NCBI RefSeq assembly: GCF_021284745.1
Contig: NZ_CP089925.1
Span: 124,001-188,000, forward strand
DNA from: Lysobacter sp. KIS68-7
GTDB lineage: Bacteria; Pseudomonadota; Gammaproteobacteria; Xanthomonadales; Xanthomonadaceae
Length of the DNA: 64,000 nt
Direction of reading: 5' to 3'
Positions 1 to 64,000 of this stretch are shown in pieces. How positions within the stretch are numbered: position 1 is the first letter of the stretch; each line of letters begins with the position of its first letter. The translations under genes and the position numbers were made by a program. Below the pieces are notes generated by a model. The model was not told the origin of the DNA and made no database searches. It worked only from the letters and a program-made list of their open reading frames with translations.

Positions 1-67
1 CACCGTCACCGACGTGATGGGCTTCCTCGCGTTCCTGGGGTTGGCGACGCTCATCCTGCTACGCTGA
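1..67 (+). CDS. mgtE: Magnesium transporter MgtE, C-terminal end (partial)
   Basis: Only the last 21 codons are inside the window, read from base 2 and ending at TGA 65-67. The residues contain TVTDVMGFLAFLGLATLILL, a single hydrophobic helix. It closely resembles the last membrane helix of MgtE-type Mg2+ channels, which is rich in Asp-Val-Gly-Phe before a Leu/Ile stretch. The gene converges on pyrB with a 10-base gap. The identification rests on one helix and is an inference. Confidence 0.55.
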   Translation, partial: TVTDVMGFLAFLGLATLILLR

Positions 68-77
68 ACGCAGCGAA

Positions 78-1025
78 TCAGGCGCCCAGCAACACTTCCA
101 GCACCGCCATGCGCGCAGCCACGCCGTTCGCCACCTGGCGCAGGATCAACGACTGCGGACCATCAGCGACGTCGTCATCGATTTCCACGCCGCGGTTCAT
201 CGGGCCCGGATGCAGCACGACCGCTTCCGGCGCGGCGCGCCTGAGGCGCTGCGCCGTCAAACCGTAAGCGCCGTGGTACTCGGCCAGCGAACCCACCAGG
301 CCTTCTTCCATCCGTTCGCGCTGCAGGCGCAGCATCATCACGGCGTCCACGCCTTCCAGCGCGGCGTCGAAATCCTGCGTCACGCTGCAACCGGCGAGCG
401 TCTCGTCGTTCGGCAGCAGCGACTTCGGCCCGCACACGCGGATCTCGCCCGCGCCGAGCGTGCGCAGCGCATGCAGGTCCGTGCGCGCGACGCGCGAATG
501 CTTCACGTCGCCGATGATGGCGACCTTGAGCTGCGAGAAGTCGCTGCCCTTGGCCTGGCGCAACGTGAGCATGTCGAGCAGGCCCTGCGTGGGATGCGCG
601 ATGCGGCCGTCGCCGGCGTTCACCAGCGCGGTGCCTGGACGCGCATCGCCGGCGAGCGCAGCGACCGCCCCGTCTTCGCGATGGCGCACGACGAAGCCGT
701 GCACGCCCATCGCTTCGAGGTTCTTCAGCGTGTCGCGCGCGGTCTCGCCCTTGCTCGTCGAGGACGTGCTGGCATCGAAGTTGAGCACGTCCGCGCCCAG
801 GCGCTGCGCGGCGATCTGGAAGCTCGAACGCGTGCGCGTGGAGGGTTCGAAGAACAGCGTGCACACCGTCTTGCCGGCGAGCGCGCTGCGCAACGCGGGA
901 TCGCCGCGGCGATCGTCGAAGTTCTGTGCAAGGTCGAGCAGGCGCACGAGCACCGTGCGGGGCAGACCTTCGAGCGTGAGGAAATGGCGCAGGCGTCCCT
1001 GCGCGTCGACCTGGGCGACAGTCAC
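78..1025 (-). CDS. pyrB: Aspartate carbamoyltransferase catalytic subunit
   Basis: Catalyses carbamoyl phosphate + aspartate to N-carbamoyl-aspartate, the committed step of pyrimidine synthesis. The 315-residue length is normal. The carbamoyl-phosphate site STRTR lies at residues 62-66, the substrate motif HPTQGLLD follows in mid-protein and HPGPMNRG starts near residue 272. The start is taken as GTG at 1025, because the reading frame upstream of it is Arg-rich and unlike PyrB. This GTG overlaps the stop of ruvX (GTGA), so the two are probably translationally coupled. It is the last gene of yqgE-ruvX-pyrB. No regulatory subunit gene (pyrI) is visible nearby. Confidence 0.95.
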   Translation of the reverse strand: MTVAQVDAQGRLRHFLTLEGLPRTVLVRLLDLAQNFDDRRGDPALRSALAGKTVCTLFFEPSTRTRSSFQIAAQRLGADVLNFDASTSSTSKGETARDTLKNLEAMGVHGFVVRHREDGAVAALAGDARPGTALVNAGDGRIAHPTQGLLDMLTLRQAKGSDFSQLKVAIIGDVKHSRVARTDLHALRTLGAGEIRVCGPKSLLPNDETLAGCSVTQDFDAALEGVDAVMMLRLQRERMEEGLVGSLAEYHGAYGLTAQRLRRAAPEAVVLHPGPMNRGVEIDDDVADGPQSLILRQVANGVAARMAVLEVLLGA

Positions 1026-1534
1026 TCGGCGGCTCCGTGGTTGGGCGGGGTCGGGGTGGGCGTGGGTGCATCGTCGATGCGGATCGCGTCCTGCGGCGCG
1101 GCGAGCCAGCGCTCGACGATGACGGCAGCGGCGACGGCATCGAGCGCGGCGGCGTCGCGGCGCTTCTTGCGGCCTTCGGCGCGATCGGACGCGAAACGTT
1201 GCGCGGCTTCGATGGAGCTCGCGCGTTCGTCGACGAGGACGACGGGCAAGCGATAGCGCCCGGACAGTTCGCGCGCGAAGGCATGCGCGCGACGACGGAT
1301 CGGCTGGTCGCCGCCATCCATCGTCATCGGGTCGCCGACCACCAGGCCGTCGGGGCGCCATTCGTTGCGCAGGCGGTCGATGGCATTCCAATCGGGGCCG
1401 TGCGCATGCACGTCGATCACCGCGAGCGCGCGCGCCCCGTGGCCGAAGGCGCTGCCGACTGCAACTCCTATCCGGCGAGCGCCGACATCGAAGCCAAGCA
1501 CCGTACCGTCGAGTTTCATGGGCGTGCCGGCCAT
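1022..1534 (-). CDS. ruvX: Putative pre-16S rRNA nuclease RuvX/YqgF
   Basis: YqgF-family RNase H-fold nuclease, known for trimming the 5' end of 16S rRNA. The N-terminal motif FDVGARRIGVAVG carries the first catalytic Asp. LVVGDP and VDERASS follow in the usual order, and Asp-Ala-Ala-Ala-Leu-Asp near the C-terminus supplies the last acidic residue. The chosen ATG at 1534 gives 170 residues. A GTG at 1552, overlapping the yqgE stop, or an ATG at 1519 are possible alternatives. The C-terminus has a Pro-Thr-rich tail (PTPTPTPP) beyond the fold. It sits between yqgE and pyrB with overlapping junctions, an order common in gammaproteobacteria. Confidence 0.9.
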   Translation of the reverse strand: MAGTPMKLDGTVLGFDVGARRIGVAVGSAFGHGARALAVIDVHAHGPDWNAIDRLRNEWRPDGLVVGDPMTMDGGDQPIRRRAHAFARELSGRYRLPVVLVDERASSIEAAQRFASDRAEGRKKRRDAAALDAVAAAVIVERWLAAPQDAIRIDDAPTPTPTPPNHGAAE

Positions 1535-1548
1535 GGCGCTGCCGTCCG

Positions 1549-2115
1549 TCACGCGTGCCCGCTGTAGTCGGCGACCTGCGTCAGGTCGATGCCGATGCTG
1601 CCCGCGGCCGCGCGCCAGCGCGCATCCAGCGGGATGTCGAACAACAGGCCCGCGTCCACCGGGACCATGAGCCAGCTGTCCTCGGTGAGTTCCTGTTCGA
1701 GTTGCCCCGCGCCCCAGCCGGCGCACCCGAGTGCGACCACGGCGTGCGTGGGACCGGCGCCGCCGGCCATGGCTTCCAGGATGTCGCGCGAGGTGGTCAC
1801 GTACAGCCGGTCGCTGATGGCGAGCGTGGAATCCCAGGCATCGCCCCCGTCGTGCAGCACGAAGCCGCGCTCGGGATGCACGGGGCCGCCGGAGAGCACG
1901 ATCTGCCCGCGCAGCGATTCGTCCTCGCTTTCGATGCCCATCTGCTGGAACACATCGCCCAGCGTGTACTCCGATGCGCGATTGACCACCACGCCCATCG
2001 CGCCTTCTTCGTCGTGCTGGCACACCAGCGTCACGCTGCGCGCGAATTGAGGGTCGGCGAGCGCCGGCAGCGCGATCAGCAAACGATTGGCGAGAGGCGT
2101 GGGTTGGGCCTGCAT
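1549..2115 (-). CDS. yqgE: UPF0301/AlgH family protein YqgE
   Basis: A 188-residue protein of the YqgE/AlgH family. The N-terminus reads [21 protein letters not shown], typical of the family, followed by GVVVNR and [15 protein letters not shown]. The molecular function is not established; the homologue AlgH was named for a link to alginate regulation in Pseudomonas. It is first in the yqgE-ruvX-pyrB run and lies just beyond the pilU terminator. No signal peptide or membrane segment is visible. Confidence 0.93.
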
Positions 2116-2151
2116 GGCCGGGATTCTAGCCCCGGCGCAGGCCCGATGCGC

Positions 2152-2182
2152 AAAAAAAGAAGGAGCGGTTGCCCGCTCCTTC
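2152..2182 (-). terminator. Rho-independent terminator after pilU
   Basis: A perfect 10-bp stem (GAAGGAGCGG with CCGCTCCTTC, positions 2159-2168 and 2173-2182) has a 4-base loop. On the minus strand a run of seven T (2152-2158) follows it. It lies 25 bases beyond the pilU stop. Confidence 0.9.
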
Positions 2183-2206
2183 GATTCGATGCCGCTCTCG
2201 ATGGCG

Positions 2207-3337
2207 TTATCGGGCTTCGGCGACTTCCACGCCGTCGAGGCCCTGCGCCAGCGTCCGTGCGTCGCCGCCCTGCGCCAGCTTGATGCGCAGGCGCACTTCG
2301 TTCGCCGAGTCGGCGTAGCGCAGCGCGTCCTCGTAGGAGATCTCGCCGGCCTGGTACAGCTCGAACAGGCTCTGGTCGAAGGTCTTCATGCCGAGGTTGG
2401 TGGATTCCTTCATCACTTCCTTCAGCTTGTGGATCTCGCCGTCGCGGATGTAGTCCTGCACGAGCGGCGTGCCCAGCAGGATTTCCATCGACACGCGGCG
2501 CGCCTTGCCGTCGGGCGTCGGGATCAGCTGCTGCGCCACCACGCCCTTGAGGTTGAGCGAGAGGTCCATCAGCAACTGGCCGCGGCGGTCTTCCGGGAAG
2601 AAGTTGATGATGCGGTCCATCGCCTGGTTGGCGTTGTTGGCGTGCAGCGTGCACAGCACCAGGTGGCCGGTTTCGGCGAAGGCGATCGCGTGGTCCATGC
2701 CCTCGCGGGTACGCACCTCGCCGATCATGATCACGTCCGGCGCCTGGCGCAGCGTGTTCTTCAGGGCCGCGTCCCAGCTGTCGGTGTCGATGCCGACTTC
2801 GCGCTGGGTGATGATGCAGCCTTCGTGCTTGTGCACGAATTCGATCGGGTCCTCGATGGTGATGATGTGGCCCGTCGAGTTCTGGTTGCGGTAGCCGATC
2901 ATCGCCGCGAGCGAGGTCGACTTACCGGTACCGGTGGCGCCCACGAAGATGATGATGCCGCGCTTGGTCATCGCCAGCGTCTTGATGATCGGCGGCAGGT
3001 TCAGCTCTTCCACGCTCGGGATCTTGGTCTCGATGCGGCGCAGGACCATGCCGACCTGGTTGCGCTGGTAGAAGCACGACACGCGGAAGCGACCCACGCC
3101 GGCCACGCCGATCGCGAAGTTGCACTCGTGCGTCTTTTCGAACTCCTCGCGCTGCTGCGGGTTCATCACGTTGAGAACCAGGTCGCGGCTCTGCTGCGGC
3201 GTGAGCGGGTTCTGCGTGATCGGCGAAATCTTGCCGTGGACCTTCATCGAGGGCGGCATGCCGGCCGTGATGAACAGGTCCGACGCCTTCTGGTGCGCCA
3301 TCAGCTTGAGGAACGAGGTGAAATCGATGCTGCTCAT
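2207..3337 (-). CDS. pilU: Type IV pilus retraction ATPase PilU
   Basis: PilT/PilU-type secretion ATPase that helps PilT depolymerise type IV pili. The 376-residue length fits PilU, which carries a C-terminal extension relative to PilT. Walker A is GATGTGKS at residues 133-140. The Asp box reads [10 protein letters not shown], Walker B is DVIMIGEVR, and a His box follows ([15 protein letters not shown]). The C-terminal part beyond the ATPase core is variable and Ala/Glu-rich. It lies 18 bases downstream of pilT on the same strand, so the pair is likely one operon closed by the terminator at 2152-2182. Confidence 0.95.
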
Positions 3338-3355
3338 GTTTGTGCTCCCCGACCG

Positions 3356-4393
3356 TTACTCGAACAGCCGCTTGTCCTTGGCGTATTCCTTCGCGTGCTG
3401 GCGCGTGACCATGCTGCGCTTCACGAGATCCTGCAGGTGCTGGTCGAGCGTCATCATCCCGTACGACTGGCCGGTCTGGATGGCCGAATACATCTGCGCC
3501 ACCTTGTCCTCGCGGATGAGGTTACGGATGGCCGGGATGCCGACCATGATTTCCCACGCCGCGGTACGACCGCCGCCGACTTTCTTCAGCAGCGCCTGCG
3601 AGATCACCGCGCGCAGCGATTCCGACAGCATCGAGCGCACCATCGGCTTTTCGCCGGCGGGGAACACGTCGATGATGCGGTCGATGGTCTTGGCGGCCGA
3701 CGAGGTGTGCAGCGTGGCGAACACCAGGTGGCCCGTTTCCGCGGCGGTCAGCGCCAGGCGGATGGTTTCGATGTCGCGCATTTCGCCGACCAGGATGTAG
3801 TCCGGGTCTTCGCGGAGCGCGGAGCGCAAGGCTTCGTTGAAGCCGTGCGTGTCGCGGTGCACTTCGCGCTGGTTGATCAGGCACTTCTGCGAGGTGTGCA
3901 CGAATTCGATCGGATCCTCGACGGAGAGGATGTGCGCGTATTCGTTCTTGTTGACGTGGTCGAGCATCGCCGCCAGCGTGGTCGACTTGCCCGAACCGGT
4001 CGGGCCGGTCACGAGGATCAGGCCCTGGGGCTGCTCGATCAGTTCCTTGAAGATCCGCGGGCATCCGAGGTCTTCCAGGGTCAGCACCTCGGAGGGAACG
4101 GTACGGAACACCGCACCGGCGCCGCGGTTCTGGTTGAAGGCGTTGACGCGGAAGCGCGCCAGACCCGGGATCTCGAACGAGAAGTCGACTTCGAGGAATT
4201 CCTCGTAATCGCGGCGCTGCTTGTCCGACATGATGTCGTAGACAAGCGCATGCACCTGCTTGTGGTCGAGGGCCGGGATGTTGATGCGGCGGACGTCGCC
4301 GTCCACGCGGATCATGGGCGGCAGGCCGGCGGACAGGTGGAGGTCCGAGGCCTTGTTCTTGACCGAGAACGCCAGGAGTTCGGCGATATCCAT
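3356..4393 (-). CDS. pilT: Type IV pilus retraction ATPase PilT
   Basis: Hexameric ATPase that powers pilus retraction and twitching. The 345-residue length is standard. It starts MDIAELLAFSVKNKASDLHL, the conserved PilT N-terminus. Walker A is GPTGSGKST at 130-138, the Asp box contains [10 protein letters not shown], Walker B is DYILVGEMRD, and the His box is AETGHLVFATLHTSS. The region ahead of the start (4394-4535) is shared with the divergent yggS and must hold both promoters. The arrangement yggS<->pilT-pilU is conserved in xanthomonads and pseudomonads. Confidence 0.97.
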   Translation of the reverse strand: MDIAELLAFSVKNKASDLHLSAGLPPMIRVDGDVRRINIPALDHKQVHALVYDIMSDKQRRDYEEFLEVDFSFEIPGLARFRVNAFNQNRGAGAVFRTVPSEVLTLEDLGCPRIFKELIEQPQGLILVTGPTGSGKSTTLAAMLDHVNKNEYAHILSVEDPIEFVHTSQKCLINQREVHRDTHGFNEALRSALREDPDYILVGEMRDIETIRLALTAAETGHLVFATLHTSSAAKTIDRIIDVFPAGEKPMVRSMLSESLRAVISQALLKKVGGGRTAAWEIMVGIPAIRNLIREDKVAQMYSAIQTGQSYGMMTLDQHLQDLVKRSMVTRQHAKEYAKDKRLFE

Positions 4394-4535
4394 GTTACGT
4401 GCTCCCCCGCACGGCAGTTTTCTTTCGACGATTTACGAACGACTGGTGCCGGGCACCCCCCGGCGGGCAGTATGGGCGCCGCCCCTCCCGGGGTGTCAAC
4501 CGCGATTCCCGCGTCGAACACGAGGTTGCGACGAG

Positions 4536-5216
4536 GTGCTCACCCACGCCCTGCATGCGGTCGTTCAACGACTTGATAACGCGGCCCGGCAAGCCGGTCG
4601 GCCACGACCTCGGCTATTGGCCGTCAGCAAGCTGCAGCCTGCCGAAGCAGTCGCCGGGCTCGCCGCGCAGGGCCAGCGCGCCTTCGGCGAGAACTACGTG
4701 CAGGAAGCGCAGGCCAAGCAGGCGACGCTGGCCGGCGACCCCCGCGCGTCCGGCATCGAGTGGCACCTGATCGGCCACCTGCAATCCAACAAGGCCGCGG
4801 TCGCCGCGTCGATCTTCGACTGGGTGCAGACCGTCGATCGCCTGAAGCTGGTGCCCTTGCTCGCGGCAGCGCGGACGGGTGGGCCGCCGCTGAACGTCCT
4901 GATCCAGGTGAACATCGACGACGAGGCCAGCAAGCACGGCTGCGCGCCCGGGGAAGCGGCCGGCCTGGCCGATGCCATCGCCGCGCACCCGCGCCTGGCG
5001 CTGCGCGGCCTGATGGCGATCCCGGCGCCGTTGCCGGACCTGCAACGCCGCCGCGCCGCATTCCACCGCATGAAAGTCCTCTACGACATCCTGGCCACCC
5101 GCCACCCATCGATGGACACGCTGTCGATGGGCATGAGCGAAGACTTCGAACTCGCCATCGCCGAAGGCGCAACACTCGTCCGGGTGGGCACGGCCCTGTT
5201 CGGCGCGCGGCAGTAA
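4536..5216 (+). CDS. yggS: PLP homeostasis protein YggS (PLPBP/COG0325)
   Basis: Pyridoxal-phosphate-binding protein that maintains PLP and amino/keto-acid balance and has no known catalytic activity. LLAVSKLQPAE near residue 25 carries the PLP lysine. FGENYVQE, EWHLIGHLQSNK and LSMGMSEDFELAIAEGAT are family signatures. GTG at 4536 is chosen because it gives 226 residues, the usual length, and no in-frame ATG fits. The proC start is only 10 bases beyond the stop, so yggS-proC is an operon, as in many bacteria. Confidence 0.93.
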   Translation: MLTHALHAVVQRLDNAARQAGRPRPRLLAVSKLQPAEAVAGLAAQGQRAFGENYVQEAQAKQATLAGDPRASGIEWHLIGHLQSNKAAVAASIFDWVQTVDRLKLVPLLAAARTGGPPLNVLIQVNIDDEASKHGCAPGEAAGLADAIAAHPRLALRGLMAIPAPLPDLQRRRAAFHRMKVLYDILATRHPSMDTLSMGMSEDFELAIAEGATLVRVGTALFGARQ

Positions 5217-5226
5217 ACTGCGCGAC

Positions 5227-6054
5227 ATGAATACGACCCTCCACACCGTCGCCTTCATCGGCGGCGGCAACATGGCGCGCAGCCTCATCGGCGGCCTCGT
5301 GGCGCGCGGCATGGCACCGCGTGCGATCCGCGTGTCCGAACCCGTCGATGCCCTGCGCGAGGCGCTCGCGAAGGATTTCGGCGTGACGGTGTTCGCCGAC
5401 AACGCGCACGCCATCGAAGGCGCCGACACCTGGATCTTCGGGGTGAAGCCGCAGGTGATGCGCGAGGTGTGCGAGGCGCTCGCGCCGGCTGCGCAATCGG
5501 CGAAGCCTTTGATGGTCTCAATCGCCGCGGGCATCACCACTACGCAACTCGAACGTTGGCTCGGCGGTGCGTTGCCCGTCGTGCGCACGATGCCGAATAC
5601 GCCTGCGTTGCTCGGGGCGGGCGTGACCGGTTTGTTCGCGAATGCGCGCGTGGATGCGGCCGGGCGTGCGCGCACGCAGGCCTTGCTCGAAGCGACGGGC
5701 CGTTGCGTCTGGATCGACGAGGAAGCACGGATGGACGCAGTGACCGCGGTGTCCGGCAGCGGCCCCGCCTACGTGTTCCTGCTCGCCGAAGCGCTGCAGG
5801 CCGCGGGCGAAGCCGAAGGCCTGTCGCACGAGGCCGCGCGCGTGCTCGCGCTGCAGACCATCCTCGGCGCGGGCCGCATGCTCGTGGAAAGCGATGTCGA
5901 ACCCGCCGAACTCCGCCGCCGCGTGACCTCGCCCAACGGCACCACGCATGCGGCCATCACGACCTTCCAGGCCGGCGGCTTCGAGGCGCTCGTCGCACGC
6001 GCCGTGCACGCGGCCGCCGCGCGCGGCAAGGAACTCTCCGATGCGAACGATTGA
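5227..6054 (+). CDS. proC: Pyrroline-5-carboxylate reductase
   Basis: Reduces 1-pyrroline-5-carboxylate to proline with NAD(P)H, the last step of proline synthesis. The Rossmann motif IGGGNMA is at residues 11-17. VVRTMPNTPALLGAG and AVSGSGPAYVFL are ProC signatures, and VTSPNGTTHAA lies near the C-terminus. The 275-residue length is normal. It follows yggS closely and overlaps the start of the next gene by 14 bases. Confidence 0.97.
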   Translation: MNTTLHTVAFIGGGNMARSLIGGLVARGMAPRAIRVSEPVDALREALAKDFGVTVFADNAHAIEGADTWIFGVKPQVMREVCEALAPAAQSAKPLMVSIAAGITTTQLERWLGGALPVVRTMPNTPALLGAGVTGLFANARVDAAGRARTQALLEATGRCVWIDEEARMDAVTAVSGSGPAYVFLLAEALQAAGEAEGLSHEAARVLALQTILGAGRMLVESDVEPAELRRRVTSPNGTTHAAITTFQAGGFEALVARAVHAAAARGKELSDAND

Positions 6055-6505
6055 TCGCCTGCACGCACCGTTGTTCGCCGCGTGCCTCGCGCTCGCGGCC
6101 TGCGGCGGCGGATCCGCGCCCACGCCTGCGCAACCCGCGCCGCCACCCGCGGAACTGCAGACCGGCGACGTGCACGTGCTCGCCTCCGCCGTCGACACGA
6201 TGGCACTGCCCGAACGCGTGACGCGGCAATACGGCATCCCGCGCGGTGAGCAGGTGTGGATGCTGCTGGTCACCGTGCGGCGCGGCGAGACCTCGGCCAC
6301 GGCGAAGGTCGAAGCGCGCGCGCAGACGCTGGAAGGCAACAACATCGCGATCAAGATGAAGGCGACGCCCACGGCGACGAACTACATCGATTACATCGGG
6401 ACGTTCTCGATCGCGGGGCCCGATACGCTGCGCTTCACCGTGGATGTCGCACCCGAAGGTGCGCCTTCGGCGCAACTGACGTTCTCGCGCGAAATCCCGC
6501 GCTGA
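6041..6505 (+). CDS. Lipoprotein, DUF4426-like
   Basis: A 154-residue predicted lipoprotein. The N-terminus has a short charged part, a hydrophobic stretch and the lipobox LAAC with Cys at about residue 19, then a Pro/Ala-rich linker. The remainder reads like a small beta-sandwich and includes TRQYGIPRG followed by LLVTVRRG. That pattern is typical of DUF4426 proteins, which in this family are encoded near proC or metW. ATG 6041 lies inside the end of proC, so the gene is translated from the same operon. The function is unknown; the protein is likely anchored in the periplasm. Confidence 0.75.
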   Translation: MRTIDRLHAPLFAACLALAACGGGSAPTPAQPAPPPAELQTGDVHVLASAVDTMALPERVTRQYGIPRGEQVWMLLVTVRRGETSATAKVEARAQTLEGNNIAIKMKATPTATNYIDYIGTFSIAGPDTLRFTVDVAPEGAPSAQLTFSREIPR

Positions 6506-6509
6506 CGAC

Positions 6510-7301
6510 TCAGCGCTTCGCGGCCCACGCCTGCACGATGCGGGCGATCTCGGTCACGCCATCGGTCAGCGCTGCCGGCCCCGGCTGCAGGATGATCGGC
6601 GACTTGATCTCGTGCAGTTCGTTGTCGCGTACCGCAGGCACGTTCTCCCAACCGACGCGCGCGGCGACGCGTTCGGGACGGAAGCGCTTGCCGCACCAGG
6701 AGCCGAGCACGATGTCGGGCGCGCGGCGGATCGTTTCTTCGTCGTCGGCGAGGATGCGGTGTTTGGCCAGCGATTCACGCGCGCGCTCGGGGAAGATGTC
6801 GTCGCCACCGGCGATGCGCACGAGTTCGGCGACCCACTGGATGCCGCTGATGCGCGGCTCGTCCCATTCTTCGAAGTAGACGCGCGGGCGTTGCGGCAGG
6901 CGCGCGGCGTCGGCGGCGATGACATCGAGGCCGCGCTGCAGCGAATCCGCATACGCATTCGCGCGATCGTCCGCCCCCACCAGGGCACCGAGGCGACGGA
7001 TGTAATCGAGGATGCCTTCGACACTGCGATGGTTGGAGATCCACACCTCCACGCCGCGTCGCACCAACTCGGCCGCGATATCGGCCTGGATGTCGGAGAA
7101 GCCGATGGCGAAGTCCGGATTCAGCGCGAGGATCGCCTCGATCTTCGCGCTGGTGAACGCACTGACCTTGGGCTTGTCGCGCCGTGCGGCCGTGGGGCGC
7201 ACCGTGAAACCGCTGATGCCCACGATGCGGTCCTGCTCGCCGAGCGCGTAGAGCGTTTCGGTCGGTTCCTCGGTGAGGCAGACGATGCGACGCGGACCCA
7301 T
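6510..7301 (-). CDS. Cobalamin/heme-type ABC substrate-binding protein (BtuF-like)
   Basis: A 263-residue protein of the BtuF/FecB-type class III binding fold: RIVCLTEEPTETLYALG, VVGISGF-like and ILALNPDFAIGFSD segments, then a long helix and a second lobe. No signal peptide is visible at the N-terminus, which begins MGPRRIVCL. Either the start lies elsewhere or, as often annotated in xanthomonads, this is a cytosolic cobalamin-binding-like protein. It converges with the lipoprotein gene and lies 3 bases downstream of pdxH on the same strand. No permease or ATPase gene is nearby, so the ligand is unassigned. Confidence 0.7.
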   Translation of the reverse strand: MGPRRIVCLTEEPTETLYALGEQDRIVGISGFTVRPTAARRDKPKVSAFTSAKIEAILALNPDFAIGFSDIQADIAAELVRRGVEVWISNHRSVEGILDYIRRLGALVGADDRANAYADSLQRGLDVIAADAARLPQRPRVYFEEWDEPRISGIQWVAELVRIAGGDDIFPERARESLAKHRILADDEETIRRAPDIVLGSWCGKRFRPERVAARVGWENVPAVRDNELHEIKSPIILQPGPAALTDGVTEIARIVQAWAAKR

Positions 7302-7304
7302 CGA

Positions 7305-7904
7305 TCAGGGCTGCAGCATGCGAACGGACCACGTGCCGTCGCCGCTGCATTCGTGCAGGTAGCGCTCGTGCAGGCGATACGCACCGCCGTACCAGAACTC
7401 CACCGTGCGCGGCACGATGCGGAAGCCGCTCCAGCGCGGGGGACGCGGCACGTCGCGATCGTCGAAGCGCGCAGCGACTTCGGCCAGGCGCGCTTCGAAG
7501 GCTTCCGGCGATTCCAGCGTCTCCGATTGCACCGACGCCCAAGCGCCCAGCTGGCTGCCGCGCGGCCGCGAAGCGAAGTACGCATCCGCCTCGGCGTCGT
7601 CGACGATCTCGACCGCGCCCTCCATCCGCACCTGCACGCCCTGCCGCACGCGCGGCCAGTGGAACAGCAACGCGGCGCGCGGATTGGCCTGCAGCTCGCG
7701 GCCCTTGCGCCCGTCCAGGTGGGTGTAGAAGACGAACCCGCGCTCGTCGTGCGCCTTGAGCAGCACGGTGCGGGCGGACGGCGCGCCCGTGGCATCGGCG
7801 CTGGCGACGGTCATCGCGGTGGGATCGGGTTCGCCCGCCGCGAGGGCTTCGTCGAACAGGCGGTCGAAGGTCGTCAGGACGTCGGCGGGCAGCGGGGGGC
7901 GCAT
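7305..7904 (-). CDS. pdxH: Pyridoxamine 5'-phosphate oxidase
   Basis: FMN enzyme that oxidises PNP/PMP to pyridoxal 5'-phosphate. Signatures in order are SARTVLLKAHDERGFVFYT, FHWPRVRQ, RPRGSQLGAWAS and WSGFRIVPRTVEFW with a terminal RLHER segment. The 199-residue length (start 7904) fits; an ATG at 7922 would add six residues and reach closer to the divergent aroK. The pdxH-aroK intergenic space is therefore only about 30 bases, so their promoters must overlap. Its position one gene from yggS, also tied to PLP, may be coincidence. Confidence 0.95.
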   Translation of the reverse strand: MRPPLPADVLTTFDRLFDEALAAGEPDPTAMTVASADATGAPSARTVLLKAHDERGFVFYTHLDGRKGRELQANPRAALLFHWPRVRQGVQVRMEGAVEIVDDAEADAYFASRPRGSQLGAWASVQSETLESPEAFEARLAEVAARFDDRDVPRPPRWSGFRIVPRTVEFWYGGAYRLHERYLHECSGDGTWSVRMLQP

Positions 7905-7935
7905 GCGGCCATTGTCGCGCATTAAGATCGCCGGC

Positions 7936-8475
7936 ATGAATCCCGCCCCCCACCTCGTCCTGGTCGGCCCCATGGGCGCCGGCAAGTCCACGATCGGCCG
8001 CCGCCTGGCCCAGCGCCTGGGCCTGCCGTTCGACGACATGGACGCGGCGATCGAATCCCATGCGGGGGCGAGCGTGTCGACCATCTTCGAACGTGAAGGC
8101 GAAGCGGGCTTCCGCGTGCGTGAGCGCGCAATGCTGAACGCGTTGCTGCAATCGCCGAGCCGCGTGATCGCCGCCGGGGGTGGCGTGGTGTTGTCGGAAG
8201 AGAATCGGCAGGCCCTGCAGGCGCGCGCGTTCGTCGTGTTGCTCGAGTTGTCGGTCGAAGGCCAGATGGAACGCCTCGCGCGCGATCGCACGCGGCCGCT
8301 GCTGCAACGCGAGGATCGCGAAGCGGTGTTGCACGCACTCGCCGAAGAACGCGCCGGCTTGTACTCGGATGTGGCCGACCTCCGTTTCCGCACCGATGGC
8401 CTTGCCGTCAACGACGCGGTGGTAACGCTCGGACGATTGATCGACGCGCAATGGCGACGCGAGGTGGCGGCATGA
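7936..8475 (+). CDS. aroK: Shikimate kinase
   Basis: Phosphorylates shikimate in chorismate synthesis. Walker A is GPMGAGKST at residues 11-19. DDMDAAIE and FRVRERAML carry the shikimate-binding Asp and Arg, and IAAGGGVVL is the conserved Gly-rich strand. The lid contains DRTRPLL. The 179-residue length is standard. The stop overlaps the aroB start (ATGA), so aroK-aroB are coupled, as is common in gammaproteobacteria. Confidence 0.97.
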
Positions 8476-9569
8476 AGCATGTGGACGTCGGCGGCGCAGC
8501 GCCCTACCGCATCGCCATCGGCGAAGGCCTGCTGCGCGACGGCGCCGCACTCGCCAAGCACGTGCGCGGCCGCCATGTCATGATCGTGAGCGACGCACAG
8601 GTCGCGCCCTTGTATGCGCGCGATCTCGCGGACGCCCTGCAGGCGCACCTGCCCGATGCGCGCGTCATCGTCTCCTGCATTCCCGCAGGCGAAGCATCGA
8701 AAACCCTCGACCGCTTCGCCGAACTGATGCGCGAACTCGCCGACTTCGGCGCGACGCGCGATGCCTGCATCGTCGCGCTCGGCGGTGGCGTCGTGGGCGA
8801 TCTCGCGGGCTTCGCCGCCGCCTGCTGGATGCGCGGCATCGACTGCGTGCAGGTGCCGACGACGCTGCTGGCAATGGTCGACTCCTCCGTCGGCGGCAAG
8901 ACCGCCGTCGATCTTCCGCAAGGAAAGAATCTCGTCGGCGCCTTCCATCCGCCGCGCGCCGTGTTCGCCGACACCGCCACGCTGCGCACCCTGCCCGACC
9001 GCGAATTGCGCGCGGGCCTGGCCGAAGTCGTGAAGTACGGCGCCATCCGCGACATCGCCTTCCTCGACTGGCTGCAGGCCCACGCCGACGCCCTGCTCGC
9101 CCGCGACCCCGCCGCGCTCGTCGAAGCCATCGCCCGCAGTTGCGCGCACAAGGCCGACATCGTCGAACGCGATCCGCGCGAACGCGGCGAACGCGCGCTG
9201 CTCAACTTCGGCCACACCTTCGCGCACGCCATCGAGACCGAACAGGGCTATGGCGGCCTCAACCATGGCGAAGCCGTGTCCGTGGGCATGGTGTGCGCCG
9301 CGCACCTCTCGTCGCGGCTCGGCATGGCCCCCGAATCCGACGCCACGCGCCTGGCCGCGCTCCTCACCCGCTTCGGCCTCCCGGTCGCGATCCCGGCGGG
9401 CCTGGACCTCGCCGCGCTGGTCGACCGCATGCGCCTGGACAAGAAAGCGACGGCCGGATCCCTGCGTTTCGTGCTCTGGCGCGGGGCCGGCAAGGCCGAA
9501 ATCACGCCCGGGGTGAAGGACGCGGACGTCCTTGCGGCCATGCGGCCGTTACAATCTGCACCCCCTTAA
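8472..9569 (+). CDS. aroB: 3-dehydroquinate synthase
   Basis: Converts DAHP to 3-dehydroquinate. NAD-binding [14 protein letters not shown], the [13 protein letters not shown] loop and the metal-binding HTFAHAIE and [10 protein letters not shown] segments are all present in order. The 365-residue length is normal. ATG 8472 is preferred over an upstream in-frame ATG because it begins at the conserved MKHVDVGG and overlaps the aroK stop. Confidence 0.97.
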
Positions 9570-9583
9570 ACGTTGCGTCCCTG

Positions 9584-9841
9584 ATGCGCCTGCTGCTCCA
9601 GGAACGGCCCAACGGTCGCGAAGCCCCGCGCTTCGTCCAGCTGCAACTCGAAGCCGACCTGCTCGGCGGCTGGACGCTCGTGCGCGAAACCGGCCAGATG
9701 GGCGGCCGCAGCACGCTGCGCCGCGAGCAGTTCCTCGACCAGGACAGCGCATTGGCCGCGTTCGAGCATGCGCGCGACCTGCAACTGAAGAAGGGATTCC
9801 AGCTGATGTTCGTGCAGGGCGCCGAAGCCCCGCGCCCCTGA
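9584..9841 (+). CDS. WGR-domain small protein
   Basis: An 85-residue protein with a WGR-type fold: [25 protein letters not shown], then a Phe-Leu-Asp-Gln-Asp segment and a helix [16 protein letters not shown]. In larger proteins WGR domains occur in poly(ADP-ribose) polymerases and in DNA-repair or helicase contexts; stand-alone bacterial copies have no known role. It lies 14 bases after aroB and ends 14 bases before hemE, all on the plus strand. It is too short to contain a catalytic domain. Confidence 0.75.
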
Positions 9842-9855
9842 CTGAAGGATTCTGC

Positions 9856-10917
9856 GTGACCGCTCCCCTGAAGAACGACCGCTTCCTGCGCGCACTGCGC
9901 CGCGAACCCGTGGACGCCACCCCCGTCTGGTTGATGCGCCAGGCCGGCCGCTATCTGCCGGAGTACCGCGCCACGCGCGCGAAGGCCGGCAGCTTCCTGG
10001 CGATGGCGAAGAACCCCGACATCGCCTGCGAAGTCACGCTGCAACCGCTCGCGCGCTTCGACCTCGACGCCGCGATCCTGTTCTCCGACATCCTCACCGT
10101 GCCGGATGCGATGGGCCTGGGCCTGTATTTCGTCGAAGGCGAAGGCCCGAAGTTCGAACGCCCGGTGCGCAGCGCCGCGGACGTCGCGAAGCTCGCGGTT
10201 CCCGACATGGGCAGCGAGCTGCGCTACGTGATGGACGCCGTGCGCGTGATCCGTCGCGAACTCGATGGCCGCGTGCCGCTGATCGGTTTCTCGGGCAGCC
10301 CGTGGACGCTCGCCTGCTACATGGTGGAAGGCGGCGGCAGCGACAACTATTCGAAGGTGAAGGCGCTCGCGCTGGACGATCCGAAGACGATGCATGCGCT
10401 GTTGTCGGTGAACACCGATGCGGTGATCGCTTACCTGCGCGCGCAGCGCGAAGCGGGTGCGCAGGCGTTGCAGGTGTTCGATACGTGGGGTGGGGTGTTG
10501 TCGCCGGCGATGTATCGCGAGTTCTCGTTGCCCTACCTGACGCGCATTGCGAAGGAACTGGATCGCGGCGATGCGCCGTTGATTTTGTTCGGCAAGGGCA
10601 ATGCGCCGTATCTCGAAGAGTTGGCAGCCAGTGGTGCGGAAGGTGTCGGCGTCGATTGGCTGGTCGAGTTGTCGGAGGCGGCGCGTCGTACGCAGGGCAA
10701 GGTGGCGTTGCAGGGCAACCTGGATCCGGCGATGTTGTACGGTTCGCCCGACAGTGTGCGCATGCGTGTGCGCGAGGCGCTCGACAGTTATGCGGCCGGT
10801 AATGGCGGTTCGCGAGAGGGCCACGTGTTCAACCTGGGGCATGGGCTTTCGCCGGACATGAAGCCGGAGCATGTCGCTGCGCTCGTCGACGAAGTGCACG
10901 CACACAGCAAGCGCTGA
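9856..10917 (+). CDS. hemE: Uroporphyrinogen decarboxylase
   Basis: Decarboxylates uroporphyrinogen III to coproporphyrinogen III in heme synthesis. The N-terminal signature [16 protein letters not shown] is intact, as are [14 protein letters not shown] with the catalytic Asp, [10 protein letters not shown] and the C-terminal [11 protein letters not shown] 9856 is chosen because AAGGA sits 7-8 bases upstream and 353 residues is the usual length. Codon choice in the 3' half becomes T-richer at third positions. The structured repeat pair begins 18 bases after the stop. Confidence 0.97.
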
Positions 10918-10934
10918 GAAGCTGCGACGACACC

Positions 10935-11209
10935 AGACGGGCGTTCCGCCATGAGCCGTCGTGTGCTCCTCGCCGCTCACATACCGCAGCTCCCGTCGAG
11001 GAGCACACGACGTCTCACGTCGGACCGCTTCGCGACTCGATGCCCTCGCGGAGCGTCTGGGGTTGTGGGCGCGTCGCGATCGGATCGCGTGCGCCAACAC
11101 CGTAGCTTCGGATCGTCGGCCCGTCGCCCACCTCGGCGCTGCGCCGTCGCGTGCGTCACCTTCGGCAGGCAACGTGCCTAGCGAGATTTGTGGGCACGCG
11201 CCCCTTCGG
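10935..11209 (-). repeat. Structured repeat element, copy A
   Basis: A ~275-bp non-coding element read on the minus strand. It begins CCGAAGGGGCG and ends GGCGGAACGCCCGTCT. Landmarks shared with the other two copies are GAAGGTGACGCACGCG, CCCAGACGCTCCGCG, a GCGAAGCGG-type box and a hairpin near the end. The hairpin stem is GTCGTGTGCTCCTCG with CGAGGAGCACACGAC and the loop begins ACGGGAG and ends GAGCGG. No plausible protein is encoded; the short frames inside differ between copies. See copies B (11211-11482) and C (26315-26589). Confidence 0.85.
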
Positions 11210-11210
11210 A

Positions 11211-11482
11211 CCGAAGGGGCGTCCTCTGAATTGATATCTAGGCACCTTGCCTCCGAAGCGGGACGCACATGCCGATGCAGCGAGCGAGGGGGCAAAGTGC
11301 CGACCGTCCGGAGCCGGAAGTTGGCGCACGCGTTCGCATTGCGGCGACACGCAACTCCCAGACGCTCCGCGCAACGATCAAATAGCGAGCGGGCCGACGT
11401 GAGATGCCGTGTGCTCCTCGACGGGAGCTGCGGTATGTGAGCGGCGAGGAGCACACGGCAGCTCGCGGCGGAACGCCCATCT
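11211..11482 (+). repeat. Structured repeat element, copy B (head-to-head with A)
   Basis: Second copy, on the plus strand, joined to copy A through an 11-bp inverted repeat (CGCCCCTTCGG, one base, CCGAAGGGGCG, 11199-11221). It is more diverged than A or C in the middle. It keeps CAGACGCTCCGCG and GCGAGCGGGCCG, and its terminal stem GCCGTGTGCTCCTCG pairs with CGAGGAGCACACGGC. Relative to copy A the stem carries a paired T-to-C and A-to-G change. The loop is identical to copy A. It ends against the stop codon of the M23 peptidase gene. Confidence 0.85.
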
Positions 11483-12569
11483 AGTGTTTGACCAGGTCAC
11501 CGCTGTCCACCGGCCCGGTGTAAGGCGCACTCCAGCCCGCCCCCGTCTGCACCTGCACGTCGTGGAAATACGCAGGCAGGCCTTCTTGGAATCCCGCACC
11601 CGATTGCAGCTGGTAATGCAGGTGCACGAGGAACGCATCGCCGGACATTCCCATCTGGCCGATCACCTCGCCCGCGCGCACCCGCTGCCCGGGCTTCACC
11701 CGCACGCTGCCCTGCTTCATGTGCGCGAACAGACTGTATTCGCCGTTGCCATGATCGATCACCACATGGTTGCCGAGGAACAACCGCAGGTTCTTCATGA
11801 TCTCGTCCTGCGTGAACGGCGGCGGGCCGCCCTTGCGGTTGTCGCGCATGCCGTCGTGCATCTCCATCACGACACCATCGCCCGTCGCATGGATGGGCGT
11901 GCCATAGCCGTACCAGTCTTCCGGCGTCGCGCCATCGGTGCGGAACAGCTTGCCCTGCGCATCGGCGATGGTGAAGTCGTGCGCGTAACGCATGAAGTTG
12001 GAGGTGATGTTGAAGTGCGTCGTCATCCCGCCGGTGATATCCAGGCGGCGATGGTGGGCGAGGAAATCGTGGCCGTCGTGGACGAAGACGTCGCCGTCGA
12101 GCGGGAAACGCAACGCGGTGTGCGGCACGAACGCGCGCGGGGCGACGCGGATCTCCACGCGCTGCTCGTCGGCCTTCTCATCGCCCGCGGGGCGGAACGT
12201 TGCGACGTAGCGCAGGTCGCCGAGCCACGTTGCCTTCTCGAACTCCGGGAAGGGATTGAAGACCACCAGCCGCCCCTTCGCGGGCAACGTGCGGTTGGGC
12301 AGCGTGGCCAGGCTCATCGTGGTGCTGTCGCCGTTCTGGTCCAGGCGACGCTGCGAGAAGAAGCGGCCTTCGCGATCGAACAGCGTGGCTTCGATGCCGG
12401 TGAGTTCCAGCGCGCGGTCGCTGTCGTTGGAAAAGACGAGGTCGAAGTTCAGGTGCTGGCCATCGCGGCCGGTTTCGATCAGGGGCTCTACTGGGAGCGT
12501 GGCGACCGTGGGGACGGCGGCATGCAGGGCCGGGGCGATGCACAGCAGGCAGGCGAGGAGCAGGCGCAT
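11481..12569 (-). CDS. Secreted M23-family peptidase
   Basis: A 362-residue exported protein with a cleavable-type signal peptide (MRLLLACLLCIAPALHA). The N-terminal half resembles a beta-sandwich. The C-terminal half is a LytM/M23 zinc peptidase domain with MRYAHDF (His and Asp ligands), a Gly-Asp-Gly-Val strand, VVIDHGNGEYSLFAHM and the second metal motif VHLHYQL. M23 enzymes cut peptidoglycan peptides or act as amidase activators. Here the metal ligands look intact, so activity is plausible. The start ATG 12569 is chosen for the signal peptide. It ends within the last bases of repeat copy B. Confidence 0.85.
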   Translation of the reverse strand: MRLLLACLLCIAPALHAAVPTVATLPVEPLIETGRDGQHLNFDLVFSNDSDRALELTGIEATLFDREGRFFSQRRLDQNGDSTTMSLATLPNRTLPAKGRLVVFNPFPEFEKATWLGDLRYVATFRPAGDEKADEQRVEIRVAPRAFVPHTALRFPLDGDVFVHDGHDFLAHHRRLDITGGMTTHFNITSNFMRYAHDFTIADAQGKLFRTDGATPEDWYGYGTPIHATGDGVVMEMHDGMRDNRKGGPPPFTQDEIMKNLRLFLGNHVVIDHGNGEYSLFAHMKQGSVRVKPGQRVRAGEVIGQMGMSGDAFLVHLHYQLQSGAGFQEGLPAYFHDVQVQTGAGWSAPYTGPVDSGDLVKH

Positions 12570-12740
12570 GGGGTCGGGTCCGCGGGTCGGTTCCGGCAAG
12601 GGATACGCCTTGTGACCCGGCGGTTGCGCGCAACACAGCGTCCGAAGGCAGCGTTCACACAACCGGCCTAAGATGGCGCCTTCGAACCTTTGGCCCGGCG
12701 CCGGACATTCAACTCCATGGCCACCTGGTACTCGAAACCC

Positions 12741-13484
12741 ATGAACCTGAAAGCCGTGCCCCTCCTGTTCGCGTTGCTGCTTGCGACCAGCGCGCATGCC
12801 GAACAAGCCACGTATGCGCTCGATCCCGTGCACACGCGCGTGATGTTTTCGGTGAGCCACGCAGGCTTCTCCAATCCGATGGCCACCATCTCCGGCACGA
12901 CCGGCACGCTGGTGTTCGACCCCGACGATTGGTCGAAGGCGCACGTGGAAGCGCACATTCCGCTGAAGCGCCTCGAACTCGGCGATCCGAAATGGAACGC
13001 GGCGGTGCTCGCGCCCAAGTTCCTCGATGCGGACAAACATCCCGAAGCGGTCTTCGTCTCGACGCGCGTCGAGCCGATCGATGCGATGCATGCCACGGTG
13101 ATCGGCAACCTGACGATCCGCGGCGTCACGCGCGAAGTGAAGTTGAATGTCACGCTGAACCAGGTCAAGCGCCACCCGCTGCCGCCGTTCCACCGCACCG
13201 CGGGCTTCTCCGCGACGACGCACGTGAGCCGCAAGGATTTCGCGATGACGGCGTGGCAGAGCGTCGTCGGCGATGCGGTCGAGATCCGACTGGAAGTGGA
13301 AGGCGCGCGCACGCGCGGCGGCAAGATCGAAGAGGAAGGGCCTGCCGGCGCGAGCTCGGTTGCGGCGCCCGGCTCGGTCGAACCCGCGCCCGCGACGACC
13401 GTCCCCTCGCCCGCCGATGCGGAACCCGCGCCGGCTTCGACGGTCGCACCACCGCCCGCATCCGCACCGACCAACCCGCCATAA
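12741..13484 (+). CDS. YceI-family periplasmic protein (long form)
   Basis: YceI-like lipocalin-fold protein; family members bind polyisoprenoid lipids in the periplasm. Signal peptide MNLKAVPLLFALLLATSAHA is followed by YALDPVHTRVMFSVSHAGFS, the YceI start, and LTIRGVTREVKLNVTL. The domain ends near residue 200. Beyond it is a Pro/Ala/Ser-rich tail of about 45 residues with repeated EPAPA units, unusual for the family. ATG 12717 would add eight residues before the signal. It is first in a three-gene run with cytochrome b561 and a second yceI. Confidence 0.88.
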   Translation: MNLKAVPLLFALLLATSAHAEQATYALDPVHTRVMFSVSHAGFSNPMATISGTTGTLVFDPDDWSKAHVEAHIPLKRLELGDPKWNAAVLAPKFLDADKHPEAVFVSTRVEPIDAMHATVIGNLTIRGVTREVKLNVTLNQVKRHPLPPFHRTAGFSATTHVSRKDFAMTAWQSVVGDAVEIRLEVEGARTRGGKIEEEGPAGASSVAAPGSVEPAPATTVPSPADAEPAPASTVAPPPASAPTNPP

Positions 13485-13508
13485 CTCTCCGACTTCCACC
13501 CACCTTCC

Positions 13509-14123
13509 ATGATCGAACCGATGCCCGCCGCGATTTCCCGCCCGTTCCGCAACATCGACCGCTGGGGTGCCGTCAGCCAACTGCTGCACTGGACCGTCGT
13601 CATCCTCATCGTCGTGATGGCCTACGTGGGCCTGACGATGGTGGACCTGCCGAACGGGCCGCCGAAGATCCGCATGTACAACCTGCACAAGTCGATCGGC
13701 CTGACGATCCTGGCGATCGTGGTGCTGCGCGTGCTGTGGCGCGCGTGGGCCGGCGCCCCGAAGCCCATCCCGACGATCCCGCATTGGCAGCGGCGCATCG
13801 CCGACCTCACGCACATCGGCATCTACGTATTGCTGTTCGCGATCCCGATCACCGGTTGGATCATGAATTCCTACGCCGGCTTCCCGCTGCGCTGGTTCGG
13901 GCTGTTCCATGTGCCCGCGCTGACCGCGCGCGACCGCGACATGCACGAGATCTACGAAACCGTGCACGAGGTGTTGTTCTGGTGCCTGGTCGTCGTTGCG
14001 AGCGGGCATGCCTTTGCCGCGATCTACCACCATCTGTTCCAACACGACGCGACGCTCGCGCGCATGCTGCCCAAGGGTTGGCTGCGCGCGCCCACCCCAC
14101 CGCAGGAGTCCCGCAATGTCTGA
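13509..14123 (+). CDS. Cytochrome b561 (CybB-type)
   Basis: A 204-residue integral membrane b-type cytochrome with four predicted helices. Heme-ligand-type histidines are seen in SQLLHWTVVILIVVM, YNLHKSIGLTILA, and two more in DMHEIYETVHEVLFW plus GHAFAAIYHH. Members pass electrons between quinone and periplasmic partners. It lies between two yceI genes and overlaps the second by 8 bases. The yceI-cybB pairing is widespread, which suggests a shared role in quinone or isoprenoid redox handling; that role is an inference. Confidence 0.92.
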   Translation: MIEPMPAAISRPFRNIDRWGAVSQLLHWTVVILIVVMAYVGLTMVDLPNGPPKIRMYNLHKSIGLTILAIVVLRVLWRAWAGAPKPIPTIPHWQRRIADLTHIGIYVLLFAIPITGWIMNSYAGFPLRWFGLFHVPALTARDRDMHEIYETVHEVLFWCLVVVASGHAFAAIYHHLFQHDATLARMLPKGWLRAPTPPQESRNV

Positions 14124-14730
14124 CCTTCCCCGGAGCAATGCGGCGCTGGTCGCCATGGTCGCGGCGATGTTCGCTTCGCCCGCGTTCGCCGCGGACTACG
14201 CGCAGGCGCCGGGTTCGAGCCTGAAATTCTCCGGCAGCTACCAGGAAGAGGCGTTCACGGGTCGGTTCCCGGGCTTCTCCACGTCGCTGCGTTTCGATCC
14301 GGCGCAACTGGCGGGCTCGCGGCTGGACGTCACGATTCCGATCGCGAGCGCGACGACGGACAACCAGGATTACGACGATGAGATGCGCGGCAACGCGTTC
14401 TTCGATTCGAAGAAGTTCCCGCAGGCGCGTTACACGGCGACGACGTTCCGCGCGCTCGGGGGCAATCGCTTTGCGGCGGATGGCACGCTGAGCCTGCACG
14501 GGGTGAGCAAGCCGGTCACGCTCACGTTCACGTGGACGCCGGGGGCGAAGCCGGTGCTCGATGGCAAGGCGACGGTGAAGCGTTTGGACTTCGGGATCGG
14601 CGGCGGCGAGTGGAACGACACGTCGTTGATCGCGAACGATGTGGTGGTGACGACGAAGGTGGTGTTTGCGCCGAAGGTGGCGGCTGCGGCGGCTGCTCCT
14701 GCGGCTAAGCCTGCTGCGAAGGCGAAGTAG
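14116..14730 (+). CDS. YceI-family periplasmic protein
   Basis: A 204-residue YceI protein with a signal peptide ending SPAFAADYAQ. SSLKFSGSYQEEAFTGRF starts the barrel, and FFDSKKFPQARYTATTF plus LSLHGVSKPVTLTFTW are strong family motifs. The start ATG 14116 has CAGGAG upstream and lies inside the end of the cytochrome b561 gene. The C-terminus ends in an Ala/Lys-rich tail. It probably shares transcripts and lipid-binding context with the preceding two genes. Confidence 0.93.
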   Translation: MSDLPRSNAALVAMVAAMFASPAFAADYAQAPGSSLKFSGSYQEEAFTGRFPGFSTSLRFDPAQLAGSRLDVTIPIASATTDNQDYDDEMRGNAFFDSKKFPQARYTATTFRALGGNRFAADGTLSLHGVSKPVTLTFTWTPGAKPVLDGKATVKRLDFGIGGGEWNDTSLIANDVVVTTKVVFAPKVAAAAAAPAAKPAAKAK

Positions 14731-14759
14731 ATCATCGGCTTCGGATGGGCGGCCCGTCC

Positions 14760-14866
14760 TGCGAGGGCTTATGTCCTCGGCCGGTGCGCTGTAGCTGCAT
14801 CCCTGCGGACAGAGCACCGTGCGCAAGGCCATCCATGGCCTTGCTCCGAGGACATAAGCCCTCGCA
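14760..14866. repeat. Long hairpin with perfect 21-bp arms
   Basis: Arms TGCGAGGGCTTATGTCCTCGG (14760-14780, 21 bases) and its exact reverse complement (14846-14866) enclose 65 bases. Inside is a smaller hairpin, GCAAGGCCATCCATGGCCTTGC. The flank GGGCGGCCCGTCCT next to the left arm recalls the edge of the ~275-bp structured repeats, so this may be a diverged relative. No T-run follows on either strand, so a simple terminator is unlikely. It occupies most of the yceI-rluA-type gap. Confidence 0.8.
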
Positions 14867-14927
14867 TGCCGGTCCTCGTCATGAGATTGATTGACACCGC
14901 TTCGGGCGGTCGGTGACACACTGCGGC

Positions 14928-15854
14928 ATGCGCAGGCGCCCTCCCAGCATCGATGGACTCGCTCCGAGCACGCTGCAGTTGCCACCGGGCGCGTGGTCGA
15001 CGGTGCTGGATTGCTTGTGTGAGCGGTTCCCTTCGGTGACGCGCGCGACGTGGTTGGAGCGCATGGCGCGCGGGCGGGTCGTGGATGGCGCCGGGTGTTC
15101 GGTGACGCCGGCAACGCCGTATCGCGTCGGGCTCGAAGTGCATTACTACCGCGAAGTTGTGGACGAGGCGCCGATCCCGTTCGAGGAAGTAGTGCTGCAT
15201 GCCGACGCCGACTTGCTGGTCGCCGACAAGCCGCATTTCCTGCCGGTCACGCCCAGCGGCGGACATGTGCATGAAACCCTGCTGGGGCGTCTGATCCGCC
15301 GAACTGGCAACGCAGCGTTGGCGCCGCTGCACCGAATCGATCGCGAGACCGCAGGCTTGGTGTTGTTCTCGACCAATCCGGAAAGCCGCGCGCGTTACCA
15401 GGCGCTGTTTCGCGAGCGACGGATCGAAAAGCACTACGAAGCGATTGCGCCAGCATTGCCGCGCGTCGAGTTTCCCTGCACTCGCACCAGTCGGATCGTT
15501 TCCGGCGAGCCGTTCTTTCGCATGCAGGAGATCGAAGGGCCGGCGAACAGCGAAACCCGGATCGAGGTGATCGCGCGTGGCGATGCGTTTTGGCGATATG
15601 CGCTGACGCCGGTCACAGGGCGCAAGCACCAGCTGCGTGTGCACATGGCCGCGCTGGGCGCGCCGATTGCCAACGACGGGGTCTATCCGTCGGTGCGCCA
15701 TCGCGAGAAAGGCGATTACTCGGCGCCGCTGCAACTGCTGGCCAAACGGCTTTCGTTCGTCGATCCGCTCAGTGGGGTAGCGCGCAGCTTCTCGAGCCAC
15801 TTCGTACTCCAACCCCATGTCGATTTCGGGCCCCGTCGTTCGTCGTCATGGTGA
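14928..15854 (+). CDS. RluA-family RNA pseudouridine synthase
   Basis: A 308-residue pseudouridine synthase. The catalytic motif is HRIDRETAGLVLF with Asp141. VADKPHFLPVTPSGG and GRKHQLRVHM are the other RluA-family motifs. There is no clear N-terminal S4 domain. The sequence before residue 80 is the divergent, basic type seen in single-domain tRNA/rRNA modifying members. The target uridine cannot be told from sequence alone. The GST gene begins about 37 bases after its stop. Confidence 0.9.
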   Translation: MRRRPPSIDGLAPSTLQLPPGAWSTVLDCLCERFPSVTRATWLERMARGRVVDGAGCSVTPATPYRVGLEVHYYREVVDEAPIPFEEVVLHADADLLVADKPHFLPVTPSGGHVHETLLGRLIRRTGNAALAPLHRIDRETAGLVLFSTNPESRARYQALFRERRIEKHYEAIAPALPRVEFPCTRTSRIVSGEPFFRMQEIEGPANSETRIEVIARGDAFWRYALTPVTGRKHQLRVHMAALGAPIANDGVYPSVRHREKGDYSAPLQLLAKRLSFVDPLSGVARSFSSHFVLQPHVDFGPRRSSSW

Positions 15855-15891
15855 AAAGGGCAACCGCAACATCCATCAGGAGCGCAGCACG

Positions 15892-16530
15892 ATGACCATC
15901 ACCATCACCGCCTTTGAACGTTCCCCCGATGGTGGCAAGGGGCTTGCGCGCGATACGCGCGTTCGCTGGGCGCTGGAGGAAGTCGGGCAACCCTACGAGG
16001 TCCGACTCGTGTCGTTCGCTGCGATGAAGGCACCCGCGCACCTGCGCCTGCATCCTTTCGGCAAGATTCCCACCTACGAGGAAGGCGATCTCGTCCTGTT
16101 CGAATCGGGCGCGATCGTCTTCCACCTCGCCCAACGCCACGCCGGCCTGTTGCCGGACGACGCCAACGCGCGGGCGCGTGCGATCACGTGGATGTTCGCC
16201 GCGCTCAACACCGTGGAGCCGCCGATCCTCGACCTCTCCATCGCGAAGTTCCAGGAAGGCGACAAGCCGTGGGCCAAGGAACGCATGCCCCTGGTGCAAG
16301 AGCGCATTCGCGATCGCATGGTCCCGCTGTCCAACCGCCTGGGCGATGCCGAGTGGCTCGACGGGGCGTTCAGCGCGGGCGACCTGATGATGGTGTCGGT
16401 GCTGCTCAGGCTGCGGCCGTCCGGGATCCTGGACGAGTTTCCAAACCTGGCCGCGTACGTCGCGCGTGGTGAGGCGCGGCCTGCGTACCAGCGTGCGTTC
16501 GCTGCGCAGTTGGCGATCAACGCCCCCTGA
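15892..16530 (+). CDS. Glutathione S-transferase family protein
   Basis: A 212-residue GST. The N-terminal thioredoxin fold includes RVRWALEEVGQPYEV, FGKIPTYEEGDLVLFESGAIVFHLA (cis-Pro and the ESxAI glutathione motif). The helical C-terminal domain includes WLDGAFSAGDLMMVSV, the N-capping box. The start ATG 15892 follows CAGGAG. Substrate unknown; neighbours give no hint. Confidence 0.9.
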   Translation: MTITITAFERSPDGGKGLARDTRVRWALEEVGQPYEVRLVSFAAMKAPAHLRLHPFGKIPTYEEGDLVLFESGAIVFHLAQRHAGLLPDDANARARAITWMFAALNTVEPPILDLSIAKFQEGDKPWAKERMPLVQERIRDRMVPLSNRLGDAEWLDGAFSAGDLMMVSVLLRLRPSGILDEFPNLAAYVARGEARPAYQRAFAAQLAINAP

Positions 16531-16592
16531 TCAAGAGCCGGCAACCGGCTGAGCTTGCATCGCACCGAGAATGGGCCTCAGGGTAGCGCTGC

Positions 16593-18218
16593 ATGTCCAC
16601 GACGATCTCGGTGCTCGGTGGCGTCGGCCTGTTCCTGCTGGGCATGAGCGTCATGACCGGCGGGCTCAAGTCCCTGGCCGGGTCGAAGCTGCGCGAAACA
16701 TTGCAGAAGATGGCGGCGACGCCGTTGTCGGGCGCCTTCTGGGGCGCATTCGTCACGCTGATCGTGCAGTCGTCGAGTGCCACGACGATGACGACCATCG
16801 GACTGGTGAGCGCGGGGTTGCTCACCTTCGCCCAGGGTCTCGGACTGGTGTTCGGTGCGAACGTCGGCACGACCGGGACAGGTTGGCTCATCGCACTCAT
16901 CGGTGTGCGCGTTTCGCTCACGAGTGCCGCGCTGCCCCTGATCTTCGTCGGCGCATTGCTCAAGTTGTTGGGCCGAGGTCGACTGTCCGCCGCGGGCGCG
17001 GCGCTAGCCGGGTTTGCGCTCGTGCTGTTCGGGCTGACGACGCTGCAGCAGGGCATGGGCGGACTCGCCGAGCAACTGCATCCGGCCGACCTCCCCGCGG
17101 TGTCCGGCGTCGGCGCGTGGTCGGGCTTGTGGGGCGTGCTCGCCCTGGTCGGGCTCGGCTTGGCGATGACGGCGGTGATGCAATCGTCCACCGCCGCCAT
17201 TGCCGTCACCTTGTCTGCGCACTTCGCGGGCGCCGTCGGATTGGACCAGGCGTGCGCGCTCATCATCGGGCAGAACATCGGCACCGCGACGAGTTCCGCG
17301 TTGGCGGCGATCGGCGCCAGCGCCACGGCGAAGCGATTGGCCTTGGCCTACGTGCTGTTCAAGCTTGTGGCCGCCGCAATCGCGCTGGCGCTCTTTCCCG
17401 TGACCACGCCCCTGCTCGTCCGCGCCTCCGGATCAATCGACGGCGTCACCCTGCTCGCGGCGTATCACACCGCTTACAACGTCGTCGGCGTTGCGGTCCT
17501 GCTGCCGCTGATCGACAGGTTCACGCGATTCGTCGAACGCCTCCTGCCGGAACGTCGGTCGCCGCTGACGCGCTGCCTCGACCCCGCCGCGCTGACGACC
17601 TCGTTCGCGGCCGAAGAAGCGGTTCGGCGCACGGTGGCACGCGCGCTCGCAGCCATCTGCGGATCGCTCGGCAAGGATGCTGTGCTGGCGGCGCAGGCGG
17701 GCGACGCGTTGCGCCAGGCGTGGCGGTTCATGTCGGAAGCCAGCGGCCCGCCGGAGTCCGAAGCGGAGCAGGCGCAACTCACGCGTACGCTGCATGCGTT
17801 GGATGAGGCGACGCGTCTGGTCGAGGTCGCGGGCGAGCAAGGCGAATTCCGGGCGGCGTCCAGTGAACCCGACGACGTGCGCGCGGCGGAGTTGTGCGCG
17901 GAGGCGATGCGAAACGCGGTCCTGATTGCCGATGACGTGGTCGCGCTTCCAGGTGCGGGCCATCGCGGCGCGACGGAGTCCGCGCTCGCCGATCTCGAGC
18001 GTTGCGCCACGTTGCTACGCGACCATCAGCAGGCCCACCGCGGGGCCATCCTCGCTTCGGTCGCGCGTGGCGCGGTGGGTGCAGACGAGGCGGCGGCGCG
18101 GGTCGAAACCGCACGACGCCTTTCGGACATCACGCGACACGCGTGGCTTTGTGCGGCCAATCTCGTCGAGATCAGGACTTCTCGGTCAGACCCCGAAAGC
18201 CGTAGCCGACGCTCATAA
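16593..18218 (+). CDS. Na+/phosphate cotransporter family protein (NptA/YjbB type)
   Basis: A 541-residue membrane protein with two inverted Na/Pi repeats. Their signatures are LIVQSSSATTMTTIGLV and AVMQSSTAAIAVTL, each within helical hairpins that form the substrate site. About eight helices end near residue 310. The C-terminal 230 residues are soluble and helical, resembling a PhoU-like domain (coiled Ala/Glu/Arg-rich helices). Such proteins export or import phosphate with sodium. The stop lies 9 bases from the convergent first gene of the accessory island, marking the island's left edge. Confidence 0.9.
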   Translation: MSTTISVLGGVGLFLLGMSVMTGGLKSLAGSKLRETLQKMAATPLSGAFWGAFVTLIVQSSSATTMTTIGLVSAGLLTFAQGLGLVFGANVGTTGTGWLIALIGVRVSLTSAALPLIFVGALLKLLGRGRLSAAGAALAGFALVLFGLTTLQQGMGGLAEQLHPADLPAVSGVGAWSGLWGVLALVGLGLAMTAVMQSSTAAIAVTLSAHFAGAVGLDQACALIIGQNIGTATSSALAAIGASATAKRLALAYVLFKLVAAAIALALFPVTTPLLVRASGSIDGVTLLAAYHTAYNVVGVAVLLPLIDRFTRFVERLLPERRSPLTRCLDPAALTTSFAAEEAVRRTVARALAAICGSLGKDAVLAAQAGDALRQAWRFMSEASGPPESEAEQAQLTRTLHALDEATRLVEVAGEQGEFRAASSEPDDVRAAELCAEAMRNAVLIADDVVALPGAGHRGATESALADLERCATLLRDHQQAHRGAILASVARGAVGADEAAARVETARRLSDITRHAWLCAANLVEIRTSRSDPESRSRRS

Positions 18219-18227
18219 GACGACCGA

Positions 18228-18602
18228 TCAGGCGGACGAACTTTGCATCTCCGCTTTTGCCATCCGCAGCACAACGACGCATGCCAGGAAGATCAGGCAG
18301 AGCGCAATCAGCGCGGTGTACGGAGAGATCGTGGTGTACGCGGGCCAAGGATTCGGTCCATCCAGCCCCTCCGGGTCTCCGATGACGTGGACCACACCTA
18401 TGAGGAGCAGCAGGAACAAGCCGATCTGCGCGAACGAAAAACCGATAGGTTTCCCGGCAATTACGAGCGCTGTGGAGACTCCAGTGATTGCGACCAGAAC
18501 GGCAGGAACTTGCCAGTGCGGTACCGCGTCAACCAAGAGCCAGACGGAGCAGATCGTTGCTGCAACGAGAATGCCGAACGATGCTCGCAATGTAGTCGTC
18601 AT
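18228..18602 (-). CDS. Small membrane protein, unknown
   Basis: A 124-residue hydrophobic protein with about four predicted helices (for example SFGILVAATICSVWLLVDA, VPAVLVAITGVSTALVIAG and FAQIGLFLLLLIGVVHVIG). It ends in a short polar tail, AEMQSSSA. I do not recognise a family. A GTG at 18629 would add nine residues. It is the leftmost gene of the minus-strand island of small ORFs and has a hairpin repeat upstream at 18671-18700. Third-position GC is visibly lower than in the flanking core genes. Confidence 0.6.
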   Translation of the reverse strand: MTTTLRASFGILVAATICSVWLLVDAVPHWQVPAVLVAITGVSTALVIAGKPIGFSFAQIGLFLLLLIGVVHVIGDPEGLDGPNPWPAYTTISPYTALIALCLIFLACVVVLRMAKAEMQSSSA

Positions 18603-18670
18603 GCTGCGATCCGGTGTAGAGGAACTCACCCGACTATATCCGGACGGCCATCAACCCAGCACGCCGCATG

Positions 18671-18700
18671 AGTGTCCGCTTTCGGCCAAAAGCGGACACT
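18671..18700. repeat. 30-bp hairpin repeat (copy 1)
   Basis: Palindrome with arms AGTGTCCGCTTT and AAAGCGGACACT around a CGGCCA centre. Single-unit copy of the interspersed repeat found throughout 18.6-25.4 kb. It lies 3 bases beyond the stop of the gene at 18704-18952; no T-run follows. Confidence 0.9.
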
Positions 18701-18703
18701 GAC

Positions 18704-18952
18704 TCAACTGGCCTTGGCAACGCGTCGTCGTGAAGCCCAAAACCAAATGGTCAAGCTCGCGGCATAAAAAACAAAGCTGACCACCCAAATGAAACTGGGC
18801 AGTTCGCCCCCCGAAAAGCTCCACGCAAGTCGGAAGTAGCTCACCAGGTATTCAAGCGACAGACCGTCGCCGCGCAACAACATCACCGCGCAATGCGCCG
18901 CGATCCAGCAGGCGACGTATGCGGCAGCGGCGAAAGCAATCCGTTTGAGCAT
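18704..18952 (-). CDS. Small membrane protein, unknown
   Basis: An 82-residue protein. Helix one is IAFAAAAYVACWIAAHCAVM, and the second hydrophobic stretch is FIWVVSFVFYAASLTIWFWA, ending in a basic tail SRRRVAKAS that suggests the C-terminus is cytoplasmic. The start ATG 18952 (MLKRIAF) is chosen because the longer frame upstream is Pro-rich and runs towards the tRNA-like sequence. No family recognised. It is followed at once by hairpin copy 1. Confidence 0.55.
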   Translation of the reverse strand: MLKRIAFAAAAYVACWIAAHCAVMLLRGDGLSLEYLVSYFRLAWSFSGGELPSFIWVVSFVFYAASLTIWFWASRRRVAKAS

Positions 18953-18997
18953 TACGAAGGTGTCCTGTATCTGCCAATGGCCAAGAGCTGACATCGG

Positions 18998-19088
18998 TGG
19001 CGCCGACGGCAGGGGTCGAACCTGCACCCAGCCGGGAAAGCCCGTTGGGACTACTGAGGTAGTACGTCTACCGTTCCGTCACGTCGGC
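18998..19088 (-). tRNA. tRNA-Leu-like sequence, anticodon arm defective (probable pseudo-tRNA)
   Basis: On the minus strand a 91-base cloverleaf-like sequence has a 7-bp acceptor stem (GCCGACG with CGTCGGC), an encoded CCA end, a D arm (ACG with CGT around GGAACGGTAGA) and a perfect T arm (GCAGG TTCGACC CCTGC). It also has a long variable arm (CCCAACGGG with CCCGGCTGGG), the hallmark of Leu/Ser-type tRNAs. The anticodon arm collapses to ACTAC-CTCA-GTAGT, a stem with a 4-base loop instead of seven. It is therefore probably non-functional or a highly altered tRNA-Leu. tRNAscan-SE with pseudogene checks would settle it. Confidence 0.5.
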
Positions 19089-19117
19089 GTGGAATCGAAG
19101 AGTAATGGTGTCAAAGG

Positions 19118-19922
19118 TCATTCGGGTCTCCAGTGCATCAACGCCTCATGCTGGCGCTCGTACGCCTCCGCCAGGCACGCCTCGATCGTCGTCGATCGCT
19201 CGCAGGATGCATTCCGCCCGCGTAGCCACGATTGCTGAAATTTTTGGAGCTGCACCCTGTCCCCGACGGTGTCGTGTCCGTGGCGAATCTCAACGTAGAG
19301 CTCGGAGAGCGCCAGGTCCCGGCTGGAGAGCGCCGCGCTCGAACAGATCGCTTTTTTCCACCTTCGTGCCTGCCAGTGTGCAATCGAAGCTCGGCCCGCT
19401 TGCGGACGGTTCGAAGCGTGTAGGGTCTTGGAACATCGACACGTCAAGCGAGTTCGACCTTCCGCGCGCATCGACGAAGACCACTGATCGCGGGCTGAAG
19501 TCGTTCTCCACCATCCACGCCTTCAGCGCGGACATGGCAGGGGCCGGAATGTGCTCCCTTTGGATACCGCGCGACATGAGCGTCAACTTGGCATCGCCCC
19601 AATCCTCGAGGATGGCACCCAACGCATCACCGGTCCTGGTGTCGTACCAGAAGAACGACTTTGTCGGGCATGCGTGTAACACACAGGCAGAGGCGGAGAA
19701 GTAGCGGGCATCGCGGATCATCACCGGATCCGGCGGGCCACCCATGCCATCGAGCAGATCATCCGCTCTCGCCCGCGGCACGGTCGACCTGATCAAAGTT
19801 TCCGCCCGCTTGTCCCAGATGAAGGCGTTCGTCGATTGGCCCTGGTATTCGAGCGGCCACCGCTCCGAAGCCGACGCGCAGGTTGCGAACGCCAAGGCGC
19901 ACGCGAGCAGGTATCTGGTCAC
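19118..19922 (-). pseudogene. Secreted protein with LprI-type (DUF1311) C-terminus, frameshifted
   Basis: The first frame (19922 down to about 19360) encodes a signal peptide (MTRYLLACALAFATCASA) and a unique domain, then SFDCTLAGTKVEK. A six-A run on the minus strand follows. In that frame translation continues to a Leu/Arg-rich end at 19290. Skipping one base gives KAICSSAALSSRDLALSELY, then FQQSWLRGRNASC and a Cys-containing end at 19118. Those residues, with the Cys of SFDC, form a typical lysozyme-inhibitor LprI-like domain. So one extra A has split the gene. Causes could be a true mutation, a sequencing error or, less likely, +1 recoding. Confidence 0.75.
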
Positions 19923-19960
19923 CGCGGGGTTCCGTTTGATGGCTAGGACCCATTAGACGA

Positions 19961-20048
19961 CAGTCCGCAAAGGGTCGGAAGCGGTCGCTCAAGGGCGTGC
20001 AATCCGCCGAAGGGACCCAGTGTCCGCTTTCGGCCAGGAGCGGACATT
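19961..20048. repeat. Bipartite hairpin repeat (copy 2)
   Basis: Two hairpins in tandem, 19961-19989 (degenerate, ending AAGCGGTCGCT) and 20019-20048 (AGTGTCCGCTTT with AGGAGCGGACATT), are separated by about 29 bases that contain CCGCCGAAGGG. It sits between the stop of the gene at 20051-20320 and the start of the LprI-type gene. Confidence 0.85.
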
Positions 20049-20050
20049 CG

Positions 20051-20320
20051 CTACAGCCGAAGCAGATCTTCCTTGATTCGGGTTGCGCGAGCCACGGTCA
20101 GCGCCCCGTTGATCTCCGGTGACGTCAGGTCGAACACAACGCCCGTGAGCGCCTCCACCTCGAACTCAATGTCTTCGTTGACGTCGTAGCCTTCCGCCCA
20201 CTCGTGCACCTCCGCGGCCGACACGTTGCCGTCCAGATACTCGTCGAGGCTTCGGATCACGTCAGCAATCGACAGCACGACGCCGCTCGCTGCTGGTCTA
20301 AGGGGAACCCCGTCGTGCAT
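20051..20320 (-). CDS. Small acidic protein, unknown
   Basis: An 89-residue protein with many acidic residues. It contains SIADVIRSLDEYLDGNVSAAEVHEWAEGYDV and ends in a helix ARATRIKEDLLRL. The spacing of LDEYLDG and an E-W-A segment recalls small bacteriocin-immunity or toxin-immunity proteins, but I cannot assign a family. ATG 20320 is chosen for GGAGAACGGAA just upstream. The gene is followed by repeat copy 2. A lone immunity-like gene would fit an accessory cassette region; that is speculation. Confidence 0.5.
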   Translation of the reverse strand: MHDGVPLRPAASGVVLSIADVIRSLDEYLDGNVSAAEVHEWAEGYDVNEDIEFEVEALTGVVFDLTSPEINGALTVARATRIKEDLLRL

Positions 20321-20366
20321 TTCCGTTCTCCATGCGGGCGCGCTCGGCCCGAAGCGACACTCGCCC

Positions 20367-20807
20367 CTACTTTCCGCACCTCGGAAGGGCGCCTCGAGTC
20401 GAAGGCACTTCGTAAACCGTCCACTTGGCACTCAAACGCCGGATCACGTCTTCGGCGAAGGCATGTGCGGCGACGGGGTTCGTTCCTTCGGAGAAGCCGA
20501 CGGTCATGTCGTATGCGGACAGCCTGAGGTTGCCGGCGCCCCAACCTACGCCTGCTTCGTCATGCGCGCTGATGTTGAGCACCGGATAGCCCGGGGCTTG
20601 TTTCAGCGTCACCAGTTGCTTCTGCGAAGTGGTGCTTACGTCGTGGTACTCCATGTGATGGGACTCGGAAACCGATTGCATCACTTCGATGAAGCGCGCC
20701 GTGTCCGCCGCATCCGCGAGGCAGAGTTGCACCTGGCGAAACGGCTTCTGCCCGCCTGCGCAGCCGGTCAGCAATCCAGCGAGCAAAAGCAACGTGAGCG
20801 CCTTCAT
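20367..20807 (-). CDS. Lipoprotein, unknown
   Basis: A 146-residue predicted lipoprotein with signal MKALTLLLLAGLLTGC; the lipobox is LTGC with Cys at residue 16. The mature part is mixed alpha/beta: QVQLCLADAADTARFIEVMQS, then LVTLKQAPGYPVLNISAHDEAGVG. No family is recognised. The start codon overlaps the stop of the upstream DUF6714-like gene (ATGA), so the two are co-translated. Confidence 0.65.
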   Translation of the reverse strand: MKALTLLLLAGLLTGCAGGQKPFRQVQLCLADAADTARFIEVMQSVSESHHMEYHDVSTTSQKQLVTLKQAPGYPVLNISAHDEAGVGWGAGNLRLSAYDMTVGFSEGTNPVAAHAFAEDVIRRLSAKWTVYEVPSTRGALPRCGK

Positions 20808-21322
20808 GTACCGATTCGCGGAAGTGCCCAGAATTCGAGCGCACGCTCCGCATCCCCGCTTGTGAACTCTTCCGCGTGTATGGCCATATACCTGAGAAAT
20901 GCGGCAACTGCCTCGCGTTGGGGCGCATCGAGGAGGCTGTACTGGCTGGCCGAGTACGCCGGGTAATCCCGGCTTGGCCTCAGTGCAAAGACCACGCAAC
21001 CGGGAACCGCCGTTTCCAGGATCGAGGCTTGCGCGTGCTCCAACGCGTAGAGCATGTAGGCCGGGAGGTAGTACCGGTACTCCTCGGCCTGCATGTGCGC
21101 CAGCAGGCACCCGAAGTGCTCGACCTCCAGCCCGGCGAGGTCCTGCCATTTCGCATCCGTCCGGGTGATGCCGGCGATACGCCATTCCTCGTCCGTGATG
21201 GTGCCGGACATTCCCTTTTCATCCGTGAGCAGGAACTGCCGAAGTGACGTGCTCGCCCGGGGCACGCCGTCGAATGCGGACTCGATGATCCTGCGGGTTG
21301 CCCGCTTGGCGGCATCTTCCAT
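20804..21322 (-). CDS. DUF6714-like cytosolic protein
   Basis: A 172-residue soluble protein. W-rich segment TDAKWQDLAGLEVEHFGC, then YRYYLPAYMLYALEHAQ and YSLLDAPQREAVAAFLRYM, a pattern I associate with DUF6714 proteins, whose function is unknown. ATG 21322 is chosen because GGAGGGG lies just upstream; a TTG 15 bases earlier is possible. It is coupled to the downstream lipoprotein gene. Members of this family are often found in accessory regions. Confidence 0.6.
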   Translation of the reverse strand: MEDAAKRATRRIIESAFDGVPRASTSLRQFLLTDEKGMSGTITDEEWRIAGITRTDAKWQDLAGLEVEHFGCLLAHMQAEEYRYYLPAYMLYALEHAQASILETAVPGCVVFALRPSRDYPAYSASQYSLLDAPQREAVAAFLRYMAIHAEEFTSGDAERALEFWALPRIGT

Positions 21323-21369
21323 GACACTCCCCTCCAATCAGATCTCGCGATGCGTGACCTGCGCCCTGA

Positions 21370-21555
21370 TTACTTCGAACGTGCCCAAACGAATGCCACG
21401 ATGGCGGCGCCAAGACACACGCCCGTGCCGATGAGATGCACGAAATCCACCGCTCGAATGTTGGCAAGGCTCGGGCGGCCGAGCATGCTGCAAAGGCTCA
21501 GGAGACCAAAGGTGGCGAGAACGAAGGCGACTCGGAGATCGCGACGTGAGCTCAT
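21370..21555 (-). CDS. Small two-helix membrane protein, unknown
   Basis: A 61-residue protein: a basic N-terminus MSSRRDLR, helix VAFVLATFGLLSLCSMLG, a short loop and helix FVHLIGTGVCLGAAIVAFVWA. GAGAGGTG lies about 9 bases ahead of the ATG and supports translation. No family recognised. Confidence 0.5.
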   Translation of the reverse strand: MSSRRDLRVAFVLATFGLLSLCSMLGRPSLANIRAVDFVHLIGTGVCLGAAIVAFVWARSK

Positions 21556-21872
21556 CGATTTTCACCTCTCAAGCGTTGTGGACGAGGAGTCGGAACACGG
21601 ACCCACGGGTCTGGTGATACGCCCCGAATGGGATGCAACCCGCTGACTCGCCATGAGCTTATGGAAGCCGGGTCCGGCTAACAAGCAGACACGGACTCAC
21701 CCTGCGGCGCGCACAAGGCGAGCACGCTAGGGCGAATGACTGCTTTGAGTAGAAAGCGGTCACTCAGGGTCGCGGAGGCCACCGATGGATCGAGTGTCCG
21801 CTTTCGGCCAGAAGCGGACACTCGCGAGCACCAGCAGCCGACGCGCGAAACGGGGTCGGCTGGAATGCGTTG
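21556..21872. other. Gene-free stretch with hairpin repeat
   Basis: 317 bases without a supportable gene. It contains the bipartite hairpin repeat copy 3 (21737-21823) and, at 21650-21690, CCGGCTAACAAGC, which loosely recalls the left end of an integron attC site but has no clear partner. The downstream bases 21845-21872 can pair (CAGCCGAC with GTCGGCTG). Confidence 0.5.
21737..21823. repeat. Bipartite hairpin repeat (copy 3)
   Basis: First hairpin 21737-21763 (TGACTGCTTT with AAAGCGGTCA), second hairpin 21792-21823 (GAGTGTCCGCTTT with GAAGCGGACACTC). The 28-base spacer contains GGAGGCCACCGATGGATC. Same two-hairpin layout as copies 2, 7 and 9. Confidence 0.9.
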
Positions 21873-22202
21873 TCAGGCGCCAACTGGAGACGCGTTATCC
21901 CAAGGACTCCACGTATTGGAAAGCAAGTAGATGCCGATCAGGGTTCCAACCGGGAAGCCGAACAGCAAGAGCACGGAAATGACGATGGAGCTGGTGCGGG
22001 CCCAGGGCTTGGATTGCTTAGCGCCCTTGGCGGTGAGGTGGTGCGCCAAGAACACAACCGAGAACAGAATCAATGGGAACGCAAGAGAGACAAGAGAGAC
22101 CTTTGGACTCATTGCTGCCATAAGTGCGAAGAGCGAAAGGCACAGCAGATACAGCCACGAAAGTGCTCGATGAGCCCGATAAACCTTGATGTTTCTTTCC
22201 AC
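21873..22202 (-). CDS. Small membrane protein, unknown
   Basis: A 109-residue protein with about three helices: LSWLYLLCLSLFALMAAM, VSLAFPLILFSVVFLAHHL and SIVISVLLLFGFPVGTLIGIY. A GTG start at 22202 is chosen because AGGGGA lies 6 bases ahead; a GTG at 22235 is also open. The 3' end, TGACAACGCATTCCAGCCGAC, can pair with GTCGGCTG beyond the stop. No family recognised. Confidence 0.5.
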   Translation of the reverse strand: MERNIKVYRAHRALSWLYLLCLSLFALMAAMSPKVSLVSLAFPLILFSVVFLAHHLTAKGAKQSKPWARTSSIVISVLLLFGFPVGTLIGIYLLSNTWSPWDNASPVGA

Positions 22203-22254
22203 AAAATTCCCCTGATAACCAGTTTGGATAATCACAGCAGTTGCGCCCTGACCG

Positions 22255-22270
22255 TTATCCGCTTTCGGCC
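22255..22270. repeat. Half hairpin repeat (copy 4)
   Basis: One arm plus the centre (TATCCGCTTTCGGCC) of the 30-bp repeat; the other arm is missing. It overlaps the last codons of the gene at 22255-22623. Confidence 0.7.
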
Positions 22271-22623
22271 TCTCTCTGCTTTTCCTCGTCCATGACGTAG
22301 TAAGCGAGAAGGACGGAGACAGCGGCTATGAGCAGCGTGAGCAGAAACAAGCCGCTCGTGAGCCCCGCATCCTCATATGAAATCTTCCTCGCCGCAAAGC
22401 CGCATGCGAGCGAGAACATGACGCAAATCGTGAGCGCCTTCCTGCTGGAAGGTCGTTTCAAGACGGCAACAACGATCGCTCCGAAAACAACGGCAGCGAG
22501 GAGAAATTCCCCGAACCCCGGGACCACCGAAAGGCCGAACACAGAGAACACTGCATGCACGCATAGCCAGCCCTTGGCAGATCGAGTGATCACCTCACGC
22601 TGTTTTTCCGTGTTTGTTGCCAT
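22255..22623 (-). CDS. Small membrane protein, C-terminus formed by repeat
   Basis: A 122-residue protein with about four helices (WLCVHAVFSVFGLSVV, FLLAAVVFGAIVVAVL, ALTICVMFSLACGFAA, SGLFLLTLLIAAVSVLLAYY). The last codons (REAESG then TAA) lie in a half copy of the hairpin repeat (GGCCGAAAGCGGATAA on the minus strand), so the repeat supplies the stop codon. ATG 22623 is chosen over an upstream GTG-like start. No family recognised. Confidence 0.55.
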   Translation of the reverse strand: MATNTEKQREVITRSAKGWLCVHAVFSVFGLSVVPGFGEFLLAAVVFGAIVVAVLKRPSSRKALTICVMFSLACGFAARKISYEDAGLTSGLFLLTLLIAAVSVLLAYYVMDEEKQREAESG

Positions 22624-22683
22624 TCCTGGAACGCCCCCTAAGAACGTCACCGCGGCGAGAACTCGCCGCCAAGGCTAAACCAT

Positions 22684-22698
22684 CGAAAGCGGTCACTA
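22684..22698. repeat. Half hairpin repeat (copy 5)
   Basis: CGAAAGCGGTCACTA, the right arm of the first-hairpin type. It overlaps the stop codon of the deaminase gene at 22696. A separate hairpin, CGGCGAGAACTCGCCG, lies about 30 bases to its left. Confidence 0.6.
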
Positions 22699-23178
22699 GG
22701 CGCCTTTACCAATACGTTGCTCCCGCTGCCAGTCAGCATAGAGACCCGGATCGGCCTGGGCTGCGGCGGCGTCATGTCGGATCGTCATCGCCTGCTCGGC
22801 GAACGGCTTCGCAAGATCGGCATAGAGCGCCGCGGTCGACAAACCATAAGGCGCGCCATCTTCGTTGGTGTAGGCGTAGGCGACCTCCGTGATGCCGGCC
22901 AGCCGCATGGCCGCCAGGCACATCGGGCACGGGTGGCCGCTGGCAAAGACGACGCATCCGCGCAGATTCGGTGAACCGAGCGCGCGGGCCGTGGCACGCA
23001 GGGCGTTCAATTCGGCATGCGCGGTCGGGTCGCCAGTTGCCAATATCTCGTTGACGCCGGTCGCGACAATCCTGCCGTCCTTCACCACCACTGCGCCAAA
23101 CGGGCGCCCGCCTTGCATGCTGTTGGCCCGTGCGAGGCGGATCGCTTCGCGCAGGAAGCTTTGGGATGCATCGGTCAT
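22696..23178 (-). CDS. Nucleoside/guanine deaminase-like zinc enzyme
   Basis: A 160-residue cytidine-deaminase-fold protein. Zinc and catalytic motifs are HAELNA and PCPMC; RPFGAVVVKDGRIVATG is the typical first strand-loop. The arrangement matches the guanine deaminase GuaD/TadA-like group, and the Tyr-Ala-Tyr-Thr-Asn segment after PCPMC favours a free-base or nucleoside substrate over tRNA. ATG 23178 is preferred for GAAGAG upstream. It is the only clear enzyme in the island and has higher GC than its neighbours. Confidence 0.85.
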   Translation of the reverse strand: MTDASQSFLREAIRLARANSMQGGRPFGAVVVKDGRIVATGVNEILATGDPTAHAELNALRATARALGSPNLRGCVVFASGHPCPMCLAAMRLAGITEVAYAYTNEDGAPYGLSTAALYADLAKPFAEQAMTIRHDAAAAQADPGLYADWQREQRIGKGA

Positions 23179-23320
23179 GGCGGTCTCTTCCATCGTGTCG
23201 GGGTACGCGCACCATCCGCCGCCGTTGGCACCAACTCGTAGCCGTCCCCCCTTCCACTCAACCAACGCAGACGTACTTTGCCAATCGCCTGAGGGAAGCC
23301 GAACTGACAGCTCGCGCCAA

Positions 23321-23348
23321 GTGTCCGCTATCGGCCAGAAGCGGACAC
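23321..23348. repeat. 30-bp hairpin repeat (copy 6)
   Basis: GTGTCCGCTA then TCGGCCA then GAAGCGGACAC. Single unit between the deaminase gene and the small gene at 23368-23532. Confidence 0.9.
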
Positions 23349-23367
23349 CCAGCCTATTCGACGCAAG

Positions 23368-23532
23368 TTAGCGTTTGCGGTTCTGCCACCAGATCCCCGG
23401 CTGTGACAACAGCATGATTCCCACGCCGAAAAGAATCCCCTTCACGAAGCCGTAGCCCCACCAGAAGATGAGTGCGGCGGCTACAGCAATGAACGCCGCA
23501 GCGTATTGATCTCGCCAGAACTGCTGACTCAT
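23368..23532 (-). CDS. Very small membrane protein, unknown
   Basis: A 54-residue protein: MSQQFWRDQYAAAF, a helix FIAVAAALIFWWGYGFV and a second hydrophobic stretch ILFGVGIMLLSQPGIWW, ending NRKR. An in-frame upstream start at 23550 is possible. It lies between hairpin copies 6 and 7. No family recognised, and it may not be translated. Confidence 0.4.
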   Translation of the reverse strand: MSQQFWRDQYAAAFIAVAAALIFWWGYGFVKGILFGVGIMLLSQPGIWWQNRKR

Positions 23533-23569
23533 GCCGCCCTCGGTGCGCATCCAAATGCCAGCTTAGATC

Positions 23570-23655
23570 ATGTCCGCTTTGGGTCGGAAGCGGTCACTCA
23601 GGGCATGGACCCCGCGACGGGGTCCAGTGTCCGCTTTCGGCCAGGAGCGGACATT
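23570..23655. repeat. Bipartite hairpin repeat (copy 7)
   Basis: Clearest full unit. Hairpin 23570-23598 (ATGTCCGCTTTGGGTCGGAAGCGGTCACT, read in two arms), inner hairpin GGACCCCGCGACGGGGTCC (23607-23625), hairpin 23626-23655 (AGTGTCCGCTTT with GAGCGGACATT). The three hairpins are contiguous within 86 bases. Confidence 0.9.
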
Positions 23656-23674
23656 CGCGACGCCCGAAATAAGC

Positions 23675-23935
23675 CTAGCGCCAGACCGAGCCATCTACCC
23701 AAACGGCCTGACCCGGATGATGCTGCCGAATTGTGTCGACGGCCTCCGCAAGTGCCACCAAGTCTCCTGGATTAACGGACGTAGTGAAGTTAGTGACCAC
23801 TATTCCACTTGCGCGCAACTCCGCCAGGCTAGATGGCTCTAGCACACCAGGCGCAACCCACAAGGCTGAGGGAGGCCACGCAGATGACCCTGCGAGCTGC
23901 TCGTAGCTTTGCCGTGAGCACACGAAATAGATCAT
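23675..23935 (-). CDS. Small protein of unknown function with integron-like 5' junction
   Basis: An 86-residue soluble protein starting MIYFVCSRQSYEQL and ending WVDGSVWR. No family recognised. Immediately ahead of the start the minus strand reads AACTCAGGCGTTAGGTGCAG then ATG. GTTAGGT fits the GTTRRRY core at which integron cassettes are joined, and AACTCAGGC is common in the adjoining attC arm. The gene may therefore be a former gene cassette. Confidence 0.55.
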   Translation of the reverse strand: MIYFVCSRQSYEQLAGSSAWPPSALWVAPGVLEPSSLAELRASGIVVTNFTTSVNPGDLVALAEAVDTIRQHHPGQAVWVDGSVWR

Positions 23936-23975
23936 CTGCACCTAACGCCTGAGTTATGCGGAGCCGCGAACGAGT
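23936..23975 (-). other. Half attC-like site
   Basis: Minus strand GCGGCTCCGCATAACTCAGG followed by CGTTAGGT. This resembles the right half of an integron attC (an arm ending in a GTTRRRY core). The left half expected further upstream is absent; hairpin copy 8 begins there instead. No integrase gene is present in the window. Confidence 0.45.
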
Positions 23976-23986
23976 GCCGGCGAGTG

Positions 23987-24014
23987 GTGTCCGCTTTCGG
24001 CCAGAAGCGGACAC
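23987..24014. repeat. 30-bp hairpin repeat (copy 8)
   Basis: GTGTCCGCTTTCGGCC then AGAAGCGGACAC. It abuts the half attC-like site and lies 8 bases from the stop of the gene at 24023-24334. Confidence 0.9.
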
Positions 24015-24022
24015 TCACCCGG

Positions 24023-24334
24023 TCAGCTTGAGTGGTTTGTATCGCTATCTCGCGCCATTCGAGCGCGGTTAGACCGCGCGAGGATCAAACCGCCAATGAG
24101 CATGAGTACGCCAGGCGCGATGACGGGTGGATAGATTTCATACGTCGCTCGCACGCCATCAAGGATGTGTTTCTGTACGTCATCTCGGGTGTAGGTTTTT
24201 GCGGGGTCCGGCGAGAGTTTCGCGTACTCCGCGAGCACAACCGGTCGAATCCCCGCCCGCAGGATGCCCTCCAGTTGCTGGAGGGAAATCCAAGCGAATC
24301 CGACGAACAAGAGCGCGTAGCCGAGTTTCCGCAT
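24023..24334 (-). CDS. Small membrane protein, unknown
   Basis: A 103-residue protein. N-terminal helix LGYALLFVGFAWISLQQL, a charged middle part (YAKLSPDPAKTYTRDDVQKH) and a second helix VIAPGVLMLIGGLILA with a basic tail. The middle segment would lie on the outer side if both termini are cytoplasmic. ATG 24334 (MRKLGY) is chosen; the longer frame runs into repeat DNA. No family recognised. Confidence 0.55.
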   Translation of the reverse strand: MRKLGYALLFVGFAWISLQQLEGILRAGIRPVVLAEYAKLSPDPAKTYTRDDVQKHILDGVRATYEIYPPVIAPGVLMLIGGLILARSNRARMARDSDTNHSS

Positions 24335-24410
24335 TGATGTTTCCGATGGCTGGATATCGCGCCCTGAGCTTGAAAGCCGGGTTTCGCAAAGGCAAGTCGG
24401 TTGCGGCTGG

Positions 24411-24498
24411 AATGTCCGCTTTGGGTCGAAAGCGGTCACTCACGGACGTGGACCGGCCGAAGGGAGCGGAGTGTCCGTTTTCGACCAAAAGCGGACAT
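24411..24498. repeat. Bipartite hairpin repeat (copy 9)
   Basis: Hairpin 24411-24440 (ATGTCCGCTTTGGGTCG then AAAGCGGTCACT), spacer with CGGCCGAAGGGAGCGG, hairpin 24470-24498 (AGTGTCCGTTTT with AAAAGCGGACAT). The second stem carries paired changes relative to other copies (GTTTT/AAAAG). Confidence 0.9.
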
Positions 24499-24505
24499 AC
24501 GGGCC

Positions 24506-24790
24506 TCAGTCATCCATAGGGAAGAAGGTAAACCCCTTATTGGGCCTTCGCTCTGCCTCGGCTGACACCTCCTCGATCTTCTCGAAGTACACCTTGGCGT
24601 CGTGAGTGCGGTGCTCGAGCGGAACCTCAAGACCCTCGTCATTTCGCAGAAGGTCAACTGCAAGCATCCCTGCCTGCTCGGGGGTTGGAGCATCAACGAA
24701 ACGGGTGGTGTAGAAGCCGATCGGCTTTCGCTCACCAACAAGCTCGCCAGGGAAGTTCTCCCCGCGGATGAAGCATCGAAAGAGTGGCAT
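24506..24790 (-). CDS. Small soluble protein, unknown
   Basis: A 94-residue protein: MPLFRCFIRGENFPGELVGE, GFYTTRFVDAPTPEQA and an acidic end finishing GFTFFPMDD. The pattern looks like a compact alpha/beta domain. I do not recognise a named family, though the composition is that of a genuine protein. It is flanked on both sides by hairpin repeats (copies 9 and 10). Confidence 0.6.
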   Translation of the reverse strand: MPLFRCFIRGENFPGELVGERKPIGFYTTRFVDAPTPEQAGMLAVDLLRNDEGLEVPLEHRTHDAKVYFEKIEEVSAEAERRPNKGFTFFPMDD

Positions 24791-24824
24791 GGTGAATTGC
24801 GTCCAAAGAGATCAAAGAAACAGC

Positions 24825-24848
24825 GTCTGCTTTCGGCCAGGAGCGGAC
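24825..24848. repeat. Hairpin repeat, shortened (copy 10)
   Basis: GTCTGCTTTCGGCC then AGGAGCGGAC. Shorter arms than the other copies. It lies between the genes at 24506-24790 and 24869-25237. Confidence 0.75.
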
Positions 24849-24868
24849 AACTCGCGACATGAGTGCAC

Positions 24869-25237
24869 TCATGCCCCTAAGACCATTGCGGCTGAGAATG
24901 CGGCAAGTGCAAGGAAGCTCAATAGAGACACGGAGCGCAGACCGTTCACGAACTGCGGCTGCGCACCATTCGCGCGTAGCCAGCGATGTTGCACGAAGCC
25001 CAGCACGAGACCAGACGCCAAGAACGCCACTGCTGCAAAGATTCTGTATTGAGGCGGGCCAAACACAAGCGCAATCGCGGGCAATGCAGTCAGCAAGTTA
25101 ACTACCTTGCCGGGCTTGGATTTCTTCAGCAGCAGTCGCTGATCAGCGTGACTCCTGGTGATGAACCTAAAAAAGCAGAAGAAGAACGTGACCCCAAGGA
25201 CTCCGGCGGCGGTGAGCAGCGCGTTTGCAAAGGACAT
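24869..25237 (-). CDS. Small membrane protein, unknown
   Basis: A 122-residue protein with about four helices (ALLTAAGVLGVTFFFCFF, VVNLLTALPAIALVFG, IFAAVAFLASGLVLGFV, VSLLSFLALAAFSAAMVLGA). A basic loop (RSHADQRLLLKKSKPGK) follows helix one. ATG 25237 (MSFANALL) is chosen; the upstream frame is repeat-derived. It is the rightmost gene of the minus-strand island. No family recognised. Confidence 0.55.
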   Translation of the reverse strand: MSFANALLTAAGVLGVTFFFCFFRFITRSHADQRLLLKKSKPGKVVNLLTALPAIALVFGPPQYRIFAAVAFLASGLVLGFVQHRWLRANGAQPQFVNGLRSVSLLSFLALAAFSAAMVLGA

Positions 25238-25313
25238 GCTGAATCGTTGAAAAAAAGGATGGACCTGCGCAAGGTACCAAGTCCAAGTGCTTCGGCGCGA
25301 GCAGGCGGACCGG

Positions 25314-25343
25314 ATGTCGGCTTCGGGTCGAAAGCGGCCACCC
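25314..25343. repeat. Hairpin repeat, single unit (copy 11)
   Basis: ATGTCGGCTTCGGGTCG then AAAGCGGCCAC. Most diverged full-length copy and the right-hand limit of the hairpin family, 25 bases before the 42-bp array. Confidence 0.75.
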
Positions 25344-25368
25344 ACATCTGGTCCTCACTCCAGCGCCC

Positions 25369-25704
25369 GAGTGCCTCCGGCATTCAACCGAACGCTTCTC
25401 CAACGCGCTCGAGTGCTTCCGGAACCCAATCGAACGCGTCGCCAACGCACTCGAGTGCTTCCGGAACCCAATCGAACGCGTCGCCAACCCACTCGAGTGC
25501 TTCCGGAACCCAATCGAACGCGTCGCCAACCCACTCGAGTGCTTCCGGAACCCAATCGAACGCTTCGCCAACCCACTCGAGTGCTTCCGGAACCCAATCG
25601 AACGCTTTGCCGACGCACTCGAGTGCTTCCGGAACCCAATTGAACGCGTTGGCGACGTCTCCGAGTGCGTCCGGAACGCACTCGAACGCACTCGCGACCC
25701 GTTT
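25369..25704. repeat. Tandem array, eight units of 42 bp
   Basis: Units begin GAGTGC(T)TCCGGAACCCAAT at 25369, 25411, 25453, 25495, 25537, 25579, 25621 and 25663. The central units differ at only a few positions. The first and last are diverged. There are no spacers, so it is not a CRISPR. Since 42 is divisible by three, all six frames stay open across it. Confidence 0.95.
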
Positions 25705-25731
25705 TGGCGCCCTCGCCCGGGCTGCGGACAT
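25384..25731 (-). CDS. Repeat protein with 14-residue amphipathic units (tentative)
   Basis: Of the six open frames across the 42-bp array, this one alone gives a plausible protein: repeats of AFDWVPEALEWVGD, alternating hydrophobic and acidic residues, 115 residues in all. Unit differences fall on D/E/K and W/C positions. The start ATG 25731 (MSAARARAPK) has no convincing ribosome-binding site, and a longer in-frame start at 25884 exists. No family recognised. The alternative is that the array is not translated. Confidence 0.35.
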   Translation of the reverse strand: MSAARARAPKRVASAFECVPDALGDVANAFNWVPEALECVGKAFDWVPEALEWVGEAFDWVPEALEWVGDAFDWVPEALEWVGDAFDWVPEALECVGDAFDWVPEALERVGEAFG

Positions 25732-25993
25732 TGCCAGTTCGCTTAGGGACGCATCCGGCTGACGTTGCGCTTCCGTCCAATAGGCGTGCACGCAAGTGCA
25801 ATTCACGATGGGCCACGGAGCCTGAAAACTCCATGCGACGAAAGCCCGACAGATCCCATGTCGGGAGGGCGACGAATACAACACCTCTCCGAGGGAATAG
25901 GTCGCGCCGTGTTCGCATGACGGTTTTCAGCCTCCCGACACCTTGCGCTGCCCTGCACCGCAAGCCCCAGCCCAGGATCAACCGGAGGTTCAC

Positions 25994-26296
25994 ATGCAAC
26001 GCGCCCCCACCGTCTTTTGCATCCCCGAAGAAGCCCACATCGAGCTGATCAAACTGCGCGAGTTCCTGCGCGTGATGTCGCGTCTTGTCGAACCCGGCAC
26101 CACCGCCAGCGAGCACGACTTCATCCTCCGCCCGCACGCGCTGTCTTGGCTGATCACCCAACTCTGGACCGAACTCGGCAAGATCGTACAAACCACCTAC
26201 TGGTCCGAAGACCACACCGAAGACCTCGAAGAAGCCCACCGCCGCATCGCCGAAATGCGCGAACGCAACGCCGAACTTCGCGGCCACATCGAGTAG
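25994..26296 (+). CDS. XAC0095-like small protein
   Basis: A 100-residue protein: VFCIPEEAHIELIKLREFLRVMSRLVEPG, then an aromatic helix WLITQLWTELGKIVQTTYW and an acidic coiled end. The opening pattern (IPEEA, a Leu-rich helix, LREFLRVMSRL) is that of XAC0095-family proteins, a group essentially confined to Xanthomonadaceae and of unknown function. GGAGG lies 6 bases before the ATG. It is the first plus-strand gene right of the island; structured repeat copy C begins 19 bases after its stop. Confidence 0.7.
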   Translation: MQRAPTVFCIPEEAHIELIKLREFLRVMSRLVEPGTTASEHDFILRPHALSWLITQLWTELGKIVQTTYWSEDHTEDLEEAHRRIAEMRERNAELRGHIE

Positions 26297-26314
26297 CCCG
26301 CCCTGCCCTTCCCA

Positions 26315-26589
26315 CCGAAGGGGCGTCCCCCAATCCCATGTCTAGGAACGCTGCCTGCCGAAGGTGACGCACGCGACGGCGCAGCGCCGAGGTGGGCAGC
26401 GTTCCGTCCGTCCGGAGCTACGGTGCAGGCGCGCAGCCTCCTGATGGCGACGGCCCGCAGACCCCAGACGCTCCGCGAGGCCATCCAATCGCGAAGCGGG
26501 CCGGCGCGAGACGTCGTGTCCTTCATGGACGGGAGTGCGTCATCGAGCGGCCATGAAGGACACGACGGCTCGTGACGGACCGCCCGTCT
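26315..26589 (+). repeat. Structured repeat element, copy C
   Basis: Third copy of the ~275-bp element. It starts CCGAAGGGGCGTCC and ends GACCGCCCGTCT. The 5' stem AGGAACGCTGCC pairs with GGCAGCGTTCC about 45 bases on. The 3' hairpin has stem GTCGTGTCCTTCATGG with CCATGAAGGACACGAC, different in the upper half from copies A and B yet fully paired. Its loop keeps ACGGGAG, GCG, AT and GAGCGG. CCCAGACGCTCCGCG and TCGCGAAGCGGGCCG are also kept. It lies between two convergent genes, so no gene reads directly out of it. Confidence 0.85.
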
Positions 26590-26605
26590 CGTGGGGGGCG
26601 CGCGC

Positions 26606-26833
26606 TCACAACTGGAGGAACGCCACCACCCGAGCCGCATCGAACGGCCAATCCAACTCCAGGTCCCGCGCCTCGTCCCGCAGCACCGGCACCCGCGCCC
26701 CATACCGCTCTTCCAGCGCAAAGTCGTCATCGATCCACACCGACTCGAAGTCCGGCACCCGCGCCGCGGCCAACACCGCCAGCGCCTGATCACACAAAGG
26801 ACAGATGTCACGCTGGAACAAACGCAGGCGCAT
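26606..26833 (-). CDS. Glutaredoxin-like small protein (DUF836 type)
   Basis: A 75-residue thioredoxin-fold protein starting MRLRLFQRDICPLCDQALAVL, with the redox motif CPLC, then ARVPVLRD, the cis-Pro strand. It is shorter than classical glutaredoxins and fits the DUF836 glutaredoxin-like group. ATG 26833 is chosen because the redox motif then lies at the usual residue 11. It is divergent from sdaA, with 74 bases between them. Confidence 0.85.
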   Translation of the reverse strand: MRLRLFQRDICPLCDQALAVLAAARVPDFESVWIDDDFALEERYGARVPVLRDEARDLELDWPFDAARVVAFLQL

Positions 26834-26907
26834 GGTCGAGCCTTCAGGGGCAACGGTCGCAAGAGGCATAGAATAGGCCTCCTCCCCGCAGTACCCGTGC
26901 AGCCCCC

Positions 26908-28290
<1,383 letters not shown>

Positions 28291-28295
28291 TCCGG

Positions 28296-28319
28296 GCGCC
28301 GCTTGTTGCGGCGCTTTTT
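28296..28319 (+). terminator. Rho-independent terminator after sdaA
   Basis: Stem GCGCCGC (28296-28302), loop TTGTT, stem GCGGCGC (28308-28314), then five T. It begins 6 bases after the sdaA stop. Confidence 0.9.
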
Positions 28320-28336
28320 GGGCATACACTCGACCC

Positions 28337-30550
28337 ATGGCCGACGCCTTGGGGACGCTGCGCCGCTTCCTGCTGCTGACCGGGCTGTACTACGCCGGGG
28401 CGGTCCTCGCGTCCCTTTACCTGCGCACCCCCGACGACATCACGCTGTTCTGGCCGAGCGCCGGCATCGGCTACGCGGTGGTCGTGGCCTGGGGCAAGCG
28501 ATGGGCCGTGATCGTGCCCTTCGCGATGATCCTGCTGCACCTGACGGTGGTGCCGGTCTCCGCGGCCTTCCTCCCCTATTCCATCCTGAGCAACACCCTC
28601 GCCACGCTCGTGGCAGGCTGGTACGCCGATCGGGGGCGACGACCCGACGGCATGCACCTGCGCACCGCCGACGGCCTGATGTTGCTGCGCGGCGGCGTGT
28701 TGCTGGCGCTGACGGATGCGGTGATGGGCACGCTCGGCCTGGTGCACGCGGGGATGGTGCAGCCGTTCGAAGCGCCGCGTGCCTACCTGTTGTGGGCGCT
28801 CGGCGATCTGCTGGGCATCACCACCTTCGCCCCGGCGCTGACCTTGCTGTTCGCACCGACAGGGCGCCGCGAATCGCTGTGGCGCGAGACCGCCGACCGC
28901 CGCGAACAAACGGTGTGGGCCATCGGGCTGTTGCTCTCCTTCATCGGCATCGTGAGCGCGGGGCAAAGCGGCAACCTGTACGCCCTCGGCCTGGTCAGCC
29001 TGCCGCTCGCGCTGTTGCTGTGGGCCGCGGTGCGCTTCTCGCCCCTGACAACGATGGTCGCCACGATACTGGTGGTCACCTTCCTCAGCCTGCTCACCGG
29101 ACTCGGGCTCGGCGGGTTCACGCGACCGCTCACGCTGCTCGATGCGTCGGTGCTGATGCTGTTGCTGATCCTGATCTCGGTGATCCCGGTGATGCTCGCG
29201 GTGGCCACGTACGAGCAGCGCCACACGGCCGCGGCCTTGTTCCAACGCGCCACGCGCGACCCGCTCACCGGGCTGCTCAACCGCAGCACGTTCGAGGAGC
29301 AGGCACGCGAGCGCTTGGGCGGCGCGGCAGCCGACCTGAGCCTGCTCTACATCGACCTCGACCACTTCAAGCTGGTGAACGATTCGGCGAGCCACGTGGC
29401 CGGCGACGACATGATCCGCACGGTCGGCGACCTGATTTCAGCGGAGTTCGGCGACGACGCGCTGGTGGCACGCACGGGTGGCGACGAATTCGCGGTGCTC
29501 GTGCCGGTCAGCGAGTCGATGGCGATCGCGTTCGGGCGACGCGTGCTGGCCTCCATCGACGGCCTGCGCCTGCAATGGCAGGACCAGATGCTCACGGCGG
29601 CGGCGAGCATCGGCATTGCGCACAGCTGCACGCCGCACGTCGATTTCGATCACCTGTTGTCCAATGCGGACGCGGCGTGCTTCGCGGCGAAGGAATACGG
29701 CGGCAATCGTTTGATCGCGGCCTCGCGCGAGGGCGATGAGCTCAAGTTGCGCACGGCGTCGATGCGCTCGGCGCTGCAGGTGCGCGAGGCGTTGGACCAG
29801 CGTCGCTTCACCTTGTTCTGCCAGCCGATCGTGCCGCTGGATCGCGCCGAATCGCAGAAGCGCAACTTCGAAGTCCTGTTGCGCTGGACCGACGCCAGCG
29901 GTGCGCCACGCGCGCCGGCGGACCTGATCGCCGCCGCCGAACGCTATCGCTTGGGGCCGCGGCTGGACCGCTACGTGGTCGACGCCGTGCTGCAGTGGTT
30001 CGAAGCGCACCCGGAGCACCTGCAGGAGATCCACCACTGCGGCATCAACCTGGGCGGCGGCACGCTGGTGGACGAGGAGTTCAGCGATTACTTCGCGGCG
30101 CGCCTGCGCCGCAGCAGCGTGCCGGCCGAACGCCTGTGCCTGGAGATCACCGAAACCAGCGTCGTGCGCGACCGCACGCGGGCGCAGCGCTTCATCGCCC
30201 GCATGCGCGACCTCGGGTGCCGGTTCGCGCTGGACGACTTCGGCACGGGGTTCTGCTCCTTCGGTTACCTGCAGCACCTCGACGTGGATTACCTGAAGAT
30301 CGATGGCAGCTTCGTGCGCGATCTCGGCAAGTCCGAACTGGCCGACGCGGTCGTGCGCTCCATCACCGAGATCGCCCACGTGCTCGACAAGCGCACCGTC
30401 GCCGAGCAGGCGGAAACGCAGGCGCAACTGGATCGCCTGCGCATGATGGGCGTGGATTACGCGCAGGGTTATGCGATCAGCCGTCCACAGTCGATCGAGA
30501 CGTTCTTCGCCCAGGCGCCTGCGGTTCTCGTGGACGCGCCGACGAGCTGA
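28337..30550 (+). CDS. MASE1-GGDEF-EAL membrane protein
   Basis: A 737-residue cyclic-di-GMP enzyme. The N-terminal ~290 residues are a MASE1-type sensor of about eight helices, starting YYAGAVLASLYLRTP and ITLFWPSAGIGYA. The GGDEF domain has an intact RTGGDEF at residues 379-385. The EAL domain has EVLLRW at 512-517 (EVL in place of EAL, a common active variant), and LDDFGTG near 633, which binds metal. Both synthesis and hydrolysis look possible. Its 3' end overlaps the convergent homoserine dehydrogenase gene by 82 bases. The start follows the sdaA terminator directly. Confidence 0.92.
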   Translation: MADALGTLRRFLLLTGLYYAGAVLASLYLRTPDDITLFWPSAGIGYAVVVAWGKRWAVIVPFAMILLHLTVVPVSAAFLPYSILSNTLATLVAGWYADRGRRPDGMHLRTADGLMLLRGGVLLALTDAVMGTLGLVHAGMVQPFEAPRAYLLWALGDLLGITTFAPALTLLFAPTGRRESLWRETADRREQTVWAIGLLLSFIGIVSAGQSGNLYALGLVSLPLALLLWAAVRFSPLTTMVATILVVTFLSLLTGLGLGGFTRPLTLLDASVLMLLLILISVIPVMLAVATYEQRHTAAALFQRATRDPLTGLLNRSTFEEQARERLGGAAADLSLLYIDLDHFKLVNDSASHVAGDDMIRTVGDLISAEFGDDALVARTGGDEFAVLVPVSESMAIAFGRRVLASIDGLRLQWQDQMLTAAASIGIAHSCTPHVDFDHLLSNADAACFAAKEYGGNRLIAASREGDELKLRTASMRSALQVREALDQRRFTLFCQPIVPLDRAESQKRNFEVLLRWTDASGAPRAPADLIAAAERYRLGPRLDRYVVDAVLQWFEAHPEHLQEIHHCGINLGGGTLVDEEFSDYFAARLRRSSVPAERLCLEITETSVVRDRTRAQRFIARMRDLGCRFALDDFGTGFCSFGYLQHLDVDYLKIDGSFVRDLGKSELADAVVRSITEIAHVLDKRTVAEQAETQAQLDRLRMMGVDYAQGYAISRPQSIETFFAQAPAVLVDAPTS

Positions 30551-31512
30551 GCGCCGCGCAGGGCGTCGCGGATCGCATACACATCGTCGAGCATGGCGGC
30601 CGCGGTGATGTCCGCGCCGGCGCCGGGGCCCTGGATCACCAACGGTTGTGTCGCATAGCGCGCTGAATGGATGGCGATGCGGTTGTCGGTGCCGTGGCCG
30701 GCGGAGAGCGGGTCGGTGTGGGCGAGCGCTTCGATGGCGACGCTCGCGCCCGCGCCTTCCGACCAACGGGCGACGAGATGCAGGCGAGCGTTGTCCTCGC
30801 GGGCGCGGAGCAGGCGGGCGTGCAGCGGTGCGTCGAGCGTGGCGAGGGCGTCGTCGTTTGCGGAAGGCGCCGAGGCGAGCGCGGGCGTCGAGAGGGCATC
30901 CACGCGCACTTCGCCCGCGGCCAGCGCGACACCCGCGGCGCGCGCGAGGATCAATAACTTGCGGCGCACGTCTTCGCCGGACAGGTCGATGCGCGGGTCG
31001 GGCTCGGTGTAGCCGGCGTCGCGCGCTTCGCGCACGAGTTGCGAGAAAGGCTGCGTGCCGTCGTGGCGCGACAACAGCCAGGCGACCGAGCCGGACAACA
31101 CGCCCGCGAAGGAATGGATCGCATCGCCGCCGCGTTGCAGCGCGCGCAGGGTGCGCAGCACGGGCAGGCCGGCGCCCACGGTCGCGCTGTCGCCGTAGTG
31201 TGCGCCGCTGTCTTCGCGCGCGGCTTCGATGGCCCGCCAGCGTGCGAGATCGGTGCCCTGCCCCAGCTTGTTCGCGGTGACGACGTGGACACCGCGCGCG
31301 AGCCAGGTGGCGTGGCGCGCGGCGATGGTGTCGCTGGCGGTGGCATCGAGCACGACGTGCGGTGCGCCGGCGTCCGCGTCGCTCCAATCGTGGCGGGAGT
31401 TTTCGATGTGGACCAGGGCGATCGAACCGTCGCGACATCGCGCGATGCGTTCGATCACCGCACGACCCACATTGCCGGTGCCGTACAGCGCCAGTCGCAG
31501 CGGTGCGCTCAC
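30469..31512 (-). CDS. hom: Homoserine dehydrogenase
   Basis: NAD(P)H-dependent reduction of aspartate semialdehyde to homoserine, feeding methionine and threonine. The N-terminus ALYGTGNVGRAV is the nucleotide-binding loop. ANKLGQG, AGLPVLRTL and AGVLSGSVAWLL are family motifs, and YTEPDPRIDLSGEDVRRKLLILAR is the catalytic-domain segment. There is no ACT domain, so feedback control by threonine is not evident. The 347-residue form has a longer tail than most, and this tail overlaps the MASE1-GGDEF-EAL gene. ATG overlaps the metB stop (ATGA). Last gene of metX-metB-hom. Confidence 0.92.
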   Translation of the reverse strand: MSAPLRLALYGTGNVGRAVIERIARCRDGSIALVHIENSRHDWSDADAGAPHVVLDATASDTIAARHATWLARGVHVVTANKLGQGTDLARWRAIEAAREDSGAHYGDSATVGAGLPVLRTLRALQRGGDAIHSFAGVLSGSVAWLLSRHDGTQPFSQLVREARDAGYTEPDPRIDLSGEDVRRKLLILARAAGVALAAGEVRVDALSTPALASAPSANDDALATLDAPLHARLLRAREDNARLHLVARWSEGAGASVAIEALAHTDPLSAGHGTDNRIAIHSARYATQPLVIQGPGAGADITAAAMLDDVYAIRDALRGAQLVGASTRTAGAWAKNVSIDCGRLIA

Positions 31513-32702
31513 GTCGCCACCTCGCGGCGTGCTTCGCGCACGACCGCATGCGCGCGTTCGAGTGCATCGCTGAGATCGGCCAGCAGGTCTTCCGCATGTT
31601 CGATGCCGATCGACAGGCGCAGCAGGCCGTCACCGATGCCCGCCGCGGCGCGCGCTTCGGGCGACATCGCCGCGTGCGTCATCGTGGCCGGATGCGCGAC
31701 GAGGCTTTCCACGCCGCCCAGGGATTCGGCGAGCGTGAAGCAGCGCAGGCCATCGAGGAAGGCGCGCACCGCAGGCACGCCGCCTTCGAGTTCCAGCGAA
31801 AGCATCGCGCCGAAGCCCTTCTGCTGGCGGCGTGCGAGCGCATGGCCCGGATGGTGCGGCAGGCCGGGGTAGTGCACCGCGCGCACAGCGGGATGTTCGT
31901 CGAGCACGGTGGCGATGACGGACGCGTTCTCTTCATGCACGCGGATGCGTGCATCGAGCGTGCGCAGGCCGCGCAGGGTGAGGAAGCTGTCGAAGGGCGC
32001 GCCGGTGATGCCCAATGCGTTCGCCCACCAGGTCAGTTGCGCGTGGTCTTCCTGCGAACGCGCGATCACCGCGCCCCCGACGACGTCGCTGTGGCCGTTG
32101 ATGTACTTCGTCGTCGAGTGCACGACGAAATCCGCGCCGAAGTCGATCGGCTTCTGCAGCGCGGGCGAGAGGAAGGTGTTGTCCACCACGGCGCGTGCGC
32201 CGATGTTGTGCGCCGCTTCGATCGCGAAACGCAGGTCGGTGATGCGCAGCAGCGGGTTGGACGGGGTTTCGATCCAGACCAGCGTGGGATTGCGGTCGAG
32301 GGCTGCGGTGAGCGAACGCGGATCCGAGAGATCGGCGAGCACGAGCTCGAAGTGACCCTTCTTCGCCAGCGCATCGAACAGGCGCCAACTGCCGCCGTAC
32401 GCATCGTGCGCGGCGACCAGCACCTGGCCGGGCGAGAGGCAGGCATGCAGCACGAGCGCGATGGCCGACATGCCGGTCGACGTGATCACGCCGCCCGCAC
32501 CGCCTTCGAGCGCCGCGAGCGCATCGGCCAGCAGGTCGCGCGTGGGATTGCCGCTGCGCGTGTAGTCGTAGCGACGCTTTTCGTCGAAGCCGGCGAAGCT
32601 GAAGTTGGAGGACAGCACGAGCGGCGGCGTGACCGCGCCGAAGGCGTCGTCATGGTCGATGCCGGCGCGCACCGCGGCGGTGGTCGGGTGCCATGCACTC
32701 AT
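31509..32702 (-). CDS. metB: Cystathionine gamma-synthase family PLP enzyme
   Basis: Cys/Met-metabolism PLP protein of 397 residues. TTAAVRAGIDHDDAFGAV opens the fold, YDYTRSGNPTRDLL binds phosphate, VWIETPSNPLL follows, and VHSTTKYINGHSDVVGG holds the PLP lysine. The product is likely cystathionine or, with sulfide, homocysteine; the fold does not separate synthase from lyase. It is coupled by 4-base overlaps to metX upstream and hom downstream. Confidence 0.92.
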   Translation of the reverse strand: MSAWHPTTAAVRAGIDHDDAFGAVTPPLVLSSNFSFAGFDEKRRYDYTRSGNPTRDLLADALAALEGGAGGVITSTGMSAIALVLHACLSPGQVLVAAHDAYGGSWRLFDALAKKGHFELVLADLSDPRSLTAALDRNPTLVWIETPSNPLLRITDLRFAIEAAHNIGARAVVDNTFLSPALQKPIDFGADFVVHSTTKYINGHSDVVGGAVIARSQEDHAQLTWWANALGITGAPFDSFLTLRGLRTLDARIRVHEENASVIATVLDEHPAVRAVHYPGLPHHPGHALARRQQKGFGAMLSLELEGGVPAVRAFLDGLRCFTLAESLGGVESLVAHPATMTHAAMSPEARAAAGIGDGLLRLSIGIEHAEDLLADLSDALERAHAVVREARREVAT

Positions 32703-33694
32703 GCGCAATCCTCCGCACAGGCTTCGAACGCATCGCGCAGGCATGCAGCGATGGCGACCGGTTCTTTCAGGAAGGCGTCGTGGCCGTAAGTGGAATGCAG
32801 GACGCGCAAACGCACGGCGGCGTCGATGCCGGCGGCGAGCGCGCGCACGTCGTCGACGGGGACGAGGCGGTCTTCGGCGAAGGCGATCAGCGTGGTCGGC
32901 ACGCGCACCTGGCGGGGATCCACGCGGTGCAGGTCGATGGATTCGGACAGGCGCAGGAAAGCCGTGGCCGGCGTGCGCTGCGCATAGGACGCGCCGTGGT
33001 CGGCGAGCCATTGTTCGGCGGCGCAGTGCGCGGTGCCGCCGGCGAGCGTGGCGTCGGCGTCGAAGCGCGCGCCGAATTCCTCCGGCGTGCGATAGCTCAG
33101 GAGCGCGAGTTGCCGCGCGAGCGACAGGCCCTGCGTTTCGGCGCACTGCAGCTGCCCGAGCTGGACGATCTGCCGCTGCAGCGCACGCCACGCACTCGCG
33201 AAGGGATGCGGGCGATGCGCCCCGGCAATGGCGACCAGGTGCCCGACGCGCTGCGGATAAGCTGCCGCGAACGCGAGCCCGACCATCGCACCATAGGAGC
33301 TGCCGACGATCGCCGAGAGGCGTTCGATGTTCAGATGATCGAGCACCGCCGCGAGCGCCGCCGCCTGGTCGAACGAATCAATCGGCGCATCCAGTGTGCC
33401 GTCCGCGCCGAGCCAGTCGATCGACACGACGCATTGCGTGTCGAGCACCGCGCGCTGGCGTTCCCACCACCCCGGTTCGCCAAAGGTCGAACCCGACGCG
33501 ACATGGCGGCCCGCCGAGATGCCGCCGAGCACGGCGACGATGGGCAGCGTGGTGTCGCCGCGGAGTTCGTAGCGCAGCACGACATCGCGCACGCCGGCAT
33601 GGCGCAGCGACAGCGAGCAGGGGAATTCGCCGCGGCGCGCATCGGCGACCGGGGTGGCGAGGACTTGCGGGTTCAAAGCGAGTGCGGCGGACAT
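32699..33694 (-). CDS. metX: MetX-type O-succinyltransferase
   Basis: Alpha/beta-hydrolase acyltransferase of 331 residues. The nucleophile elbow is GSSYG at 131-135 (Ser133), with the Asp in FAEDRLVP and the His in STYGHDAFL. In Xanthomonadales MetX proteins are succinyl- rather than acetyl-transferases, and some members act on serine rather than homoserine. Substrate choice cannot be read here with confidence. AAGGAG lies 8 bases before the ATG. It is first in the metX-metB-hom operon behind a SAM riboswitch. Confidence 0.85.
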   Translation of the reverse strand: MSAALALNPQVLATPVADARRGEFPCSLSLRHAGVRDVVLRYELRGDTTLPIVAVLGGISAGRHVASGSTFGEPGWWERQRAVLDTQCVVSIDWLGADGTLDAPIDSFDQAAALAAVLDHLNIERLSAIVGSSYGAMVGLAFAAAYPQRVGHLVAIAGAHRPHPFASAWRALQRQIVQLGQLQCAETQGLSLARQLALLSYRTPEEFGARFDADATLAGGTAHCAAEQWLADHGASYAQRTPATAFLRLSESIDLHRVDPRQVRVPTTLIAFAEDRLVPVDDVRALAAGIDAAVRLRVLHSTYGHDAFLKEPVAIAACLRDAFEACAEDCA

Positions 33695-33774
33695 CGGACG
33701 CTCCTTGGACGGTGGGCCGCCATCGAGGTCCGCGGGTGCCTATGCGATCGAACCGCGCCAGGGGCGCGACGTCG

Positions 33775-33890
33775 ATCCATCTGCCGGCAGGCCCAGGGGC
33801 CCCCGCAGGATTTGGCACCAATGCATCGCTTGCGCGATCCACGGTTGCCCCGGCGTCTTCGGGCCTGTCCCTCAGCCGGTCTCGATGGAT
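33775..33890 (-). promoter_or_regulatory. SAM-I riboswitch (S box) ahead of metX
   Basis: On the minus strand a 7-bp closing stem (ATCCATC at 33884-33890 with GATGGAT at 33775-33781) encloses GAGACCGGCTGAGGGA, GCCGGGGCAACC and GGTGCCAAATCCTGC. These are the core of the S-box aptamer. Downstream a CGCGCC/GGCGCG hairpin without a T-run precedes the metX ribosome-binding site. This fits control of translation, or of termination by a mechanism I cannot see. SAM binding would lower expression of methionine synthesis. Confidence 0.88.
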
Positions 33891-33897
33891 GGCGCAC

Positions 33898-33927
33898 AGG
33901 ATGCACGCGGGTTTCGGGAGTTGTCAA
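33898..33927 (-). promoter_or_regulatory. Promoter of metX-metB-hom
   Basis: TTGACA (33922-33927), an 18-base spacer and CATCCT (33898-33903) just upstream of the S-box. The -35 box is perfect, the -10 box weak. Confidence 0.55.
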
Positions 33928-34015
33928 TCGCTTTATCGCAATGAAGCGATGGATGGTCGATCGTGTCTGCGCAAGGTGAACACGAGGCCTTCACGCTCAC
34001 GCATACTTCGCCCAT

Positions 34016-35113
34016 ATGCGCCTCAGCCTTTTTCTCCCCATCGCCCTCCTCGCCGCCTGCAGCACCGCGCCGAGCCCCAAACCCCAGCCGCCCGCCCCTG
34101 CCGCCACCGTTGCGGCGCCGGAAGCGGTGACCGTGCCCGAGCGTTACGTCTCGGCGGAAACGCCCGAGGAAGAGCTCGATTCGGTCGCCACCTGGCAGTC
34201 CGACGAAGGCCTGGTCTGGCTCATCGCCACCGGCAAGTCCTCGCACCGGCTGGTGATCTACGACGCAGAAGACGGCACGCGCCTGCGCGACTACGGCAAG
34301 GAAGGCTCGGCGCTGGGCGAGTTCAACAGGCCCAACGGCATCGCGGTGTACGCCGACTACATGTTCGTGGTCGAGCGCGACAACCATCGCGTGCAGGTCA
34401 TCCATTTGCCCGACCTTGAACCGATCGGCAGCTTCGGGGAGAAGGAACTTCGGAGCCCGTACGGCCTCTGGTTGAACGAGACCGAGCCGGGTGAGCTCGA
34501 GGTCTATGTCACCGACAGTTTCATGTACGGCAAGAAGTACGACGTGGTCCCGCCCTTCGAAGAACTGAACCAGCGCGTGCGCCGCTATCGCGTGCAATTC
34601 GACCAGGCCGCCCGCCTGCGCGCCAACTACGGCGGCGCGTTCGGCGACACGCGTCCGGATTACGCGCTGCGCATGGTGGAGTCGATCGCCGGCGACCGCG
34701 CGAACGACCGCATGCTCATCGCCGACGAAGACCGCCGCCATCTTTCGACGCTGCGCGAGTACACCTTCTCCGGCAAGTTCACCGGCCGCAGCCTGCCGCA
34801 GGACAGCTTCGGCGCGGAAGCCGAAGGCGTTGCGCTGTGGACCTGCCCCGACGGCGGCGGTTACTGGATCGCGGTGGACCAGCTCGCGCCGCTCACGCTG
34901 TTCCACCTGTTCGATCGCGTGACGCTCGCGCCGGTCGGCACCTTCCACGGCAACACGACGGCGCACACCGACGGCGTGGCGCTGCATGCGGCCGCAACCC
35001 CGACATTCCCGGGTGGCGCGCTGTTCGCCGTGCACGACGACAAGGCCGTGACCGCCTTCGATCTGCGCGATGTCGCGCAGGCGATGCACCTGGCGCAGGA
35101 CTGCGTCGACTGA
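34016..35113 (+). CDS. Beta-propeller lipoprotein, NHL/phytase-like
   Basis: A 365-residue predicted lipoprotein. Signal MRLSLFLPIALLAACS with lipobox LAAC, then a Pro/Ala linker. The body has propeller-like repeats such as GEFNRPNGIAVYADYMFVVE, HRVQVIHLPDLEPIGSFG and SPYGLWLNE, followed by GVALWTCPDGGGYWIAVDQ. The repeats resemble NHL and phytase-type blades; acidic calcium or phosphate sites cannot be confirmed by eye. The M23 peptidase gene begins 2 bases after its stop, so the two form an operon. Function unknown. Confidence 0.7.
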   Translation: MRLSLFLPIALLAACSTAPSPKPQPPAPAATVAAPEAVTVPERYVSAETPEEELDSVATWQSDEGLVWLIATGKSSHRLVIYDAEDGTRLRDYGKEGSALGEFNRPNGIAVYADYMFVVERDNHRVQVIHLPDLEPIGSFGEKELRSPYGLWLNETEPGELEVYVTDSFMYGKKYDVVPPFEELNQRVRRYRVQFDQAARLRANYGGAFGDTRPDYALRMVESIAGDRANDRMLIADEDRRHLSTLREYTFSGKFTGRSLPQDSFGAEAEGVALWTCPDGGGYWIAVDQLAPLTLFHLFDRVTLAPVGTFHGNTTAHTDGVALHAAATPTFPGGALFAVHDDKAVTAFDLRDVAQAMHLAQDCVD

Positions 35114-35115
35114 CG

Positions 35116-36021
35116 ATGCGCATTGCACGGCCCATGCTGGCGGCGTTGTTCGCGTTGTTGGCGACGCTTCCGTTCGCGCACGCGGGCAGCAAGGTGTACC
35201 GCTGGGTCGACAAGAACGGCATCGTGCATTACGGCGACCACGCGCCGACGGATGAGCAGACCAAGGGCAACAAGGTCCGCGTGATCCCCGTGCGCGCTGA
35301 ACCCGGGGCGATGGCGCGCCTGCGATTGGAACGCGACGAAGGCGGTTCCCTCGCCTTCGCCGACAATGCGATCGGCGGGCCCGTCGAAGTGATGCTGAAG
35401 TTCACCAAGGTGGTGAACACGCGCGGCGAGCCCGACCTGCCGGCGCGCGCCATCGTGCCCGCCAACGGCAGCGTGCTGGTCGCGCGGCTGATGCCGGCGA
35501 CGCCCGGCGCAGGCGAATTCGCACTGACCATGGAGGCGGTGCCCGGCGATCCGCGCGCCCATCCGCAGGACGTCGACTACGGCCTGCCGCTGCCGCGCAG
35601 CAGCATCCGCGTCCACCAGGGTTTCGGTGGCTCCTTCAGCCATACCGATGCGCAGAACCGCTATGCGATCGACTTCGGCGCCGACCAGGGCACGCCGGTG
35701 TTCGCCGCGCGCGGCGGCGTGGTGATGCAGGTCGAGTCGGATTTCGACAAGGCGGGCCTGGACCTGGAGAAATACGGCGGCCGTGCGAACTACGTGCGCA
35801 TCCTCCACGACGACGGGACGATGGGCCTGTACGCGCACCTGCGCCCGGAAGGCGTGGTCGTCCGCGTGGGCCAGCGCGTGCGGCAGGGGCAGCAGATCGG
35901 GCTGTCGGGCAACACCGGCTTCACCAGCGGGCCGCACCTGCACTTCGCGGTGCAGGTGAACCGCGGCATGAACCTGGTCGCCATCCCCTTCCGCATGCCC
36001 GGCGTGACCGACGGGCGCTGA
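35116..36021 (+). CDS. Secreted DUF4124 + M23 peptidase
   Basis: A 301-residue exported protein. Signal peptide [23 protein letters not shown], then a DUF4124-type segment [18 protein letters not shown]. After a middle domain comes an M23 peptidase domain: [20 protein letters not shown] (His and Asp ligands), GLYAHLRP and the GPHLHFAV metal motif. The active site looks complete, so peptidoglycan cleavage is likely. It follows the propeller lipoprotein directly; prfC lies 61 bases beyond. Confidence 0.9.
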
Positions 36022-36030
36022 CCGCCCCCT

Positions 36031-36036
36031 TATAAT
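36031..36036 (+). promoter_or_regulatory. -10 box ahead of prfC
   Basis: A perfect TATAAT, 47 bases before the prfC start. No good -35 box at 16-18 bases; GTGACC lies 21 bases upstream. Position in the short gap after the M23 gene suits a prfC promoter. Confidence 0.4.
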
Positions 36037-36082
36037 CGCGGCCTGTCCCGCCTCCCCCCGTGCGCGCCCGCGCACCGTCCCC

Positions 36083-37687
<1,605 letters not shown>

Positions 37688-37724
37688 TGGCCGTCTAGGG
37701 CAAAAACTCCATGGTCGTGGGAGG

Positions 37725-38420
37725 ATGCTCGCGACCATGGACCCCGTCGAACCCGGTTTCGCCTCCGTCCCCCAGCCGCGCAAGGCCTGGCCGCAGGCGC
37801 TGCGCGAGGATGTCGCGAGCGCGTTGACCCACGGCTTCGGCGCGGTGGCGGCGCTCGCCGCCGGCGTGGTGATGATCACGCTCACCGCCCTGCATGGCGA
37901 CGGCTGGCAGCTCGCCGCGTCGATCGTGTTCGCCGCGTCGATGTTCCTGCTCTATGTCGCCTCCACGCTGTACCACGCGATCCAGGTCCCGCGCGCCAAG
38001 TCCGCGCTCAAGGTGTTCGACCACTGCGCGATCTACCTGCTGATCGCGGGCACGTACACGCCCTTCACGTTGATCGGCCTGCGCGGCGACGTGGGGCGCA
38101 ACCTGTTCGTCGCGATCTGGTCGCTGGCCGCGCTGGGCATCGTGTTCAAGTTGTTCTTCACGGGGCGGTTCAAGCTCGCCTCCACGCTGGTGTACATCGC
38201 GATGGGGTGGCTCATCCTGGTGGCGATCAAACCGGTGTGGGCGGCGCTGGATGGGTGGACGCTCGGTTGGCTGCTCGCCGGCGGCATCGCTTACACGCTG
38301 GGCACGGTGTTCTACCACCGGCCTTCGATGCGCTGGTCGCACGCGGTCTGGCATTTGTTCGTCGTCGCCGGCACGGTATGCCATTACATCGCCGTGATGT
38401 CGCAGGTGTTGCCGCACTGA
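37725..38420 (+). CDS. Hemolysin III / TrhA family membrane protein
   Basis: A 231-residue membrane protein with seven predicted helices. LREDVASALTHGFGAVAALAA opens the fold, STLYHAI and FDHCAIYLLIAGTYTPF are the PAQR/HlyIII signatures, and the last helix holds HAVWHLFVVAGTVCHY. Conserved His and Asp residues could bind a metal. The family is proposed to regulate membrane composition or to act as a hydrolase. ATG at 37737 is an alternative start. Confidence 0.93.
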   Translation: MLATMDPVEPGFASVPQPRKAWPQALREDVASALTHGFGAVAALAAGVVMITLTALHGDGWQLAASIVFAASMFLLYVASTLYHAIQVPRAKSALKVFDHCAIYLLIAGTYTPFTLIGLRGDVGRNLFVAIWSLAALGIVFKLFFTGRFKLASTLVYIAMGWLILVAIKPVWAALDGWTLGWLLAGGIAYTLGTVFYHRPSMRWSHAVWHLFVVAGTVCHYIAVMSQVLPH

Positions 38421-38504
38421 TCTTCACGCAGCGTTCGCTGTGTTGAATCGCGCACAACTGCATTCACCGTGCATCGACCCTCGCGCCGCAATGGTGCGGG
38501 TTCC

Positions 38505-40481
38505 ATGGCTGATTCCCTTTCCAACGCGCGTGCCGTGTTCGCCAAACATCCCTGGTGGACGGCATTCGGCATCGTCGCGCTCGCCATCGCATTGCTGATC
38601 GCGTTCTGGGACTGGAACTGGTTCAAGCCGCTGGTCGAACGCCAGGTGGAAGCGCGCACGGGGCGCAAGTTCGAGATCACCGGAAACCTGGATGTCGATC
38701 GCTTCGGCTGGACGCCGCTCGTGAAGATCCAGGGCTTCCGGTTCGGCAATGCCGCGTGGTCGAAGGAGCCGACAATGGCCTCCGCCGATGACCTGCAGCT
38801 CGCGATCGCGCTGAAGCCGTTGCTGTTCCATGGGCAGGTGCAGGTGCCGGAGATCCGGTTGCGCAAGCCGCGTTTGCGGTTGGAATACGGGCCGGGTCGC
38901 GAAGGCAATTGGGTATTCGGCGCACCTTCGACGAGCACGACGCAATACGGTGCGCTGTGGATCAACGACGGCTGCGTGCGTTTCATCGATGCGGGCAAGG
39001 ACACCGACATCGATGTCGCCGTACGCAGCGACCTGCATGACCCGTCGTCGAAGGCGCCGCCCGTGCTGGCGGAAGGCGGCGGGCGCTGGGAAGGCCGCAG
39101 GTTCACGTTGCATGGGCGCGCGGAGTCGCCGATCGCGCTGTCCGACAGCACGCGCCCCTATCGCATCGATGTGCATGCGATGGCCGGCAATACGAAGGGG
39201 CATGTGCGCGGGACCTTGCTCGATCCGTTCCGTCTGCGAGGTTTCGATCTCATGCTCGCGTTGTCTGGGCGCAATCTCGCAGAGCTTTATCCGCTGCTCG
39301 GCATCGCCGCGCCGGAGTCGCCGCCGTATGCGTTCGACGGGCGCTTCACGCGCGAGGTCACGCCCGCAAGCCGCACCGGCACGAAGGACACGGGCAACGT
39401 CTGGCATTACGACTACTTCACCGGACGCCTGGGCGATAGCGACCTCGGCGGCAGCGCGAGTTTCGAAACAGGTCGCGCGCGTCCGATCCTCAAGGCGAAC
39501 CTCGTGTCGAAGCGGCTCGACTTCGACGACCTGGCGGGCTTCGTCGGCAAGCCGCCATCGGCGGGTGCGGGCGAGACCGCGACCCCCGAACAACGCGCCG
39601 CCGCCGCGCAGGAACAAGCGCGTCCACGCATCCTGCCCGACCATCCCTACGAACTCGACAAACTGCGCTCGATGGATGCCGACGTGCGTTGGAAAGCCCA
39701 GCGCATCAACGCACCGAAGCTGCCGCTCGACGACATGGACGCGCACCTGTTGCTCGATGCGGGCGTGCTGCGCCTGGATCCGCTGAACTTCGGCGTCGCC
39801 GGCGGCGACATTCGTTCGACGATCCACATGGATGCACGCGAATCCCCCATCCGCACGCGCGCCGACATCCTGGCGCGCGACCTTGACCTGTCGAAGCTGA
39901 TCGTCGAGCCGGCGGTGATGAAGGACGCGATCGGCCGCGTCGGCGGCGACGTGAAGCTGACCGGCGCGGGCAATTCGATCGCGCGCATGCTGGGCACCGC
40001 GAACGGCGATGCCACGCTGGGCATGGGCAAGGGACAGGTGAGCAACCTGCTGATGGAGTACGCAGGCCTCGATATCGCCGAGTCGCTGAAGTTCCTGGTG
40101 GAAGGCGACAAGCGCATTCCTATCCGCTGCGCGTTCGGCGACTTCTCGGTGAAGGACGGCGTGATGACGTCGCGCTCGCTCGCCTTCGACACCACCGACA
40201 CGCTGATCGTCGGCGACGGCAGCATCAGCCTGCGCGACGAAACCTACGACCTGCGCCTGCGTCCGCGCCCGAAGGACCGCAGCCTGTTTTCGTTCCGCTC
40301 GCCACTGCTCGTGCGCGGCACGTTCAAGGACCCGACGTTCCATCCGGACATGGGCCGGGTGGGCCTGCGCGCCGCGCTCGCGGTGTCGCTCGGGACGATC
40401 GCACCGCCGGCGGCGCTGTTGGCGACGCTGGAACTCGGCCCCGGCAAGGATGTGCCGTGCGGCGGGCAGTACGCGAAGTGA
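38505..40481 (+). CDS. AsmA-family protein
   Basis: A 658-residue protein with one N-terminal membrane helix (WWTAFGIVALAIALLIAFW) and a large periplasmic part of beta-rich repeats. LVERQVEARTGRKFEITGNLDVDRFG and VQVPEIRLRKPRLRLEYG are the AsmA start. The C-terminal segment TLIVGDGSISLRDETYDLRLRP is the AsmA end domain. AsmA-like proteins act as bridges for phospholipid transport between membranes. The stop abuts the stop of the convergent CBS gene with no spacing (TGATCA). Confidence 0.88.
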   Translation: MADSLSNARAVFAKHPWWTAFGIVALAIALLIAFWDWNWFKPLVERQVEARTGRKFEITGNLDVDRFGWTPLVKIQGFRFGNAAWSKEPTMASADDLQLAIALKPLLFHGQVQVPEIRLRKPRLRLEYGPGREGNWVFGAPSTSTTQYGALWINDGCVRFIDAGKDTDIDVAVRSDLHDPSSKAPPVLAEGGGRWEGRRFTLHGRAESPIALSDSTRPYRIDVHAMAGNTKGHVRGTLLDPFRLRGFDLMLALSGRNLAELYPLLGIAAPESPPYAFDGRFTREVTPASRTGTKDTGNVWHYDYFTGRLGDSDLGGSASFETGRARPILKANLVSKRLDFDDLAGFVGKPPSAGAGETATPEQRAAAAQEQARPRILPDHPYELDKLRSMDADVRWKAQRINAPKLPLDDMDAHLLLDAGVLRLDPLNFGVAGGDIRSTIHMDARESPIRTRADILARDLDLSKLIVEPAVMKDAIGRVGGDVKLTGAGNSIARMLGTANGDATLGMGKGQVSNLLMEYAGLDIAESLKFLVEGDKRIPIRCAFGDFSVKDGVMTSRSLAFDTTDTLIVGDGSISLRDETYDLRLRPRPKDRSLFSFRSPLLVRGTFKDPTFHPDMGRVGLRAALAVSLGTIAPPAALLATLELGPGKDVPCGGQYAK

Positions 40482-40910
40482 TCAGCTCGCGATGTAACGC
40501 TGCAGCTGGTCGATCTCCACTTGCTGGTCTTCGATGACGGCCTTGACCAGGTCGCCGATCGAGACGACGCCCAGCACCGCATCGCCGTCGACCACCGGCA
40601 GGTGGCGGATGCGCTTGTCGGTGACCAGTTCCATGCAGTGCTGGGCGGTATCGGCGAGGCTCACGCGCACGACATCGCGGCTCATGATGTCGGCGACGGG
40701 CGTGGTCGCGGACGAGCGCCCCTGCAGCACGACCTTCCGCGCGTAATCGCGCTCGGACACGATGCCGACCAGGCGGCCGCCCTGCATCACCAGCAGTGCG
40801 CCGATGCGTTTTTCCGCCATCAGCTTGATCGCATCGAGCACCGGTTGGTCGGGCCCGATCGCGAAGACTTCAGGCGCTTTCGATTCGAGCAGGTGGCGTA
40901 CCGTGCGCAT
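40482..40910 (-). CDS. CBS-domain-pair protein
   Basis: A 142-residue protein made of two CBS domains: PDQPVLDAIKLMAEKRIGALLVM and VSERDYARKVVL, then VADIMSRDVVRVSLADTAQHC and HLPVVDGDAVLGVVSIGDLV. Such pairs bind adenine nucleotides and regulate partner proteins. GGAGGGA lies 8 bases ahead of the ATG. The start lies inside the end of the glycosyltransferase gene (41-base overlap). Target unknown. Confidence 0.93.
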   Translation of the reverse strand: MRTVRHLLESKAPEVFAIGPDQPVLDAIKLMAEKRIGALLVMQGGRLVGIVSERDYARKVVLQGRSSATTPVADIMSRDVVRVSLADTAQHCMELVTDKRIRHLPVVDGDAVLGVVSIGDLVKAVIEDQQVEIDQLQRYIAS

Positions 40911-41922
40911 CTTCGTGTCCCTCCGTCGCTGCCTGCGCCGAGGATACTCCCGTCGCCGGCCGCCAGGCGTCGACGAGGTAGAGGGGGCGCTGCTTGGCCT
41001 CCTCGTACAGGCGGCCGAGGTATTCGCCGATGGTGCCCAGGGCGATGAGCTGCACGCCGCCCAGGAACAGGATCACGGCCATCATGGTCGGCCAGCCCGC
41101 CACCGGGTCTCCCCACACCATCGCCTTCACGATGATCCAGAGGCCGTAGCCGAAGGCGAGCAGCGCGGTGGCCACGCCGATGTAGGTGGCCACCCGCAGC
41201 GGCGCGGTGGAGAAGCTGGTGATGCCTTCGATCGCGAAGTTCCACAGCTTCCAGAAGTTGAACTTGCTCGCGCCCGCCGCGCGCGGCTGGCGGCGGTAGG
41301 GAATGGCGACCTGGCGGAAGCCGACCCAACCGAACAGGCCCTTCATGAAACGGTTGCGCTCGCGCAGTTGCTTCAGCGCATCGAGCGCGCGCGGCGACAG
41401 CAGGCGGAAGTCGCCGGTGTCGGCGGGAATCGGCGTGCGCGAGAGGCGGCCGATGAGGCGGTAGAACCCGGCCGCCGTGGAGCGCTTCAGCCAGCCCTCG
41501 CCTTCGCGCGCCAGGCGCGTGCCGTGGACGTCGTCGTAACCTTCGCGCCACTTCGCCACGAATTCTGGAATCAGCTCCGGCGGATCCTGGCCATCGGCAT
41601 CGAGGATCAGGACCGCGCCGGCGTCGACGTGGTCGAGGCCCGCGGTGAGCGCTGCTTCCTTGCCGAAGTTGCGCGACAGGCGCAGGACGCCGACACGCGC
41701 GTCGTTCGCGGCGAAGGATTGCAGCACGGCCCACGTCGCATCGCGACTGCCGTCGTCGACGTACAGCACGCGGCCGACGAGCCCGTCGCGCGCGAGTCCG
41801 TCGAGCACGCCCGCGATGCGCGGATGCAGCAAGGGCAGCGCGTCGGCTTCGTTGTAGGCGGCGACCAGCACCGTGAGGCGATGCTCCGGGTGGCGGGTGC
41901 TGCCGTGGTGGTGCGCTTCCAT
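40870..41922 (-). CDS. Family 2 glycosyltransferase, DPM/ArnC-like
   Basis: A 350-residue inverting glycosyltransferase with a membrane anchor. Nucleotide-sugar site LTVLVAAYNEADALPLL, YVDDGSRD, LSRNFGKEAALTAGLDH and the DXD-type ILDADGQDPPE. C-terminal hydrophobic helices around residues 235-320 (PLRVATYIGVATALLAFGYG and MMAVILFLGGVQLIALG). This pattern fits polyprenyl-phosphate sugar transferases of the ArnC/GtrB kind. The 3' end overlaps the CBS gene. Confidence 0.9.
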   Translation of the reverse strand: MEAHHHGSTRHPEHRLTVLVAAYNEADALPLLHPRIAGVLDGLARDGLVGRVLYVDDGSRDATWAVLQSFAANDARVGVLRLSRNFGKEAALTAGLDHVDAGAVLILDADGQDPPELIPEFVAKWREGYDDVHGTRLAREGEGWLKRSTAAGFYRLIGRLSRTPIPADTGDFRLLSPRALDALKQLRERNRFMKGLFGWVGFRQVAIPYRRQPRAAGASKFNFWKLWNFAIEGITSFSTAPLRVATYIGVATALLAFGYGLWIIVKAMVWGDPVAGWPTMMAVILFLGGVQLIALGTIGEYLGRLYEEAKQRPLYLVDAWRPATGVSSAQAATEGHEDAHGTPPARIESA

Positions 41923-41954
41923 GGCGCGATGGTAGTCCAAGCGGCGCGCCGCGC

Positions 41955-42728
41955 TCAGTCCAGGCTGTGCAGCCACGCAGCGCCGCCGATCTGGCGGGCC
42001 TGGCGCTGGATGGCGTTGCTGCGGCGCTGCACGTAGGGGCCCGGGTGGCCGGCGTCGTAGCGGCGTGGGGCGGGCAGCACGGCCGCGAGGCGCGCGGCTT
42101 CCTCGGGCCCCAGGCGGCTCGCGTCCTTGCCGAAGAAGTGGCGTGCCGCGGCCTGCGCGCCATAGGTGCCGTCGCCGAATTCGACGATGTTGGCGTACAC
42201 CTCGAGGATGCGTCGCTTCGGCCAGAAGGTTTCGATCAGCACGGTGTACCAGGCTTCCAGTCCCTTGCGCACCCAGCTGCGGCCCTGCCACAGGAACAGG
42301 TTCTTCGCCGTCTGCTGCGAGATGGTGCTGGCGCCGCGCAGGCGCTTGACGGGCGTGCCGCGCTTCTCGGCGCGTTCGACCATGCGTTGGTTGTGCTCGC
42401 GCGCTTTCTCGATCGCATCGAAGTCGAAGCCGTGGTGCCCGGCGAAGTTCTGGTCTTCCGCCGCAACGAGCGAGACCGGCAGCGCGGGCGCGATCTGGTC
42501 CAGGTCGCGCCAGGCGTAGGCCGAGCGATAACCGAAGTCGCCGTCGCCGATCGCTTCGAACTGGCGCGCGACCATGAACGCACTGAACGGTGGATCGACG
42601 AAACGCAGCACGATCACCTGCAAGGTCGTGACGACGAGGAATGCGAGCGGCAGCCCGACCAGCCAGCGCAGCAGTCGCTTGCGGCGGGGGCGCGCTTGCG
42701 TCCGCCGGTTCTTGTCCCCATCTGCCAC
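41955..42728 (-). CDS. mtgA: Monofunctional peptidoglycan glycosyltransferase
   Basis: GT51 enzyme that polymerises lipid II. N-terminal helix ([23 protein letters not shown]), then [22 protein letters not shown] with the catalytic Glu, [16 protein letters not shown] and [19 protein letters not shown] with the second acidic site. There is no transpeptidase domain. GTG 42728 is preferred because AGGAAGGGG lies just upstream and 257 residues fits MtgA; an ATG at 42788 is an alternative. It is divergent from hslO. Confidence 0.94.
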
Positions 42729-42853
42729 TTCAACCCCTTCCTGCACCGCGAATGCGGCGCGCGTTGCGCGTGATCCCAAGGCGCGCATTATTCCAAGAAC
42801 GGGATGCGGCGCGCACTGCAATGCGCGCCTCACGAAAGCCTGACGAACCCCCC

Positions 42854-43792
42854 ATGAAGATCGACGCCATGCCCGATACCCACGACCACGACCACGCCGC
42901 CCTCCACCACGAGGACCGCCTGACGCGGTTCCTGCTGCCCGAAGCCGGCGTGCGCGGGGTGCGCGTGCACCTGACCGACACGTGGGGGCAGATCCGCTCC
43001 CGCGCGGAATATCCGGATGGCATCGCGCGCCTGCTCGGCGAGGCGACCGCGGCGGCGGCGCTGTTCACCGGCCATGCGAAGGTGGACGGACGCCTGTCGG
43101 TGCAGCTGCGCGGAAAGGGCGCGTTGCGGACCTTGTTCGCCGAATGCACGGCGGCCGGCACGTTGCGCGGCATCGCGCAGTTCGAAGAGGACGCCGCGGC
43201 GCCGCAGGGCCTGGCCGACCTGGGCCCGAACCCGATCCTCGCCATCACGATCGAAAACCCCTCCCCCCACGGGCGCGACCCGCAGCGCTACCAGGGCCTC
43301 GTGCCGCTGGAAGGCGCCGACCTGCGCGCCGCGTTCGAGCACTACTTCCAGCAGTCCGAGCAGTTGCCCACGCGCCTGCTGCTGGCCTCCGACGGTGATC
43401 GCGCCGCAGGCCTGATGCTCCAGAAGCTCCCGGGCGACGGCGGCGACGACGACGGCTGGACGCGGGCGACGGCGCTGTTCGACACCCTCACCGAGGACGA
43501 GTTGCTCGGGCTGCCCGGCCCCACCCTGCTCCATCGCTTGTTCCACGAAGAGGCACCGGAAATCCTGGCCGGCCGGCCCCTGCGGTTCGGCTGCTCCTGC
43601 TCGCGGGAGCGGGTCGAGGCGATGCTGGTCTCGCTGGGCGCCGACGAAGCCAGGGCGGCCGTGGCCGATGGCACCGCCCGGGTGCGTTGCGAGTTTTGTG
43701 GGCAGAGCTACGTGTTTACCGGGGAAGAGATCGAGGGGTTGTTCGCCCCTTCCCCGTCGGCTCCCATGCCCGCGCCGGAACGTACGCAATGA
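42854..43792 (+). CDS. hslO: Redox-regulated chaperone Hsp33
   Basis: Holdase chaperone turned on by oxidation of a zinc-bound cysteine cluster. The N-terminal substrate-binding domain includes [16 protein letters not shown] and [19 protein letters not shown]. The C-terminal zinc centre is [12 protein letters not shown] and [10 protein letters not shown], i.e. the four cysteines CxC and CxxC. The 312-residue length is slightly above the usual ~290. A His/Asp-rich lead-in ([12 protein letters not shown]) is unusual. ATG 42854 chosen as the start nearest the conserved domain. Confidence 0.95.
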
Positions 43793-43846
43793 TCGGGATC
43801 GGGACCGGTTTCATGGTTCGGAGGCAGCTTCCGCAGTAGAAAACGA

Positions 43847-43875
43847 TTGTTAAATAAACATAAACGGAATAGGAT
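43847..43875 (+). promoter_or_regulatory. Promoter of the predicted outer-membrane protein gene
   Basis: TTGTTA (43847-43852), 17-base AT-rich spacer and TAGGAT (43870-43875), 56 bases before the ATG. The same -35 hexamer is used by the TonB receptor at 48047-51121. Confidence 0.55.
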
Positions 43876-43931
43876 CGTCGCACCCGTCCAGCAAGGAACT
43901 TCGCCCGACCGACCCGGTCACAGGCACCGCC

Positions 43932-44777
43932 ATGCGCAACCTGTTCCGCCACCGATGCCTGACCGTCGCAGCCGCTCTTTTGCTGGCTGCTGGCGCGCAT
44001 GCGCAGGTGCGTAACAAGCAGGGCACGGTCGAAGTTCCTGTGTATAACCAGGCGAGCGGCAAGGTCGAAGCGGTGCTGCTGCTGGAGCCGACGACCCAGT
44101 CGTTCGGCGTCCGCAAGCAATTCAGCGAAGGCGCGATCGAAGCGGCCTTCGGCCTCGGCGACGGCGATTCCCTCGGCCTCCTTTGCGACCGCCAGACGGG
44201 CCTGGGCGGCGCGATCTCCAACCTCGCCAACCACTGCCTCCTCGCCTCCATGGGCGACGACGGCACGGAAAGCCACCATTTCAACGCGACCACCGCGTTC
44301 AGCCGCAACGGCGGCCGCGTCGGCCTGAGCCTCGGCACCGGCCAGGAAACCCTGCCCGCCTGGCTCAGCCCGAATGCGCGCGGCAAGGTCGAACAGCACG
44401 ACGTCGCGGTCTTCGGCCAGAAGGACATCGGCCGCGAAGGCTTCATCACCATCGGCGGAACGCTCGCGAAGGCACGACTCGTGTCGGCCGCGGACGAGCC
44501 GGAACTCGCCGATCGCTGGAACACCCGCAGCGTCACCATCGGCGGCGGCTACGGCAACTTCAGCGGCAACATCATCGGGCGCGTCATCGACGTCCCCGGC
44601 CAGCCGAACCAGTGGCAGGGCCTCGGCCTCGGCTTCACGTGGCGCACGCCCTGGAGCGGGCAGCTCACGGTCGGCGCGGAGAACGTGATCACCCGCGGCA
44701 AGAATCCGTTTGCGGTTCCCGCGGGCTCCGAAGAACAGGGCACCGTGCCCTACGTGCAATACCAGCAGGATCTCTGA
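43932..44777 (+). CDS. Secreted, probably beta-barrel outer-membrane protein, unknown
   Basis: A 281-residue protein with a signal peptide (MRNLFRHRCLTVAAALLLAAGAHA, cut near Ala24). The mature part is rich in Gly/Ser/Thr with alternating hydrophobic residues (VGLSLGTGQETL, SVTIGGGYGNFSGNIIGRV, LGLGFTWRTPWSGQLTVG), which points to a beta-barrel. Two cysteines (LLCDRQTG and NHCLL) could form a disulfide. I do not recognise a named family. It faces the convergent sulfotransferase gene. Confidence 0.7.
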   Translation: MRNLFRHRCLTVAAALLLAAGAHAQVRNKQGTVEVPVYNQASGKVEAVLLLEPTTQSFGVRKQFSEGAIEAAFGLGDGDSLGLLCDRQTGLGGAISNLANHCLLASMGDDGTESHHFNATTAFSRNGGRVGLSLGTGQETLPAWLSPNARGKVEQHDVAVFGQKDIGREGFITIGGTLAKARLVSAADEPELADRWNTRSVTIGGGYGNFSGNIIGRVIDVPGQPNQWQGLGLGFTWRTPWSGQLTVGAENVITRGKNPFAVPAGSEEQGTVPYVQYQQDL

Positions 44778-44806
44778 TCCCTGGCACGCGCCTCACGGGC
44801 GCGCGC

Positions 44807-46372
44807 TCATTCCCTGCGCAACGCTTCGATCAACGGCTGCAGCTGCGCCTCGTAGGGCGCCCACTTCGGCGTTTCGCGCGCCACCACCTTGTTGCGCACT
44901 TGCACCGCACTCGCGGTGGCCACGCCGCGCTTGCGCTCCTGCATCGCCAGCATCGCCGGATCGAACTCCAGTTCGCAGAACGCGGCGACGTCGCGCATGA
45001 CGGTGTCGGGGTCGCGCGTGAGCCCGGCATAGTCGACGTCGAAGATGCGTCCCGGCCACACCGTGTGCCAATGCGCCATCAGGCGCTTGTATTGCGCGTG
45101 GAAGTCGCCGAGTTCGGCCTGGTCGTAGGAATACGGATTGGCGTCGGAGAACAGCTCGCGCAGGTTCGAGAAGCAGGTTTCCAGCGGGTCCCGCACCATG
45201 TGCAGGATCTTCGCGTGCGGCAGCGCGCGGCAGATGAAACCCAGGTTGAGGAAGTTCGACGGCAGCTTGTCGGTGAAATGGCGCTCGCCGGCGAGCCGCC
45301 ATTCCATGTCGCGCAGGTAGCCCGCGCCGACCGCCGCGAGATCCGCCGCGCCCGACCGTTCGACGATCGTGCGATCGATGACGCCGCGGCAATGGTGGTC
45401 GGTCGCCAGGCGCATCTGGCTGGTGAAGTCGTAGAGCTCGCCGACGCCGCGCACGTCCGGATGGCCGTCGAGCAACTGTTCCAGCAGCGTCGTGCCGGAG
45501 CGATGCATGCCGACGATGAAGATCGGCGTGCGTGCACCCGGGTCGGGCGTCGCCGCGACATCGCCGGCGGGCACCGCGACCAGGTCGTCGACGAGGGCGC
45601 GTGAGTCGGCGGCGCGGTAATCGAGCGTCGCGCGCTTGGTGCGGCACATCAGCTCCAGCGCGGACCAGGCGCCCGGATAATCGCCGAGCTCGTCCAGCGC
45701 CTTGTGCAGCGCTTCGGCGAGCTGCGCGACTTCCTGCGGACGCCGTCCCGGCCGCTGCAGCTGCGTATGCAGCTCGGCGACGATGTTCGACGCAGGCGTC
45801 TGCTTGCACAGGCGCGAGAGCAACCACCAGCCTTGTGCGATTTCGGGGGCGCGTTTCACTGCGGCGCGCGCATCCTTCTCCGCCTCGTCGAATCGGCCCA
45901 GGTACATGAGCACGTGCGAGCGCGCGAGCAGCGTCGGCGGGAACATCGGATCGGCACGGCGTGCCTCATCGAGCAGGGCGAGCGCGCGGTCCTGTTCGTT
46001 GAGGTAACTGTATTGCGCCGCGCACACGAGGAGCACCGGGATCGGGACGCTTGCGAGCGGGCCTTGTGCGCGCACGAGTGCGTCGAGTTCGCGCGCGGCA
46101 TTGAAGGTACGCAGGCGCGGTGCGAGCTCGCGGATCACGCCCGGATCGCGCGGCGCCAGTGCGGCGGCGCGCAGCGCGTATTCGCGCGCGGCGCGATAGC
46201 CACCGGCGAGCGACTGCACGTACGACAGCTGCACGAGCACGCGCGCGTCCCTCGGCCGGCGCGCATGCAGCGATTCGAACAAGGCGATCGCCTGCGGCCA
46301 CTCCTGGCGGCTCGCATGCCATTCGGCCTGGCGCCAGGCCGGGTCGGCCTGCAGGTCCTGCGGGGTGCTCAT
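44807..46372 (-). CDS. TPR-sulfotransferase 2
   Basis: A 521-residue two-part protein. Residues 1-270 are TPR-type helical repeats (WPQAIALFESLHARRPRDARV, AREYALRAAALAPRDP, and FDEAEKDARAAVKRAP). The C-terminal half is a PAPS-dependent sulfotransferase: the 5'-phosphosulfate loop is GMHRSGTT at 288-295, and the 3'-phosphate site is MVRDPLETCFSN. Substrate may be a tyrosine or a glycan on an envelope component; TPR repeats suggest a peptide. It is coupled to the upstream paralogue (ATGA). Confidence 0.9.
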   Translation of the reverse strand: MSTPQDLQADPAWRQAEWHASRQEWPQAIALFESLHARRPRDARVLVQLSYVQSLAGGYRAAREYALRAAALAPRDPGVIRELAPRLRTFNAARELDALVRAQGPLASVPIPVLLVCAAQYSYLNEQDRALALLDEARRADPMFPPTLLARSHVLMYLGRFDEAEKDARAAVKRAPEIAQGWWLLSRLCKQTPASNIVAELHTQLQRPGRRPQEVAQLAEALHKALDELGDYPGAWSALELMCRTKRATLDYRAADSRALVDDLVAVPAGDVAATPDPGARTPIFIVGMHRSGTTLLEQLLDGHPDVRGVGELYDFTSQMRLATDHHCRGVIDRTIVERSGAADLAAVGAGYLRDMEWRLAGERHFTDKLPSNFLNLGFICRALPHAKILHMVRDPLETCFSNLRELFSDANPYSYDQAELGDFHAQYKRLMAHWHTVWPGRIFDVDYAGLTRDPDTVMRDVAAFCELEFDPAMLAMQERKRGVATASAVQVRNKVVARETPKWAPYEAQLQPLIEALRRE

Positions 46373-47940
46373 GCCAAGGCTCCCGCACCGAGGCGATCGA
46401 CCAGCGGCGCGAGCGGGCCGGCGTAACGACGCCAGGCGCCCACTGCGCGCGCGTGGATCGGTTCGCGCACCTGCGAACTGCTTGCCGTCGACGATGGGGT
46501 CGTGTTGCGCGTGATGTCCACCGCGGCGGCATCGAAGGGCAGCCCGCAGAACGCCATCACCGCTTCGGTCGTGCGCTCGGGCTCCGACACCAGCGCTTCG
46601 TAGGACACCGCCATGAACCGCCCCGGCAAGCTGCGCTCCCAATGCGCGACGAGCGCGCGGAAGCGCAATGCATGGTCGGCCAGTTCGCCAAGGTCGTAGC
46701 TGTAGGCGTAGGCGTCGCCGGCGAACAGCTCCTTGAAGTTCGAGAAGCACGCATCCACCGGCTCCCGCACGAGGCACAGGATGCGTGCCTGCGGCAGCGC
46801 GCGCGCGATGAAACCGGCGAAGAAAACGTTGAGCGGATTCTTGTCGACCAGGTGCGTGTGCGTGCCATAGCGATGCGCGGTGCGCGCCATGTACTCGCGG
46901 CCCGCGGCATCGAAGTCGATCCGCGACAGACGCTCGACCATCGCCTCGCTCGGCGGCGAGGAGACGAACAGGTCGCCCGCTTCCGCGAGCGCATGCGCAA
47001 ACGCGTTGAGCTCCCCTGCACTGCCGACCTGCGCGTGGTTGCCGAGGATGCGCTCGAGCACGGTTGTGCCGGATCGCGGCATGCCGACGACGAACAGCGG
47101 TGTATGCGGCGCTGGCGTCGCATCAGGCGGCGCCAGCGCCGGTAGTGCGTGCAGCGCGTCGATGCCGCGCGCTTCGGCCGCCGCGTCGTAACGCGCCTGG
47201 CTGCGCATCAGTCGTGCACCGGCCGCGAGCTCGCGCCAGGCGGAGTCGGCATCGCCCGCATCGTCGTATTCCTTGAACAACGCGTAGCGCAGGTGCGCCT
47301 GCGCGATGGGATCCTGCGCATTCGCGGCAAGCGCCTGCGTGATGCGTGCGACGCGGCTGCGGGGCGGATCGGACTTGGCGTGGTAGGCCAGCGACCAGTG
47401 CGCGTAGGGATACGTGGGCGCGAGCGCGATGCTGCGCTCGAATTCGTCCGTGGCCTCGCGCATGCGCCCGGAATAGCGCAAGGCATTGGCGCGCGAGTAA
47501 TGCAGCAGGTGGTGCGGCTGCGCACGCTGCATCGCCGTGTCGATCAGGCGCAGCGCCGCATCGAACTCGTCGATCAGCCACAGGTGTTGCGACAGCACCG
47601 CCGACTGCGCGAGCACCGCGGGTTGCGACCAGTCGGCATCGAGGATCAGGGCGCGCACGCGATCGCGCTCGTCGAACGCGAGCAATCGCATCGTCGCGAA
47701 CGGCAGCATGTCCCAGCGGCGCATGTCGCCCACGAGGTCCGCGGCCGCGATCGCCTCGCGTCGCGCATCGCGGTAGCGACCCTCGCGCGCGGCGAGCTCG
47801 GACAGGCGCAGGCGCACCATCGGTTGGCGCGGCGCCGTCGCGAGGATCGCCTCGTAATGCGCGCGCGCCTGCGACAGCTCGCCCTTCGCTTCGCTCGCCT
47901 GGGCCTGCCGCCAGCGCTGTTCCAGTTCCTGTTGCTGCAT
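46369..47940 (-). CDS. TPR-sulfotransferase 1
   Basis: A 523-residue paralogue of the downstream gene with the same layout. The TPR part includes LSQARAHYEAILATAPRQP and MREATDEFERSIALAPTYPY. The sulfotransferase domain has GMPRSGTT at 286-293 and LVREPVDACFSN. It lies downstream of the first TonB receptor but behind that gene's terminator (47992-48022), so it probably has its own weak promoter or depends on read-through. Two tandem copies with diverged TPR parts suggest two substrates. Confidence 0.9.
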   Translation of the reverse strand: MQQQELEQRWRQAQASEAKGELSQARAHYEAILATAPRQPMVRLRLSELAAREGRYRDARREAIAAADLVGDMRRWDMLPFATMRLLAFDERDRVRALILDADWSQPAVLAQSAVLSQHLWLIDEFDAALRLIDTAMQRAQPHHLLHYSRANALRYSGRMREATDEFERSIALAPTYPYAHWSLAYHAKSDPPRSRVARITQALAANAQDPIAQAHLRYALFKEYDDAGDADSAWRELAAGARLMRSQARYDAAAEARGIDALHALPALAPPDATPAPHTPLFVVGMPRSGTTVLERILGNHAQVGSAGELNAFAHALAEAGDLFVSSPPSEAMVERLSRIDFDAAGREYMARTAHRYGTHTHLVDKNPLNVFFAGFIARALPQARILCLVREPVDACFSNFKELFAGDAYAYSYDLGELADHALRFRALVAHWERSLPGRFMAVSYEALVSEPERTTEAVMAFCGLPFDAAAVDITRNTTPSSTASSSQVREPIHARAVGAWRRYAGPLAPLVDRLGAGALA

Positions 47941-47991
47941 CGGCGTTCCCGGGGTGGGTCGCCAGCATATCGGAGCGGCTTTCCGCGGCGC

Positions 47992-48022
47992 AAAAAAAGA
48001 CGGCCACCCGAAGGTGGCCGTC
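47992..48022 (-). terminator. Rho-independent terminator after TonB receptor 1
   Basis: Stem GACGGCCACC (47999-48008) with GGTGGCCGTC (48013-48022), loop read as TTCG on the minus strand, then seven T (47992-47998). Confidence 0.92.
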
Positions 48023-48046
48023 CTCTTGAAGCTACAACCGTATCGC

Positions 48047-51000
48047 TTAGAAGTCGTACTGGACCATGAAGCGGACCGAACGCGGCGCCTGGAACGAAGC
48101 CGGAGCGAGGTACGTCTCCAGCGGCGTGCCGGTGGCGGCGTCTTCGGCGACTTCGGAGACCGAGGTGACCTTCTGCGAGTTCAGCACGTTGAACACGTCG
48201 ATCTTGAACTGCAGGCCTTCCGCCCAATTCGGCGCGTAAGCCACGTTCATGTCGATGTTCGTGGTCCACGGCAGACGACCGGCCGTACCACGCGGCACCG
48301 GCGAGTTCAGGCAGCGCATGAACGACGAGCCGTACGGGTGCGGGTTGAAGCCCGGGCCCGGCAGCGTGCCCGGAGCGCGGTTCGGGTCGCGGTCGAGGTC
48401 GCCGAGGCAGTTGATCGGACGACCCGACTGCACGAGCAGGTTCGTACCGACCGACCACTGGTCGGTGATCTCGTAGTTGCCGAACAGCTTCAGGCTGTGG
48501 CGACGGTCGTTCGGCAGGTAGCCGTACGTGTCGACGGTCAGCTCGATGTAGTCGAAGTCCTGCGTGACCGAGGTGTTGTTCTGGCCGATGTCCGACTTCA
48601 CGCCGCCTTCGGTGTTACCGATCGACTTGGCGTAGGTGTACGAACCCTGCAGGAAGAACTTGTCCCAGTTGCCGTCGAAGAAGAACTCCATCGCCTGGTA
48701 CTTACGCTTGGCCTTCGGGCTGAGCGTGGCACCCGGAACGGTGACGGTGGTCAGGTTGCCGTTGTTCTGGAAGTCGGTCACGAAGATCGCGTCCGCACCC
48801 GGGTTGAACATGCGGCAGTACGGGAAGCCATCGTTCGGGATGACCGCCGCTTCACCAGCGCTGTTCAGCCACGCACCAGCAGCGTCGTCGTAGTTGTAAC
48901 CACCGGCGTGCATGACGGCCGTGTAGTCGCAGTTGTCGTCGATCGCGGCCTTCAGGTTGCGGTAGATCGCGCGGACGCCGAGCGAGAAGTGATCCGTCAG
49001 CGCCTTCTGCATGCCGAGGATGTACTCGTCCTGGTACATCGGATCCAGGTTCTTCGAAGCGATCGTCAGCGGGTTCTTCGGCGTGCCGGCTTCGCCGTTC
49101 ACGTAGCGGAAGGTGCCGCGGCTGGTCGCGCCGTTGTGCACGTACGGGTTGCCGGCGGCGTCCAACGGGGCGCCGGTCAGCGGGTCGACGGTGCCGCCCA
49201 CGGTCGTGAAGTTGTAGTCCTCACGCGTGAAGAGCGACTGCGAGGCACCACGGACCGCGACGCTCGGGGTGAGCGGCAGGGCGTAGCGACCGGCGTTGCC
49301 GAACACCTTGAACGTCGAGTCACCGAAGACGTCCCACGAGAAGCCGAGGCGCGGGCCGAACTGGTTGTTGATCTTGACGAACGTGTTGCCCAGGCCGTCG
49401 ATGTTCTCGAACGTATCCCAACGACCGCCGAGGTAGGCGATGAAGTTGTCGGTGATGTTCCAGGAATCCTGGATGTAGTACGCGTGCTGCTTGACCTTGT
49501 TCGTCGAACCCTGGTTGACGATCTGCTCGCGAACGCGATCGACGTCGTCAGGCGTGTCGAGCACGCCGTCCGGACCGGCGGCGGTCGAGTAGCGCCATTG
49601 GCGGCCGCCTTCGATCGACTGGCCGGCGATGGACTCGTAGTTGTCCACGTCGTAACCGAAGCGGACCAGGTGGTCGCCCAGCTGCCATTCGGCGTCGATG
49701 CGGAACTGGTCACGCTTGTCGCCCGAGTCGGTACGATCGATCGAACCGCCGGTGATGTTGCACTGGCTGACGTACGTACCGGTGATGTTGCGGCGGTACG
49801 CGCGACGCGCGTCCGTGATGACCGGGCAGCCCGACGCCGGGTTGTTCAGGTCGCCGGAGTAGGCCACGTCCACGCCGCCTGCGGTGCGCAGGTGCTGCGA
49901 ACGCGAGAACTCACCGTGGCCGTACAGGGCCGACAGGGTGAACGTGTCGGTCAGGAAGCCGGTGTACTTCAGGATGTAGTTGTCGCCACCCTGTTCGGCG
50001 AAGTTCGTGCCGATCAGCGCACCGCGGTCGAGCGAGCCCGGGACGTTGCTGTAAACGTCGGTGTCCGTCTTCTGCTTGTCGGAGAAGGCGGTCAGTTCGA
50101 GCAGGTTGCTGTCGGTGATGTTCCAGTCCATCTTCAACAGCCAGGCCGGGGTCTTGGCAGCGGCGCTGGTGTTGGTGGAGGAAACGATCGAACCGAACGC
50201 TTCGTCATCCTGCTTGCGGTAGGAGACGAGGCCGTAGGCGAACAGCTTGTCCTTGATCAGGGCACCGGAGGCCCAGGCCGAGGCGACCCACTGGTTGGTG
50301 GTGTCGTTCGAGTTGTCCTGGCGCAGCGTGCCGTTGGTCAGGAACACGTCCTTGCCGTTTTCGCGCAGTTCTTCCGGAGCCCAGAAGACGTTGCCGCCGG
50401 CGTGGAAGTCATTCGTACCGCGCTTGGTGATCTGGTTGACCACGCCACCGAGCGAGCGGCCGAATTCGGCGCCGTAACCACCGGTCTTGATCTGCTGTTC
50501 CTGGATCGCTTCGAACGGAACGTTCGAGAAGTTCAGGCTGCGGAACGAGTTGGTGATGTTGAAGCCGTTGACGTAGTACTGGTTTTCCGCGACGGACGCG
50601 CCGCCGAACGAAGCCAGGTTGCCGAACGCGGCGTCGCCACGCACGGTGCCCGGGGCGAGCAGCGCCACCGAGGTCGTGTCGCGCGGAACCGGGATCTTCG
50701 CGATCTGTTCGGCCGTCAGGATGGTGGTCGACTCGACCGACGAGACGTCGATCGGGTTGATCGCACCGGCGCCGACGACTTCGATCGTGTCGAGCTCACC
50801 GCCCGATGCGGCGACGAAGTCGACGTTGGCAGCCGTACCGACGCTCACGTTGACAGTGCGCGGGGCACCGCCGTTGCGCGAGACCTGGTACTGGCCGATC
50901 GGCAGCTGCGAGAAACGGTAGGCGCCATCGGCGCCGACGGTGATCGTGCGCGAGAAGCCGGTGGTCGGATTGGTAACGGTGATGGTGTCGCCCGATGCAG

Positions 51001-51121
51001 CCTGACCGGTGACCGCACCCGCGGTATTGGTCTGTGCGGAGACGCCGCCGACGAAGCAGAGACCGAGTGCAACGGTCAGCGCGCTTCGCTTCAAGCCTTT
51101 CGACAGGTACTGAGAAGCCAT
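48047..51121 (-). CDS. Oar-like TonB-dependent receptor 1
   Basis: A 1024-residue outer-membrane receptor. Signal peptide SALTVALGLCFVGGVSAQ, then a carboxypeptidase-regulatory-like domain (FSRTITVGADGAYRFSQLPIGQY), the plug with TILTAEQIAKIPVPRDTTSV and GGYGAEFGRSLGGVVNQITK, and a large barrel ending in Phe (VRFMVQYDF). The start is ATG 51121. Promoter 51192-51220 and terminator 47992-48022 make it a single-gene unit. Ligand unknown; Oar-like receptors take up large organic ligands or peptides. Confidence 0.93.
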   Translation of the reverse strand: MASQYLSKGLKRSALTVALGLCFVGGVSAQTNTAGAVTGQAASGDTITVTNPTTGFSRTITVGADGAYRFSQLPIGQYQVSRNGGAPRTVNVSVGTAANVDFVAASGGELDTIEVVGAGAINPIDVSSVESTTILTAEQIAKIPVPRDTTSVALLAPGTVRGDAAFGNLASFGGASVAENQYYVNGFNITNSFRSLNFSNVPFEAIQEQQIKTGGYGAEFGRSLGGVVNQITKRGTNDFHAGGNVFWAPEELRENGKDVFLTNGTLRQDNSNDTTNQWVASAWASGALIKDKLFAYGLVSYRKQDDEAFGSIVSSTNTSAAAKTPAWLLKMDWNITDSNLLELTAFSDKQKTDTDVYSNVPGSLDRGALIGTNFAEQGGDNYILKYTGFLTDTFTLSALYGHGEFSRSQHLRTAGGVDVAYSGDLNNPASGCPVITDARRAYRRNITGTYVSQCNITGGSIDRTDSGDKRDQFRIDAEWQLGDHLVRFGYDVDNYESIAGQSIEGGRQWRYSTAAGPDGVLDTPDDVDRVREQIVNQGSTNKVKQHAYYIQDSWNITDNFIAYLGGRWDTFENIDGLGNTFVKINNQFGPRLGFSWDVFGDSTFKVFGNAGRYALPLTPSVAVRGASQSLFTREDYNFTTVGGTVDPLTGAPLDAAGNPYVHNGATSRGTFRYVNGEAGTPKNPLTIASKNLDPMYQDEYILGMQKALTDHFSLGVRAIYRNLKAAIDDNCDYTAVMHAGGYNYDDAAGAWLNSAGEAAVIPNDGFPYCRMFNPGADAIFVTDFQNNGNLTTVTVPGATLSPKAKRKYQAMEFFFDGNWDKFFLQGSYTYAKSIGNTEGGVKSDIGQNNTSVTQDFDYIELTVDTYGYLPNDRRHSLKLFGNYEITDQWSVGTNLLVQSGRPINCLGDLDRDPNRAPGTLPGPGFNPHPYGSSFMRCLNSPVPRGTAGRLPWTTNIDMNVAYAPNWAEGLQFKIDVFNVLNSQKVTSVSEVAEDAATGTPLETYLAPASFQAPRSVRFMVQYDF

Positions 51122-51191
51122 GTGTATGAAACCCCCAAGGGACTTGTTTGATCTGGTGTACGCAACGTCAGCCGCAATTGGCGACCGACCG

Positions 51192-51220
51192 ACTCTACAG
51201 TCGAAACAAATCCTTAACAA
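51192..51220 (-). promoter_or_regulatory. Promoter of TonB receptor 1
   Basis: TTGTTA (51215-51220), 17-base spacer, TAGAGT (51192-51197). The block AAGGATTTGTTTCGA between the boxes is nearly shared with receptor 2. Confidence 0.6.
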
Positions 51221-51370
51221 GGCCTTTTCTGGACTTTAAGAACCCAATTTCGCATTCAGGCGGGAAATCATCCTAAGCGCCTGAAATAGCGGGATTTCCG
51301 GGTTCTGTGACGGCGCACACGCAGTGACCCGGAGGGTCCAATTCATTCGCTTTTTGTTAGCCAAAACGCA

Positions 51371-51396
51371 GGACGGCCGCCTTTCGGCGGCCGTCC
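51371..51396 (-). terminator. Rho-independent terminator after TonB receptor 2
   Basis: 11-bp stem GGACGGCCGCC (51371-51381) with GGCGGCCGTCC (51386-51396) around a GAAA loop on the minus strand, then TGCGTTTTGG. The T-run is interrupted. Confidence 0.85.
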
Positions 51397-51419
51397 CGTC
51401 CCACTTTTGCTGCAGTGCG

Positions 51420-54400
51420 TCAGAACTCGTACTGGACCATGAAGCGGATCGAGCGCGGCGCCTGGAAGCTCGCCGGCTGCAGGTACTGCTCGGACGGCAG
51501 GCCGGTTTCCGGCACTTCCGCGGTTTCGATCACCGAGGTGACCTTCTGCGAGTTCATGATGTTGAAAACGTCCATCTTGAACTGCAGGCCCTTCGCCCAA
51601 CCCGGCGAGTACGCGACATTCAAGTCGATGTTCGTGGTCCACGGCAGGCGACCTGCGGTACCACGCGGCACCGGCAGGTTGTTGCAGCGCATGAACGACG
51701 AACCGTACGGGTGCGGGTCGTAGGTCGCGTCGATGGGCGGCGTACCAGGCGCACGGTTCGGGTCGCGATCGAGCACGCCGATGCAGTTGAGCGGACGGCC
51801 CGACTGGATCAGCAGGTTCGCGCCCATGGACCACTCATCCGTGATCGAGTAGTTGCCGAACAGCTTCAGCGTGTGGCGGCGATCGTTCGGCAGGTAGCCG
51901 TACGTATCCTGGGTCAGCTCGATGTAGTCGAAGTCCTGCGTGACGCTGGTGTCGTTCTGCCCGATGTCCGACTTCACGCCGCCTTCGGTGTTACCGATCG
52001 ACTTGGCGAAGGTGTACGAACCCTGCAGGAAGAACTTGTCCCAGTTGCCGTCGACGAAGAACTCCATCGCCGTATAGTTGCGCTTCGCCTTCGGCGAGAG
52101 GCGCGCACCCGGGATGGTGTTGGTCGTCAGCACGCCGTTGCCGAGCAGGTCGGTGACGAACACCGCGTCGCTGCCGGGGTTGAACATGCGGCAGTACGGG
52201 AAGCCGGGGTTCGGCAGCACGGCCACGTCGCCGTTGGCGTTGACGAAGCCACCGACGTTGCCGTCGTAGGAGAACCCGTTCGCGTCGAGCACGGCGGTGT
52301 AATCGCAGTTGTCGTCGATCGCCTGCTTCAGGTCGCGATAGATCCCGCGGATGCCCAGGGAGAAGTGGTCCGTCAGCATCTTCTGGAAGCCGAGGATGTA
52401 TTCGTCCTGGTACATCGGGTCGAGGCTCTTCGACGCGATGGTCACCGGGTTCTTGCCGCGACCGTCTTCCGAGTTGAGGTAGCGGAACGTGCCACGGCTT
52501 TCGGCGTTGCCCGAGGTGTATTCCACGCCGTTGACGTCCAGCGGCGCGCCCGTGATCGGGTCGACCGTGCCGCCCACCGAAGTGAAGTTGAAGTCCTCGC
52601 GGCTGAACAACGAAGCCGATGCACCGCGGACGGCCACGCTGGGCGTCAGCGGCAGCGCGTAGCGGCCTGCGTTACCGAACACCTTGAACGTCGAGTCACC
52701 GAAGACGTCCCACGAGAAGCCGAGGCGCGGGCCGAACTGGTTGTTGATCTTGACGTAGCTTTCGCCGGCGCCGTTGAGGTTTTCGAAGGTATCCCAGCGG
52801 CCGCCGATGTAGGCGATGAAGTTGTCGGTGATGTTCCAGGAGTCCTGGATGTAGTACGCGTGCTGCTTCACCTCGACCGTGGCGCCCTGCTGGAAGAACT
52901 GCTGGCGCACGCGGTCGACGTCGTCGGCCGTGCCCAGGACGCCGTCGGCACCCGCGGCCGTCGTGTAGCGCCACTGGTAACCACCTTCGATCGCAACGCC
53001 GGCCTTGGACGTGAAGTTGTCCTCGTCGTAGCCGAAGCGCAGCAGGTGGTCGCCCAGCTGCCACTCGGCGTCGACGCGGAACTGCTTGCGCGTATCGCCC
53101 GAGTCGGTGCGGTCGATGGTGCCGCCGGTGATGTTGCAGGTGCTCGCGTACGTGCCGGTGATGTCGCGGCGGAACTGCGGACGCGCATCGACGATCTGCG
53201 GGCAGCCCGTACCGGTCGAGTTGATGTCACCGGTGTATCGCACGTCCAGGCCGTTGGCCGTGCGCAGGTGCTGCGAGCGGGAGAACTTGCCGTACCCGTA
53301 CAACGCCGACAGGGTGAAGGTGTCGGTGAGGTAGCCGGTGTATTTCAGGATGTAGTTGTCGCCACCCTGTTCCTGGAAGTTCATGCCGAGGAACGAACCG
53401 CGCTGCGTCACGCCCAGCGGGTTGTTGTAAACCGTCTGGTCGGTGTTCTGCTTGTCGGAGAACGCCGTGAACTCGAGGATGTGCTTGTCGGTGATGTTCC
53501 AGTCCATCTTCAAGAGCCAGGTCGGGCTCTTGATTTCGTCGTGCACGTTGGTCGAGGCGACGATGGAACCGAAGGTTTCGTTCTGCACGTAGTTATAGGA
53601 GAACAGGCCATAGGCGAACAGCTTGTCCTTGACCAGCGCGCCACCCGCCCAGACCGAGGCCGAGTAGCCCTCGACGCTGTCCTGCGAGTTGTCCTGGCGC
53701 AGCGTGCCGTTGGTCAGGTAGACGTCCTTGACGTCCTCGCGGCCCCAGTCGGGCCGCCAAAAGACGTTGCCGCCGGCCTTGAACTCGTTCGTACCGCGCT
53801 TGGTGATCTGGTTGACCACGCCACCGAGCGAACGGCCGAATTCCGCGCCGTAACCACCGGTCTTGATCTGCTGTTCCTGGATCGCCTCGAACGGCACCTG
53901 CGAGAAGTTGAGGTTGCGGAACGAGTTGGTGATGTTGAAGCCGTTGACGTAGTACGCGTTCTCCGCGACCGACGCGCCACCGAAGGACGCGAGGTTGCCG
54001 AACGCCGCGTCGCCGCGGACCGTGCCGGGGGCAAGCAGCGCGACGCTGGTGGTGTCGAGCGGGACCGGGATCTTCGCGATCTGTTCGGCCGTGAGGATGG
54101 TGGTGGATTCGACGGACGTGACGTCGATCGGGTTGATCGCGCCGGTACCGACGACTTCAACGGTTTCGAGTTCCTGGCCCGGCGCGGCGGCCGGCGTCGC
54201 GGAGTAGTCCACGTTCGCGGCGGTGCCGACGTTGACGGTCACCTGCCGCGGCGATCCGCCGTTGCGCGTGACGGTGTACTGGCCGATGGGCAACTGCGAG
54301 AAACGGAACGAGCCGTCCGCGCCTGCCGTGATGGTGCGTGAAAAGCCTGTTGCCGGGTTGGAGACGGTGATCGTGTCGCCGGACGCGGCGCGACCCGCCA

Positions 54401-54509
54401 CGGCACCTGCCGTATTGGTCTGGGCCTGCACGCCGCCGATGAAACACAGGCCGAGTGCAGCTGCGAGCGTCGTGCGCTTGAGGCGCCGTGAGAATCGATT
54501 TGAAGCCAT
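51420..54509 (-). CDS. Oar-like TonB-dependent receptor 2
   Basis: A 1029-residue paralogue of receptor 1 with very similar plug and barrel (shared GGYGAEFGRSLGGVVNQITK and GDSTFKVFGNAGRYALPL). Differences concentrate in the signal region, in loops and in the barrel from about residue 330, for example the Asp-Val-Lys-Asp-Val segment. ATG 54509 is chosen because AGGAGG is 8 bases upstream; an ATG two codons earlier would sit too close to it. Own promoter (54577-54605) and terminator (51371-51396). Confidence 0.93.
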   Translation of the reverse strand: MASNRFSRRLKRTTLAAALGLCFIGGVQAQTNTAGAVAGRAASGDTITVSNPATGFSRTITAGADGSFRFSQLPIGQYTVTRNGGSPRQVTVNVGTAANVDYSATPAAAPGQELETVEVVGTGAINPIDVTSVESTTILTAEQIAKIPVPLDTTSVALLAPGTVRGDAAFGNLASFGGASVAENAYYVNGFNITNSFRNLNFSQVPFEAIQEQQIKTGGYGAEFGRSLGGVVNQITKRGTNEFKAGGNVFWRPDWGREDVKDVYLTNGTLRQDNSQDSVEGYSASVWAGGALVKDKLFAYGLFSYNYVQNETFGSIVASTNVHDEIKSPTWLLKMDWNITDKHILEFTAFSDKQNTDQTVYNNPLGVTQRGSFLGMNFQEQGGDNYILKYTGYLTDTFTLSALYGYGKFSRSQHLRTANGLDVRYTGDINSTGTGCPQIVDARPQFRRDITGTYASTCNITGGTIDRTDSGDTRKQFRVDAEWQLGDHLLRFGYDEDNFTSKAGVAIEGGYQWRYTTAAGADGVLGTADDVDRVRQQFFQQGATVEVKQHAYYIQDSWNITDNFIAYIGGRWDTFENLNGAGESYVKINNQFGPRLGFSWDVFGDSTFKVFGNAGRYALPLTPSVAVRGASASLFSREDFNFTSVGGTVDPITGAPLDVNGVEYTSGNAESRGTFRYLNSEDGRGKNPVTIASKSLDPMYQDEYILGFQKMLTDHFSLGIRGIYRDLKQAIDDNCDYTAVLDANGFSYDGNVGGFVNANGDVAVLPNPGFPYCRMFNPGSDAVFVTDLLGNGVLTTNTIPGARLSPKAKRNYTAMEFFVDGNWDKFFLQGSYTFAKSIGNTEGGVKSDIGQNDTSVTQDFDYIELTQDTYGYLPNDRRHTLKLFGNYSITDEWSMGANLLIQSGRPLNCIGVLDRDPNRAPGTPPIDATYDPHPYGSSFMRCNNLPVPRGTAGRLPWTTNIDLNVAYSPGWAKGLQFKMDVFNIMNSQKVTSVIETAEVPETGLPSEQYLQPASFQAPRSIRFMVQYEF

Positions 54510-54576
54510 TGCCATTCCCTCCTGCCGTTGGACGAAGAAGAAAGTGCGTAGGCCATCACGCTGGCCAATGCGGCCG

Positions 54577-54605
54577 ACTATGGACTCGCAACGAATCCTT
54601 AACCA
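54577..54605 (-). promoter_or_regulatory. Promoter of TonB receptor 2
   Basis: TGGTTA (54600-54605), 17-base spacer with AAGGATTCGTTGCGA, CATAGT (54577-54582). Confidence 0.6.
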
Positions 54606-54785
54606 GCCCCTTCCCAGTGCGTAACGAAAAAAAGCAACGCGAATTCAGCTGCGGAGAAAGGGCCAAGCGCCTGATTTGACGGGAAAACTTCCACGGCCCG
54701 TTGGGGGCATTTCTCTGCCGTTTGCCGACGAACGGTAGGCCCGCCGTGGCCGCCCTAGGGCCCGGGAGCGTTTACAGCGGCCATG

Positions 54786-54814
54786 AAAAAGGCCGCCGGC
54801 TTTCGCCGGCGGCC
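54786..54814 (-). terminator. Rho-independent terminator after TonB receptor 3
   Basis: Stem GGCCGCCGGC (54791-54800) with GCCGGCGGCC (54805-54814), GAAA loop on the minus strand, then five T (54786-54790). Confidence 0.9.
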
Positions 54815-54842
54815 CTGGGTGTTGCAACTCAACGCGTGGCTA

Positions 54843-57800
54843 TCAGAACTCGTAACGGGCGGTGAAACGCACGTAACGCGGGGCCTGGAAGTTCAGGTCG
54901 TTGAGGAAGTCCGGGTCACGCACCTGCGCACCGGCGTTGACCTGCGAAGCTTCGTTGTACTCGGTCACCGTACCGGCGTTGAGCACGTTGAAGACCTTCA
55001 TCTGCAGGGTCAGGCCTTCGAGCCAGTTCGGCGTGTAGGACACGCCCACGTCGAAGGTCTTCATCCACGGGGTGCGGCCGTACTCGCCACGGTTGGTCAG
55101 GCGGTAGCGCGTGCCGGTATCCGGGTCGACGATCGGGCCCGACGGGTCGATGCAGTAGAAGCTCGAGCCGCTGTAGTTGCCGATCGAACCCGCATCCGGC
55201 TCGCCGATGCCGAGGCCGCCGACCGGCACGAAGCCGTTGCAGTTGACCGGACGGCCCGACTGGATCAGCGCGTTGCCGCTCACCGACCACTCGTCGGTGA
55301 TGTCGTAGGCGCCGAACAGCTTCAGCGTGTGGCGACGATCGTTCGGCAGGTAGCCGTAGGAGCCGTCTTCGAACGCAGCGAAGTCGAAGTCCTGCGTGGC
55401 GCCCGCGTCATCCTGCTCCAGCGTCGAGTTCACGTAACCTTCGACGTTGCCGATGCTCTTGGCGAAGGTGTACGAACCCTGCAGGTACCAGCCGTCGGAC
55501 TTGGCGCGCTCCCAGAAGAATTCCACCGCGTGGTACTTGCGCTGGTACTCCGGCAGGCCGAGGTACGAGGCCGGCACGTTGTAAACCTGCAGGGTGCCCG
55601 AGTTCGTCGGGTCGAGCGCGATCGAGACGTCCTTGCCCGGGTTGATGATGTAGCAGGTCGGCATGTCGATGCCGAGGCCGTCCTGCGAGAAGCCCAGGCC
55701 ATCCGGATCGGACACGACTGGCACGATGCCCTGATCGCGCGCCCACTGGTCGAAACCGTTGTGGGTGCACGCGTCGTCCATGCCCGCCTTCACTTCGCGG
55801 CTGATGCCACGGATGCCGAGCGACCACTTGTCGTTCAACTGCATCTGCATGCCCAGGATGAACTCGTCCTGGTACATCGGCTTGAGGTTGGTGGCGGCGA
55901 CGGTGCGCGGATCCGGCGGGGTGAACGAGCCATTGACGTTGGTGTCGATGACCACGTCGCCCAGCTGCGGGGTGCCGTCGGCGTTGATACCGTTGAGCAT
56001 GTACCAGGTTTCGTCGCTGTACTCGTAGCCCGAGCCACGGATGTTCGTGTTGGACGCGACCGGGATGTAGTAACGGCCGGCGTTGCCGAACACCTTGAAC
56101 GTCGAGTCACCGTTGACGTCCCACGAGAAGCCGATGCGCGGCGCCCACAGGGTGTCGGACTTGATGAAGGTGACGTTGTCGGCGTTCTTGTTCTCGAACG
56201 TTTCGGCACGGATGCCGCCGTAGATCATCAGCTTGTCGTTGAGCTGCCAGCTGTCTTCCAGGTAGGCGGCCTGGTTGATCACGTCGAACGAACCGCTCTG
56301 GCCGAACGTGGTACGACGACGCGCGACGTCGCCGATGTCGACGCCGAAGATGTCGATCGAACGGAAGTAGCGGAAGTACTCGCCACCGGAATACGTCGTG
56401 CCGGCGTGCGTGGACTCGTACTTCTCCTGGTCGATGCCGAAGCGCAGCTTGTGCGAAGACACCTGCCATTCCGCGTCGATGCGCCAGGCGCGACGGTAGT
56501 CCATGTCGCCGCCGTGGAAGGCGTTGTCACGGACGGTGAACTGGTCGGGGTTCCAGCAGCCGATCGGGTTCAGCGTCAGGTTCGGGTCGCGGCTGTCGTA
56601 GATCGCGGGGCACTCGGCGCCCGGCAGCGACTTCTGGTAGTTGTTGACGTTGCTGAGGTAGCCGTACTGGGCCGCGATGGTGAAGGTGTCGGTGATGTAG
56701 CCGGTGTACTTGCCGATGTAGACCTCGCCACCGTTCTCCAGCGTCGAGTTGCTCGCCGGGCCGCTGTGGCTCGTCGGGAACGGGACGTCGGGGAAGTTGT
56801 AGGACGTGCGCTCACGCGTGTCCTTGTTCCAGATCCCCGTCAGTTCGAAGATGTGGTTGTCGGTAAGGTTCCAGTCCAGCTTCAGCATGCCGCTCGGATC
56901 GGTGTAGCTGTCGTGCGTCGAGCCGGCGTCGGTGAAGTTGTCGAACGTCTGGTCCTGGCCCTGGATCAGGCCGAAGAAGAACAGCTTGTCCTTGATCAGC
57001 GGGCCGCTGCCGAAGACGTTGTAGGTCAGCTGGTCGGATTCGTTCGAGGAACGGTAGACGATGCGCTGGCCTTCGAGATCCGGGTTGCGCGAGTACACGT
57101 CCTTGCCGCTTTCCTGCGCCCAGTCGGGGGCCCAGTACACGCTGGCGCCGCCGTGCCAATCATTCGTACCGCGCTTGGTCACGATGTTGACCACGCCGCC
57201 GAGCGAACGGCCGAACTCGGCGCCGTAGCCGCCGGTCTTGACCTGCTGCTCGCCGATCGCGTCGAACGGAAGGTCCGCGAACGAAACGAAGTTGCGGATG
57301 TTCGTGACGTCGAAGCCGTTGATGTAGTAACCGTTCTCCGCGACGGACGCGCCGCCGAACGAAGCGAGGTTGCCGAAGCCCGAGTCACCGCGGACGGTAC
57401 CCGGCGCGAGCAACGCCACGTTGGTCACGTCGCGCGCCACCGGCAGCTGGTCGATCTGCTCGGCGGTGAACACCGTGGTGGATTCGACCGACGAGACGTC
57501 GATCGGGTTGAAGCTCGTCGCGCCGACCACTTCGACCGCATTGAATTCCTGCTGGGCGAAGCTGACGGTGCTACCGGTACCGACCTTGACCTGAACGTCA
57601 CGGCTGGAGCCACCCGAGGTCACCTTGTAGTGGCCGGGCGCGAGCTGCGGGAAGTTGAAGCGGCCGTTGGAATCGACCGTCACTTCGCGCGAAACGCCGG
57701 TGTCGACGTTCTGGATGGTGACGGTCGAACCAGCCGCCGCGTCACCGTTGATGGAGCCGACCGAGCTCTGCGCGTAGACGCCGCCTGCAAAGCACAGGCC

Positions 57801-57857
57801 CAGCGCCAGCGTCAGCGCGCTGCGCTTGAAGCCTTTGGAGAACTGCCTGGAAGCCAT
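54843..57857 (-). CDS. Oar-like TonB-dependent receptor 3
   Basis: A 1004-residue receptor related to 1 and 2 but more divergent. Signal SALTLALGLCFAGGVYAQ, regulatory-like domain (VSREVTVDSNGRFNFPQLAPG), plug (TVFTAEQIDQLPVARDVTNV and GGYGAEFGRSLGGVVNIVTK), barrel ending YVRFTARYEF. ATG 57857 follows GGGGGGAATA. The plug is the most similar part to receptors 1 and 2; barrel loops differ, consistent with a different ligand. Confidence 0.93.
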   Translation of the reverse strand: MASRQFSKGFKRSALTLALGLCFAGGVYAQSSVGSINGDAAAGSTVTIQNVDTGVSREVTVDSNGRFNFPQLAPGHYKVTSGGSSRDVQVKVGTGSTVSFAQQEFNAVEVVGATSFNPIDVSSVESTTVFTAEQIDQLPVARDVTNVALLAPGTVRGDSGFGNLASFGGASVAENGYYINGFDVTNIRNFVSFADLPFDAIGEQQVKTGGYGAEFGRSLGGVVNIVTKRGTNDWHGGASVYWAPDWAQESGKDVYSRNPDLEGQRIVYRSSNESDQLTYNVFGSGPLIKDKLFFFGLIQGQDQTFDNFTDAGSTHDSYTDPSGMLKLDWNLTDNHIFELTGIWNKDTRERTSYNFPDVPFPTSHSGPASNSTLENGGEVYIGKYTGYITDTFTIAAQYGYLSNVNNYQKSLPGAECPAIYDSRDPNLTLNPIGCWNPDQFTVRDNAFHGGDMDYRRAWRIDAEWQVSSHKLRFGIDQEKYESTHAGTTYSGGEYFRYFRSIDIFGVDIGDVARRRTTFGQSGSFDVINQAAYLEDSWQLNDKLMIYGGIRAETFENKNADNVTFIKSDTLWAPRIGFSWDVNGDSTFKVFGNAGRYYIPVASNTNIRGSGYEYSDETWYMLNGINADGTPQLGDVVIDTNVNGSFTPPDPRTVAATNLKPMYQDEFILGMQMQLNDKWSLGIRGISREVKAGMDDACTHNGFDQWARDQGIVPVVSDPDGLGFSQDGLGIDMPTCYIINPGKDVSIALDPTNSGTLQVYNVPASYLGLPEYQRKYHAVEFFWERAKSDGWYLQGSYTFAKSIGNVEGYVNSTLEQDDAGATQDFDFAAFEDGSYGYLPNDRRHTLKLFGAYDITDEWSVSGNALIQSGRPVNCNGFVPVGGLGIGEPDAGSIGNYSGSSFYCIDPSGPIVDPDTGTRYRLTNRGEYGRTPWMKTFDVGVSYTPNWLEGLTLQMKVFNVLNAGTVTEYNEASQVNAGAQVRDPDFLNDLNFQAPRYVRFTARYEF

Positions 57858-57918
57858 TATTCCCCCCACGGGAAGTTGAATAAAGAAAGTCACAGCCCAA
57901 TGCGGTCATGACCAACCG

Positions 57919-57948
57919 ACTATAGGCGAAATAACAAATTCGTCACAA
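57919..57948 (-). promoter_or_regulatory. Promoter of TonB receptor 3
   Basis: TTGTGA (57943-57948), 18-base AT-rich spacer, TATAGT (57919-57924), followed by CGG as in receptors 1 and 2. Confidence 0.6.
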
Positions 57949-58030
57949 CTGCCCAATGCAGGGTTAACGAAAAGAAACGTTCCATTCCTCGCGTCAACGC
58001 GTCGCTGGGTGGTGCGTTGCCGGCCGCGCG

Positions 58031-58066
58031 AACAAAAGAAAACGGGCCCAATGGGCCCGTTTCTTC
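58031..58066 (-). terminator. Rho-independent terminator after pckG
   Basis: Stem AAACGGGCCC (58040-58049) with GGGCCCGTTT (58053-58062), 3-base loop, then TCTTTTGTT on the minus strand. Confidence 0.88.
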
Positions 58067-58095
58067 AATGGTTTACAGCGTTTTCAGCACTCGAC

Positions 58096-59847
58096 TCAGG
58101 AACGCAGCTCCGCCGCGATGCGACCGTGCTCTTCCTTCAGCGCTTCCGGCAGGCGGGTGCCGAATTCATCCAGGAAACCTTCCAGGCTGTCGAACTCGGC
58201 CTGCCAGCCGGCACGGTCGAAGCCGAAGAGGATCGAGCGGGCTTCGTCGGACAGGCGCACGCCTTCCAGGTGGATGTCCTCCGCGCGCGGCAGCGCACCG
58301 ATCGGCGTGTCCTGCGCCTCGGCCTTGCCTTCGACGCGACCGATCATCCACTCGAGCACGCGCAGGTTCTCGCCGAAGCCCGGCCACAGGAACTTGCCGT
58401 CGTCGCCCTTGCGGAACCAGTTGACGTGGAAGACCTTCGGCAGCTTCGCGCCCGGCTTGTCGAACGACAGCCAGTGCGCGAAGTAGTCGGCGAAGTTGTA
58501 GCCGCAGAACGGCTTCATGGCCATCGGATCGCGACGCATCACGCCGACCGCGCCGGTCGCCGCCGCCGTCGTTTCCGAACCCATGGCCGCGCCGACGAGC
58601 ACGCCGTGCGTCCAGTCCCGCGCTTCGAACACCAGCGGCACGAGCGAGGCGCGTCGACCACCGAAGACGATCGCCGAAATCGGCACGCCCTGGGCGTCCT
58701 CGGCCTTGGGCGACCAGCTCGGGCACTGGCGCGCGCTCACGGTGAAGCGTGCGTTCGGATGCGCCGCCGGACCGGCATTGAAATCGTATGCATTGCCACG
58801 CCAATCAAAGGAAGGCACGCGGTTGTCCAGGCCCTCCCACCACGGCTGGTTGTCCGCCGTGACACCGACATTGGTGAAAATCGTGTCGTGCTGGATCGTC
58901 GCGAGCGCATTCGGATTCGACTTCTCGGACGTCCCCGGCGCGACGCCGAAGAAGCCCGCTTCCGGGTTGATCGCGTACAAACGGCCATCGGGGCCGGGGC
59001 GCATCCAACAGATGTCGTCGCCGACCGTCCACACCTTCCAGCCCGCGTTGCGGTAGCCCTCGGGCGGAATGAGCATGGCCAGGTTGGTCTTGCCGCACGC
59101 CGACGGGAACGCCGCGGCGATGTAATGCGTTGCGCCCTGCGGGTTCTCGATGCCCAGGATGAGCATGTGCTCGGCGAGCCAGCCTTCGCTGCGCGCCTGG
59201 TGCGAGGCGATGCGCAGCGCGTGGCACTTCTTGCCGAGCAGCGCGTTGCCGCCGTAGCCCGAACCGTAGGACTGGATCGTCAGCTCTTCCGGGAAGTGCA
59301 TGATGAAACGGCGGTTCGGATCGAGTTCGCCGATCGAATGCAGGCCGCGCACGAACGCGCCTTCGCGCTCGATGCGCGCCAGTGCCGCGGCGCCCATGCG
59401 CGTCATGATGCGCATGTTGGCGACCACGTACGGCGAGTCGGTGATTTCCACGCCGCAACGCGACAGCGGCGAATCGATCGGGCCCATGCAGTACGGGATG
59501 ACGTACATGGTGCGGCCGCGCATGCAGCCTTCGAACAGTGCGTCCATCTTGGCGTGCGCATCGGAGGGCGCCATCCAATGGTTGTTCGGGCCGGCGTCCT
59601 CGCGCTGCGTGGTGCACACGAACGTCAGGTGCTCAACGCGCGCCACGTCATCCGGGTGCGAGCGGTGCAGCCAGCTGCGCGGATGCGTTTCGCTGTTCAA
59701 CGGCAGGAGCGTGCCGTCTGATTCCATCTGCTTCACGAGTTCGGCGAACTCGGTGTCGCTGCCATCGCACCATTGGATGCGGTCGGGCTGGGTCAGCCTC
59801 GCGACGTCCATGACCCATTGGTTCAACGCTTCCAGCTGACTACCCAT
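58096..59847 (-). CDS. pckG: Phosphoenolpyruvate carboxykinase (GTP)
   Basis: Converts oxaloacetate to PEP with GTP, the entry to gluconeogenesis. The 583-residue length fits the GTP-type enzyme. FPSACGKTNLAML carries the kinase loop with the reactive Cys, and GYGGNALLGKKCHALRIAS and FGGRRASLVPLV are GTP-class motifs. MGPIDSPLSRCGVEITDS is the N-terminal substrate segment. The start is 33 bases after the stop of the TetR gene, so the two are probably co-transcribed. Confidence 0.97.
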   Translation of the reverse strand: MGSQLEALNQWVMDVARLTQPDRIQWCDGSDTEFAELVKQMESDGTLLPLNSETHPRSWLHRSHPDDVARVEHLTFVCTTQREDAGPNNHWMAPSDAHAKMDALFEGCMRGRTMYVIPYCMGPIDSPLSRCGVEITDSPYVVANMRIMTRMGAAALARIEREGAFVRGLHSIGELDPNRRFIMHFPEELTIQSYGSGYGGNALLGKKCHALRIASHQARSEGWLAEHMLILGIENPQGATHYIAAAFPSACGKTNLAMLIPPEGYRNAGWKVWTVGDDICWMRPGPDGRLYAINPEAGFFGVAPGTSEKSNPNALATIQHDTIFTNVGVTADNQPWWEGLDNRVPSFDWRGNAYDFNAGPAAHPNARFTVSARQCPSWSPKAEDAQGVPISAIVFGGRRASLVPLVFEARDWTHGVLVGAAMGSETTAAATGAVGVMRRDPMAMKPFCGYNFADYFAHWLSFDKPGAKLPKVFHVNWFRKGDDGKFLWPGFGENLRVLEWMIGRVEGKAEAQDTPIGALPRAEDIHLEGVRLSDEARSILFGFDRAGWQAEFDSLEGFLDEFGTRLPEALKEEHGRIAAELRS

Positions 59848-59880
59848 TGCGGTGTTCTCGACATCAAGGGGGTAAACGGT

Positions 59881-60468
59881 TCAGGCGCCCGGAATGAGCG
59901 TTTGCATCATGTGCTCCACGTAGGCCTCGAACTCCTCGTGCTGCATGTTCATCTGGTGCAGCTGCAGGTTGAGCTGGAGGAAGCCCACGTAGGCGGAATA
60001 CAGCAGGCGCGCGCGGTGCTGCGCATCGGTGCGGCTCAGGCCGGCCTGGCGGAAGGACGCGGTGAGATAGTCCAGGCGACGCTCGGAGACGCGCACGATC
60101 ACCGGCTGCACGGCGGGATGGTCCATCGCCTTGAGCAGTTCGGAATAGATGATGTGCGATTTGGCTTCGTGCGCGACCAGCTGGAACAGGGCGCGCAGGC
60201 GCTCGCGCGGGTCCGGGATCGGTTCGAGGGAACCGAAGACGGTTTCCTGCTCCACTTTCTCCCAGCGCTCGAGAGCCGCAACCAGCAATGCTTCGCGCGA
60301 CGGGAAGTGCCAGTAGAAGCTGCCCTTGGTCACGCCGAGGCGGCGGGCCAGGGGTTCGACCGCGACGGACGCGACGCCGGTTTCGGCGATCTGGTCCAAC
60401 GCCGCCTGCGCCCAATCTTCGGCGCTCAGGCGCGTACTGCGTTCGGTGCGGGCGGCTGCGGTCGTCAT
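59881..60468 (-). CDS. TetR/AcrR-family regulator
   Basis: A 195-residue repressor. The N-terminal helix-turn-helix is VASVAVEPLARRLGVTKGSFYWHFPSREALL. The ligand domain has a Tyr-rich helix (ARLLYSAYVGFLQLNLQLHQMN) and no recognisable class. Its place between pckG and the divergent fadE suggests a fatty-acyl-CoA-responsive regulator of beta-oxidation and gluconeogenesis; this is an inference. It could also repress its own gene from the shared intergenic palindromes. Confidence 0.85.
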   Translation of the reverse strand: MTTAAARTERSTRLSAEDWAQAALDQIAETGVASVAVEPLARRLGVTKGSFYWHFPSREALLVAALERWEKVEQETVFGSLEPIPDPRERLRALFQLVAHEAKSHIIYSELLKAMDHPAVQPVIVRVSERRLDYLTASFRQAGLSRTDAQHRARLLYSAYVGFLQLNLQLHQMNMQHEEFEAYVEHMMQTLIPGA

Positions 60469-60479
60469 CGTGACAGTCT

Positions 60480-60489
60480 ACCGTACGGT
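60480..60489. promoter_or_regulatory. Palindrome ACCGTACGGT
   Basis: A perfect 10-bp palindrome 11 bases ahead of the TetR start codon, in the shared tetR-fadE gap. A candidate operator for autoregulation. Confidence 0.4.
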
Positions 60490-60526
60490 TCCATTCTCCA
60501 GAGTATGCACGCGGTGAGGTCCTGCG

Positions 60527-60556
60527 TTGACAGGGCTCGAAACCGCTGACCATACT
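60527..60556 (+). promoter_or_regulatory. Promoter of fadE
   Basis: TTGACA (60527-60532), 18-base spacer and CATACT (60551-60556), 51 bases ahead of the ATG. The -10 box lies inside the palindrome at 60549-60568. Confidence 0.65.
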
Positions 60557-60568
60557 TCGACGTATGGT
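60549..60568. promoter_or_regulatory. Palindromic operator over the fadE -10 box
   Basis: ACCATAC, six bases, GTATGGT. Perfect 7-bp arms in a 20-base site covering the -10 box, the normal layout for a TetR-type repressor site. It shares ACC and GGT ends with the palindrome at 60480-60489. Confidence 0.6.
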
Positions 60569-60607
60569 GCCCTCCGGCACCCGCAACATCAACCCACCGA
60601 GGCCGAA

Positions 60608-63082
60608 ATGAGCGTCGTCGTTCCCTTTCTCTTGCTGATCCTCGCGGGCGGTTTCGCGGCCTACCACCGGCTGCGGCTCGCGTACTGGGCGGCGATCACC
60701 GCCAGCCTGCTGGTCGTGGCCTTCCTGCTCGGTGCGAACGGCGTGGCCACCGGGATCGCCGCGGTGCTCGTCGCCGCCATCGCGATCCCCCTGCTCGTCC
60801 CGACCTTCCGCAAGTCGCGCATCACCACGCCCTTGCTCGCCTTCTATACGAAGCTGCTGCCCCCGCTCTCGGACACCGAACGCACCGCGCTCGAAGCCGG
60901 CACCGTCGGCTTCGAGGGCGAGCTGTTCTCGGGCAAGCCCGACTGGGACAAGCTGCTCTCGCTGCCCAAGCCGCAGCTCACCGCGGAAGAGCAGGCCTTC
61001 CTCGACGGCCCGTGCGAAGAGCTGTGCCGCATGACCAACGACTGGGACATCACCCACGTCCGCGCCGACCTGCCGCCGGAGCTCTGGGAGTACTGCAAGA
61101 AGCACAAGTTCTTCGGCCTCAACATCCCGAAGGAATACGGCGGCCTGGGCTTCTCGGCGCTGATGAACCACAAGGTGATCCAGAAGCTCGCCTCGATCTC
61201 CAGCGTGCTGAGCTCCACCGTGGGCGTGCCGAATTCGCTCGGCCCGGCCGAGCTGCTGATGCACTACGGCACCGACGAGCAGAAGGCCGAATACCTGCCG
61301 CGCCTGGCCGACGGCCGCGACGTGCCCTGCTTCGCGCTGACCGGCCCGTTCGCCGGTTCCGACGCCACCTCGATCCCCGACTACGGCATCGTGTGCATGG
61401 GCGAGTGGAACGGCGCGAACGTGCTCGGCTTCCGCCTCACGCTCAACAAGCGCTACATCACGCTCGCCCCCGTGGCCACGCTCATCGGCGTCGCGTTCCG
61501 CATGTACGACCCCGACGGCCTGCTCGGCGACAAGAAGGACATCGGCATTTCGCTCGCGCTCGTGCCGCGCGAAACGCCGGGGCTCGACATCGGCCGTCGC
61601 CACTTCCCGCTCAACTCGCCGTTCCAGAACGGCCCGATCCACGGCAAGGATGTGTTCGTCCCGCTCTCGCAGCTGATCGGTGGCGAGGACTACGCAGGCC
61701 GCGGCTGGCAGATGCTGATGGAGTGCCTGTCGATCGGTCGTTCGATCACCCTGCCCTCCACCGCCAGCGGCGGCGCGAAGATGGGCGCGATCGTCACCGG
61801 CGCGTATGCGCGCATCCGCAAGCAGTTCGGCCTGTCGGTCGGTCGTTTCGAAGGCGTGGAGGAAGCGCTCGCGCGCATCGCCGGCAAGGCGTATGCGATC
61901 AGCGCGTTGTCGCAGGCCACCGCCGCGGCGGTCGCGCGCGGCGAAAACCCCGCGGTGCCGTCGACCATCGCGAAGTACCACTGCACGGAGATGGGACGCG
62001 AGGTCTCGCGCGACGTCATGGACGTCCACGGCGGCAAGGGCATCATCCTCGGCCCGCGCAACTATGCCGGCCGCGGCTGGCAGGCCACGCCGATCATGAT
62101 CACGGTGGAAGGCGCGAACATCATGACGCGCTCGCTGATGATCTTCGGCCAGGGCGCGATCCTGTGCCACCCGTGGGTCATGAAGGAAATGAAGGCGGCG
62201 CAGCTGGCCGATGCGAACGAACGCATCGACACGTTCGACGACGCGCTGTTCGGCCACATCGGCTATGCGATCTCCAACGCCGTGCGCAGCTGGTGGTTCG
62301 GCCTGACCAGCGCGCGCATCGGCAAGGCGCCGGGCGACGAATACACCAAGCGCTTCTATCGCAAGCTCGATCGCTATTCCGCCGCGCTCGCGGTGATGGC
62401 CGATACGTCGATGCTGCTGCTCGGCGGCAAGCTGAAGTTCAAGGAGTCCCTGTCGGGCCGCCTGGGCGACGTGCTCTCGCAGCTGTACATCTGCAGCAGC
62501 ATGCTCAAGCGCTACGAAGACGAAGGCCGCCCGGTCGGCGACCAGCCTCTGCTCGCCTGGGCCTTCCACGATTCGATCAACAAGATCGAAACCGCGTTGT
62601 CCGGTGCGCTGCGCAACTTCCCGATCCGTCCGGTGGGCTGGGTGCTGTGGGCGCTGATCTTCCCGTGGGGCCGCCGCGCGCAGCCACCGAGCGATCGTCT
62701 GGGCCATCGCGCCGCCTCGCTGCTGATGACGCCGTGCGATGCGCGCCAGCGCCTGGCCGAAGGCGTGTTCACCGCGCCCACGGCGAACAACCCCGCCGGC
62801 CGCATCGACAGTTACCTGCCGAAGGTGATCCTCGCCGAACCGGTCGAGCGCAAGTTCCTCAAGGCGCTGAAGAACAGCGACATCGAAGCGCTCGAGTTCG
62901 ATGCGCAACTCGACGAAGGCGTGCGCGAAGGCTGGATCACCGCGGACGAGCGCAAGCAGCTCGAAGAACTGCGCGCGATGACGCTGGATGCGATCAGCGT
63001 CGACGACTTCGAGTCGTGGGAGCTGCGCGCCGCGTCGTTCGAACAGGCGGCCGGCGTCGGCCATCCGCGCGCCGCGGCCTGA
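60608..63082 (+). CDS. fadE: Acyl-CoA dehydrogenase FadE
   Basis: First step of fatty-acid beta-oxidation. An 824-residue protein, the long FadE type. Two N-terminal membrane helices (PFLLLILAGGFAAYHRL and LLVVAFLLGANGVATGIAAVL) precede the dehydrogenase fold. FGLNIPKEYGGLGFSALMNH, ALTGPFAGSDATSIPDYG and MDVHGGKGIILGPRNY are FadE motifs; a DUF1974 C-terminal domain follows residue 520. GAGG lies 6 bases before the ATG. Divergent from tetR. Confidence 0.96.
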   Translation: MSVVVPFLLLILAGGFAAYHRLRLAYWAAITASLLVVAFLLGANGVATGIAAVLVAAIAIPLLVPTFRKSRITTPLLAFYTKLLPPLSDTERTALEAGTVGFEGELFSGKPDWDKLLSLPKPQLTAEEQAFLDGPCEELCRMTNDWDITHVRADLPPELWEYCKKHKFFGLNIPKEYGGLGFSALMNHKVIQKLASISSVLSSTVGVPNSLGPAELLMHYGTDEQKAEYLPRLADGRDVPCFALTGPFAGSDATSIPDYGIVCMGEWNGANVLGFRLTLNKRYITLAPVATLIGVAFRMYDPDGLLGDKKDIGISLALVPRETPGLDIGRRHFPLNSPFQNGPIHGKDVFVPLSQLIGGEDYAGRGWQMLMECLSIGRSITLPSTASGGAKMGAIVTGAYARIRKQFGLSVGRFEGVEEALARIAGKAYAISALSQATAAAVARGENPAVPSTIAKYHCTEMGREVSRDVMDVHGGKGIILGPRNYAGRGWQATPIMITVEGANIMTRSLMIFGQGAILCHPWVMKEMKAAQLADANERIDTFDDALFGHIGYAISNAVRSWWFGLTSARIGKAPGDEYTKRFYRKLDRYSAALAVMADTSMLLLGGKLKFKESLSGRLGDVLSQLYICSSMLKRYEDEGRPVGDQPLLAWAFHDSINKIETALSGALRNFPIRPVGWVLWALIFPWGRRAQPPSDRLGHRAASLLMTPCDARQRLAEGVFTAPTANNPAGRIDSYLPKVILAEPVERKFLKALKNSDIEALEFDAQLDEGVREGWITADERKQLEELRAMTLDAISVDDFESWELRAASFEQAAGVGHPRAAA

Positions 63083-63089
63083 CCGCGGC

Positions 63090-63551
63090 GTGTCGGTCCT
63101 CTCGCTCTACCGCCGCGTCACGCGCTGGCCCGGCGGCCATTGGATGTTCGCGCGCGCCGTATGCTGGCGCGCGCCCTACTTCGCCAGCATCGCCCCACGC
63201 ATCGCGGTGCTGGAACCGGGCCGCTGCGAAGCCTCGATCGCGCACCGCCGCAAGGTGACCAACCACATCGGCACCGTGCATGCGATCGCGCTGTGCAACC
63301 TCGCCGAGTTCGCGGGCGGGCTGGTGACGGATGTGTCGATCCCGCCCTCGATGCGGTGGATCCCGAAGGGCATGCAGGTCGAATACCTCGGCAAGGCGAA
63401 CGGCACGATGCACGCCGTCGCCACGCCCGACATCCCCGCCGTCGAAGCGGCGCAGGGTTACGAATTGCCCGTCACCGTGCTGGTCAGCGATCCGCAAGCC
63501 GCGCCCGTGTTCCGCGCGCGCATCGCGATGTGGGTGTCGCCGCGCCGTTAG
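63090..63551 (+). CDS. DUF4442 hotdog-fold protein
   Basis: A 153-residue protein of the hotdog thioesterase-like group, with KVTNHIGTVHAIALCNLAEFAGGLVTD as the conserved helix-turn segment (Asn/His and Glu) and a beta-sheet end AAPVFRARIAMWVSP. The GTG start at 63090 sits 7 bases after the fadE stop, so it is probably co-expressed with fadE. A role on acyl-CoA is an inference from this context. Confidence 0.8.
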   Translation: MSVLSLYRRVTRWPGGHWMFARAVCWRAPYFASIAPRIAVLEPGRCEASIAHRRKVTNHIGTVHAIALCNLAEFAGGLVTDVSIPPSMRWIPKGMQVEYLGKANGTMHAVATPDIPAVEAAQGYELPVTVLVSDPQAAPVFRARIAMWVSPRR

Positions 63552-63901
63552 GGCGACCAGGCCACCAGCGCGGCGGCCATCAAGCCCGGGAACGCCTGGA
63601 TGAAGAAGATCTTCCGGTTCGCCGTCGCGCCACCGTACAGGCCCGCGAGGATCACGAACGCGAGGAACAGCAGCACGATCTCGCGCGACTGCACGATCAG
63701 GCCATAGAGCAGGCCCGCGGCGAGGAAGCCGTTGTACAGGCCCTGGTTGGCCGCCAGCACGCGCGAGGCCGCCGCCGATTCCGCGCCCTGGCGGAACGTG
63801 CGCAGCCCGATGGGTTTGGTCCACAGGAACATCTCGAGCACCAGGAACCACGCGTGCAGCAGCGCGACGAACACGACGACGAGCGTGGCGGCGAGGGTCA
63901 T
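63548..63901 (-). CDS. DUF1304 membrane protein
   Basis: A 117-residue membrane protein of four helices: VVVFVALLHAWFLVLEMFLW, then FRQGAESAAASRVLAANQGLYNGFLAAGLL, LLFLAFVILAGLYGGATA and FPGLMAAALVAWSP. LEMFLW and ANQGLYNGFLAAGL are the DUF1304 marks. Function unknown. The stop overlaps the stop of the convergent DUF4442 gene by 3 bases. Confidence 0.92.
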   Translation of the reverse strand: MTLAATLVVVFVALLHAWFLVLEMFLWTKPIGLRTFRQGAESAAASRVLAANQGLYNGFLAAGLLYGLIVQSREIVLLFLAFVILAGLYGGATANRKIFFIQAFPGLMAAALVAWSP

Positions 63902-63902
63902 G

Positions 63903-64000
63903 TCAGTGTTTCTTCTTCTTGGAGGAAGACTTCTTCGTCGATGATTTCTTCGACGACTTCTTCGACGTCGATTTCTTCACCGGCTTGGGCTCCAGCGACG
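63903..64000 (-). CDS. Lys/Ser-rich protein, C-terminal end (partial)
   Basis: Minus-strand frame ending at TGA 63903-63905, one base upstream of the DUF1304 start. The visible 31 residues are LEPKPVKKSTSKKSSKK-like repeats ending SSSKKKKH. Such tails occur on histone-H1-like proteins, topoisomerase I and other nucleic-acid-binding proteins. Identity cannot be told from this end; the reading frame continues outside the window. Confidence 0.55.
   Translation of the reverse strand, partial: SLEPKPVKKSTSKKSSKKSSTKKSSSKKKKH

What the first reader, a model, noticed from the sequence alone, without database searches (positions are those of the whole stretch)
10935..26589. A ~275-bp structured non-coding repeat with compensatory changes in its hairpin stem
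Three copies (10935-11209 minus, 11211-11482 plus, 26315-26589 plus) share start and end sequences, several boxes (CAGACGCTCCGCG, GAAGCGGGCCG) and a long terminal hairpin. The stem is GTCGTGTGCTCCTCG in copy A, GCCGTGTGCTCCTCG in B and GTCGTGTCCTTCATGG in C, each perfectly paired with its partner. The loop keeps ACGGGAG, GCG, AT and GAGCGG. Stem sequence varies while pairing and loop are held, which is the signature of selection on structure. No transposase or protein is encoded. It could be a structured RNA, a non-autonomous mobile element or a protein-binding DNA hairpin.
Basis: partly seen in the sequence, partly recalled or inferred. Interest (0 to 1): 0.85.

Follow-up and report, generated by a model that had tools for sequence, protein, structure and literature searches.

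The report
Foldback repeat between converging genes
The repeats are parts of a large palindromic DNA element that codes for no protein, occurs in many copies in this genome and in two related species, and is often wedged between two genes that point at each other; it resembles known bacterial REP/BIME repeats in behaviour but is bigger and differently built.

Summary
A and B are the two arms of one 556-bp foldback element (10931-11486); C is a single half. I count 14 complete elements, the half C, a 109-bp mini-element and two diverged relatives in this genome, and families with the same layout but other stems in two sister species. Compensated stem changes are strong: 10 of 32 pairs, reached by 0 of 500 shuffles. 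Some come as clusters of neighbouring pairs beside an unchanged loop, a footprint of DNA template switching, so selection on structure is not proven. Wobble outnumbers A-C mispairs on the centre-to-outer strand, 18 to 3 in two species, so that strand probably folds. Elements favour convergent genes (10 of 16, against 6 of 44 pairs in the window). Three sites lack the element in each sister where both flanks aligned. No Rfam family reaches its cut-off; no gene lies inside; the genome has no Y1_Tnp or RVT_1 match. Best reading: a non-autonomous, REP/BIME-like mobile palindrome at gene 3' ends. It fails the REP tag and transposase tests: a new variant of a known kind. Mobiliser and transcription are unknown.

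The parts
10931..11486 (.).
   Evidence: Head-to-head halves with inverted ends CACnAGA / TCTnGTG; folds as one hairpin, z = -27; absent at this site in four sister species
10931..11209 (-). Left half (copy A), beta type
   Evidence: Alignments
11199..11221 (.). Central palindrome CGCCCCTTCGG-A-CCGAAGGGGCG
   Evidence: Sequence
11211..11486 (+). Right half (copy B), alpha type
   Evidence: Alignments
10957..11012 (-). Long terminal hairpin H2 of the left half (arms 10957-10972 and 10997-11012)
11358..11371 (+). Box CCAGACGCTCCGCG, identical in 29 of 29 halves; 5' side of small hairpin H1
11405..11460 (+). Long terminal hairpin H2 of the right half (arms 11405-11420 and 11445-11460)
11467..11477 (+). 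Small hairpin H3, GGCG-nnn-CGCC, followed by tail CATCTAGTG
26315..26593 (+). Single half-element (copy C)
26512..26567 (+). Long terminal hairpin H2 of C (arms 26512-26528 and 26551-26567)
9856..10917 (+). Flanking gene, uroporphyrinogen decarboxylase (hemE); stop 13 bp before the element
   Evidence: PF01208, gene call
11481..12569 (-). Flanking convergent gene, M23 peptidase; its TAG stop lies inside the end of the element
   Evidence: PF01551
26606..26869 (-). Short ORF converging on C; with the plus-strand ORF that ends at 26296 it makes C's site convergent
   Evidence: ORF list; missed by the automatic caller

Best explanation
A non-autonomous, protein-less mobile palindrome of REP/BIME style, but larger. 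Two head-to-head halves of about 275 bp, each with an inner hairpin, small hairpins H1 and H3 and a long terminal hairpin H2, form a foldback of about 560 bp. Shown: many copies, absence at orthologous sites in sisters, species-specific stem families with one layout, placement beside stop codons and often between convergent genes, strand-biased wobble pairs, paired stem changes. Inferred: it was spread by an enzyme acting in trans on its ends; it survives mainly downstream of stop codons; there, read-through RNA from either gene would carry 3' hairpins that protect mRNA ends or limit antisense read-through; template switching between stem arms rewrites and re-perfects the stems.
For: Copies: 14 complete elements plus C and a mini-element. 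Sites without it: 12, 52, 35 and 23 bp between aligned flanks in four sisters at the hemE site; 6 bp in the one testable sister for L026; 16, 50 and 26 bp in three sisters for L021. Context: 10 of 16 convergent against 6 of 44 gene pairs in the window, Fisher p = 0.0004; 13 of 16 start 5-18 bp after a stop codon on the left. Same layout with other stems in G002 and G004. Published REPs show the same placement, under 20 bp from both 3' ends, and lend TAG stops to neighbours (PMC3733652 section 15).
Against: No mobilising gene was identified: no Y1_Tnp match in the own genome, no RVT_1 match, no parent element with these ends seen (capped list). No target-site duplication is visible by eye at the three compared sites. 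No transcription data; a consensus scan found 0 promoter-like and 0 terminator-like sites in 10700-11700. The convergent count rests on a home-made gene caller and a 64-kb background that includes the element's own site.
Confidence: 0.62

Rival explanations
1. A structured RNA whose stems are kept paired by selection; the outward strand of each half is the functional molecule, for example a 3'-end stabiliser, a terminator or a small RNA.
For: 10 of 32 pairs changed on both sides, 0 of 500 shuffles. GU:AC distinct positions 8:2, 10:1 and 14:0 in three species. Sense strand of the terminal region more stable in 27 of 29 and 18 of 18 halves.
Against: Concerted multi-pair changes with an untouched loop fit template switching. 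The inner region has no strand bias (8 of 29). No Rfam family at cut-off, no promoter-like site. Absent at the three compared sites in sisters.
Confidence: 0.2
2. Single-stranded DNA hairpin substrate: the outward strand is recognised and cut by a HUH-type or other nuclease in trans, as REP hairpins are thought to be by RAYTs.
For: Terminal hairpins at inverted ends, strand-biased wobble, no visible target duplication.
Against: No Y1_Tnp match in the own genome; only G001, which gave no R1 match, has one of five. Other HUH families were not searched.
Confidence: 0.1
3. A protein-binding DNA hairpin with a host role (for example a chromosome-organising site).
For: 14-bp box identical in 29 of 29 halves; regular layout.
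Against: Stem sequence changes completely between species; the three compared sites lack the element in sisters.
Confidence: 0.08

Closest known systems
REP sequences and their head-to-head dimers (BIMEs), GTAG superfamily (PMC3733652)
   Same: Non-coding palindromes in head-to-head pairs, next to stop codons, often between convergent genes, lending TAG stops to neighbours
   Different: Units of about 275 bp with several hairpins instead of 20-40 bp; no GTAG tag at the ends; no Y1_Tnp match in the own genome
CGTC-tagged REPs (PMC3733652)
   Same: CGTC follows hairpin H3 in 17 of 29 halves (A2); no dedicated transposase is known for that superfamily either
   Different: 4-bp H3 stem with a 3-base loop instead of 8-9 bp stems; far larger unit
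MITEs
   Same: Short, non-coding, inverted termini, many copies, site absent in relatives
   Different: No visible target duplication, no parent transposon found, nested hairpins, half-elements stand alone (C)
Template-switch-maintained RNA hairpins (PMC8794818)
   Same: Multi-base compensatory stem changes in one step
   Different: That paper concerns RNA genes; here it is a dispersed repeat of unproven transcription

Membership tests
REP/BIME (GTAG) | Unpaired GTAG tag at one end of the palindrome | tested here: not met
   Ends read CACnAGA / TCTnGTG in the 29-half alignment; no conserved GTAG
REP/BIME (GTAG) | 20-40 bp repeat unit | tested here: not met
   Half of about 275 bp, element about 560 bp
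REP/BIME (GTAG) | Associated RAYT (Y1) transposase | tested here: not met
   PF01797: 0 matches in the own genome; 1 of 5 genomes of the genus, G001. [quoted passage not shown]
REP/BIME (GTAG) | Close to 3' ends, often between convergent genes | tested here: met
   10 of 16 convergent, 13 of 16 left stops within 18 bp
CGTC REP | CGTC tag on an 8-9 bp stem with 4-5 base loop | tested here: not met
   CGTC beside H3 in 17 of 29 halves, but H3 is 4 bp with a 3-base loop
MITE | Terminal inverted repeats | tested here: met
   CACnAGAnnGGCG inverted at the ends; left end degenerate in L017
MITE | Target-site duplication | tested here: inconclusive
   None seen by eye at three compared sites; flanks diverged and some bases lost
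MITE | Parent transposon with the same ends | tested here: inconclusive
Known RNA family (Rfam 15) | Score above a family's gathering cut-off | tested here: not met
   None over the elements. Permissive scan: best MIR918, E 7.5e-6 but 41.4 bits against a cut-off of 268, as long hairpins give; seven sister loci likewise below cut-off

The most novel reading that the evidence does not exclude
A fast-diversifying structured element family whose outward strand acts as a folded single strand (RNA), and whose long stem carries a variable, always self-complementary middle block (in G004 GATGAGGG followed by CCAAG, TGATA or CGACA, then GGTCCTTG) rewritten by template switching while loop and frame are kept, so that each copy bears its own sequence label at a gene 3' end; it spreads without any protein of its own.
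Probability: 0.13. Interest if true: 0.78.

Novelty: new variant of a known kind. Interest (0 to 1): 0.5.

Why it matters
Here paired stem changes can be read copy by copy inside one genome. That makes a natural test of whether compensatory changes, the evidence used to call functional RNAs, come from selection or from DNA template switching. It also adds a large, modular kind of REP-like element with no known mobiliser, an open question already raised for CGTC REPs (PMC3733652).

Tried and rejected
Gene inside the element: none called in the window element or in the sister loci; the long frames over A+B are mechanical. The other own-genome elements were not scanned for genes. Rfam. Phage or plasmid origin: no blastn match. 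Same sequence in relatives by blastn: 3 of 60 genomes including the own one; the two others are 30 and 53 bases and look like coding DNA by eye. R1 over 297 family genomes: 4 with a match, namely own, G004, G002 and a weak one in G229 that reads as a different palindrome. R2 over 385: 4 with a match, namely own, G002 and weak ones in G001 and G170; it missed G004 there although it finds G004 elements when given the loci. Only 8-11 candidates per genome were scored under strict filters, so absence outside the genus is a limited negative, and copy numbers may be low (one search scored 150 of about 4,700 candidates per genome). C's left flank did not align in sisters, so its site is untested. In one search identical stems were merged before counting; G002 was 18 chosen halves and G004 10 chosen hairpins, and G004 orientation came from R1, which itself favours wobble. 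Integron attC sites and IS110 bridge RNA were considered from memory only. Six literature searches listed no report of this family, as far as the listings show; from PMC3733652 I read the abstract, passages and sections 15 and 16, from PMC8794818 the abstract and opening text, the rest as listings.

Full report
Observation. The three copies exist as described. A and B are head-to-head: 10931-11486 is one element of 556 bp with ends CACCAGA and TCTAGTG and centre CGCCCCTTCGG-A-CCGAAGGGGCG. Folded whole it gives -441.8 kcal/mol, z = -27 against 100 shuffles. C is one half.

Copies. blastn with B found 40 pieces in the 3.25-Mb own genome. I grouped them by hand into 14 complete head-to-head elements, C, and a 109-bp mini-element (L026), fetched and aligned (29 halves; the mini-element left out). 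By reading that alignment, each of the 14 complete elements has one alpha half and one beta or gamma half. The two long hairpins of one element differ in type in 6 of 14, so left-right identity is not required. The second model found two diverged relatives, at 1701243 and 1981815 (the first also).

Structure. RNAalifold on 29 terminal regions gives three hairpins: H1 with the box CCAGACGCTCCGCG (identical in 29 of 29), long H2 and small H3, then a tail of the form TCTnGTG in most. Of 34 predicted pairs 11 have changes on both sides. On the 32 pairs that I named, 10 do, with 74 cells; 0 of 500 shuffles reach this and slid controls reach at most 4 pairs. One measure, the number of further pair types, is no higher than shuffled (21 against 21.0). 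The rows are related, so cells are not events. In 22 of 29 halves the long stem has at least 16 uninterrupted pairs.

Selection or template switching. The 11 type-2 hairpins share one loop exactly. L022L differs from their consensus by three neighbouring pairs, both arms, and nothing else over 69 columns; L021L shares those three but has three one-sided changes too; L019R differs by one pair (T-A to G-C); L020R, L021R and L023R share another three pairs. One-sided changes also occur: in 4 of 11 type-2 and 14 of 16 type-1 hairpins. In G004 three related stems differ at 2 to 4 positions, each mirrored exactly in the other arm. Multi-base compensatory changes are a reported footprint of template switching (PMC8794818, abstract), so the step from compensation to selection is not secure.

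Strand. Wobble and A-C mispairs were treated alike when stems were extended on the centre-to-outer strand. Distinct positions are GU:AC 8:2 (G000, 21 distinct stems), 10:1 (G002, 14) and 14:0 (G004, 9). For G000 and G002, oriented by box and ends, 18:3 gives p = 0.0015; all 32:3 gives p = 4e-7, with positions taken as independent and G004 oriented by R1, which leans to wobble. The terminal region folds better on that strand in 27 of 29 (G000) and 18 of 18 (G002) halves, the inner region in only 8 of 29. This fits RNA, or single-stranded DNA handled on one strand.

Distribution. R1 at E <= 1 matched 4 of the 5 genomes of the genus: G000, G004 (10 matches), G002 (4, one of them at E 0.6) and G003 (2 weak, E 0.1-0.4); G001 none. 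G002 has a family of its own with other stems and mostly CTGGTGG ends, as full foldbacks and as halves. R2, built from 18 halves of G002 alone, matches at E <= 0.1 in all 17 own-genome sources and all 10 G004 loci given, and in 0 of 2 G003 loci. Outside the genus only single weak matches appeared.

Orthologous sites. Between hemE and the peptidase gene the sisters have 12 (G004), 52 (G002), 35 (G001) and 23 bp (G003) between aligned flanks. For the mini-element the one sister with both flanks (G002) has 6 bp. For L021 three sisters have 16, 50 and 26 bp; in G003 the flanks hit different contigs and were not compared. Insertion in this lineage is the simplest reading.

Context. A codon-usage caller of my own put 10 of 16 elements between convergent genes; 6 of 44 neighbouring pairs in the window are convergent, the element's own site included (Fisher p = 0.0004). 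It missed the minus-strand ORF 26606-26869 right of C, which makes C convergent too. 13 of 16 begin 5-18 bp after a left-hand stop codon; L013 lies between divergent calls. The stop of the peptidase gene lies inside the element. By my reading, 6 of 10 G004 and 7 of 16 G002 loci lie between convergent calls. REPs behave in this way (PMC3733652, section 15).

Verdict. A REP/BIME-like, non-autonomous mobile foldback, confidence 0.62. It works like REP dimers in placement and layout but fails the tag, size and transposase tests, so I do not file it as a REP. How it moved, and whether it is transcribed, are unknown.

Noticed in passing
window 25860-26207: sRNA-Xcc1 (RF02221) match at 25860-25947, just above its cut-off (54.4 against 53 bits); the stretch from 25860 has similar DNA elsewhere in all four sister species.
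   Followed up: partly
window 33774-33891 (-): SAM riboswitch (RF00162), 69.5 bits.
   Followed up: no
window 25368-25689: Tandem array of a 42-bp unit, 7.7 copies, 91% matches.
   Followed up: no
L271 (G000:C1:1981815), L204, and G004 loci L206, L207, L209, L210 and L213: Other hairpins of these elements have CCATGGATGG or CCATCCATGG near the tip with changing, still paired flanks.
   Followed up: no
L012 left of the element; L015 right of the element: A second partial copy of the element end, about 20 bp, sits directly outside one end.
   Followed up: no
L214 (G004) and L215 (G002): The first 970 bases are 80% alike, so both species have an element after what looks like the same gene, with different element sequence.
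   Followed up: partly
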